A stretch of 64,000 nucleotides of DNA from Nonomuraea cavernae (GTDB taxonomy: Bacteria > Actinomycetota > Actinomycetes > Streptosporangiales > Streptosporangiaceae), in the NCBI RefSeq assembly GCF_014646355.1, contig NZ_BMNH01000003.1, forward strand, positions 372,001-436,000, in the 5' to 3' direction. This document shows, piece by piece, positions 1-64,000 of the stretch. Numbering within the stretch: position 1 is the stretch's first letter; each line of letters begins with the position of its first letter. The notes beneath the pieces are model-generated. The model was not told the DNA's origin and searched no databases. It worked only from the letters and a program-made list of their open reading frames with translations. The translations under genes were made by a program, and so were the position numbers.

Positions 1-1260
1 GACCGGCTCGCCCGCCACCTGCTCGTCGACGGCTACCGCCTGGTGCTCGATCTCGAACGAAGTCAGGGCTCCTGGCTCGTCGACGCGCGCGACGGCCGCC
101 GATATCTCGACTTCTACACGTTCTTCGCCTCCGCCCCGCTGGGCGTGAACCCGCCCTTCGATCCCGAGTTCGCCGAGCTGCTCGGCCGGGTCGCCCGCAA
201 CAAGCCCGCCAACCCCGACATCTACACCGAGCATCTCGCCGACTTCGTCGACACGTTCACCCGCGTGCTCGGCGACCCCGAACTGCCCCACCTGTTCTTC
301 GTCGAGGGTGGCGCGCTGGCCGTCGAGAACGCCCTCAAGACCGCCTTCGACTGGAAGAGCCGCCGCAACGAGGCCGCCGGCAGGTCGCGCGGGCTCGGCA
401 CCCGGGTCATGCATCTGACCAGGGCCTTCCACGGCCGCAGCGGCTACACGATGAGCCTGACCAACACCGAGCCGGCCAAGACCGACCGTTTCCCCGTCTT
501 CGACTGGCCGCGCCTCGACGTACCGGCCGCCCACCTCGGAGACGTGGAGGCGGCGGAGGCGCACGCGCTGGAGCAGGCCCGTGCCGCCTTCGAGCGCCAC
601 CCGCACGACATCGCCTGCTTCATCGCCGAGCCCATCCAGGGCGAGGGGGGCGACAACCACCTGCGCCCCGAGTTCCTGCAGGCCATGCAGCGGCTGTGCC
701 ACGAGTACGACGCCCTGTTCGTGCTGGACGAGGTGCAGACCGGTGGCGGCGCGACCGGCACCCCGTGGGCCTACCAGCAGCTCGGCCTGGCCCCCGACGT
801 CGTGGCGTTCGCCAAGAAGGTGCAGGTCGGCGGGATCATGGCGGGCCGCCGCGTGGACCTGGTGCCCGACAACGTCTTCCAGGTGAGCGGCCGGATCAAC
901 TCCACCTGGGGCGGCAACCTGGTCGACATGGTCCGCTCGCGCGGGCTGTTGGAGATCATCGAGCGCGACCGCCTGATCCCGCGCGCGGCCACCCTCGGCG
1001 TCCTCCTGCTCGAACGCCTCGCCAAGATCCAGGCCGAGCAGCCCGACAGCGTGTCCAACGTGCGCGGCCGCGGCCTGATGTGCGCCTTCGACCTGCCCGG
1101 CACCTCCAGCCGGGACGCCTTCGTCGCCCGCGTCCGTGAGGAGCAGGGCGTGCTCGTGCTCCCCTGCGGCCCCCGCTCCGTCCGGCTGCGCCCGGCGCTC
1201 AACATCACCGAGTCCGACCTCGACCGCGGTCTCGCCGCGCTCTCGGCCGCCCTGAAGTGA
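1..1260 (+). CDS. lat: L-lysine 6-transaminase, 5' end outside window
   Basis: Class III PLP-dependent aminotransferase that moves the epsilon-amino group of L-lysine to 2-oxoglutarate, giving the semialdehyde that cyclises to piperideine-6-carboxylate. The reading frame is open from base 1 (DRLARHLLVDGYRLVLDLER), so the true start is upstream; the GTG at 43 is internal. The LAT-type N-terminus (VLDLERSQGSWLVDARDGRRYLDF), the DEVQTG motif near 727-744 and the AFAKKVQVGG segment, whose lysine pair at 814-819 should include the Schiff-base lysine, match lysine 6-transaminases better than ornithine or 4-aminobutyrate enzymes. The roughly 419 visible residues are close to full length (about 440-450). 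Nothing in the window links it to a beta-lactam cluster; in actinomycetes the enzyme also serves general lysine catabolism. The assignment rests on family resemblance. Confidence 0.85.
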   Translation, partial: DRLARHLLVDGYRLVLDLERSQGSWLVDARDGRRYLDFYTFFASAPLGVNPPFDPEFAELLGRVARNKPANPDIYTEHLADFVDTFTRVLGDPELPHLFFVEGGALAVENALKTAFDWKSRRNEAAGRSRGLGTRVMHLTRAFHGRSGYTMSLTNTEPAKTDRFPVFDWPRLDVPAAHLGDVEAAEAHALEQARAAFERHPHDIACFIAEPIQGEGGDNHLRPEFLQAMQRLCHEYDALFVLDEVQTGGGATGTPWAYQQLGLAPDVVAFAKKVQVGGIMAGRRVDLVPDNVFQVSGRINSTWGGNLVDMVRSRGLLEIIERDRLIPRAATLGVLLLERLAKIQAEQPDSVSNVRGRGLMCAFDLPGTSSRDAFVARVREEQGVLVLPCGPRSVRLRPALNITESDLDRGLAALSAALK

Positions 1261-1350
1261 CGCCTGGAGGTGACGCCTGGAAGTGACTCTGGAAGTGACT
1301 CTGGAAGTGACGCCCAGAAGTGACCGCCCTGAAGTGACCGCCCTGGCCTG
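1261..1350. repeat. Imperfect 12-15 bp tandem repeat after lat
   Basis: Seven degenerate copies of a unit like CTGGAAGTGACTC follow one another directly after the lat stop codon, which is itself part of the first copy (CTGAAGTGA). Spacing varies from 12 to 15 bp. The array ends about 20 bp before box 1 of the conserved upstream element that serves the gene at 1437. It codes for nothing that I can see. It looks like slippage-derived repeats, and a comparable array sits in the same place upstream of the paralogue at 29195. Confidence 0.7.
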
Positions 1351-1368
1351 AAAACCCCGCCAAGGACC

Positions 1369-1437
1369 GGCAAGGACATTGCCGTGCCCGGGCGTCCGCG
1401 CCGGTCCGGAGCGCCTGCCTCGCCAGGCTTGCGCTCA
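1369..1437 (+). promoter_or_regulatory. Conserved two-box upstream element, copy 1
   Basis: Box 1 is GGCAAGGACAT at 1369-1379. Box 2 is CCAGGCTTGCGCTC, directly before the ATG at 1437. The distance from the first G of box 1 to the A of ATG is 68 nt. Four other genes in the window share both boxes at 68-69 nt. There is no Shine-Dalgarno sequence before this ATG, so box 2 could be the -10 region of a leaderless transcript. Promoter function is inferred from the conservation. Confidence 0.5.
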
Positions 1438-3206
1438 TGGCAGAAGCTCCTCCTTTTCCGCGTTCCCCGCTGCCCTCCGCCGCCTCCGCCGCCTCCGCGC
1501 CGGAGACCGGCGCGGACGGACCAGCGCCCCCCGGCCCGCGGCCGGCCTGGCAGCGGCTCACCACCTGGCTGCCCGCCGCGGCGGTGGCCGCCTGCGCCGG
1601 AGTGGTGCTCGGGTTCTACGGCGTCTCCGTCACGGACCTCGTCCTGTTCAGCGGCTACGTCACCCTGGGCCTCGCGCTGCCGGGCCTGCTGTGGGTCCGG
1701 CTCCTGTACCGGCGTCCCCGCGCGCTGCCCGAGGAGGTCGCGCTCGGGCTGACCTTCGGCTACGCGCTGGAAGTCCTCGCCTCCCTTCTCAGCCGCGCGG
1801 CCGGGGTGCCCCTGCTCGTCGCGGTCTGGCCGCTCGGCACGTACGCGCTCTTCCTGGCGGTCCCCCGCCTGCACCGGCACTGGAAGGGCGCGCCGCGCCC
1901 GGCCCCGACCTCGCTCCGCTGGTCGTGGGGGCTGGCGCTGGGCGTGATCTGCCTGATCGGATGGACCGCCGCCGACCGTTTCGGCGCCCCGCTCGCCCCG
2001 GCCGGCGTGCTGGACGGGCATGAATGGTCCATCCAGGCGCACCTCGCGGCGGCCGCGCTCACCGGAATCGAGCCGCTGGTCCTGTCCTCACGCCTGGCCA
2101 TGCTGCCCATACTGGGCACGCTCGTGGTCCTGCTCGGGGCCGTCGGCCGCCGCGTCATCGGCACGTGGGCGGGAGCGCTCGGCGCCCTGGCCGCCACCGT
2201 CTTCGTCGCGGCGCCCAGCCTCTACCGGGGGGCCGCCGGGGTGTTCGCCTGGGAGCCGGTGCAGTCGTGGTCGAGCCCGGCCCGTACCTTCGGCGCGCTG
2301 CTCTTCGCCTCGGTCGTGCTCGTGGTCGTCGACCTGCTCGGCGACCGGCGGCAGACCCGGGGCCGGTGGGTGTTCCTGGTGGTGATGCTCGTGGCGGTCA
2401 TGGGCGCGAAGGCCGCCTACCTGCCGCTGCTGGCCGGTGGGCTCGTGGCGGTCGTGGCGGTCGAGACGGTCAGGTGGTTCAGCCTGCCCCGGCGGGCCGT
2501 CGCCGCCCTCGGGCTGACCGGGGTGTGCCTGGCCGTCGCGCCGGCCGCCGGGATGTCGCCGGCGGCCGGCCCGGTCGTGCGGGAGACGCTGGGCCGGCTG
2601 ACCGGCCTGGGCGACGAGGCGCCCTCGCCGGCCGCGCTGCTCGGCGTCGCGCTGCTGCTCACGCTCTGCGGCGCGATCACCTGGTGCGGAGCGTTCGGGC
2701 TGGTGAGCCGGCCGCAACTGCTGCTGCGGCCCCCTGTGGTGCTGGTGCTCGGCATGAGCGCGACCGGTCTCCTGCTGGGGCTGCTGCTCGGCGATCGGCA
2801 CTTCCTCGAAGGGCCGTACCCGTACCTGGCGATGGTCGCGGTCTACGGGCTGCTCCTCGTCGTACGGCGGGCCCGGCTGCCGCTCAGGTCGGTGCTGCTC
2901 GCGGCCGGGACCGGGGTGCTGGCCGCCTACCTCGTCCGGGTGCTCTGCGACGTCGAGGTGCCGCTGGGCCGCGGTGAGGAGGTGGTGCTCCTCTACCTGC
3001 CGTACCTCGCCCTGATGGGCGTGGTGCTGCTGGTCGCGCTCGCGCTGCTCGCCGCCCGGACCGGCGGGCGGCGGACGTTCGCGCTGGTGATCTGCCTGGT
3101 CACCGCGGCCGGCACCCCCGCCGCGTGGTTCGCCGGCGTCACGCCCGGAATGGCGCCGAGCCCGCTGGTCGAGGTGCGAGAGGTGCCGGTCTCGGCGATC
3201 CCCTAG
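1437..3206 (+). CDS. Shortened paralogue of a polytopic GT-C-like membrane protein
   Basis: 589-residue protein with about a dozen hydrophobic helices. It aligns along its length with the proteins at 5780 (818 aa) and 29195 (778 aa), sharing segments such as RALPEEVALGLTFGYALEVL and VVMLVAVMGAKAAYLPLLAG. Two parts are missing. Around residue 190 it lacks the roughly 40-residue extracytoplasmic stretch with D-x-P-[YF]-H-L and Y-H-W-F, which in GT-C-type transferases is where the catalytic acid and sugar-lipid loop would be. It also ends just where the C-terminal soluble domain of the paralogues begins. The frame is intact, so it may be a truncated and possibly inactive relative or a regulatory variant. 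No RBS precedes the ATG; the conserved two-box element does. It ends 2 bp from the convergent dehydrogenase gene. Confidence 0.75.
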   Translation: MAEAPPFPRSPLPSAASAASAPETGADGPAPPGPRPAWQRLTTWLPAAAVAACAGVVLGFYGVSVTDLVLFSGYVTLGLALPGLLWVRLLYRRPRALPEEVALGLTFGYALEVLASLLSRAAGVPLLVAVWPLGTYALFLAVPRLHRHWKGAPRPAPTSLRWSWGLALGVICLIGWTAADRFGAPLAPAGVLDGHEWSIQAHLAAAALTGIEPLVLSSRLAMLPILGTLVVLLGAVGRRVIGTWAGALGALAATVFVAAPSLYRGAAGVFAWEPVQSWSSPARTFGALLFASVVLVVVDLLGDRRQTRGRWVFLVVMLVAVMGAKAAYLPLLAGGLVAVVAVETVRWFSLPRRAVAALGLTGVCLAVAPAAGMSPAAGPVVRETLGRLTGLGDEAPSPAALLGVALLLTLCGAITWCGAFGLVSRPQLLLRPPVVLVLGMSATGLLLGLLLGDRHFLEGPYPYLAMVAVYGLLLVVRRARLPLRSVLLAAGTGVLAAYLVRVLCDVEVPLGRGEEVVLLYLPYLALMGVVLLVALALLAARTGGRRTFALVICLVTAAGTPAAWFAGVTPGMAPSPLVEVREVPVSAIP

Positions 3207-3208
3207 GG

Positions 3209-4468
3209 TCAGAGCAGCTCGACGTTGGGCCCGCGGCAGCGGTTGCGGGTGTCGAAGACGAACGGGCTCACCTGCTCGATCAGCCCGTAGTCGAAGCAGT
3301 CGTGGTCGGTGAGGATCACCACCGCGTCCGCCTCGGCCAGCTCCCGGCGCGAGACCTCGATGATCTCGACGCCGGGAGGCAGCAGGAAGTGCTCCACGTG
3401 CGGATCGGCGGCCCGTACGTCGGCGCCCAGCTTGTGCAGCCCCCTCGCCACCTCGATCGCGGGCGATTCGCGGCAGTCGCCGGCGTTCTTCTTGTACGCC
3501 AGCCCGAGCACGACCACGCGGCTGCCGTTGACCGGCTTGCGACGCTGGTTCAGCGCCAGGGTCACCCGGTGCACGACGTGCTCGGGCATGTGGTCGTTGA
3601 TGTCGTTGGCCAGCTCCACGACCCGGAAGTTGTGCCCCAGGCTCCGCTTCACCTTCCACGACAGGTAGGACGGGTCGATCGGCAGGCAGTGCCCGCCGAC
3701 GCCGGGCCCCGGCGTGAAGCGCATGTACCCGAACGGCTTGGTGGAGGCCGCGTCGATGGCCTCCCAGACGTCGATGCCGAGCTGCTCGGCGAAGATGGAC
3801 AGCTCGTTGACCAGGGCGATGTTGACGTGCCTGAAGGTGTTCTCGAGCAGCTTGCACAGCTCGGCCACCTGGAGCGAGGAGACGGGGACGACCCGACTCA
3901 CGATCTGCCCGTAGAACGCCCCGACCTTGGACAGGGACGCCTCGTCGAGGCCGGACACGACCTTCGGGGTGTTCTCCAGGCGCCACTCGGGGTTGCCCGG
4001 GTCGATGCGCTCGGGGCTGTAGCCCAGGAAGAAGTCCTCCGGAGCCCGCAGCCCGGAGCCCTCCTCCAGCAGCGGCAGCAGATACTCCTCGGTGGTGCCC
4101 GGGTAGGTGGTCGACTCCAGGATCACGGTGGCGCCGGGGCGGAGCAACGGCGCGATCGACCGGCCGGACGAGGCGATGTACCTCAGATCGGGGGCGCCCT
4201 CGGCGAGCGGCGTCGGCACCGTGATCACGCACACGCCGAATCCCTCGGCGTCGGCGTAGTCAGAGCTGGCCAGGTAGCGGCCGCTGCGCAGCGCGGCGGC
4301 CAGCCGGTCGTCGGTGATGTCCTCGACGTAGGACTCGCAGGCGTTCAGCCGCTTGACGCGCCACTGGTCGACGTCGATTCCTACGACGTCGAACCCCGCC
4401 TCCACGGCCCGCATCGCCAGGGGCAGGCCGACATAGCCCTGGCCGACGACAACCAGTTTCTCTTCCAT
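3209..4468 (-). CDS. Nucleotide-sugar dehydrogenase (WbpA/UDP-GlcNAc 6-dehydrogenase type)
   Basis: 419-residue NAD-dependent four-electron dehydrogenase that converts a UDP-hexose or UDP-N-acetylhexosamine to the uronic acid. The N-terminal Rossmann motif is GQGYVGLP. The middle has ESTTYPGTT, FFLGYSPERIDPGN and ENTPKVVSG. The helix region CKLLENTFRHVNIALVNEL is followed by GGHCLPIDP, which carries the catalytic cysteine. The GPGVGGHCLPIDPSYLSWK context resembles the WbpA/TviB group more than UDP-glucose dehydrogenases, so UDP-GlcNAc is the likelier substrate. The start chosen is the ATG at 4468 with GGGAG 8 nt upstream; the frame runs further 5' but without family sequence. It is convergent with the membrane protein gene and 71 bp downstream of the methyltransferase on the same strand. 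It should supply uronic acid units for the polysaccharide made by this locus. Confidence 0.85.
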   Translation of the reverse strand: MEEKLVVVGQGYVGLPLAMRAVEAGFDVVGIDVDQWRVKRLNACESYVEDITDDRLAAALRSGRYLASSDYADAEGFGVCVITVPTPLAEGAPDLRYIASSGRSIAPLLRPGATVILESTTYPGTTEEYLLPLLEEGSGLRAPEDFFLGYSPERIDPGNPEWRLENTPKVVSGLDEASLSKVGAFYGQIVSRVVPVSSLQVAELCKLLENTFRHVNIALVNELSIFAEQLGIDVWEAIDAASTKPFGYMRFTPGPGVGGHCLPIDPSYLSWKVKRSLGHNFRVVELANDINDHMPEHVVHRVTLALNQRRKPVNGSRVVVLGLAYKKNAGDCRESPAIEVARGLHKLGADVRAADPHVEHFLLPPGVEIIEVSRRELAEADAVVILTDHDCFDYGLIEQVSPFVFDTRNRCRGPNVELL

Positions 4469-4539
4469 GCAAAGACTCCCGTTGGTTCGAGCTGAGACGC
4501 GCCCGGCCAGAGCCGGGCGCGTCAGTCCCATGGCCGGGG

Positions 4540-5523
4540 CTACTTGACGCCGCGCACCACGTAGAGGCCGCGATTGCGGTGGATCGACACCTGCTTCAAC
4601 CCGAGGTCCCGGGTCCACCGCTCCAGCCGCCGACGGGTCTGCGGCCTCTCGTAGCGCGGCGCGAACCAGTCGAAGGTGTCGAGCACCGACCAGTCACGGA
4701 CGGTCTGCCGGTCTCGCAGGCCCAGATGCCGATGGATGGCGACCGGGACCAGACGCGCCAGGCCCGGCCCCGCGACGGGGACGGAGGAGAGCGCCAGGGA
4801 CAGCGGCAGCAGCTTCGGCGCGGTCTTCTCCACCATGGCGTACAGCCGGGCCGGAGGAACGCGCTTGGTCAGCGGGCGCAACAGCTGCCGGGGGTGCAGG
4901 TAGGAGATCGGCGCCGCGTAGACGTCGACGCAGAAGCGGCCGCCGGGCCGCAGGTAGCGGAACAACGTCTTGAAGGTGCGCTCGACGTCGGGCGTGTGCT
5001 GGATGACGCCGAAGCAGAACAGGTAGTCGAAGGACTCCTCGGGCAGCGGCAGGTCGTAGATGCTGGCCTGCAGGAGCAGCAGGTTGGGGAAGTGGCCGTT
5101 GGAGGCGGCGTTGGCGTGGACCGCGCTGGAGATGTCGAACGACGTCACGACGGCGCCGGTCTCGCACAGCACCTCGGTGAACCGGCCGGCCCCGCTGCCG
5201 CATTCGAGCAGGCTTTTACCGCGCAACTCGGCGGCGGTCCAGCCGCTCGCGCTCATCACCCGGTCGCGGGAGATGGGCAGGCCGCAGTGGCTGTCGAGCT
5301 GGGTCAGCCGGTGCCGGTTCCACTGGTAGCCGAACCCCTTGGCGTAGTTGTCCTCGGGGACGAACCTCGGGATCCCCTTGTCCACGGGATAGGTGGCTGG
5401 GCAGACCTCACACGTCAGCTCGCCGTCGGCCACGCGGAGCGTGCCACGGCAACGGAGGCAATGGAGCTCGGAACACCGGGGACCCGGAGCGATGCCGGGA
5501 CGCGCCTGTTTCGGAAGACTCAT
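4540..5523 (-). CDS. SAM-dependent methyltransferase with N-terminal zinc ribbon
   Basis: 327-residue class I methyltransferase. Residues of about 20-55 carry two CxxC pairs (CLRC and CEVC) followed by YPVDKGIPRFV, a Trm112-like zinc ribbon often fused to methyltransferases of surface-polysaccharide and secondary-metabolite loci. The SAM-binding core starts with LLECGSGAGRFTEVL, then VTSFDIS, and has FDYLFCFGVIQHTPDVERTFKTL in the motif IV/V region. The C-terminal third is helical and basic. The start is the ATG at 5523; no strong RBS is visible. It probably shares a transcript with the dehydrogenase 71 bp downstream. The substrate cannot be told from sequence; a sugar or lipid-linked intermediate is likely from context. 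Confidence 0.75.
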   Translation of the reverse strand: MSLPKQARPGIAPGPRCSELHCLRCRGTLRVADGELTCEVCPATYPVDKGIPRFVPEDNYAKGFGYQWNRHRLTQLDSHCGLPISRDRVMSASGWTAAELRGKSLLECGSGAGRFTEVLCETGAVVTSFDISSAVHANAASNGHFPNLLLLQASIYDLPLPEESFDYLFCFGVIQHTPDVERTFKTLFRYLRPGGRFCVDVYAAPISYLHPRQLLRPLTKRVPPARLYAMVEKTAPKLLPLSLALSSVPVAGPGLARLVPVAIHRHLGLRDRQTVRDWSVLDTFDWFAPRYERPQTRRRLERWTRDLGLKQVSIHRNRGLYVVRGVK

Positions 5524-5710
5524 TCGGCTGGCCGATCAGTAGACGCAGTAGACGAAAAGGATGACCAACCCTCTGAGCGGCCAGATCCTCACACACCCCA
5601 CGTTACGCTCAGTGACGAATCTGACACGAGTAGGAGCTGAGGGTGTGTCGGGAAGCTCCGCGTGATCGCGCCGGGCGGCCCTGGACGGGCGTCTCCACCG
5701 GCCAAAGGCA

Positions 5711-5780
5711 GGTAAGGAACGTCACCCGGTTCGGCTGTCGGCGTCCGCCGGGCGCGCGGGCGTCGCCAGGCTTGCGCGCA
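5711..5780 (+). promoter_or_regulatory. Conserved two-box upstream element, copy 2
   Basis: Box 1 is the diverged GGTAAGGAAC at 5711-5720. Box 2 is GCCAGGCTTGCGCGC, directly before the ATG at 5780, nearly identical to copy 1. The span is 69 nt. The rest of the 5524-5779 intergenic stretch between the divergent methyltransferase and this gene shows no other clear signal. The match is weaker in box 1 than in copies 1, 3 and 4. Confidence 0.42.
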
Positions 5781-8236
5781 TGGCCGAAGCCCCGTCCACG
5801 CCCCGCGCCGCGCTGCCTTCCGCGACCTCGTCCCCGTTTCCTCCGCCCGAGCCGGAGTCCGGTGCGGGGCGCGCCGTCCCGCGCGGGCCGTTGGGGCGGC
5901 TGTCGGCCTGGCTGCCGGCGACGGCCGTGCTCTCCTGCGCCGTCGTCGTGCTCGGTCTGCACGGCGTCTCCGCCCGGGACATGAGCGTGTTCGGCCTGTA
6001 CGTCGCGCTGGGGCTCGCGCTGCCAGGTCTGTTGTGGGTCAGGCTCCTGCATCCGCGGGCGCGGACGCTGCCGGAGGAGCTGGCGCTGGGGGTGGCCCTC
6101 GGCTACGCGCTGGAGCTGCTGGCCTACCTCCCGGCCCGCGCGCTCGGAGCGCCGCTGCTGGTCGTGGCCTGGCCGCTCGGCACGTACGCGGTCTTCCTCG
6201 CCGTCCCCCGGCTGCGCCGGCACTGGAGGGCCGCCCGTCCGGCGCGCCGCACGCCGCTCGGGCGGGCCTGGTGCCTCGCGCTGATCGTGATCTGCCTCAT
6301 CCTGTGGAGCGCGGGCTTCTTCGCGGCCAACGCCCTGACCTGGCCCGCGATCGCCTCCTCGTACGTCGACCTGCCCTATCACCTGGCGCTGGCCGGCGAG
6401 CTGAGGCACCACGTGCCGCCCGTGGTGCCCACGGTCGCCGGCGAACCCCTCGCCTACCACTGGTTCGTCCACGCGCATCTCGCGGCGGCCAGTTGGGTGA
6501 CCGGGATCGAGCCTCTGGTGCTCCTCTACCGCCTGGCCCTGCTGCCCATGCTGGCCGCGCTCGCCGGGTGCCTCGCGGCGGTCGGCCGCCGGGTCACGGG
6601 CTCGTGGACGGGAGGGCTGATCGCCCTGGCGAGCACGGTCTTCCTCGCCGCGCCCGACCTGTACCTGGGCACGGCGGAGGTGTCCGCCTGGGGCGGCACG
6701 CAGTCGTGGACGAGCCCGAGCCAGACCTTCGGCGCCCTGCTGTTCGCCCCGGTCGTCCTGGTGATCGTCGATCTGCTCGGTGACCGGCGGCCGGCCCGGG
6801 GCCGGTGGGTGCTGCTGGCCGTCATGCTCATGGCGGTCATGGGGGCCAAGGCCACCTACCTGCCGGTGCTCGTGGCGGGGCTGGTGGCGGTCGTGGCGGT
6901 CGAGACGGCCAGGTGGTTCTCGCCGCCCCGGCGCGCTCTGGCCGCGCTGGGGCTGACCGTCGCCTGCCTGCTCGTCGCGCACGTCGTGCTGTTCGGCGGC
7001 GCGAGACAGGGCCTGGTGTTCGAGCCGCTGTCGCTCATGCGGGTGACCTGGCAGGACCTGACCGGCGCGGGCGGGGCGCCGGAGCAGGTCTCCTGGGCCG
7101 CCGCCCTCTCGGTCGCCGCGCTGTGCCTGCTGTGCGGGCTGATCACCTGGTGCGGGGTGCTGGGCCTGCTCGCGGGGCCACGACGGCTCCTGTCGCCACC
7201 GGTCGTGCTGGCGCTCGGCATGAACGCGGCCGCTCTCGCGGCGGTGTTCCTGCTCGGCCATCCGGGCCAGTCGCAGGGCTACTTCCCGCAGGCGTCCTAC
7301 CCCTACCTGGCGATGGTCGCGGTCGCCGGGGCGGCGTACGTCGTCAGGAGGGCGGGGGTGACGGTCCGGGCCATGGCCTGCGCGGCCGTCGCCGGGGTGC
7401 TCGCCGCCTGCGCCGTCCGGCTGCTCTGCGGCGTCCGGACCCCGCTGGGCTCCGGCCAGGACGGCCTCGCGCTGTGGCTGCCGTACGCCGTGCTGCTGGG
7501 CGTGGTGCTGCTGGTCGTCGCCGTGCTGCGCGTCGCGCGGCAGAGCGGGGTCCGTACGTGCGCGCTGGTGATGTGCATGGTCACGGCGGCCGGCACACCC
7601 GCCGCCTGGGTCGCGCGAGCCCTGCCCGGCACGTACGGGAGCCCGGTGGCCGGGCCGGCGCCGGCTCCGGACGTCCCCGAGGGGGGACTGGCGGCGGGGC
7701 GGTGGTTGCGTGACCACTCGGATCCCGGTGAGCTCGTCGCCACCAACGTGCACTGCCGCCTGGGATACGAGAGCCCGTGCGACAGCCGCGCCTTCTGGGC
7801 CGCCGCGCTGAGCGAGCGGCGGATGCTCGTCGAGGGGTGGGCCTACACGGCGACCAATCTCGACGGCCGCCGTCCGGGCGGGCGGGTGGTCACCCGCCCG
7901 TTCTGGGACCGCGACCGGCTGCGGGCCAACGACGCGGTCTTCGAGCGGCCGTCGGCGGGCGCGGTCCGGCGGCTGCGCGAGCGTTACGGGGTGCGGTGGC
8001 TGTTCGTGGACGAGCGCCGGACCGGACCCGGTTCCGCCCTGGAGACCTTCGCGGACCTGCGCTTCCGCACCGGCGACTTCGGCGTCTACCGGCTCTGGCC
8101 GGAGTCGCGGGCGCAGAGCGGCGCGGGCGGAGAGCGGTCCTTGTCTCGAACCGCACAAACTCTGGCAAGGACATCTCCCACTGCCGACGGCTCCCGTCCG
8201 TCCGGGCCGACCGGGTTGTCACACTTGCCCGCATGA
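5780..8236 (+). CDS. Large polytopic membrane protein, GT-C-like (paralogue 2)
   Basis: 818-residue integral membrane protein with about 12-13 helices and a C-terminal extracytoplasmic domain of about 190 residues. Near residue 195 a loop reads YVDLPYHLALAGELRHHVPP followed by VAGEPLAYHWFVHAH, the acidic-plus-His pattern seen in GT-C-type polyprenyl-phosphate-sugar transferases such as DUF2298/DUF6541 relatives. The soluble tail has LVATNVHC, RRMLVEGWAYTATN, RPFWDRDRLRANDAVFE and RERYGVRWLFVD, typical of lipid-linked sugar transferases of unknown specificity. It is a close paralogue of the protein at 29195. The start is the ATG at 5780 just after box 2, without RBS. The stop overlaps the start of the ice-binding gene (ATGA), so the two may be co-translated. 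The sugar transferred is unknown. Confidence 0.75.
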   Translation: MAEAPSTPRAALPSATSSPFPPPEPESGAGRAVPRGPLGRLSAWLPATAVLSCAVVVLGLHGVSARDMSVFGLYVALGLALPGLLWVRLLHPRARTLPEELALGVALGYALELLAYLPARALGAPLLVVAWPLGTYAVFLAVPRLRRHWRAARPARRTPLGRAWCLALIVICLILWSAGFFAANALTWPAIASSYVDLPYHLALAGELRHHVPPVVPTVAGEPLAYHWFVHAHLAAASWVTGIEPLVLLYRLALLPMLAALAGCLAAVGRRVTGSWTGGLIALASTVFLAAPDLYLGTAEVSAWGGTQSWTSPSQTFGALLFAPVVLVIVDLLGDRRPARGRWVLLAVMLMAVMGAKATYLPVLVAGLVAVVAVETARWFSPPRRALAALGLTVACLLVAHVVLFGGARQGLVFEPLSLMRVTWQDLTGAGGAPEQVSWAAALSVAALCLLCGLITWCGVLGLLAGPRRLLSPPVVLALGMNAAALAAVFLLGHPGQSQGYFPQASYPYLAMVAVAGAAYVVRRAGVTVRAMACAAVAGVLAACAVRLLCGVRTPLGSGQDGLALWLPYAVLLGVVLLVVAVLRVARQSGVRTCALVMCMVTAAGTPAAWVARALPGTYGSPVAGPAPAPDVPEGGLAAGRWLRDHSDPGELVATNVHCRLGYESPCDSRAFWAAALSERRMLVEGWAYTATNLDGRRPGGRVVTRPFWDRDRLRANDAVFERPSAGAVRRLRERYGVRWLFVDERRTGPGSALETFADLRFRTGDFGVYRLWPESRAQSGAGGERSLSRTAQTLARTSPTADGSRPSGPTGLSHLPA
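8164..8233 (+). promoter_or_regulatory. Conserved two-box upstream element, copy 3 (inside preceding gene)
   Basis: Box 1 is GGCAAGGACAT at 8164-8174. Box 2 is TCACACTTGCCCGC, directly before the ATG at 8233. The span is 69 nt. The element lies wholly inside the last codons of the preceding membrane-protein gene, in poorly conserved tail sequence, so its match to the intergenic copies is not explained by coding constraint. Confidence 0.48.
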
Positions 8237-9369
8237 TGAAGTCACTGCCCTCGTCCTGGCTGGCCGCGGTCGTGGTCAGCGCGCTCGCGATGGGGACGTT
8301 CAACGCCGAGCCCGCCTCGTACAACGCGGCGGCCGAGGCGGAGCCGGGGACGATCGGCGCGAAGCCCGCCGCGTACCAGGCGCGGCCCGGTGAGGGACGG
8401 GTGCGGCGGGTGCCCCGCGTGGAGCTGGGCAGTGCCTATGACTGCGCGGCGATGGGGGCGACCCGGATCCTCAACGCGGGTCTCACCCAGGTCACCGGTG
8501 ATCTGGCCATCACCCCTGGCGACGAGGTGGTCGGCTTCCCGCCGGGGGAGGTACGTGATGGAGGAATCTACATCGACGACCCGGAGGCGCGGGAGACGAA
8601 GGCCGACGCGATCGAGGCCTACGAGGACGCGGCCGGGCGGGCGGCCAACGGCGTCATGTCGCCGGAGCTGGGCGGCAAGACCATCTCGCCCGGCGTCTAC
8701 GAGAGCACGGACGGCAGCTTCCGCATCAACGGAACCCTCACGCTCGACGCCCAGGGCGACCTGGACGCGCTCTTCATCTTCCAGGCCGACTCCACCCTGA
8801 ACACGGCGAGGGTGAGCAACATCGACCTGGTGAACGGCGCCCAGGCCGACAACGTCATCTGGCAGGTCGGCGACGACGCGACCCTGGGGACGTACTCCAC
8901 CTTCCGCGGGACCGTCCTGGCGCGGAACTCGGTCAAGGTGTCGTACGGCGCGGCGATCTACGGCCGCACGATGGCCCTCGACGAGGCGCTCACCTTCGAG
9001 GGCACCGAGATCCTGCCCGCGACGCGGGTCACCGTGCCGCAGAACCCGCCCACCACGACGACGCTCACCTCGGCCCCGAACCCGTCGCGCATGGGGCAGC
9101 CGGTGACCTTCACCGCCAAGGTCGACGGGAACGTCCAGGGGTTCGGCCCCACCGGCATGGTCCTGTTCATGGAGGGTGCCACCATCCTCGGCGAGGCCTA
9201 CGCCGACCGGACGGGGATCGCGACGTTCACGACCTCCTCCCTGTCCCGGGGCGTCCACGAGATCAGGGCCGTCTACGTGAACGGGGGGACCGCCGTGTTC
9301 GAGGCGTGGGTCGAATTCGCCCCGAGTGAGTCGCCGGTGGTGGCCCAGCAGGTGCTCAATCGCCGGTGA
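8233..9369 (+). CDS. Secreted ice-binding-like (DUF3494) protein with Ig-like domain
   Basis: 378 residues. An N-terminal hydrophobic segment (SSWLAAVVVSALAMG) acts as signal sequence. Residues of about 65-265 form a DUF3494 ice-binding-like beta-solenoid, shown by TQVTGDLAITPGDEVVGFPPG, the GGKTISPGVYES repeat edge, LTLDAQGDLDALFIFQ and ADNVIWQVG. The C-terminal 100 residues (PPTTTTLTSAPNPSRMGQPVTFTA onward) are a bacterial Ig-like Big_3_5 domain. The family is known for ice-binding adhesins, but many soil actinomycete members have unknown surface roles. The start could be ATG 8233 or 8236; 8233 overlaps the upstream stop and sits at the conserved spacing from box 1. It resembles residues 60-380 of the oppositely oriented protein ending at 10530. 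Confidence 0.85.
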   Translation: MMKSLPSSWLAAVVVSALAMGTFNAEPASYNAAAEAEPGTIGAKPAAYQARPGEGRVRRVPRVELGSAYDCAAMGATRILNAGLTQVTGDLAITPGDEVVGFPPGEVRDGGIYIDDPEARETKADAIEAYEDAAGRAANGVMSPELGGKTISPGVYESTDGSFRINGTLTLDAQGDLDALFIFQADSTLNTARVSNIDLVNGAQADNVIWQVGDDATLGTYSTFRGTVLARNSVKVSYGAAIYGRTMALDEALTFEGTEILPATRVTVPQNPPTTTTLTSAPNPSRMGQPVTFTAKVDGNVQGFGPTGMVLFMEGATILGEAYADRTGIATFTTSSLSRGVHEIRAVYVNGGTAVFEAWVEFAPSESPVVAQQVLNRR

Positions 9370-9561
9370 CATTGACCATTCACGCCTGGATATTCCCCTA
9401 TATCCGGACACAGCGGATGACTTGGTTGTGGAATGTCGCCTTTTTGCTTCGCTCGTCATTGCCGTAAAGCATCGCCTTCCGGCTATTCGGGTATCTCCCG
9501 CTCGCGTCGTCCGAAAGTGGCGATTCCGCAGCGTTCCTCTTCGCCATGAAAGGGAGACCAC
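9370..9561. other. Intergenic stretch before the collagen-like gene
   Basis: 192 bp with clearly lower GC than the flanking genes. A small hairpin (GGATAT, loop TCCCCT, ATATCC at 9388-9405) lies just after the ice-binding gene and could be a weak terminator, although no T-run follows. No copy of the two-box element was found here. Confidence 0.4.
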
Positions 9562-10440
9562 GTGATTTCTCGCAGGGGCATACCGGGTTTCGCGTTGACG
9601 CTGACCTGTGCGGCGACGGGCCTGTCGTTTCCTGGGACGGCCCAGGCGGCGGTGACCGCTTCCTCGGCCACCTTCGCGGTGAGCGGGGACGCCGTCGCCG
9701 ATCGCCGGGACTGCCACGGCAGGCGCTGCCGCCACCTGTGCCACCGGTTCCGCTGCGCGCGCTTTCTCCGTGGTCCGGAAGGGCCGCCGGGCCCGCGCGG
9801 CGAGCGGGGCGAGCGAGGGGAGCAAGGGGAGCGAGGGGAGCGGGGACCGGCGGGGCCCGGATGGCAGGGGCCACCCGGCCTCGAGGGCGAGCCAGGGCCG
9901 CAGGGTGAGACCGGTCCTCGGGGGCCGCAGGGAGTGCCCGGCCTGCCGGGCCCGCGAGGGCCGCGCGGCGCGCCGGGCACGCCGGGCACACCGGGAACGG
10001 CCTCCGGGGTCGGCTCGACTCTCGTCTCGCTGACCTTCCCGCCCTACGACACGAACTTCACCGCGTACGTCTCGGACGGCGTGACCTGGATCCTGGACCC
10101 CCGGACACCCGCGCCGGGAGGCTGGCACAGCCTCACGTCGGTGCCCGGTTACCCGCCTGGGGTGGTCGGCGTCTCGGTGACGGAGGCGGACGAGCCGCTC
10201 AGCAGCCTGCTGATCACGGTGCTGACGTCGAGCGGCTCCCTGGCCCAGACGAAGTGCGTCCTGACCGCCGCGCCACCGCCTCCGGGACCGGCGTGGGGCA
10301 CCACGTACTGCGACGGATTCACGAGCCTTCAGCCCGCGCTCCGGCGAGCCGCGACTCCGCCGACTCCGGCAACTGCGGCGACTCCGCCGACTCCGGTGAC
10401 CTGGCCGACTCTGGTGAAGCTGGCGACTCCGGCGACGTAG
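9562..10440 (+). CDS. Secreted collagen-like protein
   Basis: 292 residues from a GTG preceded by AGGGAG at 6 nt spacing. A Sec signal peptide ends near GTAQAA. A short cysteine/histidine/arginine-rich stretch ([15 protein letters not shown]) follows. Residues of about 70-142 are Gly-X-Y triplets of the [16 protein letters not shown] type, about two dozen, enough to form a triple helix. The C-terminal 150 residues hold a non-collagenous domain with three cysteines and a TPPTPAT-type tail. Bacterial collagen-like proteins usually project from the surface and bind or assemble into filaments. The gene lies between two inverted ice-binding-like genes and ends at a strong terminator. The Cys/His-rich stretch just before the triple helix is unusual and might crosslink chains or bind metal (inference). 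Confidence 0.85.
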
Positions 10441-10460
10441 GGCGCCGCACTCGATCGGCT

Positions 10461-10495
10461 CTCGCCGACCTGATCCCGTCAGGTCGGCGAGTTTT
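10461..10495. terminator. Rho-independent terminator between convergent genes
   Basis: A perfect 13-bp stem (CTCGCCGACCTGA / TCAGGTCGGCGAG) with loop TCCCG is followed by TTTT on the + strand. It sits 20 bp after the collagen-like gene and before the convergent gene that ends at 10530. Confidence 0.88.
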
Positions 10496-10529
10496 CACCG
10501 GCGAGGGTTCGCACCTGGACGAGCGCGGC

Positions 10530-11483
10530 TCAGGGCGAGACGAACAGCACGTCGACCCAGTAGTTTCTGGCGTTGTGGGAGCTGGTGGGGAAGGAGTTGG
10601 CGGCGCCGTAGACGAAGACGCCGTTGCCGCCCTGGAACCCGTCTTCGAGCGCGGTGAGCGGGCCGTTCACCCATTTCTCGGTGAAGTAGGAATTGGTCAC
10701 GGAGAACTGCCCGGTCGGGGTGTGGTAGGACGCGACGTAGGTGGTGTCGGCGTTGACGGCCACGGGGGTGGAGAAGGTCATCTCCTGCCAGCCGGTGGGG
10801 GTCTCGTCGGTGAAGGTGCCGCTTGCCAGGAGTTGCCCGCCGCTGGTCCACAGGCTGCCGACGTGGGGGCCGCTGTTTCCTGGCCGCTTGTGGAATCTGA
10901 TGCCCTGCACGAGCCCGTCGGAGATCGATCTGAACTTCACGCCGAGGGTGACGGCCCGGTCGTCCCCGGACTGGCCCGCCGGGTTGGTCGAGTCGCTCCA
11001 GAGGCTGTCAGACGGGGTGAACGCGATGTCGACCCAGTAGTTGCTCGCCCTGAAGGTGCTGGTGGGGAAGGAGTTCGTGGCCCCGTAGGTGTAGACGCCG
11101 TTGCCGCCCTGGGCCCCGTCCTGGAGCGCGGTGAGCGGGCCCTGGGCGTGCAGCGAGGTGAAGTAGGGCCTGTTCAGGGAGAAGAGTCCGGCAGTGGTGT
11201 GGTAGGACGCCACGTAGGTGGTGTCGGCGTTGATGGCCACGGGGGTGGAGAAGGTCAGCTGCTGCCAGCCGGTGGGGGTCTCGCCGGTGAAGGTGCCGCT
11301 TGCCAGGAGTTGCCCGCCGCTGGTCCAGAGGCTGCCGACATGGGGGCCGGTGTTGCCGGGGCCCTTGAAGAACCGGACGCCCTCCACGAGCCCGCTCGTG
11401 CCGGCGGTGAACTTCACGCCGAGGGTGACGGCCCGGTCGTCCGTGGACTGGCCCGCCGGGTTGGTCGAGTCGTTCCAGAGCGA
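10530..11483 (-). repeat. Two 477-bp DUF4082 repeats (array A)
   Basis: Units are approximately 10530-11006 and 11007-11483. Matching landmarks (CCCAGTAGTT at 10557 and 11034; the identical 42-base stretches starting at 10809 and 11286) are exactly 477 bp, or 159 codons, apart. The same period is found in the three-unit array at 25253-26683. Confidence 0.85.
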
Positions 11484-12617
11484 CGTGGTCACGTTCTGCA
11501 CCCGCACGGGTGAGGTGCTCGGCGCGAACGTGATGGGCTGCTCGTTGTTGAACACCGTGCCGCCCAGATAGACGGCGACGACGTGGTGCTGGCCCGCACC
11601 GAGGTCGGAGACCGTGATCTGGGCGTCGTTGTTCTGGTCGAAACGGTCGGTGCCGATGACGGTGGCGCCGTCCTTGAAGACCACGTCACCGGCCGGCGTG
11701 ACCGGCGCGGCGCCGCCGTCGACCGTGGCGGTGAAGGTGACCGGTTCGCCCGTGGCGGAGGGGTTGGGCGACGAGGTGAGGGTCGTGGTGGTCGGCGGGT
11801 TGTTCGGCACGGTGACGCGCGTGGCCGGAATGCCGTCCGTGCCCTGCAGCGTGACCACGTTGTTGATGGAGAACACCCGGCCGAACACCGCCGAACCGCT
11901 GCCGACCGTGACCGCGCCCGACGCGAGGACGTTGCCCCGGAAGGTGGGGTACGTGCCGAGGCTCGCGGTGCCGGTGACCTGCCAGAAGACGTTGTCCTCC
12001 TGGGCGCCGCCGACCAGGTTGATGTTGCTCACGTTCGCCGCGGTGAGGGAGGTCGCCTTGAAGACGAAGATCGCGTCCGGGTCGGCCTCGGCGTCGAGCG
12101 TGAGGGTGCCGCTGATCGCGAAGCTGCCGCTGGTGGAGGCGTACACGCCCGGGGTCTTGGTGGTCCCGCCGAGCGCGGGGGCGACGGTGGCGTCCGGGGC
12201 CCGGCTCGCGAGGTCGTTGTACGCGGCCACCACGTCGGCCTTCGCGTTGACCGCGGCGGCGTCGTTCTGGTGGATGTCGCCGCTCACGGTGCCGGGCGGG
12301 AACCCCGACACCGTGGTGCCGGGGCTCACGCCGAGGTCTCCCGTGAGCGCCGTCTGGTTGGTGTTGGACACCGCGGTCGAGGCCAGCACGGCGAAGTCCG
12401 CCGCGTCGCCGAGGTCCACCGGCGGCCCGATCGCGTGGGCGCCGCTCGGCATGGCGACGACCGCGCCCATCGACAGGGTGGCCGCGAGCAGGATCGCGAG
12501 GCCGGACCGGCCCCGGGATCGCGAGCGGAGGTGACGGGAGGAGGATGCCGGTGGCGCCGAGGCCCGGGGGCCGGGGGTCTGGTCGGGTGCGTCGTGCTGG
12601 GGCTGGGATTCGCGCAT
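10530..12617 (-). CDS. Secreted ice-binding-like protein with Ig-like and two DUF4082 domains
   Basis: 695 residues. After a basic N-terminus, the signal sequence GLAILLAATLSMGAVVAMPSG ends near AHA. A DUF3494 ice-binding-like domain follows at about 65-270 (DLGDAADFAVLASTAVSNT, TALTGDLGVSPGTTVSGFPPG, GVYASTSGSFAISGTLTLDA, EDNVFWQVTGTASLGTYPTF). An Ig-like Big_3_5 domain begins at NNPPTTTTLTSSPNP. Two DUF4082 modules follow, each with SLWxDSTNPAGQS, RAVTLGVKF, GPHVGSLWTSGGQLLASGTF and a terminal NYWVD motif. The modules repeat every 477 bp with stretches of identical DNA. The ATG at 12617 is preferred over a TTG three codons upstream. The first two domains match the protein at 8233. Secreted, probably a surface-coat or matrix adhesin; ice binding itself is untested. 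Confidence 0.85.
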   Translation of the reverse strand: MRESQPQHDAPDQTPGPRASAPPASSSRHLRSRSRGRSGLAILLAATLSMGAVVAMPSGAHAIGPPVDLGDAADFAVLASTAVSNTNQTALTGDLGVSPGTTVSGFPPGTVSGDIHQNDAAAVNAKADVVAAYNDLASRAPDATVAPALGGTTKTPGVYASTSGSFAISGTLTLDAEADPDAIFVFKATSLTAANVSNINLVGGAQEDNVFWQVTGTASLGTYPTFRGNVLASGAVTVGSGSAVFGRVFSINNVVTLQGTDGIPATRVTVPNNPPTTTTLTSSPNPSATGEPVTFTATVDGGAAPVTPAGDVVFKDGATVIGTDRFDQNNDAQITVSDLGAGQHHVVAVYLGGTVFNNEQPITFAPSTSPVRVQNVTTSLWNDSTNPAGQSTDDRAVTLGVKFTAGTSGLVEGVRFFKGPGNTGPHVGSLWTSGGQLLASGTFTGETPTGWQQLTFSTPVAINADTTYVASYHTTAGLFSLNRPYFTSLHAQGPLTALQDGAQGGNGVYTYGATNSFPTSTFRASNYWVDIAFTPSDSLWSDSTNPAGQSGDDRAVTLGVKFRSISDGLVQGIRFHKRPGNSGPHVGSLWTSGGQLLASGTFTDETPTGWQEMTFSTPVAVNADTTYVASYHTPTGQFSVTNSYFTEKWVNGPLTALEDGFQGGNGVFVYGAANSFPTSSHNARNYWVDVLFVSP

Positions 12618-13110
12618 GAAACTCAACTTCTTCGTCGGTCTCGCGGAATGTCCGGCGCCGCTTTTACGCGGTCACCGCGTGGGGATCGACGCCGCCATTT
12701 CCGCCCTGATGCCTAGGCGTCCCATGTCGCGAGGAACTCGTGAATAAGATCCTCATAAAAGGAGACGCAATCGCACTGTACTCTTCACGAGTTGTCGCCG
12801 GCCAGCGTTTGTGAAACTTTTTCCGAGGTGGAGAATGTTGCTGATATTTCCTGGAATTTGAGGATTTATCGGCATATGAAGTCGGCCAGAAAAAGGCGTC
12901 CTTGGTCGATGAAGCATGACGGTCGACTGGAAATCATGACAGATCCGATCGAATCACCTCCTCTATCGGTAAATAAGGCCGAATCGGTGTAGTTCATCAC
13001 GACACACTCTCCTCTCGCGCCGTCCGGAGAAGTCAAAGATGCCTACTCTACGTATGATCACGACGACCAGGTGTGATCGGTTCGGTCGTACACCGTTTTA
13101 TGGAGGCACC
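12618..13110. other. AT-richer divergent intergenic region
   Basis: 493 bp between the divergent ice-binding gene and asnB. From about 12780 to 13000 the GC content drops to roughly half, far below the flanking genes. It must carry the promoters of both genes. No two-box element copy and no convincing gene were found; a 66-codon open frame at 12792-12992 lacks an RBS and any recognisable domain. Confidence 0.5.
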
Positions 13111-15033
13111 GTGTGTGGCATAGCGGGAATCGTGTCGGCGTCCGGCCCGGACCCGGCGCTCGTCCGCCGCATGTGCGACGTGATGAGGCACCGGGGCCCC
13201 GACGGCGCCGGATTCCACGACGACGCGCAGGCCGCGCTCGGCATGCGCCGGCTGGCGATCATCGACGTGGCGACCGGCGACCAACCCGTGTACGGCGAGA
13301 ACGACCGGGTCGTCGCCGTCTTCAACGGTGAGATCTACAATTTCGCCGAGCTTCGCGAAGACCTGGCCCGGCGCGGGCACCGGCTCCGCACGGCCGGAGA
13401 CAGCGAGTGCCTGGTCCACCTGTACGAGGAGTACGGCGTCGACTTCCTGCACCGGCTCCGCGGCATGTTCGCCCTCGCCATCTGGGACCGTGACCGCGAA
13501 CGACTGGTCCTCGCCCGGGACCGGATCGGGAAGAAGCCGCTCTACTGGCGCACCGACCATGACTCGATCCACTTCGCCTCCGAGCTGAAGGCCCTCGCGC
13601 AGGACCCCGGCATGCCGCGCGAGCTCGACCTGCTCGCCCTGCACCACTACCTGAGCTTCCAGTACGTCCCCGCGCCGCAGTCGATCTACCAGGGCGTGCA
13701 CAAGCTGCCGCCGGGTCACTTCCTGACCTGGGAGCACGGGCGGATCGACGTGCACCGCTACTGGCGGCTCGACCACGTCCCACGGCCGTTCACCGACGAG
13801 CGGGAGGAGGAGGAACGGCTGCGCGAGTTGCTCCTGGAGGCGACCCGGGTCCGGATGGTGAGCGAGCGCCCGCTGGGCGCGTTCCTGTCCGGCGGCATCG
13901 ACTCCTCCGCGGTGGTGGCCGCGATGGCCATGCAGAGTCCCGAGCCGGTCAAGACGTTCTGCATAGGCTTCGAGGACAGCAGGTACGACGAACGCCACAA
14001 GGCCCGGATGGTCGCCGAGCACTACGGCACCGACCATCACGAGTTCGTGGTCACCTCCGACCTGCTCGACATCCTGCCGCGGCTCGCCTGGCACTTCGAC
14101 GAGCCGTTCGCCGACTCGTCGGCGATCCCGAGCTTCTACGTCGCCCAGATGAGCCGGCAGCACGTCACCGTGGTCCTCAACGGCGACGGGGGAGACGAGT
14201 GCTTCGGCGGCTACCAGCGCTATGGCCTGATGAACCTGGCCGGCCGGATCCCGGCCGTCCCGTCGCCCATCGCCTGGGGGGCCAACCGGCTCGGCACGCA
14301 GATCATGGAGCGGACCCGTTCGGGCTCCCCGGCCCGGAAGATCGGCCGGCTGATGGCGTTCAGCGCCGAAGCTCCGTCGCATCGCTACGCGTCGCTGATG
14401 TCGTGCTTCACGCGTGAGCAGAAGGCCCGGATCTACACCGACGCCATGCGGCGACAGGTCGCGCATGCCGACAGCTACCGGCTTTTCGGCGATATCTTCC
14501 GCGAATCGGCGCTGGAAACAGAGGTGGGCCGGGTCCTCGAACTCGACACGCTCACCTACCTGCCGGGCGACCTCCTGGTCAAGGTCGACATCACCACGAT
14601 GGCCAACTCGCTCGAGGCGCGGTCGCCGTTCCTCGACCATCAGCTGATGGAGTGGGCGGCGGCCGTGCCCAGCGGGTACAAGGTGCGCAGGCTTCAGACG
14701 AAGCTGCTGCTCAAAAGAGCGGTCGCGCCCTGGCTGCCGCCGAAGCTGCTGGAGTTCCCCAAGAAGGGGTTCGGCGTGCCGCTCGCCACCTGGCTCCGCG
14801 GCGACCTGCGAGAGCTCGCCTACGACCTCCTCACCGACGACACCGCCCGCGCCCGCGGCCTGTTCAGGCCCACGGCGGTCCTGGAGCTGCTCCAGCGGCA
14901 CATGGCGGGGGCCGACTACGCCGAACGTATCTGGGCGTTGCTCCAGTTCGAGCTGTGGCAACGGGCGCACGGGTCGCCGGCCGATCCGGTGGCCGCCGAC
15001 GGGCGCTGCGCCATGGCCCAGAAGGGTGCCTGA
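13111..15033 (+). CDS. asnB: AsnB-type glutamine amidotransferase / asparagine synthetase
   Basis: 640 residues. The chosen GTG start puts the catalytic cysteine at position 2 (MCGIAGIVSAS), as a class II Ntn amidotransferase needs, and GGAGG lies 5 nt upstream. The glutaminase domain has RHRGPDGAG, RLAIIDVATGDQPV and FNGEIYN. The synthetase domain carries the PP-loop LSGGIDSSAV near residue 260, FCIGFEDSRYDE, FDEPFADSSAIP and NGDGGDECFGGYQRY. It forms an amide from glutamine with ATP activation of a carboxylate. In surface-polysaccharide loci such proteins often amidate uronic acids rather than aspartate. A dedicated uronic-acid dehydrogenase at 3209 and immediate coupling to glycosyltransferase genes favour that here. 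The gene opens the + strand biosynthetic run and its stop lies within the ribosome-binding window of the next gene. Confidence 0.88.
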   Translation: MCGIAGIVSASGPDPALVRRMCDVMRHRGPDGAGFHDDAQAALGMRRLAIIDVATGDQPVYGENDRVVAVFNGEIYNFAELREDLARRGHRLRTAGDSECLVHLYEEYGVDFLHRLRGMFALAIWDRDRERLVLARDRIGKKPLYWRTDHDSIHFASELKALAQDPGMPRELDLLALHHYLSFQYVPAPQSIYQGVHKLPPGHFLTWEHGRIDVHRYWRLDHVPRPFTDEREEEERLRELLLEATRVRMVSERPLGAFLSGGIDSSAVVAAMAMQSPEPVKTFCIGFEDSRYDERHKARMVAEHYGTDHHEFVVTSDLLDILPRLAWHFDEPFADSSAIPSFYVAQMSRQHVTVVLNGDGGDECFGGYQRYGLMNLAGRIPAVPSPIAWGANRLGTQIMERTRSGSPARKIGRLMAFSAEAPSHRYASLMSCFTREQKARIYTDAMRRQVAHADSYRLFGDIFRESALETEVGRVLELDTLTYLPGDLLVKVDITTMANSLEARSPFLDHQLMEWAAAVPSGYKVRRLQTKLLLKRAVAPWLPPKLLEFPKKGFGVPLATWLRGDLRELAYDLLTDDTARARGLFRPTAVLELLQRHMAGADYAERIWALLQFELWQRAHGSPADPVAADGRCAMAQKGA

Positions 15034-15034
15034 A

Positions 15035-16165
15035 GTGGCGTCCAGTGGTCATGCCACCCTCCGGCGCGTCGTGCTCTTCATCGGGCAACTGGGATTCGGC
15101 GGCACCGAGACGCAGGTGGTCCTGCTCGCCCGCGAACTACGGCTCCGGGGCATCCAGGTGGACGTCGTCCTCCTGGTCGGGGGCGGGCCCCACGAGGCGG
15201 GGCTGCGAGCCGCGGGGATCGAGGTCCACCACCTCGTCCGGCGCCGGCGCGGCCGGGCCACGGTCATGCAGAGGGTGTGGCTCTTCGCCCGCCTGGTGCG
15301 GCTGCTGCGCCGGCTCCGCCCTGACGTGCTGCACGCCTTTCTCATGGAGTGCTACATGCCGGCGGCCCCGGCAGCCCTGCTCGCCCGGGTCCCGGTCCTG
15401 GTGGCCGGTCGCCGGAGCCTGAGCGACATCCTGAGAGACCGCTGGTGCTTCAAGCTCGGCAGCGCGATGGTCCGGATCACCGATCACGTCGTCGCCAACG
15501 CGGTGGCCGTGGCGGAGGACGCGCGGACGGTCGAGGGGGTTCCGCCCCAGAAGCTCAGCGTGATCTACAACGGTCTCCAGGATTCGGCGTTCGACCCGGT
15601 CGAACCGGCGGGCATCGACACCGGCCTTCCCGTGGTGCTCTGCCTGGCCCGGCTCCGGCCGGAGAAGGGACACGGCTTCCTGTTCGACGCCGCCGCGCTG
15701 CTCGCCCGCCAGGGCAGGCCGATCACCGTGGTGCTCGTCGGGGACGGCCCCGAGGAGGACCGGCTCAGGGAGCGGGCGAACGCGCTCGGTCTCGACATCC
15801 GCTTCATGGGAGCCATGACGGACAGCAGAGGGATGCTGGACCGTGCCGACATCGTCGTCTCGCCCTCGGTCTCGGAAGGGCTGAGCAACTCCGTCATGGA
15901 GGCGATGGCCCGGGGACGGCCGATCGTCGCCACCTCGGTCGGCGGCACGCCCGAGCTGGTGGAGGACCGCGGAGTCCTCGTTCCTCCGGCGGACCCCGTG
16001 GCCCTCAGCCAGGCCGTCGCCCGCCTGCTGGACGATCCGGAGCTGGCCGCCTCGCTGGGGGCCGCGAGCCGCCTGTGGGCGAGCAAGAACCTCGACGTCA
16101 CCACCATGGTGGAGGAGCACATGGGCCTGTATCACCGGCTGCTGGAGGATCGGTGCGCGACCTGA
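15035..16165 (+). CDS. GT4 family glycosyltransferase
   Basis: 376-residue GT-B glycosyltransferase, predicted cytoplasmic or membrane-peripheral, adding a sugar to the lipid-linked repeat unit. The N-terminal half begins FIGQLGFGGTETQVVLLAREL, the GG acceptor-side motif of GT4 enzymes. The C-terminal donor domain has LCLARLRPEKGHGFLFDAAALL, VLVGDGPEEDRLRE, RFMGAMTDSRGMLDRADIVVSPSVSEGLSNSVMEAMARGRPIVAT and GGTPELVED, with the E-x7-E pair in the usual place. The GTG at 15035 has GAAGGG 8 nt upstream and begins 1 bp after the asnB stop; a GTG three codons earlier is possible. It is coupled to asnB and the flippase gene. Donor and acceptor are unknown. Confidence 0.88.
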   Translation: MASSGHATLRRVVLFIGQLGFGGTETQVVLLARELRLRGIQVDVVLLVGGGPHEAGLRAAGIEVHHLVRRRRGRATVMQRVWLFARLVRLLRRLRPDVLHAFLMECYMPAAPAALLARVPVLVAGRRSLSDILRDRWCFKLGSAMVRITDHVVANAVAVAEDARTVEGVPPQKLSVIYNGLQDSAFDPVEPAGIDTGLPVVLCLARLRPEKGHGFLFDAAALLARQGRPITVVLVGDGPEEDRLRERANALGLDIRFMGAMTDSRGMLDRADIVVSPSVSEGLSNSVMEAMARGRPIVATSVGGTPELVEDRGVLVPPADPVALSQAVARLLDDPELAASLGAASRLWASKNLDVTTMVEEHMGLYHRLLEDRCAT

Positions 16166-16169
16166 TCCC

Positions 16170-17501
16170 ATGGCCCGTCCCCCCGCGGTGAGGTCCACCG
16201 AGACGGTCGTCCTGCACACGCTGGTCAGCCGCGCGATCAGGCTGATCCTGGCGATGGCGACCGGGGTGCTCATCGCCCGCACGCTCCAGCCGGAGGGCAG
16301 AGGCGTCTACGCGGTGATCGCCACAGCGGCGGGCGCCGCCATCGTCGTCGGGCACCTGTCGGTGGAGAAGTCGCAGATCGCCTGGTGGTCGGACCGGTCG
16401 CGGCACCAGGCGCTGGTCACCAACGGCCTGGTCCTCGGCCTGGTGCTGGGCGCCGTGTCGGCGCTGGGCGCGTTGGCGCTGGCCGCGGCGGGTGGTGCGC
16501 CCGGCGGGTTCGCCCTGTGGGCGCTGGCGCTGGCGGTGGTGCCGCTGGGCGCGGCGGCCATCAACCTCGACGGCATCCTGACGCTGCGGTCGCGGATGGA
16601 GTTCGTCAACCGCACGATCCTGCTCGCCGCGCTCGCGCAGTGCCTGCCGCTGCTGTTCCTCGCGGCGATCGGTCAGGTGACCGTCGCCAGTGTGATCATC
16701 TGCTGGGCGATCTCGACGGCCCTGCCCTTCGTCCGGGGGCTGCGCGGGCTCCGGCCCAGCCCCCGTCACTGGGACAGGGCGCTCGTACGGTGTCAGCTCG
16801 CCCTCTCGGCCAAGTACCACGTGGGCTGGGTGGCCCTGTATTTCCTCGTCAGCATCGACATCCTGCTGCTCAACGCCCTGGACTCGGCGGCCGCGGTGGG
16901 CATCTACACCGTCGCCGTCACGGTGATGGCCCTCGCCCGGATCCCCGGCGAGACGATCACGCAGGTCGTCCTTCCCCAGCAGGCGGGCGGCCACGTGTCC
17001 GACGCCTCGCAGGTCACCGCACGCGCCCTCCGGATCAACCTGTTCGTCTCCTCGGCACTCGTCGGCCTGCTCGCGGCGGCGTCGCCCTGGCTCATCCCGC
17101 TGGTCTATGGCCCGTCCTTCGCCGGAAGCGTCGCCCCGCTGCTCGCGCTGGCTCCGGGAACGATCGCGCTGATGGTGGTCCGGCCGCTGGAGCAGTATCT
17201 GGTGCGCCTCGATCGGCCGATCACGATGACCGCCATCGCGGTCAGCGCCCTCACCGTGAACGTGCTGCTCAACCTGGTGATGATTCCCCGGTGGGGCGCG
17301 GTGGGCGCCGCCGTGGCGTCCACCGTGGCCTACGTCCTCATGGCCTTCCTCGAAATCGTCCGGTTCACCCGGTCGACCGGGCTGCCGGTGCGGGAGTTGA
17401 TACCGGGAACGGCCGACCTGCGTTCGGTGCTGCGGCCGTTGACGGCGAGGAGGGCGGTCGGCACGGCGGCGAGAACGGCCCGTGCCGGCCGGCCCGGGTA
17501 A
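16170..17501 (+). CDS. Wzx-type polysaccharide flippase
   Basis: 443-residue membrane protein with about 12 helices, of the MOP superfamily (Wzx/MATE/MurJ group). It should move undecaprenyl-diphosphate-linked repeat units across the membrane. Visible family features are the N-terminal helix with ARTLQPEGRGVYAVIATAAG, the mid-protein YFLVSIDILLLNALDSAAAVGIYTVAVTVMALARIP and the paired helices around PWLIPLVYGPSFAGSVAPLLALAPG. The ATG at 16170 starts 4 bp after the GT4 stop; a GTG at 16191 is an alternative. It is the only complete flippase in the window and the natural partner for the transferases around it. Confidence 0.82.
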   Translation: MARPPAVRSTETVVLHTLVSRAIRLILAMATGVLIARTLQPEGRGVYAVIATAAGAAIVVGHLSVEKSQIAWWSDRSRHQALVTNGLVLGLVLGAVSALGALALAAAGGAPGGFALWALALAVVPLGAAAINLDGILTLRSRMEFVNRTILLAALAQCLPLLFLAAIGQVTVASVIICWAISTALPFVRGLRGLRPSPRHWDRALVRCQLALSAKYHVGWVALYFLVSIDILLLNALDSAAAVGIYTVAVTVMALARIPGETITQVVLPQQAGGHVSDASQVTARALRINLFVSSALVGLLAAASPWLIPLVYGPSFAGSVAPLLALAPGTIALMVVRPLEQYLVRLDRPITMTAIAVSALTVNVLLNLVMIPRWGAVGAAVASTVAYVLMAFLEIVRFTRSTGLPVRELIPGTADLRSVLRPLTARRAVGTAARTARAGRPG

Positions 17502-17567
17502 TGATGACTTAACCAAAATCGCGATGAAATCGGACCGCCTGCCGGCTGAATGTGGTTTGTAGATTGA

Positions 17568-17580
17568 TAATCTCCCCGCA
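17568..17580 (+). promoter_or_regulatory. Putative leaderless -10 box for the deacetylase gene
   Basis: TAATCT at 17568-17573 sits at -12 to -7 from the ATG at 17580, the usual position of a TANNNT box in a leaderless actinobacterial transcript. The 78-bp gap is AT-richer than its surroundings and has no Shine-Dalgarno sequence. No good -35 is visible. Confidence 0.35.
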
Positions 17581-18476
17581 TGCCCGGAATATTCATTCTT
17601 TCTCTCGATACAGAGCTGGCCTGGGGCACGAATTCCGAAGACCTGCCGCGTTTCTCCAGAATTCTCGACGAGGAACCACAGATCATTCGGCGGCTGATCG
17701 ATCTGCTGGACGGATACCAGGTCCCCGCCACGTGGGCGGTGGTGGGCCGGCTCCTCCTGGACCCGGCGGTCCGTTCCGGGCCTGCCCGCACGCCGGAACG
17801 CTGGTACAGCGCGCCCTATCTGACGGAGTGGCTCACCGGCGCGCGGGTGCGCCACGAGATCGGCACACACACCTTCAGCCACGTCTACGCGCATGATCCG
17901 GGCACCACCCGCGACGTGTGGGTCCGCGAGCTGGAGGCCGCCGCCGAGGTGAGCGAGCGGCTCGGCCTGCCGATGCGCTCCATCGTCTATCCGCGGAACC
18001 AGGTCGGATTCGTCGACACCCTGTCCGATTTCGGGATCATCGCCTATCGAGGGGTGGAGCGGAACTGGTACGGAAACCGTTCCGGCGCGCTTCACTTCCT
18101 GGATCGGGCCCTGGGGACGGCCGCCCCGACCTACGCCGCGCCCGCCCTCCGGGAGGGCGAGCGCCTGGTGAACCTGCCCGCGTCGCAGTTTCTCATCGGC
18201 GGCAACGGGCCACGCAGGCTCATCCCGATCGCCTCCAGGGTGCGGCAGGCCCGGCTCGGTCTCGACCGCGCGGTCCGCCGGGGCGAGATCTACCATCTCT
18301 GGTTCCACCCGTTCAACCTGGGCGGCGATCCCCGGATGTTCGGCGCGCTGGAGCAGATCCTGCGAGAGGTCCGCGCGCGCCGCGACAGGGGAGAGCTGGC
18401 CGTCATGACGATGGCCCAGGCCGCCGAGTTCGTGCTGGCCAACGCCGAGGTCACCCGGGCGGGGGCGCGGCGGTGA
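17580..18476 (+). CDS. Polysaccharide deacetylase (CE4/NodB-like)
   Basis: 298 residues with a CE4 fold. The first metal-site aspartate is in FILSLDTELAWG at the N-terminus. VPATWAVVGRLLLD is the usual strand 2 region, and HEIGTHTFSHVYAHD is the HxxxH metal motif. The late EIYHLWFHPFNLGGDPRMF supplies the C-terminal histidine. There is no signal peptide, so it acts inside the cell, perhaps on a nucleotide- or lipid-linked N-acetyl sugar. A TAATCT hexamer lies exactly -12 to -7 from the ATG and there is no RBS, so a leaderless internal transcript may start here. The stop overlaps the formyltransferase start (GTGA). A deacetylase directly coupled to a formyltransferase suggests exchange of an N-acetyl for an N-formyl group (inference). 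Confidence 0.82.
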   Translation: MPGIFILSLDTELAWGTNSEDLPRFSRILDEEPQIIRRLIDLLDGYQVPATWAVVGRLLLDPAVRSGPARTPERWYSAPYLTEWLTGARVRHEIGTHTFSHVYAHDPGTTRDVWVRELEAAAEVSERLGLPMRSIVYPRNQVGFVDTLSDFGIIAYRGVERNWYGNRSGALHFLDRALGTAAPTYAAPALREGERLVNLPASQFLIGGNGPRRLIPIASRVRQARLGLDRAVRRGEIYHLWFHPFNLGGDPRMFGALEQILREVRARRDRGELAVMTMAQAAEFVLANAEVTRAGARR

Positions 18477-19264
18477 GCGGCATCGTGATCCTGGCCGCCC
18501 GCAGTGAGACCTCCTACCTGCTCATCAACCACCTGGCGGCGCGCTTCGAGGTGTCGGCCGTGGTCTTCGAGCAGGGGAGTCAGCGACGGCTGCTCCGGCA
18601 CCGGCTCCGGAAGCTCGGCGTCCGCGCCGTGGCCGCCCAGCTGGCCTTCCTCTGCTACGACCGGACGGTGATCAGGCCGCGGTCACGCGCCCGCGTCGCG
18701 GAGCTGCTCGCCGGGCACGACCGCCGTCCTCCCGACGGCCGGCTCAGGGTGCTGGACGTCGGGTCCGTGAACGGCCCGGAGGTCGCCGGCCTGCTGCGCG
18801 ACGAGCGGCCCGGCGCGGTCGTGGTCTCGGGCACGGGCATCATCGGCAGGCGGATCCTCGAATGCGCCCCGGCGTTCGTCAACATCCACGTCGGCATCAC
18901 GCCGAGATACCGGGGAGTGCACGGCGGCTTCTGGGCGATCTACGAGGGCCGCCCCGAGCTGGTCGGGACGACGATCCACCTGATCGACCCGGGCGTGGAC
19001 ACGGGCGAGATCCTCGCGCAGGAGCCCGTCGCGGTCGACCCGTTCACCGACACCTACCGCACGCTTCCGGTGAAGCAGTATCTCGGCGCGCTGGACGCGC
19101 TGGCGGAGGCCGTGCGCGCGGTGCTGGACGGCCGCTCGCGCCCCTACCGGCGCTCCGACCTGACCAGCCGCCAGTGGTACTCACCGACCCCGTCCCAGTA
19201 CGTACGGTTCACGCGGGAGCTGCGGAAGCTGCGGCGACCGGATGCGCGCCCGGCGGTCGTGTGA
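18473..19264 (+). CDS. Formyltransferase, sugar N-formyltransferase-like
   Basis: 263 residues of the formyl-THF-dependent formyltransferase fold. The core motif FVNIHVGITPRYRGVHGGFWAIYEG contains the Asn and His of the Asn-His-Asp catalytic triad, and GTTIHLIDPGVDTGEILAQE contains the Asp. It begins VSGIVILAARSETSYLLINH and lacks the C-terminal OB fold of methionyl-tRNA formyltransferase. With the sugar genes around it, N-formylation of an amino sugar is more likely than tRNA or purine formylation. The GTG overlaps the deacetylase stop by 4 bp. The C-terminus (SPTPSQYVRFTRELRKLRR) is basic. The amino sugar made nearby (aminotransferase at 19433) or the product of the deacetylase could be the substrate. 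Confidence 0.78.
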   Translation: MSGIVILAARSETSYLLINHLAARFEVSAVVFEQGSQRRLLRHRLRKLGVRAVAAQLAFLCYDRTVIRPRSRARVAELLAGHDRRPPDGRLRVLDVGSVNGPEVAGLLRDERPGAVVVSGTGIIGRRILECAPAFVNIHVGITPRYRGVHGGFWAIYEGRPELVGTTIHLIDPGVDTGEILAQEPVAVDPFTDTYRTLPVKQYLGALDALAEAVRAVLDGRSRPYRRSDLTSRQWYSPTPSQYVRFTRELRKLRRPDARPAVV

Positions 19265-19432
19265 CCTCGTCCCCCGGCACCGGGGGACCCCGCCGGGCAA
19301 GCCCTGGGTAATGGCTCGCCAAGGGATGGCAGTGCCCCGCGTGTCGGGCGGATCCGCCGAGGCTCCCGCCCGCGTTGAATGTGGAGCGCCTGTCCTGGCA
19401 GCCGTGACCGCCGCACGCAGCAAAGGCCGACG
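19265..19432. other. Gap between formyltransferase and aminotransferase genes
   Basis: 168 bp. It has a small inverted repeat (TCCCCCG, loop GCAC, CGGGGGA at 19270-19287) just after the stop codon, without a T-run. A promoter for the dTDP-sugar gene set may lie here, but I see no clear boxes. Confidence 0.35.
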
Positions 19433-20599
19433 ATGCGCTCTGTTGATCACTACTCGCCCTACCTCCCCTTGGAGGGGCTCGACGACGGCGGGAGCGAGGG
19501 CGCGGGCCGTGTCCTGATCAACGATCTGGGCCGGCACGCGTTCTCGACCGGCGCGGCGGTGCGCGACGCCGTCGAGAGGGTGCTCGGCAGCGGCTGGTAC
19601 GTCCTCGGCGCGGAGGGGAAGGCGTTCGAGCGGGAGTTCGCCGCCTACTGCGGAGCCGCGCACTGCGTGGGCGTCGCGAACGGGACGGACGCCATCGAGC
19701 TCGGACTGCGCGCCCTCGGCGTCGGCCCCGGCAGCCGGGTCGCCACCGTCGCCAACGCCGGCTTCTACACCACGACCGCCCTGCTGGCCCTCGGAGCCCG
19801 CCCCGTCTTCGTGGACGTGGACCCGGACACGAAACTGATGCGTCCGGCCGAGCTGGAGCGGGCCGCCGCCGGCGGCGGCCTCGACGCGGTCGTGGTGACA
19901 CACCTGTTCGGCCTGCTGCACGACATGGACGCGATCCTGGACGTCGCCGCCCACGCGGGCGTCCCGGTGTTCGAGGACTGCGCGCAGTCGCACGGCGCCG
20001 CGCGCGACGGGCGGCGGGCCGGCACGTTCGGCGTCGCGGCGGCCTTCAGCTTCTACCCGACGAAGAACCTCGGGGCGCTCGGCGACGCGGGCGCCGTGGT
20101 CACCGGTGACGCGCACGTCGCCGAGCGGGTACGGCGGCTGCGGCAGTACGGCTGGGAGTCGAAGTACCGCGCCGGCCCCGGCGGCGGGCGCAACAGCCGC
20201 CTCGACGAGATGCAGGCCGCCGTGCTCCGCGCCAAGCTGCCCTTCCTCGACTCCTGGAACGACCGCCGCCGGGCCATCGCGGCCCGCTATTCGCGGGAGA
20301 TCGCCCACCCGAAGATCCAGTGCCCGCCGGTGCACGGCGAGGAGTTCGTCGGCCACCTCTACGTGGTCGTGAGCGACGACCGCGAGGCGCTGCGGGCGCG
20401 GCTGGCGTCGGCCTGCGTGCTGAGCGACGTGCACTACCCCGTGCCGGACCACCGCCAGCCCGCGCTGGCCGGTCTCGGCGACCCGGCGGAGCTGCCGGTG
20501 ACGGACGCCCTGGCCGGCTCGATCCTGACGCTGCCCTGCTATCCCGAACTCTCCGACGGCGAGGTCACGCGGGTGATCTCGTGCCTGAACACGTGGTGA
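19433..20599 (+). CDS. DegT/DnrJ sugar 3-aminotransferase (FdtB/QdtB type)
   Basis: 388-residue PLP-dependent sugar aminotransferase of the DegT/DnrJ/EryC1/StrS family. Motifs are GSGWYVLGAEGKAFEREFAAYCG, CVGVANGTDAIELGLRALG, VFEDCAQSHGA and FSFYPTKNLGALGDAGAV with the Schiff-base lysine, then YGWESKY and NSRLDEMQAAVLRAKL. The close match to FdtB/QdtB-like enzymes, with a ketoisomerase domain encoded two genes on, points to amination at C3 of dTDP-3-keto-6-deoxyhexose. Start ATG 19433 has AAAGG upstream. It begins the dTDP-amino-sugar gene set that continues through rmlB. Confidence 0.85.
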   Translation: MRSVDHYSPYLPLEGLDDGGSEGAGRVLINDLGRHAFSTGAAVRDAVERVLGSGWYVLGAEGKAFEREFAAYCGAAHCVGVANGTDAIELGLRALGVGPGSRVATVANAGFYTTTALLALGARPVFVDVDPDTKLMRPAELERAAAGGGLDAVVVTHLFGLLHDMDAILDVAAHAGVPVFEDCAQSHGAARDGRRAGTFGVAAAFSFYPTKNLGALGDAGAVVTGDAHVAERVRRLRQYGWESKYRAGPGGGRNSRLDEMQAAVLRAKLPFLDSWNDRRRAIAARYSREIAHPKIQCPPVHGEEFVGHLYVVVSDDREALRARLASACVLSDVHYPVPDHRQPALAGLGDPAELPVTDALAGSILTLPCYPELSDGEVTRVISCLNTW

Positions 20600-20603
20600 G
20601 GCC

Positions 20604-21590
20604 ATGTTCTCCGTGATCATCCCCGTGTACCGCAACGCCGAGACCGTGCCGCTGCTGATCGAGGAGCTCACCGGCGTCGGCGCGACCGTCGCCGAGCGCT
20701 ACGGGCTGCCGGTGGAGTTCGTCTTCGTGGTCGACGGCAGCCCGGACGACAGCTTCGAACTGCTGAAGGCGGCGCTGCCGCAGGCGCCGTTCCGGTCGCA
20801 GCTGCTGCTGCACGCGCGCAACTTCGGATCGTTCGCGGCCATCCGCACCGGTCTGCGGGCCGCGCGGGGCGACTACTTCGCGGTGATGGCCGCGGACCTG
20901 CAGGAGCCGCCCGAGCTCCTGCTCAGCTTCCTCGACCGGCTGGTGAAGGACGAGTCGGACATCGTGGTGGGGGTTCGCGAGAGCCGCGACGACCCGGGGA
21001 TGTCGCGCCTGACGGCCAACCTGTTCTGGTCGTTCTACCGCCGGTTCGTGGTGCCGGAGATCCCGCAGGGCGGGGTGGACGTCTTCGGCTGCAACCAGCG
21101 CATCCGTGACGAGCTGCTGCGGCTCGACGAGGCCAACACCTCCCTGGTGGGGCTCGTCTACTGGCTCGGCTTCCGGCGCGGCGAGGTGCCGTACGACCGG
21201 CGCGAGCGGGCGCACGGCACGAGCACCTGGACGCTCCGCAAGAAGATCGACTATCTGCTGGACAGCGTCTTCGCCTTCACGGACCTGCCCATCCGGATCC
21301 TCACGGTGATGGGCCTGCTCGGGTTCGCGGTCGCCGGCTGCCTCGCCGTACTCGTGATCGTCATGCGCCTGACCGGGCAGATCGAGGCGGCCGGGTACGC
21401 GGCCACGATCGTGGTCATCACGTTCTTCGGCGCGCTCAACACCCTGGGCATCGGCTTCGTCGGCTCCTACGCCTGGCGCAGCTACGAGAACACCAAGAAA
21501 CGTCCCCTGGCCCTGGTGCGCACCGCCAGCACCTTCGAGGGGGCGGCCGAGACCACCGCCGATCTCCTCTGCACGGGCAGGCACGCGTGA
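20604..21590 (+). CDS. GT2 polyprenyl-phosphate glycosyltransferase (DPM1/GtrB-like)
   Basis: 328 residues. The GT-A domain has [37 protein letters not shown] with the DxSxD-like nucleotide motif, and [12 protein letters not shown] with the DxD-equivalent. The C-terminal 100 residues have two membrane helices ([21 protein letters not shown] and [22 protein letters not shown]), the architecture of GtrB/ArnC enzymes that make undecaprenyl-phosphate sugars. The GtrA protein encoded two genes on fits as the flippase for the product. The start ATG 20604 lies 4 bp after the aminotransferase stop; the stop overlaps the next GTG by 4 bp. Confidence 0.86.
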
Positions 21591-22534
21591 GCACGTACAT
21601 CCATCCGCGAGCGCTCTGCGAGAGCGCGGCCGTCGGCGACGGCACCCGGGTCTGGGCCTTCGCGCACATCCTGCCGGGCGCCCGGATCGGCGGCGACTGC
21701 AACATCTGCGACGGGGTCTTCGTCGAGAACGACGTCGTCGTGGGGGACCGCGTGACCGTCAAGTGCGGGGTGCAGCTCTGGGATGGGATCACCGTCGAGG
21801 ACGACGTCTTCATCGGCCCGAACACGACGTTCACCAACGATCCGTTCCCGCGCAGCAGGGTCCGTCCCGAGGCGTTCACCCGCACCGTCGTCCGGGCCGG
21901 CGCCTCCATCGGGGCGAACAGCACGATCCTGCCCGGCCTGGAGATCGGCACCGGCGCGATGGTGGGCGCGGGCGCGGTGGTGACCCGGTCCGTCCCGCCG
22001 AACGCGATCGTGGTCGGCAACCCGGCCCGCATCAAGGGCTACGTCGCCGATCCGGTGGACCCCGGTGTCCCGTTCGCGGCGGGCGGCGCGCCGTCGGCCG
22101 GCGGCACCGGCCTCGGCGTGGGGAAGGCGACCCTCCACGAACTCCGCGTCGCCAAGGACCTGCGGGGCGAGCTGTCGGTCGGCGAGTTCGAGCGCGAGCT
22201 GCCGTTCCGGCCGGCCCGCTACTTCCTGGTCTACAACGTGCCCAGCCGCGAGGTACGCGGCGAGCACGCGCACCGGCGGTGCGACCAGTTCCTGATCTGT
22301 GTGCGCGGCTCGTGCGGAGTCCTGCTGGACGACGGCCGCAACCGGCGGGAGATCAGCCTGGACCGGCCCAGCCGTGGCGTCTACATGCCGGCCATGATCT
22401 GGGGCACGCAGTACCGGTACTCGCCGGACGCCCTGCTGCTCGTGTTCGCCTCGCATCCCTACGACCCGGACGACTACATCCGCTCGTACGACGAGTTCCG
22501 CCGGGTCGTCTCGGGTGAGCCGGTGCGGGTGTGA
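21587..22534 (+). CDS. Bifunctional sugar N-acetyltransferase / 3,4-ketoisomerase (WxcM/FdtD-like)
   Basis: 315-residue fusion. Residues 1-160 are a left-handed beta-helix acyltransferase built from hexapeptide repeats ([30 protein letters not shown]), ending with [17 protein letters not shown], typical of C3-amino-sugar acetyltransferases. After a Gly/Ala-rich linker, residues of about 180-310 form a cupin of the FdtA/QdtA type ([56 protein letters not shown]), which isomerises dTDP-4-keto-6-deoxyglucose to the 3-keto sugar. Both activities on one chain are known from WxcM and FdtD enzymes. GTG start overlaps the GT2 stop; the stop overlaps the GtrA start. With RmlA, RmlB and the aminotransferase it completes dTDP-3-acetamido-3,6-dideoxyhexose synthesis; whether it is the gluco or galacto form cannot be read here. 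Confidence 0.87.
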
Positions 22535-22953
22535 ACGCGGCGCGCCGGAGGTTCGCCCGGTTCGTCGCCGGAGGAGCCACGAACACGGCCGTGACCCACG
22601 GTCTGTTCGTCGTCCTGACGTGGTCGATGCCGGCGCCGGTCGCCTACTCGGTGGCCTACGCGACCGGGATCGTGCTCGGCTACGTCATCAACACCGTCTT
22701 CGTGTTCCGCATCCGGGCCTCACTCAGGTCCGCCCTGCGCTTCCCGGTCGTGTACCTGGTCGCCTACCTGGTCGGCCTGGGACTCGTCGTGCTGCTGACC
22801 GGGGCCGGGCTCGCTCCCTGGCTCGCGATGCCGGTCGTGCTGGCCGTCAACGTCCCGCTCACGTACGTACTGACCCGCCACGTGCTCAGGGGGGCCCGAG
22901 CGGAGCGGGCGCGACCCGAGCCCGCCGGGCGGCCGCTCCGGGTCGCCCGCTGA
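22531..22953 (+). CDS. GtrA family membrane protein
   Basis: 140 residues with four helices, starting [22 protein letters not shown]. It is a GtrA-like (DPMS/PMT-associated) small membrane protein, proposed to flip undecaprenyl-phosphate-linked single sugars. It partners the GT2 enzyme at 20604. GTG start overlaps the previous stop by 4 bp. The basic C-terminal tail is cytoplasmic. Confidence 0.85.
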
Positions 22954-23098
22954 CCGAACCCTCTCGCGTTGGCAACATGTGGCACGCCCTTCGGCAAAGG
23001 GAAATGTGGCGGACGGCCCGGTAATTCGCACTCGCATACCGTCAGGTGGACAGGCGGTTCACGCGGCATGCACTCTTCGCGGAAGGGCTCAGTGAGCG

Positions 23099-24166
23099 GT
23101 GAAGGCACTTGTTCTGGCGGGCGGTAAGGGCACGAGACTGCGCCCGCTCACCCACACCTCGGCGAAGCAACTGGTCCCCATAGCCAACAAGCCGATCCTC
23201 TACTACGGGCTGGAGGCGATCCGCGACGCGGGCATCCGGAGCGTCGGCATCATCGTCGGCGACACGGCCCGCGAGGTGCGGGAGGCGGTGGGAGACGGTT
23301 CGCGCTTCGGCCTGGAGGTCACCTACATCCCGCAGGAGGAGCCGCTGGGGCTGGCGCACTGCGTGCTGATCGCCCGGGAGTTCCTCGGCGACGAGCCGTT
23401 CGTGATGTACCTCGGCGACAACTTCCTGGTGGACGGCATCGCCGACCTGGTGGACGCGTTCCGCGGGGCCGACCACGACGCCCAGATCCTGCTCACCAAG
23501 GTCGCCGAGCCGCGGTTCTACGGGGTCGCCGAGCTCGGGCCGGACGGCGAGATCGTCGCACTGGAGGAGAAGCCGGTCCATCCGCGCAGCGATCTCGCGA
23601 TCGTCGGCGTCTACACCTTCTCCCCGGCGATCCACGAGGCCGTCCGCGCGATCAGGCCGTCGGCGCGCGGCGAGCTGGAGATCACGGACGCGATCAGGTG
23701 GCTGGTCGACCACGGCTTCAGGGTGCACTCGCATCTGGTCAGCGGCTACTGGAAGGACACCGGCCGGCTGCAGGACATGCTGGAGTGCAACGAGATCGTC
23801 CTGCAGACCATCGAGCACGACGTCAGGGGCACCGTGGACGGGTTCTCCGAGATCAGCGGCCGCGTCGTCATCGCGCCCGGCGCCCTGGTCGAGAACTCCG
23901 TGATCAGGGGACCGGTCGTGCTCGGCGCCAACACCAAGATCAGCGGCTCCTGCATCGGGCCCTACACCTCGATCGGTGAGGGCTGCGTGCTGGAGGGCGC
24001 CGAGGTGGAGTACAGCATCATCCTGGGGGAGTCGTCCATCACGGGGGTCCGCGGGCTCACCAACTCGCTGATCGGCCGTAACGTCGAGGTCACCCGGTCC
24101 ATGGACTCTCCGCACGTCAACCAGCTCATGGTCGGAGACCACAGCAAAATTCAGGTGAGAGCATGA
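23099..24166 (+). CDS. rmlA: Glucose-1-phosphate thymidylyltransferase, long form
   Basis: 355 residues. It makes dTDP-glucose from glucose-1-phosphate and dTTP. The N-terminal signature is KALVLAGGKGTRLRPLT, then QLVPIANKPILYYGLE, IPQEEPLGLAHCVL, MYLGDNFLVDG and KVAEPRFYGVAEL. The last 110 residues add left-handed beta-helix repeats (GPVVLGANTKISGSCIGPYTSIGE), as in StrD/DesIII-type long enzymes of actinomycete gene clusters rather than the roughly 290-residue rhamnose RmlA. The GTG at 23099 is required by the family N-terminus; GGAAGGG lies 11 nt upstream, farther than usual. Its stop overlaps rmlB (ATGA). Confidence 0.9.
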   Translation: MKALVLAGGKGTRLRPLTHTSAKQLVPIANKPILYYGLEAIRDAGIRSVGIIVGDTAREVREAVGDGSRFGLEVTYIPQEEPLGLAHCVLIAREFLGDEPFVMYLGDNFLVDGIADLVDAFRGADHDAQILLTKVAEPRFYGVAELGPDGEIVALEEKPVHPRSDLAIVGVYTFSPAIHEAVRAIRPSARGELEITDAIRWLVDHGFRVHSHLVSGYWKDTGRLQDMLECNEIVLQTIEHDVRGTVDGFSEISGRVVIAPGALVENSVIRGPVVLGANTKISGSCIGPYTSIGEGCVLEGAEVEYSIILGESSITGVRGLTNSLIGRNVEVTRSMDSPHVNQLMVGDHSKIQVRA

Positions 24167-25140
24167 GAATCCTCGTGCCCGGCGGCGCCGGGTTCATCGG
24201 TTCGCACTACGTGCGGTCGTTGCTGTCCGGGCGCCTGCCCGGTTATGAGGACGTCCAGGTGACCGTGCTGGACAAACTCAGCTACGCCGGCAACCTGGCC
24301 AACCTGCTGCCGGTCGCCGGGCACCCCGGATACACCTTGGTCCACGGCGACATCACGGACGGCCGGCTGCTCGCCGACGTGGTGCCCGGCCACGACGTCG
24401 TCGTCAACTTCGCGGCCGAGACGCACGTCGACCGCTCGATCACCGGCCCCGGTGACTTCGTCCTGAGCAACGTCTACGGCACCCAGCGGCTGCTGCAGGC
24501 CGCGCTCGAAGCCGGCGTGCGGGCCGTCGTCCAGGTCTCGACCGACGAGGTGTACGGGTCGATCGACGAGGGGTCGTGGACCGAGGAGGAGCCGCTGCTG
24601 CCCAACTCGCCCTACTCGGCGGCCAAGGCGGGCGCCGACCTGCTCTGCCGGGCCTATCACCGGACCTACGGGCTGGACGTCCGGGTGACCCGGTGCACCA
24701 ACAACTATGGCCCGTACCAGTATCCCGAGAAGGTCATCCCGCTGTTCGTGACCAACCTGATCGACGGCCGGCCGGTGCCCCTGTACGGCGACGCCGGCAA
24801 CGTACGCGAGTGGTTGCACGTCGACGACCACTGCCGCGGCATCCAGCTCGTGCTGGAGAAGGGGTCGGCCGGAGAGGTCTACAACATCGGGGGCGGCGTC
24901 GAGCTGACCAACCGGGAGCTCACGCGGCGGCTGCTCGACGCGGTCGGCGCCGGCTGGGAGATGGTCGCGTACGTGGCCGACCGGCCCGGTCACGACCGGC
25001 GTTACTCCGTCGACAGCGGCAAGATCCGGGCGCTCGGCTACGAGCCCCAGGTCGGCTTCGACGAGGGGCTGGCCGAGGTGGTGCGCTGGTACCGGGAGAA
25101 CGAGGCGTGGTGGCGGCCGTTGAAGGAGGCGACGCTCTGA
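24163..25140 (+). CDS. rmlB: dTDP-glucose 4,6-dehydratase
   Basis: 325-residue extended SDR enzyme that makes dTDP-4-keto-6-deoxyglucose. It has the NAD motif GGAGFIGSHYVR, NFAAETHVDRSI, VSTDEVYGSIDEGSW, the YSAAK catalytic Tyr/Lys, TRCTNNYGPYQYPEKVIPLF and NVREWLHVDDHC, all diagnostic of RmlB. The ATG overlaps the rmlA stop, with AGGTGAG upstream. No rmlC or rmlD is present, so the product most likely goes to the 3-amino sugar route via the fused ketoisomerase rather than to rhamnose. It ends the + strand run at a bidirectional terminator. Confidence 0.93.
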   Translation: MRILVPGGAGFIGSHYVRSLLSGRLPGYEDVQVTVLDKLSYAGNLANLLPVAGHPGYTLVHGDITDGRLLADVVPGHDVVVNFAAETHVDRSITGPGDFVLSNVYGTQRLLQAALEAGVRAVVQVSTDEVYGSIDEGSWTEEEPLLPNSPYSAAKAGADLLCRAYHRTYGLDVRVTRCTNNYGPYQYPEKVIPLFVTNLIDGRPVPLYGDAGNVREWLHVDDHCRGIQLVLEKGSAGEVYNIGGGVELTNRELTRRLLDAVGAGWEMVAYVADRPGHDRRYSVDSGKIRALGYEPQVGFDEGLAEVVRWYRENEAWWRPLKEATL

Positions 25141-25190
25141 GCGTGGCCGGCGCCGCGAACCGGCTGTAGAGACCGGCTGTGGAGAAAGGG

Positions 25191-25227
25191 CTCACCCCGG
25201 CGATGATCGCCGGGGTGAGCCTTTTCC
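25191..25227. terminator. Bidirectional terminator between convergent genes
   Basis: Perfect 12-bp stem CTCACCCCGGCG / CGCCGGGGTGAG with loop ATGAT. It is followed by CCTTTTCC on the + strand and by CCCTTTCTCC on the - strand. It lies 50 bp after rmlB and 26 bp beyond the stop of the convergent DUF4082 gene. Confidence 0.9.
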
Positions 25228-25252
25228 GTGAGCCTGTTCCGTGCCGGTCCGG

Positions 25253-26683
25253 TCAGGGCGCGAACAGGACGTCCACCCAGTAGTTGCTGGACTGGAAACT
25301 GCTGGTCGGGAAGGTGTTCCCCGCACCGTACGTGTAGACGGCGTTCCCGCCCTCCGCGCCGTCGGCGAGGGCGATGAGCGGGCGGTTGACGTACTGGGTG
25401 GTGAAGTAGGGCCGGGTGATCGAGAACAGTCCGCTGGGAGTGTAATAAGAGGCGATATAGGTGGTGTTGGGGGCAATAGTGACAGGCGAGGGGAAGCTCA
25501 CCTGTTGCCAGCCCGTCGCCGTCTCGTTGGTGAAGGTCGCGCTGGCGAGGAGCTGCCCGTCGGCGGTCCACAGGCTTCCGATGTGCGGCCCGGTGTTCTG
25601 CGGGCCCTTGTAGAAGCGCACCCCCTGGATGGCCCCGCCGGTGGTCGCCTTGAACTTCACGCCCAGCGTCACGGCCCTGTTGTCGGTCGACTGGCCGGCC
25701 GGGACCGTCGAGACGTCCCAGAGGCTGTTCAACGGCACGAACACCACGTCCACCCAGTAGTTGCTGGCGTTGAAGGTGCTCGACGGGAAGGTGTTCGTCG
25801 CGCCGTAGGTGTAGACGTTGTTCCCGGTGCCCGGCCCGCTCGCGACCGCCGTGAGCGGGCCGTTCGTGTAGGGCGAGGCGAAGTACTGCCGTGACGCCGC
25901 GTAGTTTCCGGACGGTGTGTGGTAGGAGGCGATATAGGTGGTGCCGGCGGAGATGGTGACCGGAGACGAGAAGGTCACCTGTTGCCAGCCTGACGCGGTC
26001 TCGTTGGTGAAGACGGCGTCGGCGAGGAGTCGCCCGTCGCTGCTCCAGAGGCTTCCGGTGTGCGGCCCGGTGTTCAGCGAGCTCTTGTAGAACCGGACTC
26101 CCTGGACGACCCCGTTGGTCGACGCCCTGAAGTTCACGCCGAGCGTGATGGCCTTGTTGTCCGAGGAGATAGTCGACGGGATCGTCGAGTCGTCCCAGAG
26201 GCTGTTCGACGGCACGAAGACGGGGTCCACCCAGTAGTTGCTGGCGTTGAAGGTGTTGGCCGGGAAGGCGCTCGTCGCGCTGTAGAGGTAGACGCCGTTC
26301 CCGCCCGACGCCGCGTCGGCGGGGGCGATGAGCGGGCCGTTCTCATAGGGAGCGGTGAAGTACGCCCGGTTCACCGCGAAGTGGCCGGTCGGTGTGAAGT
26401 AGGAGGCGATGTAGGTGGTGCCGGCGGTGACGGCGACAGGTGTCGAGAAGTTCACCTGCTGCCATCCGCTGGCCGTCTCGTTGGTGAACGTCGCGGTCGC
26501 CAGGAGTTGCCCGGAGGTGCTCCACAGGCTGCCGGTGTGCGTTCCGGTGTTGAGCGCGCCCTTGTAGAACCTGACCCCCCGGATGAAGCCCGGGCTCGTG
26601 GCGCGGAACTTCACGCCCAGCTCCACCGACCTGTCGTCGCTGGTGGAGACGGTGGCCGGCACGGTCGTGTCCGGCCACAGGGT
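25253..26683 (-). repeat. Three 477-bp DUF4082 repeats (array B)
   Basis: Units are approximately 25253-25729, 25730-26206 and 26207-26683. The landmark TAGTTGCTGG occurs at 25281, 25758 and 26235, exactly 477 bp apart. This is the same period as array A at 10530-11483. Confidence 0.85.
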
Positions 26684-28780
26684 GCAGGGCGGACAGTCCC
26701 TGGCCACGGTGACCGTGCGCTGCGTCGGAGTGCCCTGGATGTTGCCGATGTCGTCGACCGCCCGGGTCCTGATCGTCACGGGTCCGGTGGTGCCGGGCGT
26801 CGTCCAGTTGAACGTCCAGTTGGTGCGGCCGACCGCCTGGAACCAGCGGTTGCCGCCGTCGACCGACACCTCGACCCCCGCGACGACACCGCCGCCCGTG
26901 TCGGCCGCCGTGCCCTGGATCTGGACGACCGAACCGGCGGACACGACGCCCGCGGCGGCGGGATTGTTGATCGCCGAGGTCGGGGGAGCGGTGTCCGTCG
27001 ACGGCGTCGTCGGCACCAGCCCCGGCTGGAGGCTGGCCGGCTGGGACCTCATGTCGGCGAACAGGTTGACGGTCGCCTGCTGCATGTCGATGTTCGTCGG
27101 TGTCCCGGGAAGGTCGTGGACCGCGTCCAGCCCCCAAGACCACTGGACGGTGCCCGAGCCGAAGACGAGCGCGTTGCTCGTGGGCTTGTAGAGCGTCAGG
27201 CTGTGCGTCGCGGTCCCGGCGCCGTAGGTGCTACCGAAGTCGAGCAGGAACAGATTGGTGGTCGACACGGTCGTCCGCGAGAACTTCACCAGTCCCGCCG
27301 GCGCGACTCCGTTGTCGGGCGCCTCGTCCCATTCGTAGCCGAGCGTGCCGAGGGGGAAGGTCACCGCCTGCCCCGGCTGCAGGCCGGCGATGGAGGTGTT
27401 GCGCCACAACCGCATGGAGCCGAACTCCGCGGGCACGCTGATGGCGTTGTACGAGTAGCCGTTCATCCGGAACAACGTGCCGGTGAGGGCGTTCTCCGGT
27501 CTGCCCCCGTCCGAAGGCGGGGAGAAACGCGGATCACGCCAGGTCCCCGTCCACTGCGGACTGGGGTCGATCTTGGCGTTGGCCAGCGTCTCCTTGTAAC
27601 AGACGAGGGTGCGGAAGGGAGTGGCCTGCCCGTCGATGCTCGGCTCCCACCGGGTCTTCCAGAAGATCTCGTTGCCGGTGAAGAAGGCGAGGTTCACCCC
27701 CGCGTTCCGGGCGGCGTAGGCGTTGTCCAGCATGTCGTTGGACCAGTATTCGTCGTGGCCGGACGAGATGAACGTCTGGTGGTTCAGCATCGCCGCGCCG
27801 CGGCTGGCCGTGTCGATGTTGCTGGTATAGCTGACGTCGTAGCCGTTGGCCTCGATCCAGCGGACCATCGGATACTCGGCTCCGAAGAACCTGCTGCGGG
27901 CGTCGAAGGGACGGTTGTAGCTGACCTTGAACGCCCGGTTCGCCGGGCTGCCGGTGTAGAGGCTGTTGCCGCCGTAGGTGTTGTAGGCCTGCCAGGTGGC
28001 GTCGGAGGTCTGCAGGAGGATCTCCGACTGGCGGGCGTCGTCCCGGACGACGAAGATCATCTGGCTCAGGCCGCTGATGCCGTCCTCGCGGATCAGGTTG
28101 GCGATGTAGACCCCCGAGACGGCGGTGCCCGGCACCGCCCAGGAGGCGGACACCGCCCAGTTGCCGCAGTCCACCAGCCCCGTCGACGCCTCGCTCACGC
28201 ATTCCGGTTGGAGCTGGGGGAGCGTGACGGAGGGCTGCACGGTCGCCATCTGGCGGGCGCCCAGGCCGCTGTAGTACCCGAGCCGGAATATCTCGATGCG
28301 GTAGTCGGTCGCGCCGGTGTTCACCTTGAACTGAACGGTCTGCCCCTTGTTCACGCTGATCTGCGTGGGATAGCCGGGGATGCCGCCCTGGGTGGGCACG
28401 TCCCACTGGCTCGGCGGGCTGCCCGGCAGGCTGTTCTCGATGCAGATGACGGAGGTCGGCGGGCATGCGGCTCTGCCCTTGCGGGTCCGGGCGGGCAGGT
28501 GCCGGCGCATGGTGCGAAAGGCCTCGGTGACGGTCTGCCGCTTCCCCGGCCGCATCCGGTCGACGGGGTCGTACGCGGAGGCGCGGCTCCAGGAGGGTGC
28601 TGCGTGCCGGTCGGCGGCGACGACCGTGGTCGGCGCCGGCGGCTGAGTGACCGGCGCCGGCGGAGCGTCGGCGCCCAGCAGCAGGCTGAGCGCGGACGCC
28701 GCGCCGCCGCCGAGCCCGAACAGCGCGGTGCGTAGCAGCCGCCGTGCCGGGAAACCGGTCTTCTGCCCGCTGTTCAGCAC
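25253..28780 (-). CDS. Secreted N,N-dimethylformamidase-like / triple DUF4082 protein
   Basis: 1175 residues. The GTG at 28780 has GGAGG 4 nt upstream and is preferred over a TTG nine codons earlier. A signal sequence with an RR pair (ARRLLRTALFGLGGG) leads. Residues of about 95-590 resemble the large subunit of N,N-dimethylformamidase: VKVNT..YRIEIFRLGYYSGLGAR, LLQTSDATWQAYNTYGGNSLY, FISSGHDEYWS, AFFTGNEIFWKTRW and LVCYKE. An Ig-like segment (APPTSAINNPAAAGVVSAG, GVEVSVDGGNRWFQAV) follows at about 595-690. Three DUF4082 modules make up the rest, each ending in a NYWVD motif. DUF4082 modules are also found in the protein at 10530. It is secreted and likely acts on or in the surface polysaccharide, but the chemistry is unknown. 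A two-box element copy ends 39 nt upstream. Confidence 0.82.
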   Translation of the reverse strand: MLNSGQKTGFPARRLLRTALFGLGGGAASALSLLLGADAPPAPVTQPPAPTTVVAADRHAAPSWSRASAYDPVDRMRPGKRQTVTEAFRTMRRHLPARTRKGRAACPPTSVICIENSLPGSPPSQWDVPTQGGIPGYPTQISVNKGQTVQFKVNTGATDYRIEIFRLGYYSGLGARQMATVQPSVTLPQLQPECVSEASTGLVDCGNWAVSASWAVPGTAVSGVYIANLIREDGISGLSQMIFVVRDDARQSEILLQTSDATWQAYNTYGGNSLYTGSPANRAFKVSYNRPFDARSRFFGAEYPMVRWIEANGYDVSYTSNIDTASRGAAMLNHQTFISSGHDEYWSNDMLDNAYAARNAGVNLAFFTGNEIFWKTRWEPSIDGQATPFRTLVCYKETLANAKIDPSPQWTGTWRDPRFSPPSDGGRPENALTGTLFRMNGYSYNAISVPAEFGSMRLWRNTSIAGLQPGQAVTFPLGTLGYEWDEAPDNGVAPAGLVKFSRTTVSTTNLFLLDFGSTYGAGTATHSLTLYKPTSNALVFGSGTVQWSWGLDAVHDLPGTPTNIDMQQATVNLFADMRSQPASLQPGLVPTTPSTDTAPPTSAINNPAAAGVVSAGSVVQIQGTAADTGGGVVAGVEVSVDGGNRWFQAVGRTNWTFNWTTPGTTGPVTIRTRAVDDIGNIQGTPTQRTVTVARDCPPCTLWPDTTVPATVSTSDDRSVELGVKFRATSPGFIRGVRFYKGALNTGTHTGSLWSTSGQLLATATFTNETASGWQQVNFSTPVAVTAGTTYIASYFTPTGHFAVNRAYFTAPYENGPLIAPADAASGGNGVYLYSATSAFPANTFNASNYWVDPVFVPSNSLWDDSTIPSTISSDNKAITLGVNFRASTNGVVQGVRFYKSSLNTGPHTGSLWSSDGRLLADAVFTNETASGWQQVTFSSPVTISAGTTYIASYHTPSGNYAASRQYFASPYTNGPLTAVASGPGTGNNVYTYGATNTFPSSTFNASNYWVDVVFVPLNSLWDVSTVPAGQSTDNRAVTLGVKFKATTGGAIQGVRFYKGPQNTGPHIGSLWTADGQLLASATFTNETATGWQQVSFPSPVTIAPNTTYIASYYTPSGLFSITRPYFTTQYVNRPLIALADGAEGGNAVYTYGAGNTFPTSSFQSSNYWVDVLFAP

Positions 28781-28818
28781 GTGGCCTCCGGCCGCATCCA
28801 GAGTCAAGCAATGTCAGA

Positions 28819-28888
28819 TGGCGGCAAGTTTGGCGATAACCCGTGGCAGGAGACGGCGTGGAAGGTGTCATACAGCGGTGTCTTTGCC
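28819..28888 (-). promoter_or_regulatory. Conserved two-box upstream element, copy 5
   Basis: On the - strand, box 1 reads GGCAAAGACACCGCTG from 28888, matching copy 4 (GGCAAGGACATCGCTG) at 14 of 16 bases. Box 2 reads GCCAAACTTGCCGCC and ends just before an A at 28819, 69 nt from the first base of box 1. Here that A is not the start codon but lies 39 nt upstream of an RBS-led GTG. This suggests the common A is the transcription start in all five copies. Confidence 0.5.
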
Positions 28889-29006
28889 AATGCTTTCTTA
28901 CGACCAAGCCCACAAGTAGCGCGATATCGTCGTTAATACCGATTACTGGTGGAGGTGAAATCGGATGGTCGGTTTTCCGGGCGATACGCGGGTGGCGTGA
29001 CCAGAT

Positions 29007-29122
29007 CGCCGCTGCCGGAACAACCGCCCGGAACAACCGCCCGGAACAATCGCCGCTGCCGGAACAATCCGCGCTGCGGAACAGTCGGTGCTGACGGAAC
29101 AGTCGGTGCTGACGGAACAAAG
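29007..29122. repeat. GGAACA tandem repeat array, 13- and 18-bp units
   Basis: Seven GGAACA cores in a row. The first spacings are 13 bp (CCGGAACAACCGC units), the later ones about 18 bp (CGGAACAGTCGGTGCTGA units, two of them identical). The array stops 4 bp before box 1 of copy 4. Direct, not palindromic, and without spacers, so not a CRISPR. It may be a binding array for a regulator or a slippage product. Confidence 0.75.
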
Positions 29123-29126
29123 GAAA

Positions 29127-29195
29127 GGCAAGGACATCGCTGAGCGCCCGGTGTTCGCCCCGTCACGGTCGCCGGAATTGCCAGACTCGCGCTCA
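29127..29195 (+). promoter_or_regulatory. Conserved two-box upstream element, copy 4
   Basis: Box 1 is GGCAAGGACAT at 29127-29137. Box 2 is GCCAGACTCGCGCTC, directly before the ATG at 29195. The span is 68 nt. The tandem GGAACA array lies directly upstream. No RBS precedes the ATG. Confidence 0.5.
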
Positions 29196-31531
29196 TGACC
29201 GGTTCCGCGTCTCTCGAGGGTTTCGCCCATGCCCCCGGAGGATCACCCGAAGACCTGCACGAGATCCGGCTCCCCGGCACCGGGCGACATCCGGATCGCC
29301 GTCCCCCCGGGGCGCGGGGGGTGTTCTCGTGGCTGCCCGCCGTGCTCACGCTGGGGTTCGTCGCCGTCGTCCTGTGGTTCTACGGTGTTTCCGTCGGGGA
29401 CATGGCGGCCTTCGGCGCTTATGTCGTGCTGTGTCTCGCGGGTCCGGGACTGCTGCTGGTCCGTGCCCTCTACGGTGACCGCCGCACCCTGGCGGAGGAG
29501 CTGGCGCTGGGGGTGGCGCTCGGCTACGCCATCGAAGTGCTGGTGTACATCATCGTCCGGGCCCTCGACCTGCCGCTGCTCGTCGTGGCGTGGCCGATCG
29601 CCGTCTACGTCGCCTTCCTCGCCTCTCCCCGGCTTCGCAGGCACTGGAAGGGCGGGGCGCGGCCGGCCGCTCCGATCTGGTGGTCGTGGTCGCTGGCGGC
29701 GATCGTCTGCTATCTGGTCGCCTGGAGCGCGCGCGCCTACTACAGCTTCGGCCCGCTGTCCTGGCCCGCCCTGGCAGGCTATCCCGATGACGCGCCGTTC
29801 CACCTCGCGCTGATCGGCGAGCTGAAGCAGCACATGCCGCCCATGACCCCCATGGTGGCCGGTGAGCCGCTCTCCTATCACTGGTTCGTCTACGCGCACT
29901 ACGCCGCCGCGAGCTGGATCAGCGGTGTGGAGCCGCTCGTCCTGCTCTTCCGGCTGGGGATGCTGCCGGTGCTGGCCGCGTTCGTCGTCCTGGTCGCGCT
30001 GCTCGGGCGGCAGGTGATGGAGTCGTGGAGGGGAGCCCTGATCGCCACCTGCGCGACGGTCCTGCTGGGGGCGCCCCTCCTCTACCTCGGTTCGAGCGGC
30101 GTGTTCACCTTCGGCGGCATGCACGACGCGGCGTGGGGGAGCCCCACCTTCGCGTTCGGGGCCCTGCTGTTCGTTCCCGTCGTGCTGCTCGTGAACGATC
30201 TTCTGCGGCTGGGCCGGTGGGGCGGCGGGGTATGGCTGCTCCTCGCGATCTTCCTCGTGGTGGTCATGGGCGCCAAGGCCACGCACCTGCCCATGCTCAC
30301 CGTGGGGCTGCTGGCGGTGATCGCGGTCAAGGTGGTCAGGAGGCGGCGGCCTCCGTGGGCCGCCGTCGTCACGCTCGCGATGACCGCGGGATGCCTGTTC
30401 TTCGCCCAGTACGTCCTGTACGGCGGCCAGCGGCAGGGCACGATCGTCGCCCCGCTCTCCTACCTGCGCACGGTCTGGCAGGACCTGACCGGCCTGCCGA
30501 TCGAGTCCGTGCCCCCACTGGCCTCGCTGCTCGGCGTGCTGACGATCTACCTGCTGTCCTGGGCCGTCACCTGGTGCCCGGTCCTGGGGCTGCTGAGCCG
30601 GCCGAGATCGCTGCTGCGCGCCGACGTGGTCCTCATGCTGGGCATCAGCGCTGCGGGTCTCGGCGCGATCCTGGTGCTCGATCATCCCGGCAGGAGCCAG
30701 CTGTACTTCCTGTGGGGGACCTACCCCTATCTGGCGATCATCGCGGTCCACGGGCTCATCGTGATCCTGCGCCGTGGCCGGGTGTCGCGCCGGGCGACGC
30801 TGTGCGCCGTGGGCGCCGGAGTGGTCTGCGCGTACGCGATCCCCGTCCTCTGCGGGGTCAGGACGCCGCTGGATCCCGGCCAGGCGGACTCCGTCCTCTA
30901 CCGGCCGCACGTCGCGCTGGCCGTGGTGGTCGCGCTGGCGGTGCTCGTCCTGGTCGTCCTGAAGCCGGGCCGCCGCGGCTGGGCTCTGCTGCTCACGGCG
31001 CTGGCCGCCATCGGCCTGCCCGCCGCGCACCACGCCCGCGTCCTGTCCTTCGCGTACGGCGGCGGCGGTCAGGCGGCCTCGGCGGAGCCCGGCGTCGCCG
31101 TCCCCCAGGGCGCGCTGGCCGCGGCGAGGTGGCTGCGCGCCAACTCGGCCGAGGACACCCTGGTCGCGACGAACGTGCACTGCCGGTGGGGCTTCGAGAA
31201 CCCGTGCGACACTCGCCAGTTCTGGATGTCGGCCCTGACCGAGCGGCGTTTCCTGATCGAGGGGTGGGCGTTCACGTCGACGAACGCGGACCGCTGGCAG
31301 CCGGGCCTGCCCGTGATGAGCCTGCCGTTCTGGGACCGGGCCCGGTTCGAGGCGAACGAGGCGGCCTTCGCGGCTCCGTCGACGGGCGCGGTCCAGCGGC
31401 TCCGGGAGCGTTACGGGGTCGGCTGGCTGTTCGTCGACGGGACGCGCCCCGGCGTGAGCCCCGACCTCGCGGACTTCGCCCGGCTCCGGTTCCGTTCCGG
31501 GGACTTCGCCGTCTACCAGACAGATCGGTAG
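29195..31531 (+). CDS. Large polytopic membrane protein, GT-C-like (paralogue 3)
   Basis: 778 residues, about 12-13 helices plus a C-terminal extracytoplasmic domain. The key loop reads YPDDAPFHLALIGELKQHMPP then VAGEPLSYHWFVYAHYAAASW, matching paralogue 2 at 5780. The tail has LVATNVHCRWGFENPCDTRQF, FLIEGWAFTSTNADRW, FWDRARFEANEAAF and RERYGVGWLFVDG. The acidic pair at the first large outer loop and the multi-helix core suggest a polyprenyl-phosphate-sugar-dependent transferase (GT-C superfamily). That is inference, since the family is uncharacterised. ATG 29195 directly follows box 2 without RBS. It is convergent with the Wzy-like gene, 4 bp apart. Confidence 0.76.
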   Translation: MTGSASLEGFAHAPGGSPEDLHEIRLPGTGRHPDRRPPGARGVFSWLPAVLTLGFVAVVLWFYGVSVGDMAAFGAYVVLCLAGPGLLLVRALYGDRRTLAEELALGVALGYAIEVLVYIIVRALDLPLLVVAWPIAVYVAFLASPRLRRHWKGGARPAAPIWWSWSLAAIVCYLVAWSARAYYSFGPLSWPALAGYPDDAPFHLALIGELKQHMPPMTPMVAGEPLSYHWFVYAHYAAASWISGVEPLVLLFRLGMLPVLAAFVVLVALLGRQVMESWRGALIATCATVLLGAPLLYLGSSGVFTFGGMHDAAWGSPTFAFGALLFVPVVLLVNDLLRLGRWGGGVWLLLAIFLVVVMGAKATHLPMLTVGLLAVIAVKVVRRRRPPWAAVVTLAMTAGCLFFAQYVLYGGQRQGTIVAPLSYLRTVWQDLTGLPIESVPPLASLLGVLTIYLLSWAVTWCPVLGLLSRPRSLLRADVVLMLGISAAGLGAILVLDHPGRSQLYFLWGTYPYLAIIAVHGLIVILRRGRVSRRATLCAVGAGVVCAYAIPVLCGVRTPLDPGQADSVLYRPHVALAVVVALAVLVLVVLKPGRRGWALLLTALAAIGLPAAHHARVLSFAYGGGGQAASAEPGVAVPQGALAAARWLRANSAEDTLVATNVHCRWGFENPCDTRQFWMSALTERRFLIEGWAFTSTNADRWQPGLPVMSLPFWDRARFEANEAAFAAPSTGAVQRLRERYGVGWLFVDGTRPGVSPDLADFARLRFRSGDFAVYQTDR

Positions 31532-31535
31532 GGAG

Positions 31536-32831
31536 TCACCGGCGAGGCGCGGGATCCCCGGTCAGGTGCCTGGCCGGCCGCGGGTCCCGCGTCCTGGAGC
31601 GTTCTGGAGCTCCGGGCGTCGCGCCGGACGGAGCCACCGAGGACCCCAGCGGCAGCCGGCTCCAGGCCACCGCGGCGAGCAGGCTGGTGACCAGGACGAT
31701 GGGGATCCGCTGCCGGAAGATCAGCCCGATGTTGGACATAGTGGTCGCGTAGGCGATCGTGCCGGGCACGATGAACAGCAGCAGGATGAGCAGGATCCGG
31801 CGATCGTGGCGCCAGAGCCGCACGGCGCCACGAGCCGCCGACCAGAGCAGGAAATACCAGAGCAGCACGTCGATCTTCCCGAGGTGCAGCGCGAGGCTGC
31901 CCGAGGCCCACGGGAACGGCGACAGGACCGTGTAGACCAGCTTCTCCCCGAGGGAGTTCCACGCGTCGCCGCCGTCCTCGAAGATCACCCCTGAGCCGCC
32001 GGTGGCGTTGGCGTACCGGACCACGTTCGACTGTCCCCGGTCCAGTTGCTGCTGCAGCTGCTCGATGGCGGCGCTGTCGTACACGCTGCCGAAGAACAGC
32101 ATGGCCGTGGCCAGCAGCGCGCTGAACGTGACCAGCTTGCGCACCGAGAACTTCGCCTTCGAGACCAGCACTCCGCAGATCAGCGGCACCACGCACATGA
32201 ACACCATGTAGGGGCGGACGTACCACAGGCACCACAGCAACCCCGCCGCCAGGACCAGCCTGCTCAGGCTGAACCGCCGCGCGGCCGACGCCCCGATGCC
32301 GACGCAGGCCACGACGAGGAACGCGTTGAACCCGTCCTTGTAGGTGTCGGACGTGTGCAGCAGCAGCGCGGGCATGAAGGCGGTCACGACGACCAGGCGG
32401 AACGCGGCGCGCTCGTCGGCGCCGACGAGCCTGGCGAACTTGTGCACGATGACGCACAGCGCGCACGCGAGCAGCGCCACGATCGCCGTGCAGGCCAGCG
32501 GCGCGGGGCCGTCGCACAGGTAGATGACCAGGGCGAAGACGTTGCACGGCACCGCGATGGAGAAGAGCGAGCTCATCTCGTCGGCCGTGACGAACTGGAC
32601 GCCTTCCAGCCGCCAGTAGCCCACGATCTCCATCGCCCGGGCCTCGTAGTCCAGATTGTCGCCGCCGTACTCGATGACGCCCGACCGCATCACCAGGACA
32701 TGGATGACCAGGCGCAGCACGAACGCGCCGAGCAGCACCGGAAGCACGCGCCGGGCCACCGCCGCGTCCAGGTTCGCGTGGACGAGCCAGACGAGCGTCA
32801 CAGCGGCGGCGGCGACAATGAGAAATTCCAT
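31536..32831 (-). CDS. Polytopic membrane protein, Wzy-like polymerase candidate
   Basis: 431 residues with about 10-11 helices and a large central outer loop (SVYDSAAIEQLQQQLDRGQSN through DAWNSLGEKLVYTVLSPFPW). No named family is certain. The helix pattern, a long outer loop, the GGDNLDYEARAMEIVGYW stretch after the second helix and the position in a Wzx-containing locus make it the best candidate here for the O-antigen-type polymerase; a GT-C transferase is an alternative. The C-terminal tail is Pro/Arg-rich and cytoplasmic. ATG 32831 has GAAGG 10 nt upstream. It diverges from the GT4 gene at 33200. Confidence 0.55.
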   Translation of the reverse strand: MEFLIVAAAAVTLVWLVHANLDAAVARRVLPVLLGAFVLRLVIHVLVMRSGVIEYGGDNLDYEARAMEIVGYWRLEGVQFVTADEMSSLFSIAVPCNVFALVIYLCDGPAPLACTAIVALLACALCVIVHKFARLVGADERAAFRLVVVTAFMPALLLHTSDTYKDGFNAFLVVACVGIGASAARRFSLSRLVLAAGLLWCLWYVRPYMVFMCVVPLICGVLVSKAKFSVRKLVTFSALLATAMLFFGSVYDSAAIEQLQQQLDRGQSNVVRYANATGGSGVIFEDGGDAWNSLGEKLVYTVLSPFPWASGSLALHLGKIDVLLWYFLLWSAARGAVRLWRHDRRILLILLLFIVPGTIAYATTMSNIGLIFRQRIPIVLVTSLLAAVAWSRLPLGSSVAPSGATPGAPERSRTRDPRPARHLTGDPAPRR

Positions 32832-33199
32832 AAAATGCGACCTTCAGTCCCGCTGAGCATGACGCTCCAATGCCCAGCATTCGAACCGAATCGCCGGGAA
32901 GCGACCGGGCGACGACGACGCTAGCGCCGGAACCTCCGTGACATCACTTTCCGAGGATGGCCATGGCCCGCTGATTACTTCACCTTGCGCATTCTTTCCG
33001 GCCTGACGCCTTTCCCGGCGGTCCACTCCGTCCATATGTGGCCCAGGACGTACGAAGAGTAAGCGGCGACTCCCCGACGATCACGCTCAGGTAGGGAGCG
33101 AGGAAACATTTCGCCACCCACCGAGACGGCGCGAGCGGAACTGACCGATTCCCTAGCTAGCTTCGCGGACGTGAACCAGACCTGTCATCGAGGAGCCGA
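32832..33199. promoter_or_regulatory. Divergent promoter region with matching GCTAGC boxes
   Basis: 368 bp without a gene. TAGCTT at 33158-33163 on the + strand (context CTAGCTAGCTTCG) and TAGCGT on the - strand near 32920-32926 (context GCGCTAGCGTCG) are plausible TANNNT -10 boxes for the two divergent genes. A GGAACT at 33137 lies 15 bp upstream of the + box. Nothing else is evident between 32930 and 33130. Confidence 0.35.
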
Positions 33200-34384
33200 A
33201 TGAAGCCGGACAGTCGGATTCGCGTCATGGAAATCATCGCCCGGCTGAACGTCGGCGGTCCCGCCACACAGGTGATGGGACTTTCCGAGCGCCTGAATTC
33301 CGAGGAGTTCGACCACCGCCTCTACACCGGCCACGTCGGCGACGACGAGGGTGACCACCTCGGTCTGAAGCGCTCCGACGTGCGGGTGCACCGCATCGCC
33401 GGCCTCGGCCGTTCCATCAGGCCCTCCGACGACGTCCGTGCCCTCACCGGGCTGGTGTCGGCCATGCGCGCCTTCCGCCCCCACGTCGTCCACACGCGGA
33501 CCGCGAAGGCCGGCGCGCTCGGACGGGTGGCCGCCAAGCTGGCGGGAGTGGGCTCGGCCGGCGTGCACGTCTTTCACGGTCACCTCCTCGACGGCTACTT
33601 CTCGGGCGCGAAGAGGGCGCTCTACGTGCGCTCGGAACGCCTCCTCGCGTCCATGTCCGACCGCCTGGTCACCGTGGGCGCCAAGGTCCGGGACGACCTG
33701 CTCGCCGCCGGCATCGGGCGGCCCGAGCAGTATGTCGTGATCCCTCCCGGTGTCCGGCTGGGCCCCGTGCCCGACCGCCTGACCGCCCGCCGCGAGCTCG
33801 GCCTGCCCGCCGACGCCCCCGTGGTCGCGTACGTCGGCCGTCTCACCCAGGTCAAGCGCCCCGACCGGTTCGTCGCCACGGCGAACACGATCCTCCAGCG
33901 GATGCCCGACTGCCGCTTCGTCATCTGCGGCGGCGGCGAGCTGCGCGACCAGGTGGCACGCGGTGTCGAACCCCTCCGGCACGCCTTCCACCTGCTGGGC
34001 TGGCGCAAGGACGTGGAGACGGTCTACGCGGCCGCCGACGTGGTCCTGCTGACCTCCGACAACGAGGGCACGCCGCTCACGCTCATCGAGGCCGCCATGG
34101 CCGGCACCCCGGCCGTCGCCACGCGGGTCGGCAGCGTCGCCGAGGTCGTCCAGGACCGCCGCACCGGGCTGCTCGCCGCGCCCGACGTGACGGAGCTGGC
34201 GGACCGCACGGTGCGGCTGCTCACCGACCCGGACCTCGCGCGCGCCCTGGGCGAGGCGGCCATCGCCTGGTCGAGCGCCGCGTTCGACGTGGACCGCCTC
34301 GTCGCCGACACCGAGGCCCTGTACCGATCGCTGGGCGGCCTGCGCCGGGATCGTCGTGTCACTACAGGAGGGAACGAAAGATGA
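33200..34384 (+). CDS. GT4 family glycosyltransferase
   Basis: 394-residue GT-B enzyme. The N-terminus RVMEIIARLNVGGPATQVMGL carries the GG acceptor motif, and VHTRTAKAGALGRVAAKLAG and VFHGHLLDGYFS resemble WbnK/WcoC-like enzymes. The donor half has VVAYVGRLTQVKRPDRFV, FVICGGGELRDQV, HLLGWRKDVETVYAAADVVLLTSDNEGTPLTLIEAAMAGTPAVATRVG. RBS GAGGAG sits 5 nt before the ATG. The stop overlaps the epimerase start (ATGA). It should add one sugar to the lipid-linked repeat unit; donor unknown. Confidence 0.88.
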   Translation: MKPDSRIRVMEIIARLNVGGPATQVMGLSERLNSEEFDHRLYTGHVGDDEGDHLGLKRSDVRVHRIAGLGRSIRPSDDVRALTGLVSAMRAFRPHVVHTRTAKAGALGRVAAKLAGVGSAGVHVFHGHLLDGYFSGAKRALYVRSERLLASMSDRLVTVGAKVRDDLLAAGIGRPEQYVVIPPGVRLGPVPDRLTARRELGLPADAPVVAYVGRLTQVKRPDRFVATANTILQRMPDCRFVICGGGELRDQVARGVEPLRHAFHLLGWRKDVETVYAAADVVLLTSDNEGTPLTLIEAAMAGTPAVATRVGSVAEVVQDRRTGLLAAPDVTELADRTVRLLTDPDLARALGEAAIAWSSAAFDVDRLVADTEALYRSLGGLRRDRRVTTGGNER

Positions 34385-35334
34385 AAGTCCTGGTAACCGG
34401 GGGCGCCGGCTTCATCGGCGCGAACCTGTGCAGGGCGCTCGCCTCCCGGCCGGAGATCCAGAGGGTCACCGCGCTGGACGACCTGAGCAGCGGGGATCTC
34501 GCCAACCTCGACGGCGTCGAGGCCGACTTCGTGCGGGGCAGCATCCTGGACGCGGAGCTGCTGACCCGGCTCGTGGCCGACACCACGACCGTCGTCCACC
34601 TCGCCGCGCGGCCCTCGGTGCCCCGCTCGCTGGCCGACCCGCTGACCTCGCACGACGTCAACGCCACCGGCACGCTGCGGGTGCTGGAGGCGTGCCGCGT
34701 CTCCGGCCCGCACGTGATCCTGGCCTCGTCGTCGTCGGTCTACGGCAACAGCGCGGAGCCGTACAAGCACGAGGACCTGCCCACCAGGCCGCTCAGCCCC
34801 TACGGCGTGAGCAAGCTGGCGACCGAGGCGTACGCGCTGGCCTACGCCTCCAGCTTCGGCCTGGACGTCCTGCCCTTCCGCTTCTTCAACGTCTACGGAC
34901 CGCTGCAGGCCGCCGACCACGCCTACGCGGCGGTCATCCCGTCGTTCGTGTCCAAGGCCATGGCGGGCGAGCTGGTGCCGATCTACGGCGACGGGCACCA
35001 GGCACGGGACTTCACCTTCGTGGGGTCGGTGACGGACGTCCTCGGGGAGGCGGTGGTGCGCCGGGTGACCAGCGCGAAGCCGGTCAACCTGGCCTTCGGC
35101 ACCCGGATCTCGCTGCTGGAGCTGAAGGACGTCCTCGGGTCGGTCCTCGGCCGGCCGGTCGAGGCCGCCTTCCTGCCGCCCCGCCTGGGCGACATCCGCG
35201 AGTCACAGGCGTCACCCGCGCTGCTGCGCCAGCTGTTTCCCGGTGTGCGCCCGGTGTCGCTGGAGGAGGGGCTGCGCAGGACCGTGGCCTGGTTCGAGAA
35301 GGCGGTGATCATGAGCGCCGGCAGTCAGGCCTGA
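34381..35334 (+). CDS. NAD-dependent sugar-nucleotide epimerase/dehydratase (GalE-like)
   Basis: 317 residues of the extended SDR family. The N-terminus KVLVTGGAGFIGANLCRAL binds NAD. VVHLAARPSVPRSLADP, ASSSSVYGNSAEPYKHED, the SPYGVSKLATE catalytic Tyr/Lys, RFFNVYGPLQAADHAYAAVIPSF and IYGDGHQARDFTFVGSVTDV resemble UDP-hexose 4-epimerases acting on N-acetylated sugars. The start overlaps the GT4 stop and has AGGAGGG 8 nt upstream, the best RBS in the operon. The substrate is likely a UDP-sugar that feeds the same polymer. Confidence 0.82.
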   Translation: MKVLVTGGAGFIGANLCRALASRPEIQRVTALDDLSSGDLANLDGVEADFVRGSILDAELLTRLVADTTTVVHLAARPSVPRSLADPLTSHDVNATGTLRVLEACRVSGPHVILASSSSVYGNSAEPYKHEDLPTRPLSPYGVSKLATEAYALAYASSFGLDVLPFRFFNVYGPLQAADHAYAAVIPSFVSKAMAGELVPIYGDGHQARDFTFVGSVTDVLGEAVVRRVTSAKPVNLAFGTRISLLELKDVLGSVLGRPVEAAFLPPRLGDIRESQASPALLRQLFPGVRPVSLEEGLRRTVAWFEKAVIMSAGSQA

Positions 35335-35389
35335 CCCCGTCCCTCTCCACCGCCAACGAACACGTTTTCACGCACCAATGGGGAAACTC

Positions 35390-36373
35390 GTGAGTAAAGC
35401 ATGCAAGTACCTGATCACGGGCGGCAGCGGATTCATCGGCTCACACCTGACCGACGCGTTGCTCGCCCGCGGTGACTCCGTCGTGATCCTCGACAACCTG
35501 TCGACCGGACGTCTCAGCAACCTGCGGCCGCATCCCGGCATGCGTTTCGTCCACGGGTCGATCCTGGACGAACTCATCGTCGACGAACTCGTCAACCAGT
35601 GCGACGTGGTCGTGCACCTGGCCGCAGCCGTCGGCGTCAAGCTGATCGTCGAGCAGCCGCTGCGGTGCCTCACGACCAACATCCGCGGCTCGGAGATCGT
35701 CATCGAGGCCGCGCACAGGTACCGCAAGAAGATCCTGATCGCCAGCACGAGCGAGATCTACGGCAAGAACTCGTTCGGAGCGCTGAGCGAGGACGCCGAC
35801 CGCATCCTCGGCAGCACCGGCGTCGTCCGCTGGGCCTACAGCACGGCGAAGTCCGTCGACGAGATCCTGGCCAACGCCTACCACGCCGAACGCGGCCTGC
35901 CCACGATCGTCGTCAGGCTCTTCAACACCGTGGGGCCACGGCAGAGCCCCGCCTACGGGATGGTCATCCCGCGCCTGGTGCGCCAGGCCCTGGCCGGCGA
36001 GCCGCTCACCGTCTTCGGCGACGGCACCCAGACCCGCTGCTTCGCCCATGTCACGGACGTCGTCGACGCCCTGATCGGGCTGCTCGGCAACGACGCGGCC
36101 GTCGGGCGGACGTTCAACATCGGCTCGGCCGACGAGGTGAGCATCCTCGAACTGGCGAAACTGGTCGTCGAGCACACCGCGTCCACGTCCGGGGTCGAAC
36201 TCGTTCCCTACCACGAGGCGTACCGGCAGGGCTTCGAGGACATGACCCGCAGGGTCCCCGACACGACGCGGATCCGCGAGCTCACCGGCTGGGTCCCGCG
36301 ACGCACGCTCGACGAGATCCTCACCGAGATCGTCGAGGAGGCCCGCGAGGAACTCGCGGCGGCGATGCGGTGA
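35390..36373 (+). CDS. NAD-dependent sugar-nucleotide epimerase/dehydratase
   Basis: 327-residue extended SDR. It has YLITGGSGFIGSHLTDALLA, VVHLAAAVGVKLIVEQPL, IASTSEIYGKNSFGALSED, WAYSTAKSVDEILA with the catalytic Tyr/Lys, RLFNTVGPRQSPAYGMVIPR and VFGDGTQTRCFAHVTDVVDAL. The pattern is near UDP-glucuronate decarboxylase and GDP-mannose dehydratase-like proteins, but the exact reaction is unclear. The GTG at 35390 (GGGGA 6 nt upstream) is preferred; the ATG four codons earlier has no RBS. The stop overlaps the initiating transferase start by 4 bp. Confidence 0.8.
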   Translation: MSKACKYLITGGSGFIGSHLTDALLARGDSVVILDNLSTGRLSNLRPHPGMRFVHGSILDELIVDELVNQCDVVVHLAAAVGVKLIVEQPLRCLTTNIRGSEIVIEAAHRYRKKILIASTSEIYGKNSFGALSEDADRILGSTGVVRWAYSTAKSVDEILANAYHAERGLPTIVVRLFNTVGPRQSPAYGMVIPRLVRQALAGEPLTVFGDGTQTRCFAHVTDVVDALIGLLGNDAAVGRTFNIGSADEVSILELAKLVVEHTASTSGVELVPYHEAYRQGFEDMTRRVPDTTRIRELTGWVPRRTLDEILTEIVEEAREELAAAMR

Positions 36374-37410
36374 GCGGCGCATACGCGCTGGCCGCCGGCT
36401 CGGTGGCCTGCCTGTTCAGCGTCACCGCCGCGGTCCCGCTGAAGCACCTGGCACTGCGGTGGGGGTTCACCGACCGCCCCGGCGGGCACAAGCGGCATCT
36501 CCGCCCGACTCCGTACCTGGGCGGCATCGCGATCACGCTGGCCACGGTGCTGCCCGCCATGGCCGCGCTCGGCTTCGCCGACCAGCGGATCACCGCCATC
36601 CTGCTGGCCGCCACGGCGGTGGCCCTGCTCGGGCTCATCGACGACATCGCGTCGCTGCCGGCGCTCACCAGGCTGACCGTGGAGACCGTGTCGGCCATCG
36701 GCGTCGTGCTCGCCGGAGTCGAGATCACCGTGACCGGCGCGTGGCCGGACGGCGTGATCACGGTGATCTGGATCGTCGTGCTGACCAACTCCTTCAACCT
36801 GCTGGACAACATGGACGGCTCGCTCGGGGCCGTCGCCACGGTCAGCGCCGCCTTCCTCGCGGGCGCCGCGTTCCTGCTCGACCAGCCCGCCCTGGCCCTG
36901 CTCCTGATCGTGCTGGCCGGCGCGGCGCTGGGCTTCCTGCCGCACAACTGGTCGCCGGCGCGGATGTTCATGGGCGACGCCGGGTCGCTGTTCATCGGCT
37001 TCGTCCTCACCTGCTCGGCGGTCGCCCTGAGCACGGGGCGGGGCCCCGGCACGGCGGTCGCCGGGCTGCTGCTGACCACCTTCGTCGCGACCGTCGACAC
37101 CGGCGTGGTGTTCCTGTCCCGGCTGCGCGCCGGGCGCTCGCCGCTGACGGGCGGCACCGACCACGTCTCGCACCGGCTCCGGCGCCTCGGCTTCGACGCC
37201 CGCTCGGTCGCCCTGCTGCTCGCCCTGACCGCCGCGTTCGCCGGCGCGCTCCTCGCCGCCATGGTCCTCGGCTGGGTGCCTGCGCTGAGCGCCGCCATCG
37301 TCGCGGCCGGCACCGCGATCGGCCTCATCACCCTGCTGCTGAGCGTGAACGCCGACGTGCCGCACCGTCCTGTCGAGAACCCTCCACGAATCCGTGAAAG
37401 GCGGCGATGA
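36370..37410 (+). CDS. WecA/MraY-type polyprenyl-phosphate sugar-1-phosphate transferase
   Basis: 346-residue membrane enzyme with about 10-11 helices that links the first sugar phosphate to undecaprenyl phosphate. Family motifs are DRPGGHKRHLRPTPYLGGIAI near the N-terminus, LLGLIDD (the DD pair), NSFNLLDNMDGSLG, ARMFMGDAGSLFIGF and TDHVSHRLRRLGF, the last giving the HxxHRL-like loop. WecA and actinobacterial homologues use UDP-GlcNAc, so HexNAc-1-P is expected. GTG overlaps the epimerase stop (GTGA). Its position just before the tyrosine autokinase fits the start of repeat-unit assembly. Confidence 0.88.
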   Translation: MSGAYALAAGSVACLFSVTAAVPLKHLALRWGFTDRPGGHKRHLRPTPYLGGIAITLATVLPAMAALGFADQRITAILLAATAVALLGLIDDIASLPALTRLTVETVSAIGVVLAGVEITVTGAWPDGVITVIWIVVLTNSFNLLDNMDGSLGAVATVSAAFLAGAAFLLDQPALALLLIVLAGAALGFLPHNWSPARMFMGDAGSLFIGFVLTCSAVALSTGRGPGTAVAGLLLTTFVATVDTGVVFLSRLRAGRSPLTGGTDHVSHRLRRLGFDARSVALLLALTAAFAGALLAAMVLGWVPALSAAIVAAGTAIGLITLLLSVNADVPHRPVENPPRIRERRR

Positions 37411-38788
37411 TCAGGTGGACCTGCTCTCCCTGGTACGGCTCGCACGTAAGAACTGGATGCTCATCTTCCTGTCGCTGATCATCTCGGTAGGCGCCGCGCT
37501 GGTCGTGACCGCGAACATGCCGCCCAAGTACGTCGCGACGATCACCATGCTGTTCTCCAGTTACGACAAGCAGGGCGCGTTCTCGCCCGCCTATCAGGTG
37601 GGCACCCTGTCGCAGGGCGTGCAGTCCTACGCGACGCTGCTGACCAGCCGACGGCTCGTCAGCGAGATCGCCACGGGCGACGAGATCCCGCGCCTGCAGG
37701 CCAGGATCACAGCCGAGGTCGTCCCCGGCACGGTGCTGCTCCGCGCGATGGTCAGCGACGCCGATCCCAACCGTGCCGCGGCGCTGGCCAACGCCCTGGG
37801 CGCCAAGTTCGCCAAGCTGATCGACCAGATCGAGCGGCCGACCCCCACCAGCAGGCCGACCGTCAAGGTCACCGTGGTGGATCAGGCGGAGGTGCCCCAG
37901 AAACCGGTCAGCCCCGTGCCGCTGCTCAACCTCCTGATCGCCGTGCTGGTCGCGCTGGTCGCCTCGATCAGCGCGCTCATCCTGCGCGAACGCCTGGACA
38001 CCACGATCAAGACCTCCGACGTGCTGCAGCGGACGTCGGAGAGCTCCACGCTGGGCATCATCGGCTATGAGAGGGACGCGCGGCGCCACCCGCTGATCGT
38101 CCGGCGCGACGGCCGGTCGTCCCGCGCGGAGGCGTTCCGCTCGCTCCGCACCAACCTGCAGTTCATCGGGGTCGACCGGCAGCCCAAGTCGCTCGTGATC
38201 ACCAGCTGCCTGCCGAACGAGGGCAAGTCCTCGACCTCCTCCAACCTCGCGATCACCCTGGCCCAGACCGGCTGGCGGGTGCTCCTGGTCGACGGAGACC
38301 TGCGCCGCCCGCGCATTCCCGACTACCTGGGCATCGAGGGCGGGATCGGCCTGACGGACGTGCTGATCGGCAGGGCCCGGCTGGCCGATGTGATCCAGAC
38401 CTGGGGCGAGCCGAGCCTGCACGTGCTGCCGAGCGGCCAGACCCCGCCGAACCCGAGCGAGCTGCTCGGCTCGCAGGGCATGCGCCAGGTGCTCGACGAA
38501 CTCACGGACGCCTTCGACATCGTGATCTTCGACGCGCCGCCGCTGCTGCCCGTCACCGACGCCGCGACGCTCGCCGCGATCTGCGACGGGGTGATGCTCG
38601 TCGCGCGCTACGGCAAGACCCGGCAGGAGCACATCCTGCGGGCCACGGAGCAACTGTCGTCGATCAACGCGCGCATCGTGGGAACGGTGCTCAACTTCGT
38701 GCCCGCCAAGTCCAGCCGCTACGACGGCTACGGATACGGCTACGGGTACGAGACCAAGTCCGAGGCGAAGGCCCCGGTCACCGCGTGA
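37394..38788 (+). CDS. Wzc-type tyrosine autokinase with chain-length domain
   Basis: 464 residues. An N-terminal Wzz-like part has membrane helices at about 20-40 (WMLIFLSLIISVGAALVVTA) and 175-195 (LLNLLIAVLVALVASISALIL) flanking an extracytoplasmic loop. The cytoplasmic BY-kinase follows: Walker A CLPNEGKSSTSSN, Walker A' LLVDGDLRRP, Walker B VIFDAPPLLPVTDA. A C-terminal tyrosine cluster YDGYGYGYGYETK (five tyrosines) is the autophosphorylation tail. It controls polymer length and export with Wzy. Start GTG 37394 overlaps the upstream gene by 17 bp; GTG 37415 is an alternative. Its 3' end overlaps the convergent phosphatase gene by 11 bp. Confidence 0.9.
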   Translation: MKGGDDQVDLLSLVRLARKNWMLIFLSLIISVGAALVVTANMPPKYVATITMLFSSYDKQGAFSPAYQVGTLSQGVQSYATLLTSRRLVSEIATGDEIPRLQARITAEVVPGTVLLRAMVSDADPNRAAALANALGAKFAKLIDQIERPTPTSRPTVKVTVVDQAEVPQKPVSPVPLLNLLIAVLVALVASISALILRERLDTTIKTSDVLQRTSESSTLGIIGYERDARRHPLIVRRDGRSSRAEAFRSLRTNLQFIGVDRQPKSLVITSCLPNEGKSSTSSNLAITLAQTGWRVLLVDGDLRRPRIPDYLGIEGGIGLTDVLIGRARLADVIQTWGEPSLHVLPSGQTPPNPSELLGSQGMRQVLDELTDAFDIVIFDAPPLLPVTDAATLAAICDGVMLVARYGKTRQEHILRATEQLSSINARIVGTVLNFVPAKSSRYDGYGYGYGYETKSEAKAPVTA

Positions 38789-39362
38789 ACAAGTGGAGCG
38801 GGGCCTCGATCGCCTGGGCGATCCGCCGCCCCGCCTTCCGGTAGGCCCAGCGCGAGCCGCCGAACGGGTCCGCGATGTCGGGCTGGTCCACCCGGACCAG
38901 CCCGCGCAGCGCCCGCGCCTCCTCGACGAGCGTGTGCGCGCGCCGCACGGGGTCACGGGGGCGAATGACGGCCGCGTCGGTGAGCGCCTGGCTCAGCGTG
39001 CCGAACTCGGCGATGGTGAAGGTACGCGCGGCCGCCGCGGGGCACATCCCGACCGACTCGGCCCGGTGCGCGGTGGTGGCCGTCAGCACGAGGTCGGCGT
39101 CCGCCATCAGCGCCGGGGTCAACGGCCGGGAGACGAAACCGCCGGGCTCGCCGCCCATGCGCAGCAGCAGCCGCCGTACGGGCTCGGCCATCGGCCTGCC
39201 GGGCTCGGCCCGCACTCCCGCGCTCGACACCAGGAACGGCGGGCCGAGGACCGACCGGGCCAGCCGCTCGGCGAGCGGGGAGCGGCAGATGTTGGCCGTG
39301 CAGACGAACAGGATGCGAAACCCGGCCCGCGATGACGGCAGGGCGTCCCCCGTACCTTCCAT
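38778..39362 (-). CDS. Low-molecular-weight protein tyrosine phosphatase (Wzb-like)
   Basis: 194 residues. The P-loop CTANICRS lies near residue 21 in FRILFVCTANICRSPLAERL and provides the nucleophilic Cys and the Arg. The general acid Asp is in QPDIADPFGGS near the C-terminus. The protein is longer than the usual 150 residues by a central insert around TATTAHRAESVGMCPAAAAR. It should remove phosphates from the tyrosine tail of the adjacent autokinase. Both genes point at each other and overlap by 11 bp at their 3' ends. It lies 60 bp downstream of the DUF4012 gene on the same strand. Confidence 0.88.
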   Translation of the reverse strand: MEGTGDALPSSRAGFRILFVCTANICRSPLAERLARSVLGPPFLVSSAGVRAEPGRPMAEPVRRLLLRMGGEPGGFVSRPLTPALMADADLVLTATTAHRAESVGMCPAAAARTFTIAEFGTLSQALTDAAVIRPRDPVRRAHTLVEEARALRGLVRVDQPDIADPFGGSRWAYRKAGRRIAQAIEAPLHLFTR

Positions 39363-39422
39363 GGGGGCGACGGTAGGACGCCCGGTCCGGTCGCCTGCCT
39401 CGGCACGCCGGACTTTGCCGTT

Positions 39423-41198
39423 CTATCGGTCCTCTTGACCCGCGCCGAAGGCGCAGCCGTCCGGATTCTCGATGATCTGGGTCCGCTGCGGATGGACCAG
39501 GGGCTGCACCGGCACACGCGGCGGCGCCGCCGTGACCGGCTCCAGCATCAGGAACTCCAGCGTCCTCGTCTGCCGGGGACCCAGCTCCAGCATGGTCGAG
39601 TAGACCGGGTGGGACCGTTCGACCTCCCGGAAGAGGTTCGCGGGCTTACCGTCGATCTTCATGCCGCCGCTCTTCGAGCCGACCGAGGCGAACAGCGAGA
39701 CCCACAGCAGGTTGGACCCCCGGGCGTGGTGACGGTTCGGGGAGTCGAGCCGGCCGGAGGCGTAGGGGGCCAGCTTCCCGCGCGGCACGTCGTTGAAGAG
39801 GCCGACCCGTACCCGGCTGACGCGGGTCCCGTCGGCGCGGCAGGGCCCCAGCTCGTACTCGAGCGAGCGCTTCAGGTAGTAGTCGAGCTTGTTGCCGCCC
39901 GAATTGTTGACCACCAGCCCGGCGAACGGTTCCGGCCGCCGCGGCAGCTCGCCGGCGAGCGGGGTGGCCGCCAGCCGCTTCTGCTCCGCGTCCCTGCGGC
40001 TCCAGATCTGGATCCGCCGCTCCTCCGCGATCCGGGACAGGGTGGACATCAGGGCCGCCGGGTCGATGCTGGCTCTGGGCAGGGCCTCGCTGACGGCGGT
40101 GGCGATCGTGATGAGAAACCTCTTGCGCGCCCACTGGTTCGAGAAGCGCTCGTAGGCGGTGCGCTCGGTGAGGTCGATGACGTTGTCCGCGGTCACCTTC
40201 TCTCCACCGGGCAGGGTGACCGGCCCGATCAGCTGGAGAAGGTAGGACAGGCCGACCGGGTCCGTCGCGATCGCGCCGTCCAGGCGCTGGTGCGTCTGGC
40301 GTTCCCACAGCGCGGTCCAGGTGCGCGCGGCGTACGGGAAGTGCGGCGAGAGGTTGGAGTTGGCCAGCAGGTAGAGGGGGCTCTCGCCGTAACGCGAGCG
40401 GAACGCGCGGCCGTGGTCGACGACCGGGCGGGAGATCGGCTCAAGGCCGCTGTTGGCGGCGAGCCGTTCGATGCCGAACTTCCCGCGGTCGGTCTTGAGA
40501 ATGCCGAACGCGCCGACGAGGCCGCCGGTGCCGCGAGCCTCGGCGTTGGTCTGGAAGCCGAGGAAGTAGCGGCGCGGGCCGTCGTTTCCCAGCATCGGCG
40601 GTAGCAGGGCGCCGGCGTCGGCCGCGAGGTCGAGCCAGCCACTGAGCCGGTCGACCTCGTGCAGCGCGGTGCCGCGGGCCGCGTCCAGCGTCGCCAGGCC
40701 GGTGTCCGCCGGGGTGGCCGCCAGCCGGGCCCGCGCCGCGGCGATCCGGCCGGCGGCGGTGTCCAGCGTGGGCGCCGCGGCCTCGAGGTGGGGCAGAAAC
40801 TCGTGTATGTCGCCCATGGCGAACCCGCCGGACGCCATCAGCTTCGCGCCGGCCCCGTGGACGTCGGTCAGCACCTCGGTCAGCTCGGCCGCCGCCTCGG
40901 CCAGCCCCCGGACGGTGGTCGCGCCGTCTCCGACGACGGGGGAGCGGGAGATCAGCGACCAGTCGGGGCCGCTGGTGAGGCGGAGCGCCTCGTGCGCGTG
41001 CAGACGCGCCCGCGCGAGCGCCTCTCCCAGCTGCCGGGGCTCGCTCTCTCGCATCCCGGCCAGGATGTCCTTGGTGGCCTGGAGCTCGACCTGCACGTTA
41101 CGGCCGAGGTACGCCGACCAGCCACCGGCCGCCACGAGGCCGGCGGCTGGAACCAGCAGGCCGAACGTGACGAACCGGCGGCGCTTGTCAGCTCGCAC
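39423..41198 (-). CDS. DUF4012 membrane-anchored protein
   Basis: 591 residues with one N-terminal helix (RFVTFGLLVPAAGLVAAGGW) and a large outer part. DUF4012 landmarks are YFLGFQTNAEARGTGGLVGAFGIL near residue 210, LLANSNLSPHFPYAARTWTALWE, GAIATDPVGLSYLLQLIGPVTLPGG and NVIDLTERTAYERF. The family is common near actinobacterial surface-polysaccharide genes and is structurally reminiscent of LCP ligase-type proteins, but no reaction is established. The GTG start lies inside the end of the LPXTG gene (11-bp overlap), so the two are translationally coupled. Attachment of polymer to the wall is a possible role (inference). Confidence 0.82.
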   Translation of the reverse strand: MRADKRRRFVTFGLLVPAAGLVAAGGWSAYLGRNVQVELQATKDILAGMRESEPRQLGEALARARLHAHEALRLTSGPDWSLISRSPVVGDGATTVRGLAEAAAELTEVLTDVHGAGAKLMASGGFAMGDIHEFLPHLEAAAPTLDTAAGRIAAARARLAATPADTGLATLDAARGTALHEVDRLSGWLDLAADAGALLPPMLGNDGPRRYFLGFQTNAEARGTGGLVGAFGILKTDRGKFGIERLAANSGLEPISRPVVDHGRAFRSRYGESPLYLLANSNLSPHFPYAARTWTALWERQTHQRLDGAIATDPVGLSYLLQLIGPVTLPGGEKVTADNVIDLTERTAYERFSNQWARKRFLITIATAVSEALPRASIDPAALMSTLSRIAEERRIQIWSRRDAEQKRLAATPLAGELPRRPEPFAGLVVNNSGGNKLDYYLKRSLEYELGPCRADGTRVSRVRVGLFNDVPRGKLAPYASGRLDSPNRHHARGSNLLWVSLFASVGSKSGGMKIDGKPANLFREVERSHPVYSTMLELGPRQTRTLEFLMLEPVTAAPPRVPVQPLVHPQRTQIIENPDGCAFGAGQEDR

Positions 41199-41616
41199 TG
41201 GACGATCGGCGACGCCGTACCGCGATCATGGTTCCGGAGGCTCCCAGGAACAGCATTCCCGCACCGATCGCCGCCAGGGTCTGCACCGGCGCTCCCGTCA
41301 TCGGCAGCTCGGCCCCGCTCTTCTCCCCGCAGGCTCCGCCGGAGCAGCCTCCGCGCCTCCAGTAGCGGTTGCGGTCCAGGTCGTCGACCTCGACGAAGAC
41401 CTCAACGTCGGTGCGGGACTCGATGTGCCCGTCGGTGTCGGTGTCGGAGTCGGTCTCGGCGTGCTGGTCGGGTTTGGGCGGGTAGGGGAACGGACTCGGA
41501 TCCAGCGTGGAGGCGGTCCGGGCGGCCGAGGCCATCGCCGTTCCGGAGGACGCGAACGTGATCCCGCCCGCGGCGGCCATCGCGACGAGAATAGGTACCG
41601 TGATTCTTCCAGCCAT
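41188..41616 (-). CDS. Small LPXTG-type surface protein
   Basis: 142 residues. A signal sequence (TVPILVAMAAAGGITFASSG) ends near AMA. An acidic stretch with DTDTDGH and VEVFVEVDDLD follows, then a CSGGACG cysteine pair. The C-terminus is a sortase sorting signal: LPMTG at about residue 106, a hydrophobic helix (TLAAIGAGMLFLGASGTMIAV) and RRRR. It should be linked to the cell wall by a sortase encoded elsewhere. It is the first gene of the unit with DUF4012 and the phosphatase. A perfect 21-bp palindrome lies 124 bp upstream. Confidence 0.8.
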   Translation of the reverse strand: MAGRITVPILVAMAAAGGITFASSGTAMASAARTASTLDPSPFPYPPKPDQHAETDSDTDTDGHIESRTDVEVFVEVDDLDRNRYWRRGGCSGGACGEKSGAELPMTGAPVQTLAAIGAGMLFLGASGTMIAVRRRRSSSAS

Positions 41617-41928
41617 GTCAGACTCCCCCGTGACGGTGTTCGGGCCTCAGAACATTCGCCCGGAATGATGGCGAGTGTTCACCCGAAACCGTTCTATGTG
41701 TCCGGAGGCGCGGTGCTTCAGGGGGCGCACACGCCTTACCGAATGATCACTGATCATTCGCCGGAGGTTGACGATCGCTTCGCGGCCGCGGGCCGACGGG
41801 GATCAGCCAGGTCGCGGGGCAGGCCCGGCCGCTCTCGCGGCGATGTCGATGTGAGAGGCTAGCGCGTCGGCTGGACGGCCGTCCGGCAACACGCCCAACG
41901 AGCACGGAGATCGCGGCGCCCGCCGCCG
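41617..41928. other. Intergenic region upstream of the LPXTG gene
   Basis: 312 bp between the LuxR-type gene and the LPXTG gene, both on the - strand. It contains the CGAATGATCA palindrome at 41740-41760 and a short GGACGGCCGTCC palindrome near 41872. No gene is evident. Confidence 0.55.
41740..41760. promoter_or_regulatory. Perfect 21-bp palindromic operator candidate
   Basis: CGAATGATCA and TGATCATTCG flank a single C. The arms are 10 bp and perfectly complementary, and the site is AT-rich in a GC-rich background. It sits upstream of the LPXTG/DUF4012/phosphatase unit and downstream of a stand-alone LuxR-type HTH gene. Binding protein unknown. Confidence 0.6.
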
Positions 41929-42153
41929 TCAGCCGTTGCGAGACTGCCAGAGCCCGATGGCCGTGACCCTGGAGTCCACGCCCAGCTTGGCGTAGATGCG
42001 ATTGACGTGGTTCTTGACCGTCTTCTCGCTGAGAAAGAGGCGACGGGCGATCTGGCCGTTGGACTGACCTGTCGCGATCAGGTCCATGACCTCGGCCTCG
42101 CGTTTGCTCAGGGACGTGAAAATGCTGTCGAACGCTGCGTCGTCGACTCTCAT
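41929..42153 (-). CDS. Stand-alone LuxR-type HTH protein
   Basis: 74 residues made almost only of a LuxR/GerE C-terminal DNA-binding domain: [56 protein letters not shown], with the recognition helix at [12 protein letters not shown]. It lacks a receiver or ligand-binding domain. The ATG at 42153 has GGAGG 4 nt upstream; the frame is open further 5' but that part has no family sequence and runs into the tRNA region. Such short regulators bind as dimers. It might act on the palindrome 170 bp downstream of its stop (inference). Confidence 0.82.
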
Positions 42154-42273
42154 CCGGCCTCCGGGGGCACACAGACGGGCAGGTCGCCGAGGCCCCCGAG
42201 CTTCCGGCGTTAGCGGTAGACAGCGAGCATAACTCGCATAGTCATGTTTTGGGGACATTGAGGAGAAAACGAC

Positions 42274-42301
42274 AACGGCCGGTCCCTGAGGACCGGCCGT
42301 T
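42274..42301 (-). terminator. Terminator of the orn / tRNA-His transcript
   Basis: 12-bp perfect stem AACGGCCGGTCC / GGACCGGCCGTT with a 4-nt loop, read on the - strand directly after the tRNA and followed by GTCGTTTTC. Confidence 0.8.
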
Positions 42302-42304
42302 CGT

Positions 42305-42381
42305 GGGGTGAGTGAAGGGACTTGAACCCTCGACATCCAGGACCACAACCTGGCGCTCTACCGCCTGAGCTACACCCACCA
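42305..42381 (-). tRNA. tRNA-His (anticodon GUG)
   Basis: 77 nt including the encoded CCA. On the - strand the acceptor stem is GGTGGGTG / CACTCACC, with the extra G at -1 paired to C73, as in bacterial tRNA-His. The anticodon arm is CCAGG-TTGTGGT-CCTGG with anticodon GTG. The T arm has the GGTTCAAGT-type loop. It lies downstream of orn, an arrangement common in actinobacteria. Confidence 0.97.
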
Positions 42382-42443
42382 TGGACCGCGTTGTAGCGGC
42401 ACAGGAAAATTGTAGCGGTGTTCGGGAGTCTTCACGCCACTCA

Positions 42444-43037
42444 TTAACCCGTGACACGCTCGGCGAGCGCCCGAGCCGTCGCCGAATCGGGCCCGGGCTG
42501 GGCGACGAACACGGAGGCGCGGTAGTAGCGCAGCTCTCTGATGCTCTCGGTGATGTCGGCCAGAGCCCGGTGTCCGCCCTGCTTCTCGGGTGCGGCGAAG
42601 TAGACCCGTGGGTACCACCGGCGCACCAGCTCCTTGATCGAGGACACGTCGATCATCCGGTAGTGCAGGTAGGCGTCGACCGCGGGCATGTCGCGCGAGA
42701 TGAACGTGCGGTCGGTGCCGATCGAGTTGCCGCAGAGCGGAGCCTTCTTCGGCTCGGGCACGTGGCGCCGGATGTACTCGAGCACCAGCGACTCGGCCTC
42801 GGCCAGCGTCACCCCGCCCGGCAGCTCGGGCAGCAGCCCCGAGGCCGTGTGCATCTCGCGGACCACCTGCGACATCTGCTCCAGCGACTCGGGCGGCGGT
42901 TTGATGACCACATCGACGCCTTCGTCCACCTGCTTGAGCTCGCTGTCGGTGATGACACAGGCCACCTCGACGAGCGCGTCACGACCGAGGTCGAGCCCGG
43001 TCATCTCGCAGTCGATCCAGACAAGCAAGTCACTCAT
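42444..43037 (-). CDS. orn: Oligoribonuclease
   Basis: 197-residue DEDDh 3'-5' exonuclease that degrades di- to pentaribonucleotides, including pGpG from c-di-GMP breakdown. The first acidic pair is in [14 protein letters not shown]. The middle has [16 protein letters not shown], and the C-terminal [18 protein letters not shown] carries the catalytic His and Asp. Length and motifs match the family exactly. The ATG is at 43037. It is the first gene of a short unit that ends in tRNA-His. It is a housekeeping gene that marks the edge of the polysaccharide locus. Confidence 0.96.
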
Positions 43038-43108
43038 ACGTTCTCCTCGCCCAAGCGGCTCGGAGCCGTCCGCCCGCTTGCTCTACCCCACCAGCCTAGT
43101 GCCACCGG

Positions 43109-44215
43109 TCAGGCCGGCTTGAGCGAGCTCAGCACCTGATCGTCGACATCGGTGCCCAGATTGTCCGGCACCGACATGTACAGCAGCCCCGGGCGCTCGC
43201 CCTCGCCGCGATCCATGATCACGACCGCGCCGTTCTCCTTGTTCCACTTGTAGCCCTTGGCCTTGGACTCCTCGGTGAAGTCGAGCTCGAACCGGATGAC
43301 CCAGGCGTCCCGGTCGCCGATCTTGAGCGCCTCGTCCCGCGTGACCTTGGTCGCGTGCGGGATCTGGTAGTACTTCCTGGTGAAGTCGGCGACCACGATC
43401 TTCGCCGTGGTGCCCAGGCCCTGCGCTCCCTCGTACGGGTAGAGCTCGTGCAGCAGGCCCGTGTAGACATTGCCGATCCAGTTGCCGCCGCTGCCGTCGT
43501 AGTTCTCCTGGGAGGTCGCCTCCACGCCGCTCGACCAGCGCTGCAGGGCGGGGTCGGCGCCGTTGATGTCGCCGAAGGCGGGCACCTTCCAGTCGCTGGG
43601 CACCTCGTAGGACAGGCCGGCCAGCGGATCGGCGACGCGGCCGTCCTGCGGCTGCGGCAGCTCGCCCGTCGGCGCCGGCTCCGAGGGCTGGCCCGGATCG
43701 GGGGAGCCCTGGGTGCGCGTGGGCGCCGGTCTGGCCGCCTCACCCGGCGACCGGCTGTTGATCAGGAAGATCCCGGCCACCACGATCAGGGCGACCACGA
43801 CCAGCGCCGCGAGGCCGCCGAACACCCAGGGCAGCGGATTGCCCTGCTTGGGCGGCGGGCCGAACTCCGGGCCGGGCAGCGGGCCGCCGCCCCACGGCGG
43901 CTGCCCGTGTGCGGCCTGCGGCTGGTTGGGCTGCCCGTGCGGGGGCTGGGGCTGGTTGGGCTGCCCGTACGGGGCCTGGGGCTGGTTGGGCTGCCCGTAC
44001 GGCGCGTGGGTGTCGGCCGGGTGGCCGAACTGGAGCGTCGGGTTGGCCGGGGTGGCCGACCAGTCGGGCTGCGGCCCCGAGGAAGGCTGCTGCTGTGGCC
44101 GCGCTCCCTGCTCCAGGGGGTGAGTCGCATCGGTCCACTGATCACCGTCCCACCAACGGAGTCGGGGCGATCCGTAAGGGTCGGGGTACCAGCCCGCGGG
44201 GGTCTGCGTGGTCAT
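43109..44215 (-). CDS. DUF2510 membrane protein with Pro/Gln-rich repeats
   Basis: 368 residues. It starts TPAGWYPDPYGSPRLRWWDGDQWTDATHP, a DUF2510 domain. Residues of about 50-115 hold QPNQPQ-type repeats encoded by three 30-bp units. A single helix follows at about 132-155 (PWVFGGLAALVVVALIVVAGIF). The outer part of about 200 residues (VPSDWKVPAFGDINGADPALQRWSSG onward) resembles no family that I can name. ATG 44215 directly precedes the domain; upstream codons in frame have no RBS. DUF2510 proteins are common in actinobacteria and their role is unknown. The two kinases nearby could phosphorylate its cytoplasmic part (speculative). Confidence 0.75.
   Translation of the reverse strand: MTTQTPAGWYPDPYGSPRLRWWDGDQWTDATHPLEQGARPQQQPSSGPQPDWSATPANPTLQFGHPADTHAPYGQPNQPQAPYGQPNQPQPPHGQPNQPQAAHGQPPWGGGPLPGPEFGPPPKQGNPLPWVFGGLAALVVVALIVVAGIFLINSRSPGEAARPAPTRTQGSPDPGQPSEPAPTGELPQPQDGRVADPLAGLSYEVPSDWKVPAFGDINGADPALQRWSSGVEATSQENYDGSGGNWIGNVYTGLLHELYPYEGAQGLGTTAKIVVADFTRKYYQIPHATKVTRDEALKIGDRDAWVIRFELDFTEESKAKGYKWNKENGAVVIMDRGEGERPGLLYMSVPDNLGTDVDDQVLSSLKPA
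43897..44010 (-). repeat. 30-bp coding tandem repeat
   Basis: Three near-identical 30-bp units at 43921-44010, each starting GGCTGGTTGGGCTGCCCGT, plus a partial fourth at 43897-43920. They encode Gln/Pro/Gly/Tyr decapeptides in the DUF2510 protein. Confidence 0.85.
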
Positions 44216-44276
44216 GCTCGTCAGAGTAGTAAGAACGGCTTTGATATGCATTGTTGCCAGGCGTAGTGGCCGGGCG

Positions 44277-45836
44277 TCAGCACTTGTAGGTGAAGCTCGC
44301 CTTCTCCGTGATCACCGGGGCGGGAGACAGCACCCGGAGCGTCGCCGTGGCCTTGACCGTGCTCTTGCCGTCCAGCGACCACCTTAACGACACCTCGTAG
44401 GAGGTCCGGTCGGAGGTGGTCCGCAGGGTGCCCTTCTCGACCCGTTTGTCCAGGTTTCTGCGCCACTCGTAGTGGACCTCGCCAGGGGCGCCGTTGGTGA
44501 CGATCGTGCCGGTGATGGGGACGACGCTGCCGCAGCCCTGGGTCTTCTTCGGCGCGACGACGTCGACCGCCACGACCGCCAGCTCGGGGCCGTCACTCAG
44601 CCGGAGCCAGCCCAGGATCGCCCCGGCCAGGATGGCCGCGAACACCGCCGCGGCCAGGATCGTCCGGCGGCGGCGGGCGCGCGAGGCCCGTGACGTGCGG
44701 TCGCGCCGCTGGACGGTGGCCTGCTCGTCCTTGCCGGTCCGCCAGATCCGCTCGGCCGTGGTGCCCGGCTGCGGCTCCCGCGTACCGCCCCCCGGCCCCG
44801 TGTCCGCGCCGCCACCGAATCCGGCGCCGCCACCGGAGCCGACCCCCGGCCCGAACTGCACCTGCCCCCCGGACCCGTACGCCCCGGACCCATGGGACCC
44901 GGACCCATGGGACCCGGACCCGTACGCCGCCGAATCGGACCCCCCAGACCCATACGCGCCAGACCCATACGCCCCAGACCCGTACGACCCCGGCCCGGAA
45001 AGCCCGGACGACTCGGACGACCCCGACGAGGCGCCCGGCACGTGCAGGAGCGTGACGATGTCACCCTCGTCGCGCGGCAGCGCCTGCGGCAGCGCCTGCG
45101 GCGGCGCCTGCGCGAACACCGACTGGCCGCGGGCCGCGTGGGCCAGCCGGTCACGGCTGATCGCCCCGCCCGGGAGCACCTCGCGCCCGGCCACCAGCAC
45201 GTCCCTGGCGGCGGTCAGGCCGCGGGTGGTCGCCGTCACCGCCGCCCGTTCGAACAGGTCCTGGGCCCGCGGCGCCCCGTGGGTCGAGGCCGCCAGCCCG
45301 CGCGCCAGCGAGGCCCACGCCGCCGCGTCACGCTCGGGCGGCGAGACCTGGGCGCGGATCGCGTCGGACAGCCCGCGCTCGGACAGCAGCGCGGCGCCGT
45401 CGGAGGCGATGACCACGGTGCGCGGGTGCACCGAGCCGTGCGTGAGCCCGGAGGCGTGCAGCGCGAGCAGGGTCTGCGCCGTCTCCAGCAGCACGGCCGC
45501 CGCGCCGCCGGGGTCGATCGAGCCCGAGCTGAGCAGGTCGAACAGGGTGGGGCTGACCGCCTGGGCGGTGAGCAGCCACACCTGGTCGCCGGCGGCCACC
45601 ACGTCCGCCACCGGGATCAGGCCGCTCAGGCCGCCCAGCACCAGCCGCTGGTCGGTCATGACCGCCGCCACCACCCGATCGCGCACCCCCGGCGACCCGA
45701 TGACCCTCGGGTCGAACAGCAGCGCCCCCGCCCTGCGCCCGTCGGGTGAGATCGCGTCGATCCAGTTGCCGACCTCGGTGATCCAGGTGTGTTCCGTGAG
45801 CCGGAAGCCGGCGATGCCGTTCCGAGCGTTGTCCAT
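44277..45836 (-). CDS. Pseudokinase-like membrane protein
   Basis: 519 residues. The first 230 look like the C-lobe of a Ser/Thr kinase with its catalysis lost: TLLALHASGLTHGSVHPRTVVIASDGAALLSERGLS is in the place of the HRDLKPxNV and DFG motifs but has neither catalytic Asp. There is no glycine-rich loop or VAIK lysine. A low-complexity Gly/Ser/Tyr segment (YGSGAYGSG units) spans about 270-340. A basic stretch and one helix (TILAAAVFAAILAGAILGWL) follow at about 395-415, then a small outer domain of about 100 residues with two cysteines. It lies directly downstream of two active-looking kinases on the same strand, 20 bp from the nearest. It may scaffold or be phosphorylated by them (inference). 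Confidence 0.68.
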   Translation of the reverse strand: MDNARNGIAGFRLTEHTWITEVGNWIDAISPDGRRAGALLFDPRVIGSPGVRDRVVAAVMTDQRLVLGGLSGLIPVADVVAAGDQVWLLTAQAVSPTLFDLLSSGSIDPGGAAAVLLETAQTLLALHASGLTHGSVHPRTVVIASDGAALLSERGLSDAIRAQVSPPERDAAAWASLARGLAASTHGAPRAQDLFERAAVTATTRGLTAARDVLVAGREVLPGGAISRDRLAHAARGQSVFAQAPPQALPQALPRDEGDIVTLLHVPGASSGSSESSGLSGPGSYGSGAYGSGAYGSGGSDSAAYGSGSHGSGSHGSGAYGSGGQVQFGPGVGSGGGAGFGGGADTGPGGGTREPQPGTTAERIWRTGKDEQATVQRRDRTSRASRARRRRTILAAAVFAAILAGAILGWLRLSDGPELAVVAVDVVAPKKTQGCGSVVPITGTIVTNGAPGEVHYEWRRNLDKRVEKGTLRTTSDRTSYEVSLRWSLDGKSTVKATATLRVLSPAPVITEKASFTYKC

Positions 45837-45856
45837 CGCCTCGCCCCCCGACGTCG

Positions 45857-47521
45857 CTAACTCTTCTTCCGGTGCCGTCCCGCCATACGACGCCTCACCG
45901 CAAGTGTGACGGGCACGGCGCCCGACGTCACCAGCCCGGCCGCGAGCAGTGCCGCCGCGGCCCGCCCGGCCCCCGTGTCCTCGGGCACCGGGGTCGGCCT
46001 GGTGTCGCCGCCTCCGTCGCCTCCGTCGCCTCCATCGCCACCGTCACCGCCGTCGCTCCGGGTCGGCGTGGGCTCCGGCGCGGGTGTGCCGGGCGTCCGC
46101 GTGGGAGGCCGGAAGGTCGGCGGAGCGGCCGTGGTGGGCGCCGCCGTGGTCGGCCGGGTGGCCGAGACCGGCGGCTCGTCGAGCGTGCCAGTGATCGTCG
46201 GCGCGGTGCTGGCCGGCTTCGTGGGAGTCTTGCTCGCGGTGGGCGTCGGCTTGGGCGCGCGGGTCCTGGTGGGCCGGGGGGTCGGCGACGAGGACGCCAC
46301 GGGCGGCCCGGCGCTGGTCGAGGCCGTCGGCTCCGGTGTGGGCGCCTCCGGTGTCGTCTCCTCGGTGACCGGCGTGAGCTCCTCGGTCGGCTCCTCCGTC
46401 GGCTCCTCGGTGACCGGCTCCTCGGTGAAGGGCGCGACCGTGGACGGCGTGACCTGGGAGGTCTGCGCCCGCAGGGTCGTGTCGCCGTCGTCGAAGGCGC
46501 TGACCGTCACCACCGCGACCGCGATCACCACGCCGGCGCAGGCGGTGCCGATCAGGACCTTGGACGAGAGCTTGGTCAGCAGCTTGGACGGCGTGCCGAA
46601 ATGGGTCTCGGCGAGCGACGTCCGCACCCCGGCCGGCGCGTCCGGCGCGGTCGGGAAGAACATCAGCAGCAACCCGGCCAGCCTGGCCAGACGGCGGCGG
46701 CCGCGTTCCTCCCAGTCGGCTCCGTACGCCTCGGTCGCGATGGCCTCCAGCTCGGTCAGGAACGCCTCTGCGGACGGCGGCCGCCCGGCGGGGTCCTTGG
46801 CCAGCCCTCGCTCGACCAGCCCCTGCAGCGGCCCCGGCACCTCTTCGACGGGCGGAGGCGCGCTCTGGTGCTGCCGGGCGAGCGCCGCGAGGTTGGTCGC
46901 GCGGTAGGGGCGGGCGCCGGTGAGGCATTCGAAGAACACGATCGTGGCGGCGTAGACGTCGGTGGACGGCGCCGCCGACGCTCCCGACCACTGCTCCGGC
47001 GCCATGTAGGGCGGGGTCCCGGCGGCGCTCGCGTCCTCGCCGGCCCGCACCGCGATGCCGTAGTCGACCAGCTTGCTGCTGCCGTCACCCTGGACGATCA
47101 CGTTCTCGGGCTTGAAGTCGCGGTGCACGACGCCGATCGCGTGGGCGGCGGCCAGGCCCTGCAGCGAGCCCTTCAGCACGACCAGCGCGGCCTCGGGCCC
47201 GGTCGGCCCCTCGGAGCGCAGCATCTCGCGCAGCGACACCCCGTTGACCAGCTCCATGATGATGGCCGCGCCCGCGCCGGTCTCGACGTAGTCGATCAGC
47301 CGGGCGTTGTGCGGGCTGCGCAACGTGCCGAGGAGACGGGCCTCGTGCCGGAAACGGGCGACGAAGCCGACATCGGCTCTCAGCGCGTCGGACAAGTACT
47401 TGACGGCGACTTCCGCGCCGTCGTGGTCACGCCTGGCCAACACCACGCGGCCGGCGGATCCGCTGCCCAGCTCACGGACCGAGCTGTACCCGGGGACCCC
47501 CCACTGCGCATCACCGTGCAT
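45857..47521 (-). CDS. Ser/Thr protein kinase, two membrane helices
   Basis: 554 residues. The N-terminal kinase domain has LGSGSAGRVVLARR, VAVKYL with the ATP lysine, HRDFKPENVIV, VDYGIAV (DYG instead of DFG), GTPPYMAPEQWSG and KDPAGRPPSAEAFL. A helix at about 310-330 (VLIGTACAGVVIAVAVVTVSAF) is followed by a long Thr/Pro/Glu-rich outer region. A second hydrophobic helix near the end (ALLAAGLVTSGAVPVTLAV) precedes an RRRMAGRHRKK tail. This gives an external loop held at both ends, unlike the usual PASTA-type kinase. The ATG at 47521 with GAGGAGA upstream is preferred over a start 13 codons earlier. It is a close paralogue of the next kinase. Confidence 0.88.
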   Translation of the reverse strand: MHGDAQWGVPGYSSVRELGSGSAGRVVLARRDHDGAEVAVKYLSDALRADVGFVARFRHEARLLGTLRSPHNARLIDYVETGAGAAIIMELVNGVSLREMLRSEGPTGPEAALVVLKGSLQGLAAAHAIGVVHRDFKPENVIVQGDGSSKLVDYGIAVRAGEDASAAGTPPYMAPEQWSGASAAPSTDVYAATIVFFECLTGARPYRATNLAALARQHQSAPPPVEEVPGPLQGLVERGLAKDPAGRPPSAEAFLTELEAIATEAYGADWEERGRRRLARLAGLLLMFFPTAPDAPAGVRTSLAETHFGTPSKLLTKLSSKVLIGTACAGVVIAVAVVTVSAFDDGDTTLRAQTSQVTPSTVAPFTEEPVTEEPTEEPTEELTPVTEETTPEAPTPEPTASTSAGPPVASSSPTPRPTRTRAPKPTPTASKTPTKPASTAPTITGTLDEPPVSATRPTTAAPTTAAPPTFRPPTRTPGTPAPEPTPTRSDGGDGGDGGDGGDGGGDTRPTPVPEDTGAGRAAAALLAAGLVTSGAVPVTLAVRRRMAGRHRKKS

Positions 47522-47634
47522 AACGGTCTCCTCTGGAGTCGTCTGGGCCCCCACCCTCAACAGACGGAGCGTAGCTTAACGGGATATCGCCAGGTTCCAG
47601 GCATGGATATCTCGATCGGTATGCGGACCCCCGG

Positions 47635-50061
47635 TCAGCCGATCGTGCCGGGGGTCTCCGGCTCCTTGGTCGCGGGCTCGTCCGTCTGCGGGCGCTCCGT
47701 GGCGGGCTGTTCGGTGTCGGGCTCCTCGTTCTCGGGCGGGCACGCGGGTGTCCGGCCGGCCGCCATGTCGCCGCCGTTCGCCGCCCCGGGCCGGGTGGCC
47801 GCCCTGATCTGCCAGGTCACGCCGCACGGCAGGTCGCCGAAGGAGTGGTTCAGCACCCTGAGGTACGAGGTCTCGCCCGACAGGGCCACCTGCCGGGTGC
47901 CGGTGAGCCGGCCGGCCAGGTAGAAGCCGACGGTCAGGCGTACCGGACGGTCGTTGACCGTGGAGACGGCGACGGCGGCGGTGGCGAGCCCGCGGGCGTT
48001 GACCGCTGAGCGGACGATGGACACCTGTTTGACACCTGGGGGACAGGTCACCCGGGCCCGCGCGGTGGCCTTCCGGTCTCCGGCGGTCACGCTGACGGAG
48101 ACCGTGGAGCCGCAGGGCCTGCTCTCGAACGGGAGGGTGAGCGTCCGCGTGTAGGCCGTCCGGCCGGACAGCGTCGCCTTCCTGGTGCCGACGCCGTCAC
48201 CGTTGAGCGCGAAACCGGCCTCGACCGGGACCGCGTCGGTGCCGGTCGTGGTCACCCGGATCCGGGCGGTCGCGCGGGTGCCCGGGGAGGGGGCCATGGC
48301 CAGCCCCACCCGCAGCCCGCTCACGGTCGTGGGGCAGGGCGGGACGTTCAGCGAGGCGGTCCTGGCGCCGCCCGGCGCGGCGGGCGAGGTGGTGACGGTC
48401 AGGGTGACCGTCCTGCCACAGGGCCGCTCGGCGAACGTGTGACTGAACGTGCGGGTGTAGGAGGTTTCGCCGCTGAGCCGTACCTGCCGGCGCTGGACCG
48501 GGTCGCCGGCGACCGACCACACGGCGGTGGCGGTGATCGGGCGGGTGCCGGTCGCGCGGATCGTGACCGTGGCGCCGCCGACCGCGTCGTCGTTCAGCGT
48601 GAGCGGGCCGATGCCGATGCCCGCCACCGACGTCGGCGGCGTAGGAGTCGGGGTCGGAGTGGGGGTGGGGGTCGGCGTAGGCGTCGGAGTCGGGGTCGGG
48701 GTCGGGGTGGGGGTGGGGGTCGGAGTCACGGAGGGGGTCGCCGGGTCGGTCGCCGGAGGGTTGGCCGAGGTCACCGGAGTGGTGCCGGTGGCCGTGGCGG
48801 AGGGCTTGGCCGAGGCCGGGCCCGTGCTTCTGGTGCTGGTCGGCCCGGACGTCCCGGTCGGCGTGCTGCCCGTGGTCTCCGGCTCGTCACTGCGGTCCGG
48901 CAGGATCGCGGCCGAGGGGTCACCCTCGCTGTCCTCGGGCGAGGGGAGGCCGCCCGTCGGCGGCTCCCCGCTCGGCACCGTCGGGGGCGCGGAGGCCGGG
49001 GCCGCACCCGGCGACTCCGGCGCGGCGGCGATGTCGATGGCCGTCGGCCGGGTGTCCCGGTTGGCCAGCACGTACACCGCGCCGACCGCCACCACGGTGG
49101 CCAGACCGGCGCCCATCGCGACCCGGGCCGCGTTGTTCCGCGCGCCGCGGAACACGGTCCTCGCCAGTGAGGTGGTCACCTCGGCGGGCGGCTGCCGCGG
49201 CACGGGCAGGAGCAGGGCCAGCAGCGCGACCAGCCCGGCCAGCCGGCGCCTGCCGCGCTCCTCCCAGTCCTCGCCGTAGGCGGCCCGGGCCGTCGCCTCC
49301 AACTCGGCCACGAACGCGTCCGCGCCGGCCGGCCGCTCGGCCGGGTCCTTGGCCAGGCCGCGCGCCAGCAGATCGCGCATCTCCTCGGGCGCGTCGTGCA
49401 CCGGGACCGGCGCGTACACGTGCTGGTAGCCGAGCACGCTCGGCTCGGTCGAGCGGTAGGGGCGGTGCCCGGTCAGGCACTCGAAGAACACCGCCGTGGC
49501 CGCGTACACGTCGGTCGCGGGCGAGGCCGGATGGCCCGCCCACAGCTCCGGCGCCATGTACGGCGGCGTGCCCTCGGGAAGAGAGGCCGTGCCCTGTCGT
49601 ACGGCGATGCCGAAGTCGACCAGCTTGCTGACCCCGTCGTCGCGGACGATCACGTTCTCGGGCTTGTAGTCCTTGTGCACGAGCCGTGTCCGGTGCGCTC
49701 GGGCCAGGCCGAGCAGCGAGCCCTTCAGCACGACCAGCGCGGCCTCGGGCCCGGTGGTGCCGTTCTCGCGCAGTAAGGCGCGCAGCGAGACACCGTTGAC
49801 CAGCTCCATCACGATGGCCGCGCCGTCGCGGTCCTGGATGTACTCCCACATCGTGGCGATGTGCGGATCGCGCAGGGTCACCAGCAGGCGCGCCTCCTCC
49901 TGGAAGCGGGCGAGCTTCGCGGGGTCGCGCCGGAGCTCCGCGGCGAGGTACTTGATGGCGACCTTCACACCGGTCTCGTCGTGCACCGCCAGCACGACCC
50001 TGCCGCTGACACCCGCTCCGAGCTGCTTGACCTCGGTGTAACCGGAGGCGCTCCACTCCAT
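47635..50061 (-). CDS. Ser/Thr protein kinase with PT-linker and three beta-rich repeats
   Basis: 808 residues. The kinase domain starts YTEVKQLGAGVSGRVVLAV, with VAIKYL, HKDYKPENVIV (HKD for HRD), VDFGIAV and GTPPYMAPELWAG. One helix at about 310-330 (AMGAGLATVVAVGAVYVLA) leads to an outer part with a Pro/Thr linker (PT dipeptides encoded at about 48636-48731). About four repeats of roughly 80 residues follow, each with a SGETSYxRxxxHSF-like or GRTAYTRTLTLPFxSRPCG segment. The repeats may be Ig-like sensor domains. The C-terminus is Glu/Pro/Thr-rich. ATG 50061 has AGAGG 4 nt upstream. It is upstream of the paralogous kinase and the pseudokinase, in one orientation. Confidence 0.88.
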   Translation of the reverse strand: MEWSASGYTEVKQLGAGVSGRVVLAVHDETGVKVAIKYLAAELRRDPAKLARFQEEARLLVTLRDPHIATMWEYIQDRDGAAIVMELVNGVSLRALLRENGTTGPEAALVVLKGSLLGLARAHRTRLVHKDYKPENVIVRDDGVSKLVDFGIAVRQGTASLPEGTPPYMAPELWAGHPASPATDVYAATAVFFECLTGHRPYRSTEPSVLGYQHVYAPVPVHDAPEEMRDLLARGLAKDPAERPAGADAFVAELEATARAAYGEDWEERGRRRLAGLVALLALLLPVPRQPPAEVTTSLARTVFRGARNNAARVAMGAGLATVVAVGAVYVLANRDTRPTAIDIAAAPESPGAAPASAPPTVPSGEPPTGGLPSPEDSEGDPSAAILPDRSDEPETTGSTPTGTSGPTSTRSTGPASAKPSATATGTTPVTSANPPATDPATPSVTPTPTPTPTPTPTPTPTPTPTPTPTPTPTPPTSVAGIGIGPLTLNDDAVGGATVTIRATGTRPITATAVWSVAGDPVQRRQVRLSGETSYTRTFSHTFAERPCGRTVTLTVTTSPAAPGGARTASLNVPPCPTTVSGLRVGLAMAPSPGTRATARIRVTTTGTDAVPVEAGFALNGDGVGTRKATLSGRTAYTRTLTLPFESRPCGSTVSVSVTAGDRKATARARVTCPPGVKQVSIVRSAVNARGLATAAVAVSTVNDRPVRLTVGFYLAGRLTGTRQVALSGETSYLRVLNHSFGDLPCGVTWQIRAATRPGAANGGDMAAGRTPACPPENEEPDTEQPATERPQTDEPATKEPETPGTIG
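48636..48731 (-). repeat. Low-complexity coding repeat (Pro-Thr linker)
   Basis: About 16 near-identical 6-bp units (GGGGTC or GGAGTC on the + strand) encode a Pro-Thr dipeptide run in the outer part of the kinase. It is likely to vary in length between strains. Confidence 0.85.
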
Positions 50062-50147
50062 ATTGCCTCTCCCATCAGGAATCGGCCCACCTGATGAGAC
50101 GCACGAGTTGGAGGTCGGGTTTGCCAGGTGGCTCCGGAATTATGGAA

Positions 50148-50786
50148 CTACTCTCGGCCGCTGATGTGAACAGGTACGTCGATACCTTCTGGGAGCACCG
50201 GGTCGGGCACCGGCGCGCCCCAGGCCGTCCGCAGGGGCAGCACGCCCGCCCAGACGGGCAGTTCGTAGTCCGCCTCGTCGTCCTGTGGCGGGCCCCGCCT
50301 GATCTTGACCGACGCCTCCTCCAGCGACAGGGCCAGCACGGCCGTCGCCGCCAGCTCCTTGGGCGACGGGCGCCGGGCGTAGTCCCACTGGCCGGGCGCG
50401 AGCTGCTCGGTCAGGGCGCGGAGCCCCTCCAGGCGCTCCTCCTCGCCGGTCAGCGGCTCGGGCCGGCCGTAGATGATCGCCGAGCGGTAGTTGACCGAGT
50501 GGTGGAAGACCGACCGGGCCAGCACGATGCCGTCGACGTGGGTGACGGTGACGCACACCTCGGCCCCGGCGGCGGCACGCAGTGACCGCGCTCCGGTGGA
50601 ACCGTGCAGGTAGAGGGTGTCACCGGCGCGCCCGTAGCCGGTGGGCACCACCATCGGGCAGCCGTCCACCACGACGCCCAGATGGCAGAACAGCCCGGTG
50701 TCGAGCACGTCGTACAGGTCCTGGCGATCGGTGCCGGCCCGCTGCTTCTCGCGGCCGAGTCTGGTGCGGGGCGTGGTGGAGAGCAT
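50148..50786 (-). CDS. PNPOx-like flavin-nucleotide-binding protein
   Basis: 212 residues of the pyridoxamine 5'-phosphate oxidase-related split-barrel family. It has TDRQDLYDVLDTGLFCHLGVVVDGCPMVVPTGYGRAGDTLYLHGSTGARSL followed by a VCVTVTHVDGIVLARSVFHHSVNYRSAIIYG stretch, typical of the flavin-binding group (NimA-like). It probably binds FMN or F420; the reaction is unknown. It is divergent from a MocR-type PLP-dependent regulator across a 71-bp gap with an inverted repeat, so PLP or a related amine may control it. Confidence 0.8.
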   Translation of the reverse strand: MLSTTPRTRLGREKQRAGTDRQDLYDVLDTGLFCHLGVVVDGCPMVVPTGYGRAGDTLYLHGSTGARSLRAAAGAEVCVTVTHVDGIVLARSVFHHSVNYRSAIIYGRPEPLTGEEERLEGLRALTEQLAPGQWDYARRPSPKELAATAVLALSLEEASVKIRRGPPQDDEADYELPVWAGVLPLRTAWGAPVPDPVLPEGIDVPVHISGRE

Positions 50787-50805
50787 GATTCGACGGTAGC
50801 CAGCG

Positions 50806-50830
50806 AGTGGCTCTAAGTTATAGGGCCACT
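50806..50830. promoter_or_regulatory. MocR operator candidate
   Basis: AGTGGC (50806-50811) and GCCACT (50825-50830) are perfect inverted arms around a 13-nt AT-rich spacer (TCTAAGTTATAGG). The site lies between the divergent PNPOx-like gene and the MocR gene, where PdxR/MocR proteins typically bind. Confidence 0.65.
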
Positions 50831-50857
50831 ATCGGCCACTTCTGGGAGACCACTTCC

Positions 50858-52267
50858 GTGCGCAGCCTCGTCGACCTGCCCGTATCCCTGTCCCGGCAGT
50901 CGGCCGTGCCCCTCTCGACGCAGCTCGCGGGCCGGCTGCGCGAGGCGATGCTGGCGGGCACCCTGGCGCCCGGCGAGCGGCTGCCGTCCTCACGCGCGCT
51001 CGCGGCGCAGCTCGGGGTGAGCCGTACGGTGATCACCGAGGCCTTCCAGCAGCTGTACGCCGAGGGCTGGCTCGAGGGACGGCACGGCTCGGGCACGTTC
51101 GTCGCCTCCCTGGAGACGCACCGGCGGCCGGCCGCCGTGCCCCCCACGTCGAGTCCTGCCCCCGCGCCCGTCGCGGACCTGGCGGCCGGGGCGATCGACC
51201 TGCGGCCCGGCCATCCCTGGGTCCGCGACTACGACCGGGCCGCCTGGAAACGGGCCTGGCGCAAGGCCGGCGACCTGCCCCCCGGCGACCGCTCCGACCC
51301 CTACGGGCTGCCGCGCCTGCGGGAGCTGCTGGCCGGCCACCTGAGACGGACCAGGTCGGTGGCCGTGGAGCCGGAGAGCATCCTGGTCACCCGGGGCACC
51401 GGCAACGGGCTCGACCTGTGCGCGCTGGCCCTGCTCGGCGGCGGCGGCCGGGCGGGCGTCGAGGAGCCGGGCTACCACGTGGCGCGCACGGTCTTCGCCG
51501 CACGGGGAGCGGAGGTCGTGCCGTGCCCGGTGGACGAGGACGGCGTGATCGTCGACGGCCTCCCCGACGACCTCGGCCTGCTCTACACCACCCCCGCGCA
51601 CCAGTACCCACTCGGCGGGCGGCTGCCGATCCCGCGCCGCGAACGCCTTCTGGCCTGGGCCAGGGCCACGGGCGCGATGATCGTGGAGGACGACTACGAC
51701 GCGGAGTTCCGTTACGACGTCGCCCCGCTGCCCGCCCTCTACGGCCTCGACCCCTCGCGGGTGGTGCTGCTGGGCACGCTGTCGAAGTCGCTGGCGCCCG
51801 ACGTGGGCGTCGGCTGGCTGGTCGGCTCGCCCGAGCTGGTGGCCAGGGTAGCCGCGCTGCGCTCCAAGCTGTCCGACCGCACCAGCGGCCCGGTCCAGGA
51901 GGCCGTGGCGACACTCCTCGAACGCGGCGACCTCGACCGCCACCTGCGCAGGATGCGGCTCGAGTACGCGCGCCGCCGGACGGTCATCGTCGAGACCCTG
52001 GGCCCGGTCTGCCGCCTGCGGGGCGACACGGCCGGCCTGCACGTGTTCGCGGAGCTGCCTCCGGGCACCTGCGACGGCATCGTCGAGCGGGCCCGGGAGC
52101 TCGGTGTCCTGCTCGACCCGGCCGAGCGCCACCACCTCGGCCCCGGCCGCCCCGGTCTGGTCATCGGGTACGGCTCCGCCTCGCTGCCCGAGGTGCGGCG
52201 CGGCTGCCGGATCGTGGCCGGCCTGATCGCCGGGGTCAGAGCGGGGGCGCCGGGGCCAGGGTCATGA
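50858..52267 (+). CDS. MocR/PdxR-type transcriptional regulator
   Basis: 469 residues from the GTG at 50858 (GGGAG 10 nt upstream). The N-terminal GntR winged helix is LSTQLAGRLREAMLAGTLAPGERLPSSRALAAQLGVSRTVITEAFQQLY. The class I aminotransferase domain has DPYGLPRLRELLAGHL, EPGYHVARTVFAARGAEVVPCPVDEDG, TPAHQYPLGG, IVEDDYDAEFRYD and the PLP-binding LGTLSKSLAPDVGVGW. It senses PLP or PLP adducts and is expected to control itself and the divergent PNPOx-like gene. Its 3' end overlaps the convergent aminotransferase gene by 32 bp. Confidence 0.9.
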   Translation: MRSLVDLPVSLSRQSAVPLSTQLAGRLREAMLAGTLAPGERLPSSRALAAQLGVSRTVITEAFQQLYAEGWLEGRHGSGTFVASLETHRRPAAVPPTSSPAPAPVADLAAGAIDLRPGHPWVRDYDRAAWKRAWRKAGDLPPGDRSDPYGLPRLRELLAGHLRRTRSVAVEPESILVTRGTGNGLDLCALALLGGGGRAGVEEPGYHVARTVFAARGAEVVPCPVDEDGVIVDGLPDDLGLLYTTPAHQYPLGGRLPIPRRERLLAWARATGAMIVEDDYDAEFRYDVAPLPALYGLDPSRVVLLGTLSKSLAPDVGVGWLVGSPELVARVAALRSKLSDRTSGPVQEAVATLLERGDLDRHLRRMRLEYARRRTVIVETLGPVCRLRGDTAGLHVFAELPPGTCDGIVERARELGVLLDPAERHHLGPGRPGLVIGYGSASLPEVRRGCRIVAGLIAGVRAGAPGPGS

Positions 52268-53351
52268 GGATCGGCAGCGCGCGGGAGGCGTAGAGCGGGT
52301 TGATCGGGAGCACGTGGCGGGCCCACCAGCGGGCCGGGCCCGGATCGGGCGACGGCTCGGTGTAGCCGAGGGCGTAGTCGTCGTAGGGCGGGTCGTACAG
52401 GTAGCCGACGGCCACGCCGTGGCGCTCCAGCTCCGCGATCGCCGCGTCGCGGTCGCGCACCAGCAGGGGCACCCGGAACAACGGCTGGTCGACGTGGTCG
52501 CGTACGGCCGGAGCCACGATGGGCAGCTCGGCGAGCAGGCGCACCCCGTCGAGCCGCCGGGCCCGCTCGGCGGGCACCTGGGCCAGGCGCCTCGACTGGT
52601 ACCAGTGCGCGACGTAGCCCCTGCGCGCGCGGTAGTCGTGCAGGTCGGCGCGGACCCACGGGTCGAACGCCGACAGGGACGGCGCCTGCCGCAGCGCACG
52701 GTCGAGGGAGTCGGCCTTGAGCGTGATGCGGTAGCCGTCACGCGGCTCCTGCAGCCCGAGCCGCCGGGCCAGGTAGAGGGCCGGGCGGACCAGGTCGGCC
52801 TTGAGCGCGGTCTGGCGGGCCATGGACGTCACCACGTCGAACACCTGCCTGAGCGGCGAGCCGGGGACCATGAGCTCGTCGCGGGCCTGCCGGAGCGCCT
52901 CCAGGTCGGCCGAGTGCTCGACGGCGAGCACCCCGCCGGAGCCGGCGCTCGCGTGCTTGGACAGGCTGAAGACACCGGCCTGGCCGAACGTCCCCAGGGG
53001 CCGGCCGTCGAACGTGGTCTCCAGCGCGTGGGCCACGTCCTCGATCACGATCTTTCCGGCGAAGGCGGTCATCTGGTCGGGCAGGCCGTACAGGTTGGTC
53101 GTCAGGACCGCATCCACTCGCGACAGGTCGGCCCGGGAGGCGTCGATGTTGCCGTCGCCGGGCGAGAGCGTCGCGATCACCGGGCGCAGGCCGGCGGCGA
53201 GCACCAGGAAGAGGATCTCGTCGGCGGAGACCGGTGACATGAGCAGCCGCTGACCGGGCCTGCACCAGTGACGCAGCGCCAGGTAGAGCCCCAGACGGTT
53301 GGACGGGAGGCGCAGGCACCGGCGGCCCGTGCGCTCGGCGATGAGTCTCAC
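52236..53351 (-). CDS. DegT/DnrJ-type PLP aminotransferase
   Basis: 371 residues, GTG start overlapping the upstream stop by 4 bp. It shows a divergent DegT fold: LRLPSNRLGLYLALRHWCRPGQRLLM, VDAVLTTNLYGLPDQM, IVIEDVAHALETTFDGRPLGTFGQAGVFSLSKHASAGSGGVLAVE with the Schiff-base lysine, and a C-terminal PLFRVPLLVRDRDAAIAELERHGVAVGYLYDPP. It forms a coupled pair with the FemAB-like gene upstream. The substrate is unknown; an amino sugar or peptidoglycan-related amine is plausible. The 32-bp overlap with the convergent MocR gene is notable. Confidence 0.78.
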   Translation of the reverse strand: MRLIAERTGRRCLRLPSNRLGLYLALRHWCRPGQRLLMSPVSADEILFLVLAAGLRPVIATLSPGDGNIDASRADLSRVDAVLTTNLYGLPDQMTAFAGKIVIEDVAHALETTFDGRPLGTFGQAGVFSLSKHASAGSGGVLAVEHSADLEALRQARDELMVPGSPLRQVFDVVTSMARQTALKADLVRPALYLARRLGLQEPRDGYRITLKADSLDRALRQAPSLSAFDPWVRADLHDYRARRGYVAHWYQSRRLAQVPAERARRLDGVRLLAELPIVAPAVRDHVDQPLFRVPLLVRDRDAAIAELERHGVAVGYLYDPPYDDYALGYTEPSPDPGPARWWARHVLPINPLYASRALPILMTLAPAPPL

Positions 53352-54427
53352 GAACGGGCGGTGCGGAGCCGGCCAAGGGTCTTGAGCGTGCGGTCGGCCG
53401 TCCGGTGCAGCACCGGGTTGGCCAGCACGAGGGCCCTGGTCCTGCGCGCGGGCACCCGCATCAGCCAGTGGATGCCGGCGGCCGGGCCGGCGGTGGCCAC
53501 CCTGCCCTCCGCGACCTGGAACTCGCCGTTCTTGAGCTTCTCCTTGTATTCCTTCTGGCCACGGCCCATGTCGATGGTCTCGATGCCCGACTCGGCGGCG
53601 CGCTCGGCCATCGCCAGGTGGTGGATGAGACCGGGAGAGTACTTCGCGAACCGGGTGTCGTAGGCCGGGAACCAGCCGGCCAGCGTGGTGCGGGTGCGCA
53701 GCCCGAAGTGCCCGGCGACCGGCCGGCCGTCGGCGTAGACCATGTCGAGGACACCGGCGAAGGACTCGGTCCGGGTGGCCAGCAGCCGCTCGACCAGCTC
53801 GACGATCCACTGGTGGGCGAACCTGTCGGTGCGGCCGGTGCGGCGGTACTGGTCGGTCTTCCAGGCGAGCAGGGTGTGCAGCGGCTCGGCGCCGGTGATC
53901 GCGTAGTCGTGGCGGACCTCGCCGACCTCGCGCTGCAGCTTGCGCGACTTGGCCAGCGTGGTCTTGTACGTCTTGCCGGAGTGCTCGCGCAGGAAGCCGG
54001 TGTAGCTCTCGTAGCCGTCACGCAGGTCGATGATCGGCGACGGATGCCGCTCGTGCCGCTCGTCGAGCAGCGGCTGGCAGGCGACGAGATGGTCGAACTC
54101 GTAGACCGAGAGGCCGCACTGCCTGATCAGCCGGTGCGGGTCGATCTCCACGCCCTTGGCGTGGACCAGGCCCTGCGCGTCGGTCAGCCCCGCCGCGACG
54201 GGCTTGCCGATGCCCAGCGGATGGCGCTCGAAGGGGAAGAACCCCACGATCTCCGGCCCGTCGTAGAGCACCGCGACCCTGACCATGTCCCGCAACCCGC
54301 CGACGATGACCGTGAATTCGGGCGACAGGAACGGATTGTCGAATCCGGGCTCTGATTCCTGAAGGGCTCGCCACCGGTTGAGCTCGGGTGCGCCCAGTTC
54401 GCTGGGGCGAGCAAGTGTGACGCGCAT
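53348..54427 (-). CDS. GNAT/FemAB-like acyltransferase (CelD/BcsL type)
   Basis: 359 residues of the two-GNAT fold used by FemX and CelD/BcsL-type proteins. The N-terminal half has FDNPFLSPEFTVIVGGLRDMVRVAVLYDGPEIVGFFPFERHP. The C-terminal half has LREHSGKTYKTTLAKSRKLQREVGE, GHFGLRTRTTLAGWFPAYDTRFAKYSPGLIHHLAMAERAAESGIETIDMGRGQKEYKEKLKNG, diagnostic of this family. Such proteins appear in exopolysaccharide and cell-envelope loci and transfer acyl or aminoacyl groups. The ATG at 54427 has AGGAG 4 nt upstream. It is translationally coupled with the DegT aminotransferase. Confidence 0.8.
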   Translation of the reverse strand: MRVTLARPSELGAPELNRWRALQESEPGFDNPFLSPEFTVIVGGLRDMVRVAVLYDGPEIVGFFPFERHPLGIGKPVAAGLTDAQGLVHAKGVEIDPHRLIRQCGLSVYEFDHLVACQPLLDERHERHPSPIIDLRDGYESYTGFLREHSGKTYKTTLAKSRKLQREVGEVRHDYAITGAEPLHTLLAWKTDQYRRTGRTDRFAHQWIVELVERLLATRTESFAGVLDMVYADGRPVAGHFGLRTRTTLAGWFPAYDTRFAKYSPGLIHHLAMAERAAESGIETIDMGRGQKEYKEKLKNGEFQVAEGRVATAGPAAGIHWLMRVPARRTRALVLANPVLHRTADRTLKTLGRLRTARS

Positions 54428-54585
54428 GGGCTCCTACCGTCGGCATGCCGTTGTCCCATGTCAGCATGCGGGGAGACGTGTAATCCCAGGGTAAGGGGTA
54501 TTTCAGCCGGTGGTTCACGCAGCCTCGGAACGTTACAGAATTCTCAGCTAGCGTTCAGGACCGAGTGACGTTCTAATGTGTGTCC
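54428..54585. promoter_or_regulatory. Divergent promoter region; TAATGT before the kinase-like gene
   Basis: 158 bp. TAATGT at 54574-54579 lies at -12 to -7 from the ATG at 54586, as for a leaderless transcript. A second TAGCGT at 54549 sits in a GCTAGCGTTC context like those at 32.9 and 33.16 kb. Without a good -35, both are tentative. Confidence 0.35.
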
Positions 54586-55614
54586 ATGACCGTTCCCGGG
54601 ATCGACCAGCCGCGCCTGTCCGCGTGGATGGCCAAGAACGTCCCCGACGCGGGCGAGCCCCTCTCCGTCTCGCTCATCTCCGGTGGCAAGTCCAACCTCA
54701 CCTACCTCGTCGAGGCCCGCGAGCGCCGCGTGGTGCTGCGCCGCCCGCCGCTCGGGCACGTCCTGCCCACCGCCCACGACATGCGACGCGAGTGGCGGGT
54801 CATCTCGGCCCTCGCGCCCACCCCCGTGCCGGTGCCCGAACCCGTGGCGTTCTGCGGGGACGAGGACGTCATCGGGGCGCCGTTCTACCTGATGGGATAC
54901 GTCGAGGGCGCGGCCGTACGGAGAAGGGCGGAGCTCGGGGACCCCGCGCCCGAGGAGACCAGGCGGCTGTCCGAGCGGCTTGCCGAGGTGCTGGCCGCCA
55001 TCCACGCCGTCGACTACCGCGAGGTGGGCCTGGGCGACTTCGGCCGTCCGGAGGGCTACCTGGCCAGGCAGCTCCAGCGCTGGGGCCAGCAGTGGGAGCG
55101 CTCGAAGACCGCCGACCTGCCCGAGTACGACCGGCTCGCCGGCCGGTTGCGCGACCGGATGCCGTCCGGCTCGGCCGGCACCCTCGTGCACGGCGACTAC
55201 CGGCTGGACAACACGCTGATCCGGACGGCGCCCGCGCCCGAGATCCTGGCCGTGGTCGACTGGGAGATGTCCACCCTCGGCGACCCGCTGGCCGACCTGG
55301 GGCTCACGCTGACCTACTGGCAGGACCCCGGCGACGACGAACGGGCCGGCATCCCGGTGGCGGGCGACGTGACGCTCGCCCCCGGGTTCCTCAACGCCGC
55401 CGAGTTCGCCGCCCACTACGCCAAGGTGTCCGGCCGGGACATCACCGACCTCGGGTTCTACGTGGCGTTCGGCAACTACAAGCTCGCGGTCATCGTGGAG
55501 GGTATCCACGCCCGCTTCCGGCAGGGTAAGACCGTGGGGGATGGGTTCGAGCACATCGGTTCGGCCGTGCCCACTCTGGTAGCCCGTGCGCACAGGATCC
55601 TCGACCAGTCGTGA
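54586..55614 (+). CDS. APH-type phosphotransferase (ACAD10/11-N-like)
   Basis: 342 residues with the aminoglycoside phosphotransferase/choline kinase fold. SLISGGKSNLTYLV is the ATP loop, RVVLRRPPLGHVLPTAHDMRREWRVI gives the lysine-equivalent region, LVHGDYRLDNTLI is the HGDxxxxN catalytic loop and AVVDWEMSTLGDPLADLGL the DxD-like metal motif. The LRRPPLGHVLPTAHDMxREW signature marks the subgroup like the N-terminal part of ACAD10/11, which phosphorylates hydroxyacyl-CoAs. The start is ATG 54586 or GTG 54580; a TAATGT box favours 54586. It is followed by an SDR gene 19 bp on, the pair being typical of fatty-acid or sterol degradation. Confidence 0.83.
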   Translation: MTVPGIDQPRLSAWMAKNVPDAGEPLSVSLISGGKSNLTYLVEARERRVVLRRPPLGHVLPTAHDMRREWRVISALAPTPVPVPEPVAFCGDEDVIGAPFYLMGYVEGAAVRRRAELGDPAPEETRRLSERLAEVLAAIHAVDYREVGLGDFGRPEGYLARQLQRWGQQWERSKTADLPEYDRLAGRLRDRMPSGSAGTLVHGDYRLDNTLIRTAPAPEILAVVDWEMSTLGDPLADLGLTLTYWQDPGDDERAGIPVAGDVTLAPGFLNAAEFAAHYAKVSGRDITDLGFYVAFGNYKLAVIVEGIHARFRQGKTVGDGFEHIGSAVPTLVARAHRILDQS

Positions 55615-55633
55615 CCACCCCACAGGAGCGTTG

Positions 55634-56383
55634 ATGAGCACTGTTGCACTGATCACCGGAGCGGCGAGCGGCATCGGCGCCGCGGTGGCGCGGCGGCTGT
55701 CCGCCGGCGGCGCCCGATGCGTGCTGGTCGACCGCGACGGCGAGGGCGCCGAGCGGCTCGCCAAGGAGGTGAGCGGCGTCGCGCTGGCCGCCGACGTGAG
55801 CACCGAGGAGGCGTCGCGCGAGGCCGTCGCGCTGGCCGAGGAGAGGTACGGCCGGCTCGACCTGGTCCACCTCAACGCCGGCATCACCAGCGGGGTCGAC
55901 TTCGCCGCGTTCGACGCGGCGCAGTACCGCAGGGCGGTCGGCGTCAACGTCGACGGCGTGGTCTTCGGCGTCGCGGCCGCGGTCCCGCTGCTCAGGCGTT
56001 CCGGCGGCGGCGCGATCGTGGTCACGGCCTCGCTGGCCGGGCTGGTCGGCTACGACGGAGACCCGATCTACACGATGACCAAGCACGCCGTGGTCGGGCT
56101 GGTCAGGGCCCTGGCCGCGCCCCTGGCCAGGGACGGCGTCAGGATCGGCGCGGTCTGTCCCGGCTTCACCGACACGCCGCTGGTCGCCGACGCGCGCGAG
56201 CTGTTCGTCAACGCCGGGTTCCCGCTGCTGACGGCCGAGGACGTGGCCGCGGCGGTCGAATCCGCCTTCTATGCCGAGTCTCCCGGTACGTTGCTGGTAG
56301 TTCAGCCGGGCCGGCAGCCCGTGCCCTACCGTTACGCGGGTGTTCCAGGTCCGGCGGGTGGTGAGCGGCCGCCGGCCCCCTAA
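55634..56383 (+). CDS. Short-chain dehydrogenase/reductase
   Basis: 249-residue classical SDR. The cofactor motif is LITGAASGIGAAVARRL with an Asp in LVDRDGEG favouring NAD. LNAGITS, the VVTASLAGLVGYDGDPIYTMTKHAVVGL stretch with the catalytic Ser, Tyr and Lys, and CPGFTDTPLV follow. The start ATG 55634 has AGGAG 6 nt upstream. It lies 19 bp after the phosphotransferase gene and is probably co-transcribed. The substrate is probably a hydroxyacyl-CoA or similar alcohol. Confidence 0.87.
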   Translation: MSTVALITGAASGIGAAVARRLSAGGARCVLVDRDGEGAERLAKEVSGVALAADVSTEEASREAVALAEERYGRLDLVHLNAGITSGVDFAAFDAAQYRRAVGVNVDGVVFGVAAAVPLLRRSGGGAIVVTASLAGLVGYDGDPIYTMTKHAVVGLVRALAAPLARDGVRIGAVCPGFTDTPLVADARELFVNAGFPLLTAEDVAAAVESAFYAESPGTLLVVQPGRQPVPYRYAGVPGPAGGERPPAP

Positions 56384-56429
56384 TCTGAAGCGCAAGCAGC
56401 TTGCAAGTCTCGTATATACGGTTATAAAG

Positions 56430-56451
56430 GTCGGGCGCGGCAGCGCCCGAC
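56430..56451. terminator. Hairpin after the SDR gene
   Basis: GTCGGGCGC / GCGCCCGAC, a 9-bp stem with GGCA loop, 47 bp after the SDR stop and followed by TCTCTGTAT. There is no long T-run, so terminator function is tentative. A TATATACGGTTATAAAGG stretch immediately upstream could instead be a promoter for the GH gene. Confidence 0.45.
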
Positions 56452-56485
56452 TCTCTGTATGTACGCGCGAGGGGTGGAGGTTCCC

Positions 56486-57874
56486 GTGATTCCCACCGAT
56501 GGTCGGCATGCCCGGCGGCGGCCACCGTGGCCGATCGCCGTGGGCGCCGGCGTCCTCGCCGTCGTGCTCGTGGCCGGCATCATGATCTACGCCGCGATGC
56601 GGGTCGGTTCCAGGGATGAGTTCCGGGGCGGCGAGGTGGCCGAGGCCGGGCCCTCGCAGCCGGCCCCCACCCTGGAGCAGCCACCCGCCCTCGAGGACTG
56701 GCCCCGGTGGGGTGTCACCCACACCCAGTACAGCGCCGACACCGCGCCCAAGCAGATCTCCGAGCAGGCCAAGGGGGTGCTCGGCCGGGTCCCGATGCTG
56801 CAGAACCAGCACATCATGGGCTGGGGCGTCGGCAACCCCGAGCCGCGCCCCGGGCAGTACAACCTGGGCGACCTCGACCGGCGGATGAAGTTCATCTCCT
56901 CGTCGCGCGGCCTGCCGGTCATCACGCTCTGCTGCGCCCCCGACTGGATGAAGGGCGGGCAGGCCGGCCGTACCGACTGGAGCAAGAACCACACGGTCGC
57001 CCCCAAGCGCGAGCACTTCGACGACTACGCCAAGCTCGCCGCCAAGGTGGCCAGGCAGTACCCGACCGTCAAGCACTTCATGGTGTGGAACGAGTTCAAG
57101 GGCTTCTGGGACACGACCTCCAACCGGTGGGACGCCGAGGGCTACACCGAGATGTACAACAAGGTCTACGCCGCGCTGAAGCAGGTCGACGACGACATCC
57201 AGGTCGGCGGGCCGTACGTGCCGATCGGGAGCGAGTCCGGCGCCGGCGCGTCCGAGCTGACCGGGCCGTGGGGCACCATCGACCAGCGCGCCCTCGACGC
57301 GATCGAGTACTGGATCCAGCACAAGAAGGGCGCCGACTTCATCGTGGTCGACGGCGCCTCGATGACCAACGACAAGGGCAACATCCCCGGCGACTTCGCC
57401 GCCCAGGCCAAGTTCGGCGCGATCACCACCTGGTTGCGCGAGAAGAGCGGCGACATGCCGGTCTGGTGGGCCGAATGGTACGTCGAGCCCGACAACTCCG
57501 GCTGGAGCGAGGAGAAGCGCACCGCGGTGCAGGCCACGGCGCTGATGGAGTTCGCGAAGAGCGGCGTGACGTCGGCCCTCTACTGGAACCCGCAGACCAA
57601 GGGCCAGGGCGTCTGCCCGGGCTGCCTGTGGTCGACCGCCGACGAGGGCGACATGCCCATGGCGGGCCTGCTGAGCGGGTTCACCCGGTGGTTTCCCCTC
57701 GGGGTGCGGCTCCAGCAGGTCGATGCCTCCGACGAGCGGATCAGGGTCCTCGCCCAGGAGCGTCAGGTCGTGATGGTCAACACGGCCGACGCCGAGGTCA
57801 CGGCCACCGTCGACGGCAAGCAGGTGACCTTGAAGCCGTACGAGGTCAAGTGGGAGGGACGGGGCCAGGGCTGA
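56486..57874 (+). CDS. Membrane-anchored GH39-like glycoside hydrolase
   Basis: 462 residues from a GTG with GGAGG 5 nt upstream; an ATG nine codons earlier has no RBS. A basic N-terminus and one helix (PIAVGAGVLAVVLVAGIMIYAAM) anchor the enzyme outside the membrane. The catalytic (beta/alpha)8 domain runs from DWPRWGVTHTQYSADT to YWNPQTKG. VKHFMVWNEFKGFWD carries the acid/base Glu and MPVWWAEWYVEPD the probable nucleophile Glu, as in GH39 beta-xylosidases and related enzymes. A short beta domain closes the protein. Related actinobacterial proteins are often annotated as xylan 1,4-beta-xylosidase, but the surface-polymer context suggests it may cut a self-made polymer. Confidence 0.78.
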   Translation: MIPTDGRHARRRPPWPIAVGAGVLAVVLVAGIMIYAAMRVGSRDEFRGGEVAEAGPSQPAPTLEQPPALEDWPRWGVTHTQYSADTAPKQISEQAKGVLGRVPMLQNQHIMGWGVGNPEPRPGQYNLGDLDRRMKFISSSRGLPVITLCCAPDWMKGGQAGRTDWSKNHTVAPKREHFDDYAKLAAKVARQYPTVKHFMVWNEFKGFWDTTSNRWDAEGYTEMYNKVYAALKQVDDDIQVGGPYVPIGSESGAGASELTGPWGTIDQRALDAIEYWIQHKKGADFIVVDGASMTNDKGNIPGDFAAQAKFGAITTWLREKSGDMPVWWAEWYVEPDNSGWSEEKRTAVQATALMEFAKSGVTSALYWNPQTKGQGVCPGCLWSTADEGDMPMAGLLSGFTRWFPLGVRLQQVDASDERIRVLAQERQVVMVNTADAEVTATVDGKQVTLKPYEVKWEGRGQG

Positions 57875-57914
57875 CCGGCGACGGTGGAGCCGCCGCCGGT
57901 CGCCGGAGCGGGCC

Positions 57915-58301
57915 CTACTTGTGGTGCACGATCTGGATCAGGTTGCCGCAGGTGTCGTCCAGGACCGCGGTGGTGACCGGGCCCATCTCCAGCGGCTCCT
58001 GGGTGAAGCGCACGCCGAGCCCGCGCAGCCGGTCGAACTCCGCGTGCACGTCGTCCACGGCGAAGGCGGTGGCCGGGATGCCGTCCTCGACCAGCGCTTT
58101 CCGTAACGGATTCACCGCCGGATGGCCGTCGGGCTCCAACAGGAGCTCGGTCCCGTCGGGATCGTCCGGCGAGACCACGGTCAGCCAACGGTCCTCGCCC
58201 AGCGGGACCTCGGTCTTCTTCACGAAGCCCAGGACGTCGGTGTAGAAGCGCAGGGCCTTGTCCTGGTCATCGACGAAGACGCTGGACAGGTGGATTCTCA
58301 T
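57915..58301 (-). CDS. VOC family (glyoxalase/bleomycin-resistance) protein
   Basis: 128 residues with a paired beta-alpha-beta-beta-beta fold: MRIHLSSVFVDDQDKALRFYTDVLGF and PATAFAVDDVHAEFDRLRGLGVRF. The C-terminus VLDDTCGNLIQIVHHK carries the second metal-side motif. The start ATG 58301 overlaps the ArsR stop (ATGA) and has AAGG 6 nt upstream. It should bind a metal and a small ligand; function unknown. It is controlled together with the ArsR regulator. Confidence 0.85.
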   Translation of the reverse strand: MRIHLSSVFVDDQDKALRFYTDVLGFVKKTEVPLGEDRWLTVVSPDDPDGTELLLEPDGHPAVNPLRKALVEDGIPATAFAVDDVHAEFDRLRGLGVRFTQEPLEMGPVTTAVLDDTCGNLIQIVHHK

Positions 58302-58591
58302 GAGGTGCCTTCCGGTGTGTCGGGCCTGAGCCATCGGGTCACGATCTGCTCGAGCGGTTCGGTGTTCACGTCGTGGAACTTGTAGCGGCCCTGACGCCGC
58401 GCATGGATCAGACCCGCGGATTCCAGTACGGCCAGGTGCTGGCTGACCGCCTGGCGGGACAGCCCCAGGCCGTGCTTGGCCGTCAGCCGCGCGCAGATCT
58501 CGAACAGGGTCTGACCGTCCCGTTCCACCAGCTCGTCAAGGATGTGCCGGCGGGTGGGATCGGACAGTGCCTTGAAGATGTCTTCCGCCAC
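58298..58591 (-). CDS. ArsR-family transcriptional regulator
   Basis: 97 residues from the GTG at 58591 (VAEDIFKALSDPTRRHILDELVERDGQTLFEICARL), then the recognition helix GLSRQAVSQHLAVLESAGLIHARRQGRYKFHDVN. It has no metal-site cysteines, so it belongs to the non-metal-sensing group often paired with VOC or SRPBCC proteins. TATGCT at -12 to -7 from the GTG suggests a leaderless transcript; the frame extends 12 codons further 5' without a good start. A perfect 24-bp inverted repeat at 58601-58624 overlaps this promoter and should be its operator. Confidence 0.85.
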   Translation of the reverse strand: MAEDIFKALSDPTRRHILDELVERDGQTLFEICARLTAKHGLGLSRQAVSQHLAVLESAGLIHARRQGRYKFHDVNTEPLEQIVTRWLRPDTPEGTS

Positions 58592-58600
58592 GCCCTCAGC

Positions 58601-58624
58601 ATAGGCAAGTGAAGACTTGCCTAT
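58601..58624. promoter_or_regulatory. ArsR operator, perfect 10-bp inverted repeat
   Basis: ATAGGCAAGT and ACTTGCCTAT flank the 4-nt spacer GAAG. The operator covers the -10 hexamer TATGCT of the ArsR/VOC operon on the - strand (58598-58603), so binding would block it. Confidence 0.75.
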
Positions 58625-58672
58625 CAAGTCGGGCGAGCGGTCTCGCGCCGGGCCGTGCTCCCTCGATCCGGC

Positions 58673-59908
58673 TCAGGCCCGCTCCCGCCTGGGCGGGAAC
58701 TCGGCCGGATCCGTGATGGCCTTGCCGGGGGCGCGGGCGTACGTGATGCCTCTCAGCAGCCACTCCACGGGCCCGTATCTGTGCGTACGCAGCCACCAAT
58801 GGCTGTAGATCGCCTGTCCCGCGAAGAGGCCCACCGCGATGAGCACCTCCAGCGGCGGACTGACCCGATCCACCAGCGCCAGGCCGTAACCCGTGAAGAT
58901 GAGCGCGCAGATCAGCGACTGCGCCAGGTAGTTGGACAGCGCCATCCGGCCGGGCGCGGCCAGGGCGCGGCCGAGCCGGGGCAGACGCGGCAGCAGCCGC
59001 AGGAACGTGGCCGCGTAGGCGGCGGCCAGCAACGGCGCGGTCAGCAGGTCAACCGCCTCGCCGGCGAACTTGTGCACCATGCCCGTCCACGCCGACAGCG
59101 TGTAGACGAACGCGCCGCCCAGCCCGGCTGTGAAGCCGATCCACTGCAGTCTCCTGAGCGCCGCGGTGTGCGCCCGGAGGTCGCGCAGCAGGCCCAGCTT
59201 GCCCACCGCGAGCCCGATCAGGCACGCCGCCAGCACCGCCGGGCCCTGGAAGAGCACGCGCAGCACGACGATGAGCGACAGCTTGCGCAGGTGCTCGGCG
59301 ACGATCTGCGCGGCGGACCCCGCCAGCGACGCGTCGGACTTGATCGCCTCCGCGGTCCCCTGCGACACCGTCCCCGCCAGGTCCAGGCCCGCCCCTGCCA
59401 GTACGGCCAGCAGCACGAACCCCGCCGCCAGCACGCAGGTCAGCACGATCGCCAGCACGACGGCGGTCCTGGGCGTGATCCGGCGCAGCAGCAGGAGCGC
59501 CAGCCCGGCCACCGCGTAGGTGGTCAGGATGTCGCCCGGGAAGAGCAGCACGGCATGGGCCAGCCCGAGCACGAAGAGCCCGGCCAGCCGTCGCAGGAAC
59601 ATCGGCGTGAACGCCAGGCCCCGCCGCGCCGCCGAGTCGATCTGCAGGGTGAAGCTGTAGCCGAACAGGAACGAGAACAGCAGATAGAACTTGTTCTCCA
59701 GGAACATCGTGACGGTCCACCGCACGGCCCAGTCGAGCGTCGAGCCGAACGCCGGCTCCGCCAGCCCGGCCATCCGGTAGCCGGAGGCCAGGAAGGCGAT
59801 GTTGACCACGAGGATCCCCAGCAGCGAGAACCCGCGCAGCGAGTCGACGGCCGTGATCCTGGTCGCCGGCCCGTCCACGTGGACGGGAGGTGTTCGCTGT
59901 GCCGTCAT
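58673..59908 (-). CDS. DUF418 polytopic membrane protein
   Basis: 411 residues with about 9-10 helices. The N-terminus has ITAVDSLRGFSLLGILVVNI, the FENKFYLLFSFLFGYSF-like core is present as LENKFYLLFSFLFGYSFTLQ, and RMALSNYLAQSLICALIF and GPVEWLLRGITY lie near the C-terminus, all typical of DUF418. The family is related to membrane acyltransferase-like proteins, but its function is unknown. The ATG at 59908 precedes VHVDGPATRITAV. It is monocistronic by spacing. Confidence 0.82.
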   Translation of the reverse strand: MTAQRTPPVHVDGPATRITAVDSLRGFSLLGILVVNIAFLASGYRMAGLAEPAFGSTLDWAVRWTVTMFLENKFYLLFSFLFGYSFTLQIDSAARRGLAFTPMFLRRLAGLFVLGLAHAVLLFPGDILTTYAVAGLALLLLRRITPRTAVVLAIVLTCVLAAGFVLLAVLAGAGLDLAGTVSQGTAEAIKSDASLAGSAAQIVAEHLRKLSLIVVLRVLFQGPAVLAACLIGLAVGKLGLLRDLRAHTAALRRLQWIGFTAGLGGAFVYTLSAWTGMVHKFAGEAVDLLTAPLLAAAYAATFLRLLPRLPRLGRALAAPGRMALSNYLAQSLICALIFTGYGLALVDRVSPPLEVLIAVGLFAGQAIYSHWWLRTHRYGPVEWLLRGITYARAPGKAITDPAEFPPRRERA

Positions 59909-59950
59909 CGGCGAACATCCTTCCGCAAAACCTGAGCGTTTCCTGTGAAT

Positions 59951-62900
59951 TCAGTTATTCATCGCGATAAAGATGAATCGCTCGATGATGACTCCGACTG
60001 CCACCAGGAACGCCGGTATGGCCAGGTACAACAGCCGCCTGCGGGCCCGGCGAGCCCGGTCGGGGCCGTGCAGCCGGATCACCTCGTAGGCGAAGAACGT
60101 GATCCACGTCACCGCCAGCGCCCCGATGCCCACCGGCGTCCAGGGCGAGGTGGGATCGCCCCGCCCCTTGTACGGCTGGGGATCCGGGATCTCGGTGCCC
60201 CTGACGAACGTCTTCCAGGTGTAGAGGGCGGCGTCCTTGTTGGAGTAGACCTTCTTCAGGTCCGGCGAGGCGTCCAGCGCGGCCCGGAACCTCTCGTGCC
60301 AGTCCTCCGGGAAGCCCTCGTTGAGCTGCAGGTAGCTGACCTGCCCCCGGCTGACGACGAGATAGGTGTTGCGCGGGCTCTCCTTGAGCTTCTGGACCGC
60401 GCTGGCGATCTGCGTCGGATCCTTGTGAACGAGCGCCTGGCCGTTGAAGTTGACCAGCTCGACATCCTTCTCGCCCCAGGGCAGTGTCGGGGTGACCTCC
60501 GGGCCCTCCTTCGGCACCAGGTAGAGCACCCGCGCGCTCGGCTTGTCGTGGTCGTACACGTAGTGCATGGCCGCGACCTCGCCCGAGGTCACCCGTTCGA
60601 ACTTCTCGTTGCCGTAGCGGGCGACGAGGAACGCCATGGCCAGCACGACCGAGACGGACGCCGCGAGGACGACCGTGACCTTCCTCGTCACCTCGGGGTT
60701 GAAGCGGACGTTCCGCCTGCGGATGGGGATCGTCTCCTCCCGCACGTCCGCGCTGTCGGCGGGCAGGTTGGGGAAGAACGCGTACGCGGCCAGCAGGCAG
60801 GCGCCGGGCAGCGCGAACATGTAGATGCGCAGCCCGATCTCGCCGCCGTAGCTCTGCAGCCCCAGCGCCATCACCGGCACGCAGAGCAGGATCAGCGCCG
60901 CCCGGTCGAACACCCCGCGGCGCAGCCTGCGCAGCAGGCCGGTGGCGGCCAGCGAGAGGATCACGACCAGGATGCCGAGACGCGCCTGGAGCACCAGCGC
61001 GTGCGCCGGGTCGCTGCCCTCGATGCGGTCGCCGGTGTTGCTCTGGAAGTTGTCGAAGATCCTGCCCAGTCCGCCGAAAATCGTGTCGATCTGGCCGGCC
61101 CAGAACCCCACGGCCTCGTAGCTGATCCAGGCCAGCACCACCAGGCCGAGCGAGAACGGCAGCGCCCAGGTCAGCGACGTCCGCTTGAAGATCAGGAACG
61201 CGGTCACCACGCCGAGCATCATGAACGGCGTGATCTGGTGCGAGGCCGTCGACGCGAAGAACAGCGCCAGCAGCAACGTCAGCATCAGCAGCTTGTCGGC
61301 CCGGAACATCCCCGTGTTGGCGATCTCGCCGGGCGTCATCGCGTCGAGCCGGCCGAGCAGCTTGCGCAGCCCCTTGGGCGGCACCGGCTTCGTGCGCGGC
61401 TCCACCCGCCCGAACCAGCGCAGCAGGATCGCCACGAAGGCCAGATACAGCGCGAACGTGAAGCCCTGCGGCGAGAAGTAGTCCTGTCCGATCCACTGCA
61501 CCAGCACGAACAGCAACGCCGCGAACCAGCGCGCCCGCGTCGTCGCCACCACCTGGCGCAGGATGAGCACGAAGGGCAGCAGGTAGAGCAGGTTGGACAG
61601 CAGCGGCGTCCACTGCAGGATCGTGGTCATGTCGCTGATCCCGGCGGCCTTCGTCACGAACGCGAAGAGCGCGAAGTAGCCCGGCCAGCCCATGCGGGCG
61701 TCGATGTTGATCGCCGTCTCACCGGTGCGGCCGATGAAGTCGACGAACCCCGCGTGGATGTACGCCGTGGGGAAGCGCGGCTCGTCGGCCACCAGCGCGC
61801 CCGCGCCGTGCAGCGCGAACGTGATGACCGCGATCTGGAACAACAGCAGGAACTTGCGGTCGGTCGACTGCGCCACCGTGACGAAGAACGCCACGAGCAT
61901 GATCAGGATGGCCGCGAACGCGCTCGCCGGCAGCGCCGCGATCAGGCCCAGCCCGTTGATCTCCGCCGGATCCACCCCGCGGAACGGCCCCGGGGACGCG
62001 CGCAGCGCCAGGACGTACATGACGAGGGCCTCGACGGTGAGCAGCACCGGGAGCCAGGTGGGCGCGCTGTGCAGCAACTGCCGCAACCGCGCCGCCACCC
62101 CCGTGCGCTGCCGTCCCGCCGTCCCGCCCGCCGTCGCGCTCTGGGGCGCCTGGGGCGCAGGAGCCTCGTGAGACGCGTGCTGAGGCTCTGCGGGGCCAGG
62201 AGGCTCCTGAGACGGCCCAGGCGTCCTCTGAGGCGCCTGTGGCGCCCTCTGGAACGCCACCGTCGGCCCGGACCCACTCTCTCCGGGCGCTTCCTTGCCC
62301 GTGTCTCCGGCCGAGATCCTCGCACTCTCGGTGCGGAAGTCATCCTTATGCCCGGCGCCTGTAGGGCCGGAGTCCTCTTCACCGGCGTCGGCACCCAGCG
62401 CCGTCGTCGACCTCCCACCCGATGGGCGGCCCACGACCGGCATCGCCGCCGTAGGCGGATCCTCCACCCCGGCGGCCCCCGCACCAGAGGCGGCCCCCGC
62501 ACCAGAGGCGGCCCCCGCACCAGAGGTGGATCCCACGTCCGAAGCCGAGCCTCCTGCCGCGCCGGCTGGAGGCGCGTCCGGGATGGGAGGACCGCCCTTG
62601 CCGACCTGGGAAGGGCGCCCGCTGCCGCCGCCGGGCGTGCCGGTGGCGGGCAGGACCTGCGTGACGGTGTCCTCGGCCTGGGAGGTGTCGGGCGCGCCGT
62701 CCTGGACGGGCGCCGCGCCCCGGGAGGCGGCCGTGCGGGACGACGGGCTCCCAGACGTGCCCTCCGCCGCAGACCTGGCGGACGTGTCCTCCACCACGGG
62801 AGTGGCGGACCTGTCCTCGACCAGGGATGTGGCGGACTTGTCCTTGGCTGGGCGAGTGGCGGACGTGTCCTCGGCCGGGGGAGTGGAAGGCGTCTTCGCG

Positions 62901-63451
62901 GTCCCGGACGGAGTGGAGGGGGGTGCGCCGGTCGAAGAGGAGGCGGTGACGTCGGGGACCGTGGGCGGGCCGCCGATGCGCAGGGTGGGCAGGCGAATCG
63001 CCGTCGTCACGTCGGAGTCCGCCACGCCGCCGTCGCCGTAACCGTCGTCGCCGTCGTCCGCAGCGGCCGGACCGTTCGCGGTGGCCGGACCATTTGCGGT
63101 GGCCGGACCGTCTGCGGTGGCCGGACTGTCCGCGGCGGCCGGACCGTCTGCGGTGGCCGGACCGTCTGCGGTGGCCGGACTGTCCGCGGCGGCCGGACCG
63201 TCTGCGGTGGCCGGACCGTCTGCGGTGGCCGGACCGTCTGCGGTGGCCGGACCGTCTGCGGTGGCCGGACCGTCCGGTGACGCGGCGTCGGCGGGGTCGC
63301 CGGACTCCCCGGAGAGCGTGATCCGGGGAATGATGCCCGTGGCGTCCGGATCGAAGGGCACCTCCGGCTCCTCCTCACCCTTGAGCTCTGAGGAACCCGT
63401 GATCCCGGTTGTCATGCCATCGCCGTCCCGTTGCCTCACGTTGACCATCAT
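59951..63451 (-). CDS. Large GT-C-like membrane protein with hexapeptide repeat region
   Basis: 1166 residues. The first 470 or so are cytoplasmic, disordered and Ala/Pro/Ser/Thr-rich. Within them, residues of about 55-130 are 12 copies of a D/N-G/S-P-A-T/A-A hexapeptide. About 14 helices follow (LPVLLTVEALVMYVLAL onward), and an outer stretch with HAGFVDFIGRTGETAINIDARMGWPGYFAL, SPQGFTFALYLAFVAILL and SHQITPFMMLG is reminiscent of GT-C oligosaccharide transferases. A late outer domain has YVYDHDKPSARVLYLVP and YLVVSRGQVSYLQLNEGFP. ATG 63451 overlaps the upstream stop (ATGATG). It belongs to the next polysaccharide locus with the flippase upstream. Confidence 0.7.
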   Translation of the reverse strand: MMVNVRQRDGDGMTTGITGSSELKGEEEPEVPFDPDATGIIPRITLSGESGDPADAASPDGPATADGPATADGPATADGPATADGPAAADSPATADGPATADGPAAADSPATADGPATANGPATANGPAAADDGDDGYGDGGVADSDVTTAIRLPTLRIGGPPTVPDVTASSSTGAPPSTPSGTAKTPSTPPAEDTSATRPAKDKSATSLVEDRSATPVVEDTSARSAAEGTSGSPSSRTAASRGAAPVQDGAPDTSQAEDTVTQVLPATGTPGGGSGRPSQVGKGGPPIPDAPPAGAAGGSASDVGSTSGAGAASGAGAASGAGAAGVEDPPTAAMPVVGRPSGGRSTTALGADAGEEDSGPTGAGHKDDFRTESARISAGDTGKEAPGESGSGPTVAFQRAPQAPQRTPGPSQEPPGPAEPQHASHEAPAPQAPQSATAGGTAGRQRTGVAARLRQLLHSAPTWLPVLLTVEALVMYVLALRASPGPFRGVDPAEINGLGLIAALPASAFAAILIMLVAFFVTVAQSTDRKFLLLFQIAVITFALHGAGALVADEPRFPTAYIHAGFVDFIGRTGETAINIDARMGWPGYFALFAFVTKAAGISDMTTILQWTPLLSNLLYLLPFVLILRQVVATTRARWFAALLFVLVQWIGQDYFSPQGFTFALYLAFVAILLRWFGRVEPRTKPVPPKGLRKLLGRLDAMTPGEIANTGMFRADKLLMLTLLLALFFASTASHQITPFMMLGVVTAFLIFKRTSLTWALPFSLGLVVLAWISYEAVGFWAGQIDTIFGGLGRIFDNFQSNTGDRIEGSDPAHALVLQARLGILVVILSLAATGLLRRLRRGVFDRAALILLCVPVMALGLQSYGGEIGLRIYMFALPGACLLAAYAFFPNLPADSADVREETIPIRRRNVRFNPEVTRKVTVVLAASVSVVLAMAFLVARYGNEKFERVTSGEVAAMHYVYDHDKPSARVLYLVPKEGPEVTPTLPWGEKDVELVNFNGQALVHKDPTQIASAVQKLKESPRNTYLVVSRGQVSYLQLNEGFPEDWHERFRAALDASPDLKKVYSNKDAALYTWKTFVRGTEIPDPQPYKGRGDPTSPWTPVGIGALAVTWITFFAYEVIRLHGPDRARRARRRLLYLAIPAFLVAVGVIIERFIFIAMNN
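63061..63279 (-). repeat. 12-unit, 18-bp coding tandem repeat
   Basis: Twelve 18-bp units (GGACCGTCTGCGGTGGCC-like on the + strand) encode the D-G-P-A-T-A hexapeptides of the preceding protein. Units differ at few positions, so copy number probably varies. Confidence 0.92.
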
Positions 63452-64000
63452 GGGGCCCCGGGCGACCCCTGAGCGACGGTTGGCTGCCCGATTTCGCCGA
63501 ATTTAAGAATTTTGCGGAGACTTCCGAAGATCAAAAGGGCGACCAGAATCTGGCTGAAGAGCATGCCGTAACCGACCGCGTTCACGCCTGCGAAGGGGAA
63601 CAGCACGACGATCGAGATCAGCACCGTGGCCGCCAGCCCGATCTGGACGATCGCCAGGGTGCGCGCCTGGCTCTGCGCCCGCAGCGCGCTCAGGTAGATC
63701 TCGATCAGCACCCGGGGCAGCACGGCCAGCGCCATCAGCCGCAGCAGCGTCGTCCCCTCCGCCGCGAACTCGGACCCGAAGACGGTCAGGATCAGCGGCG
63801 CCGCGAGGATCGTCACCGCGATCACCGGCGCGATGATCAGGAAGGCCCGGCGCAGCGCCCTGCGGCAGTTGCCGGCCAGTTGCGCCCGGTCGAAGGAGCC
63901 CTCGACGGTCAGCGACACGGCCATGTTCATCGCCAGCAGCTCGATCATGCAGCCCAGCGTGTGGGCCATCGAGAAGCGGCCGAACGTGGCCTCGCCCACC
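63448..64000 (-). CDS. Polysaccharide flippase, C-terminal part
   Basis: 183 visible residues of an oligosaccharide flippase (MOP superfamily), 5' end beyond the window. It has paired helices (FLIIAPVIAVTILAAPLILTVFG, then EFAAEGTTLLRLMALAVLPRVLIEIYLSALRAQSQ, the usual MATE/Wzx repeat) and a C-terminal cytoplasmic tail. It shares its stop with the start of the large GT-C-like gene, so both belong to one operon. Confidence 0.75.
   Translation of the reverse strand, partial: VGEATFGRFSMAHTLGCMIELLAMNMAVSLTVEGSFDRAQLAGNCRRALRRAFLIIAPVIAVTILAAPLILTVFGSEFAAEGTTLLRLMALAVLPRVLIEIYLSALRAQSQARTLAIVQIGLAATVLISIVVLFPFAGVNAVGYGMLFSQILVALLIFGSLRKILKFGEIGQPTVAQGSPGAP

Follow-up and report, generated by a model that had tools for sequence, protein, structure and literature searches.

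The window analysed here, a 64,000-nt stretch of the genome of the soil actinomycete Nonomuraea cavernae, carries a cell-surface, exopolysaccharide-type sugar-polymer locus in which five surface-related genes are preceded by the same pair of sequence boxes at a fixed span. The question raised by this arrangement is what kind of signal the boxes represent and what reads it. The reading that we prefer, with a probability of about 0.65, is that they mark leaderless promoters of the sigma70 type that lack a -35 element, would depend on an activator, and serve one exopolysaccharide-type locus.

All five copies of box 1 described in an earlier note on this DNA are present with the words claimed for them, at positions 1369, 5711, 8164 and 29127 on the forward strand and 28888 on the reverse strand, and the distance from the start of box 1 to the A that closes the element is 68, 69, 69, 68 and 69 nt, respectively (Table 1). 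Four copies end at the ATG, devoid of a ribosome-binding site (RBS), of a long open reading frame (589, 818, 378 and 778 aa), and the fifth ends 39 nt ahead of a GTG that is itself preceded by GGAGG. The genes downstream are also as had been stated, namely three membrane paralogues, an ice-binding-like protein and a DUF4082 protein. One copy does lie within a coding region, with box 1 at 8164 in the 3' end of the reading frame 5780-8236; the stop codon of that frame and the ATG at 8233 overlap.

Table 1. Elements, genes behind them and surrounding locus in the window
Feature	Position	Strand	Details
Element 1	1362..1439	+	R1 AAGGA 1362-1366; R2 GGCAAGGACAT 1369-1379; GTCC 1394-1397; -10-like CAGGCT 1424-1429; predicted +1 = A of ATG, 1437
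Element 2	5704..5782	+	R2 GGTAAGGAACG from 5711; GTCG 5737-5740; CAGGCT 5767-5772; predicted +1 5780
Element 3	8156..8235	+	R2 8164-8174; CACACT 8220-8225; predicted +1 8233; GTCC patch lost
Element 4	29115..29197	+	R1 AAGGA 29120-29124; R2 GGCAAGGACAT 29127-29137; CAGACT 29182-29187; predicted +1 29195
Element 5	28818..28898	-	R1 AAG 28895-28893; R2 GGCAAAGACAC 28888-28878; CAAACT 28832-28827; predicted +1 28819, with CATC there, not ATG
589-aa polytopic membrane protein	1437..3206	+	shorter than its two paralogues; predicted leaderless start
818-aa polytopic membrane protein paralogue	5780..8236	+	predicted leaderless start; C-terminal extension spans element 3
Ice-binding-like protein (Ice_binding + Big_3_5)	8233..9369	+	predicted leaderless start
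DMFA2_C + Big_7 + 3x DUF4082 protein	25253..28780	-	likely start GTG 28780 with GGAGG, 39 nt past predicted +1
778-aa polytopic membrane protein paralogue	29195..31531	+	predicted leaderless start
Polysaccharide-type locus without further elements	3209..38788		genes listed in the text

The full element consists of an AAGGA direct repeat 10 bp ahead of GGCAAGRACA (box 1), a weaker GTCC patch, and a -10-like TCGYCAGRCTTGC (box 2) abutting the ATG; the repeat units are centred at -73 and -63 and the GTCC patch near -41.5. The earlier note mentions neither the AAGGA repeat nor the GTCC patch, nor that the element is conserved in other genera, as described below. The three polytopic membrane paralogues have no match in Pfam or NCBIfam, and a sequence search of the PDB with the membrane protein returned no relative at E ≤ 1. 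The rest of the locus encodes a UDP-sugar dehydrogenase, a methyltransferase, a second Ice_binding/DUF4082 protein, an Asn synthase, GT4 glycosyltransferases, a flippase-like protein and a DegT aminotransferase, as well as GT2, FdtA, GtrA, a nucleotidyltransferase, epimerases and Wzz/AAA_31.

The specificity of the element was assessed with a sequence-only profile built from 15 elements of six other Nonomuraea genomes and none from the genome under study. Its best matches in the window are exactly the five copies (E = 2.4e-19, 1.9e-12, 1.6e-10, 1e-8 and 8.1e-5 for elements 1, 4, 2, 3 and 5), and the next match follows at E = 0.025. A second profile of 20 elements, the five window copies included, was run against the whole 8.1-Mb genome; it recovers the five copies at E ≤ 8.6e-10, and no sixth copy was found among the 150 of 30301 first-look candidates that were fully scored, the next match having E = 0.015. 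The best match below threshold (L080) resembles coding DNA. The full elements do precede surface-related genes, as the earlier note had anticipated for a genome search with both boxes, but all five copies found lie in one locus, and a cell-coat regulon of genome-wide extent is not supported. Box 1 is not diagnostic on its own: the genome holds 21 copies of GGCAAGGACAT and 2 of the reversed control, three of the 21 being the exact window copies, at least 12 lying in the clearly coding-like frame GGC AAG GAC, and six being ambiguous by the frame test; by eye, box 2 follows only in the three window copies. Likewise, the upstream operator alone shows no excess genome-wide at up to 3 mismatches (82 sites, 100 for the reversed control), and a site with 2 mismatches (L222) is by eye without box 2. 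A search of positions 1000-32000 of the window against Rfam gave 0 matches at the gathering score.

Relatives extend the set across genera. At least 12 of 54 Nonomuraea genomes, counting the present one and the six used for training, carry at least 31 elements at E ≤ 1e-4, of which 11 come from five genomes that had no part in training; at the level of the family Streptosporangiaceae, matches occur in at least 39 of 250 genomes (the present one included; 31 of the 39 outside Nonomuraea) and in at least 8 of 68 genera. These counts are lower bounds, based on the best 82 first-look candidates per genome for Nonomuraea and the best 17 for the family. Scanning for named relatives with a single protein returned none and with an alignment 64 loci. 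As a point against the preferred reading, the fetched gene has no recognisable element in 13 of 53 fetched family loci; in two of these it starts close to, or right at, the edge of the contig or locus. We aligned 59 of 69 non-redundant elements, leaving out 10 low scorers. The boxes are near-invariant and the spacers drift, with 50-53 nt from box 1 to box 2, and R1, GTCC and CATG, which had no role in placing the alignment rows though they are present in the search profile, are conserved as well (A 0.96, T 0.64 and A 0.85, respectively). Behind the 59 elements stand 49 membrane proteins, three DUF4082 proteins, two ice-binding proteins, two GT4, one DegT, one methyltransferase and one doubtful GT2. 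The dominance of membrane proteins (49/59) is partly a matter of ascertainment, as loci were fetched via the membrane protein, a bias of which the Nonomuraea and family genome counts are free. For 48 of the 49 membrane-protein elements, a reading frame of at least 150 aa begins within 1 nt of the A. A shared cis-element with a fixed span and a surface-related gene set, proposed from the window, is found in several genera.

Such a distribution could in principle reflect descent instead of regulation, the boxes being remnants of duplicated gene starts copied within the locus. Where copies front unrelated genes, tiny leaderless reading frames are sometimes left, and those in L139, L154 and L165 begin, by eye, like some membrane-protein N-termini. 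Nevertheless, from genus to genus the boxes stay the same and equally spaced although the sequence between them has changed, and we regard descent alone as highly improbable; copying may be the route by which the element spreads, but the boxes look selected. A bolder reading, which we put forward as doubtful, is that the element is a portable cassette of promoter plus start codon. It would have been copied among unrelated genes within a single surface-glycan locus, in six gene families to date or seven if the doubtful one is counted, at times leaving a tiny leaderless reading frame at the junction. A dedicated, unlinked factor would read it and have these few copies as its only targets in each genome; throughout the family, that factor would act as a cryptic master switch of a spore or hyphal coat.

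The nature of box 2 bears on where transcription begins and on which sigma factor is involved. Its second base, A, and sixth base, T, are conserved and so spaced that the predicted +1 falls on the start codon; the initial T of TANNNT is absent from most elements, which mostly have C. Natural variants have a canonical hexamer, such as TACGCT (L159) and, one base later, TAGCTT (L190). After removal of the known elements and collapse of near-copies, TANNNT ahead of 2458 candidate ATGs peaks at -13/-12 (6 and 5 occurrences, 0-3 at other offsets), and this is exactly where CANRCT sits in the elements, so that transcription probably starts at the A and yields a leaderless message. Accordingly placed, box 2 makes the A a probable transcription start, as the earlier note had supposed. 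Box 2 is also kept where there is no ATG, in element 5 and in L178 and, in a weaker form, in ice-binding genes of Microbispora, and it is therefore not a start-codon context.

CANRCT ahead of ATGs outside the elements has no peak at -13 (7 occurrences, up to 7 at other offsets). It thus does not serve this DNA as a -10 in general, a result that slightly lowers the odds of the preferred reading and fits a weak, activator-dependent -10 and equally another sigma factor. The latter was the main reading of the earlier note, under which box 2, and perhaps other boxes as well, would be recognised by a dedicated alternative sigma factor. It gains from the departure from canonical TANNNT, from the missing enrichment before other ATGs, from the confinement of the full element, as found in this genome, to one locus, from the absence of a conserved hexamer 16-18 nt upstream of the -10 in the 59 aligned elements, and from a candidate reading frame with Sigma70_r2 and r4_2 domains (L212, 5306-6889) 5.3 kb past the window end and ~30 kb from the locus. 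However, the conserved A and T and the distance to +1 fit the leaderless TANNNT -10s of the same DNA, some elements have the canonical hexamer, the ~51 nt between box 1 and box 2 are too many for box 1 to act as a -35, and the conserved locus families scanned include no recognisable sigma gene. We consider this alternative unlikely: with box 2 at a leaderless -10 position a dedicated sigma factor is not required, whereas the other half of the earlier proposal, an activator, agrees with upstream repeats that look like an activator site. The missing -35 hexamer would fit activator dependence.

The upstream part of the element has the form of a tandem direct repeat with a 10-11 bp period, a hallmark of OmpR/PhoB-type operators: the mean match to CAAGGA is 3.97/6 at 10 bp upstream of box 1 and 3.25/6 at 11 bp, and mostly 1-2 elsewhere. 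A palindrome in GGCAAGNACATCGCC was set aside, its downstream half being weakly kept. The same region could be read as an ECF-type promoter, with GGCAAGRAC as -35, YGTCC as -10, a start ~34 nt upstream of the ATG and box 2 as a conserved leader element. ECF promoters have a conserved AAC in the -35 and CGTC in the -10 at a fixed 16-17 nt, and a moderately conserved YGTCC does follow RAC by 15-16 nt in many elements. Yet box 2 is much stronger than GTCC, which itself stands out better in an alignment on box 2 than in one on box 1 (T: 0.89 vs 0.64 bits), and AAC by eye keeps no fixed distance from the GTCC patch. The reading also leaves unexplained why box 2 is there, why it keeps its distance to the ATG and why some elements have no ATG, and we consider it very unlikely. 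The repeats might also be the operator of a repressor, although this is less likely given how far they lie upstream of the -10.

Under the preferred, activator-dependent reading, which we infer from sequence comparison, box 2 would be a slightly off-consensus -10 (CANRCT, with a C at the front where canonical TANNNT has T), the predicted +1 would be the A of the ATG, and translation would start from the 5' end of the mRNA without an RBS or, where the ATG is absent, from a short leader with an RBS. The AAGGA/GGCAAGRACA repeat (10, sometimes 11 bp apart) and the weaker GTCC would lie on one helical face. A single regulator, dimeric or oligomeric, probably binds them; it may be a winged-helix protein of the OmpR/PhoB kind and is predicted to replace the missing -35 contact. 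Such a switch would co-express the membrane proteins of the locus, the ice-binding protein and the DUF4082 surface protein in Streptosporangiaceae.

In leaderless actinobacterial promoters the position of the -10 puts +1 on the start codon's first base, and no RBS is present. Operators of OmpR/PhoB-type and SARP regulators are tandem, head-to-tail repeats of 10-11 bp, about one helical turn apart, and usually adjoin the -10 or -35; the repeat of our element is also head-to-tail, but its centre lies at about -68, and closer to the -10 there is just the weak patch near -41.5. Leaderless promoters have been described in Mycobacterium tuberculosis, for example (PMC3898074, PMC4633059). The element shares with this class the position of the -10 and the missing RBS, and differs in being coupled to a conserved operator further upstream and to a single locus. 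PMC12691653 describes TcrA of Actinoplanes missouriensis, an orphan response regulator of sporangium formation whose box is likewise a direct repeat upstream of promoters, in that case of sporangium genes activated in a sporulating actinomycete. The TcrA box, nnGCA(A/C)CCG-n4-GCA(A/C)CCGn, has an 11-bp period, as opposed to the mostly 10-bp AAGGA/GGCAAGRACA (PMC12691653); the element consensus lacks GCA(A/C)CCG-n4-GCA(A/C)CCG, and we rejected its identification as a TcrA box. According to PMC13390465, TcrA does not control the A. missouriensis exopolysaccharide clusters wps-1, wps-2, wps-3 and gsf. No earlier description of the motif was found in the open-licence papers searched.

What would bind the operator was sought among the proteins of the locus. 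Of the families common to at least three loci, the Pfam scan covered most of those with a window member and ten others, several small or short families being outside it, and found no DNA-binding regulator among the scanned proteins. This is odd for a locus-specific activator and counts against the reading we prefer. Ten chosen reading frames from home-made gene calling in the flanks (40 kb to the left and 20 kb to the right of the window) include three TetR-type, one LacI-type and one sigma-70-like protein, and a GntR-type protein is encoded in the window at 50807-52267; the direct-repeat operator does not point to any of these neighbours.

The element gathers anonymous genes, for giant membrane, ice-binding and DUF4082/DMFA2 proteins and glycosyltransferases, into what would be one defined regulon in several genera of Streptosporangiaceae. 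The operator offers a precise handle for fishing out the regulator, and the series of elements is natural material on how leaderless promoters work without a -35. The ice-binding-like proteins of these soil actinomycetes would then belong to a programme for a polysaccharide coat and not to cold adaptation.

The five copies of the two-box element lie where the earlier note placed them, with box 1 at a nearly constant distance from the predicted transcription start A (see table). Four copies finish at the ATG of a long ORF; after the fifth, an RBS-led GTG follows 39 nt further on. The same upstream arrangement precedes membrane-protein orthologues of six further Nonomuraea genomes (G001, G009, G014, G022, G026 and G027), and 15 elements from these, the source genome of the window being left out, were used to train a profile. 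Its top five matches in the window are the five copies (E-values 2.4e-19 to 8.1e-5; next match 0.025), which bears out the proposal of a shared switch in front of these genes. The arrangement was not found by eye upstream of eight more distant membrane-protein homologues (43-47% identical). The earlier note also advised a whole-genome search and suggested a cell-coat regulon. A 20-element profile that includes the five copies, run against the whole source genome with the best 150 of 30301 candidates scored, gave five matches, all in the window (next E = 0.015), and no strong copy beyond them, which together with the lack of operator enrichment elsewhere speaks against a genome-wide regulon. 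In the six relatives, the 15 training elements score E <= 8.2e-10 and the next match 0.002.

Features of the element in the window and its tiny-ORF variants at other loci
Feature	Location	Strand	Box 1 to A (nt)
Element 1	box 1 at 1369	+	68
Element 2	box 1 at 5711	+	69
Element 3	box 1 at 8164	+	69
Element 4	box 1 at 29127	+	68
Element 5	box 1 at 28888	-	69
Element, then tiny leaderless ORF of 8 codons	L154 8201-8283	-	
Element, then tiny leaderless ORF of 16 codons	L165 6364-6445	-	
Element, then tiny leaderless ORF of 46 codons	L138 1501-1580	-	

On its own, the 11-base box-1 word is a poor marker of the element. It occurs 21 times in the 8.1-Mb source genome (12 in a clearly coding-like frame, 3 window copies, 6 ambiguous), and by eye box 2 follows it in the window copies only. 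Short tandem arrays of the GAAGTGACGCCTG and CCGGAACAACCGC types at 1254-1345 (13-14 bp units) and 29005-29120 (13-18 bp units) stop 23 nt and 6 nt ahead of box 1 in elements 1 and 4, respectively.

The 85 rows collected reduce to 69 non-redundant elements, 59 of which had adequate scores and were profiled. Read 5' to 3', they consist of MAAGGA (R1), 10 bp on GGCAAGRACA (R2, box 1), a weaker GTCC, TCGYCAGRCTTGC and CATG. Rows were aligned on R2 and box 2, so the alignment itself accounts in part for the conservation of both; R1, GTCC and CATG played no part in row placement, though the search profile did contain them. Likeness to CAAGGA is 5.25/6 at R2, 3.97/6 10 bp upstream, 3.25/6 at 11 bp; at other positions it is mostly 1 to 2. 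With the A as +1, R1, R2 and GTCC are centred at -73, -63 and -41.5, which puts them on one helical face. No conserved -35 was found in the 59 elements.

Box 2 could be a -10 or a translation signal tied to the ATG. After removal of the elements and collapse of near-copies, TANNNT in the same DNA peaks at -13/-12 before 2458 candidate ATGs (6 and 5; other offsets, 0 to 3). This peak, small but distinct, marks ordinary leaderless promoters. The CANRCT of the element sits at -13, and two natural variants carry the canonical hexamer (TACGCT at -13 in L159, TAGCTT at -12 in L190). Box 2 is also retained with no ATG following, in window element 5, in L178 (a methyltransferase gene) and, as weaker matches under the profile cut, in Microbispora ice-binding genes, which start roughly 80 to 100 nt downstream of it (in L171 and L175 after AGGAGG). 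A -10 is therefore the most likely role of box 2, rather than a translation signal. A point against it is that CANRCT has no peak at -13 outside the elements (7, versus up to 7 at other offsets) and is thus peculiar to the class of the element; this lowers from 0.70 to 0.65 the probability that we assign to the preferred reading, an activator-dependent leaderless sigma70 promoter. A dedicated sigma factor is not needed, yet possible.

Matches at E <= 1e-4 occur in at least 12 of 54 Nonomuraea genomes (source and training genomes included). In the family, at least 39 of 250 genomes have matches, 8 of them Nonomuraea, source genome included; the best 82 and 17 candidates per genome, respectively, were scored, and absences are not firm. 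The genus set holds at least 31 elements, 11 of them from five genomes outside the training set. By local comparison, the downstream gene of the 31 encodes a membrane protein (23), an ice-binding protein (4), a DUF4082 protein (3) or a DegT-like aminotransferase (1), with a short ORF intervening in two of the three DUF4082 cases and in the aminotransferase case. The family search, being genome-wide, was independent of the membrane protein and added 22 loci (membrane protein 19, DUF4082 1, GT4 1, and one contig-end element without an assigned gene), several from the same strains, with identical sequence, as in the protein-based set of relatives. Comparison with named relatives puts the window within Nonomuraea or beside it. 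The element is also found in Streptosporangium, Microbispora, Microtetraspora, Sphaerisporangium, Sphaerimonospora, Planobispora and Planomonospora. It accompanies the fetched membrane gene at 40 of 53 loci of the family and at none of 11 outside it (Kribbella, Actinoplanes, Chloroflexi and others), including three Chloroflexi MAGs (L196, L197 and L201) with nearly full-length relatives of the membrane protein, 37-38% identical. A locus copy with elements (L186) stands on a record titled plasmid, from Sphaerisporangium sp. TRM90804.

The neighbouring genes encode sugar-nucleotide enzymes, GT2 and GT4 glycosyltransferases, a flippase-like protein, GtrA and Wzz, a set that indicates an exopolysaccharide-type locus. 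The three membrane paralogues have about 14-15 hydrophobic segments each, and searches of Pfam and NCBIfam and a sequence search of the PDB gave no match for them; that they are GT-C-like glycosyltransferases is a guess from their appearance. The first paralogue (1437-3206) is degenerate: compared with its relatives it is missing most of the region that bears the conserved D-x-P-[FY]-H motif and roughly a fifth of the length at the C-terminus, but it has the best-scoring element. The second (5780-8236) runs about 45 residues beyond the usual C-terminus of its relatives, through the region predicted to be the promoter for the ice-binding protein, and ends in a stop codon that overlaps the ATG of the ice-binding gene. 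A second Ice_binding and DUF4082 protein of the locus (10530-12626, minus strand) has no element upstream. The tiny leaderless ORFs, from Microtetraspora and one Nonomuraea, precede a GT4 or DegT-like gene and may represent promoter capture or leader peptides. In the source genome, 5.3 kb past the window end, an ORF (L212 5306-6889, minus strand) carries Sigma70_r2, Sigma70_r4_2 and a long C-terminal part.

No description of the element was seen among the open-licence papers searched. TcrA of the sporulating relative Actinoplanes is a known direct-repeat regulator of sporangium genes; its box and the element are both direct repeats but differ in sequence and period (PMC12691653). The gene families of the locus that were scanned include no recognised conserved regulator, and the rest of the source genome shows no enrichment of the operator, which points to a putative regulator of the exopolysaccharide-type locus that would be unlinked and rather dedicated.
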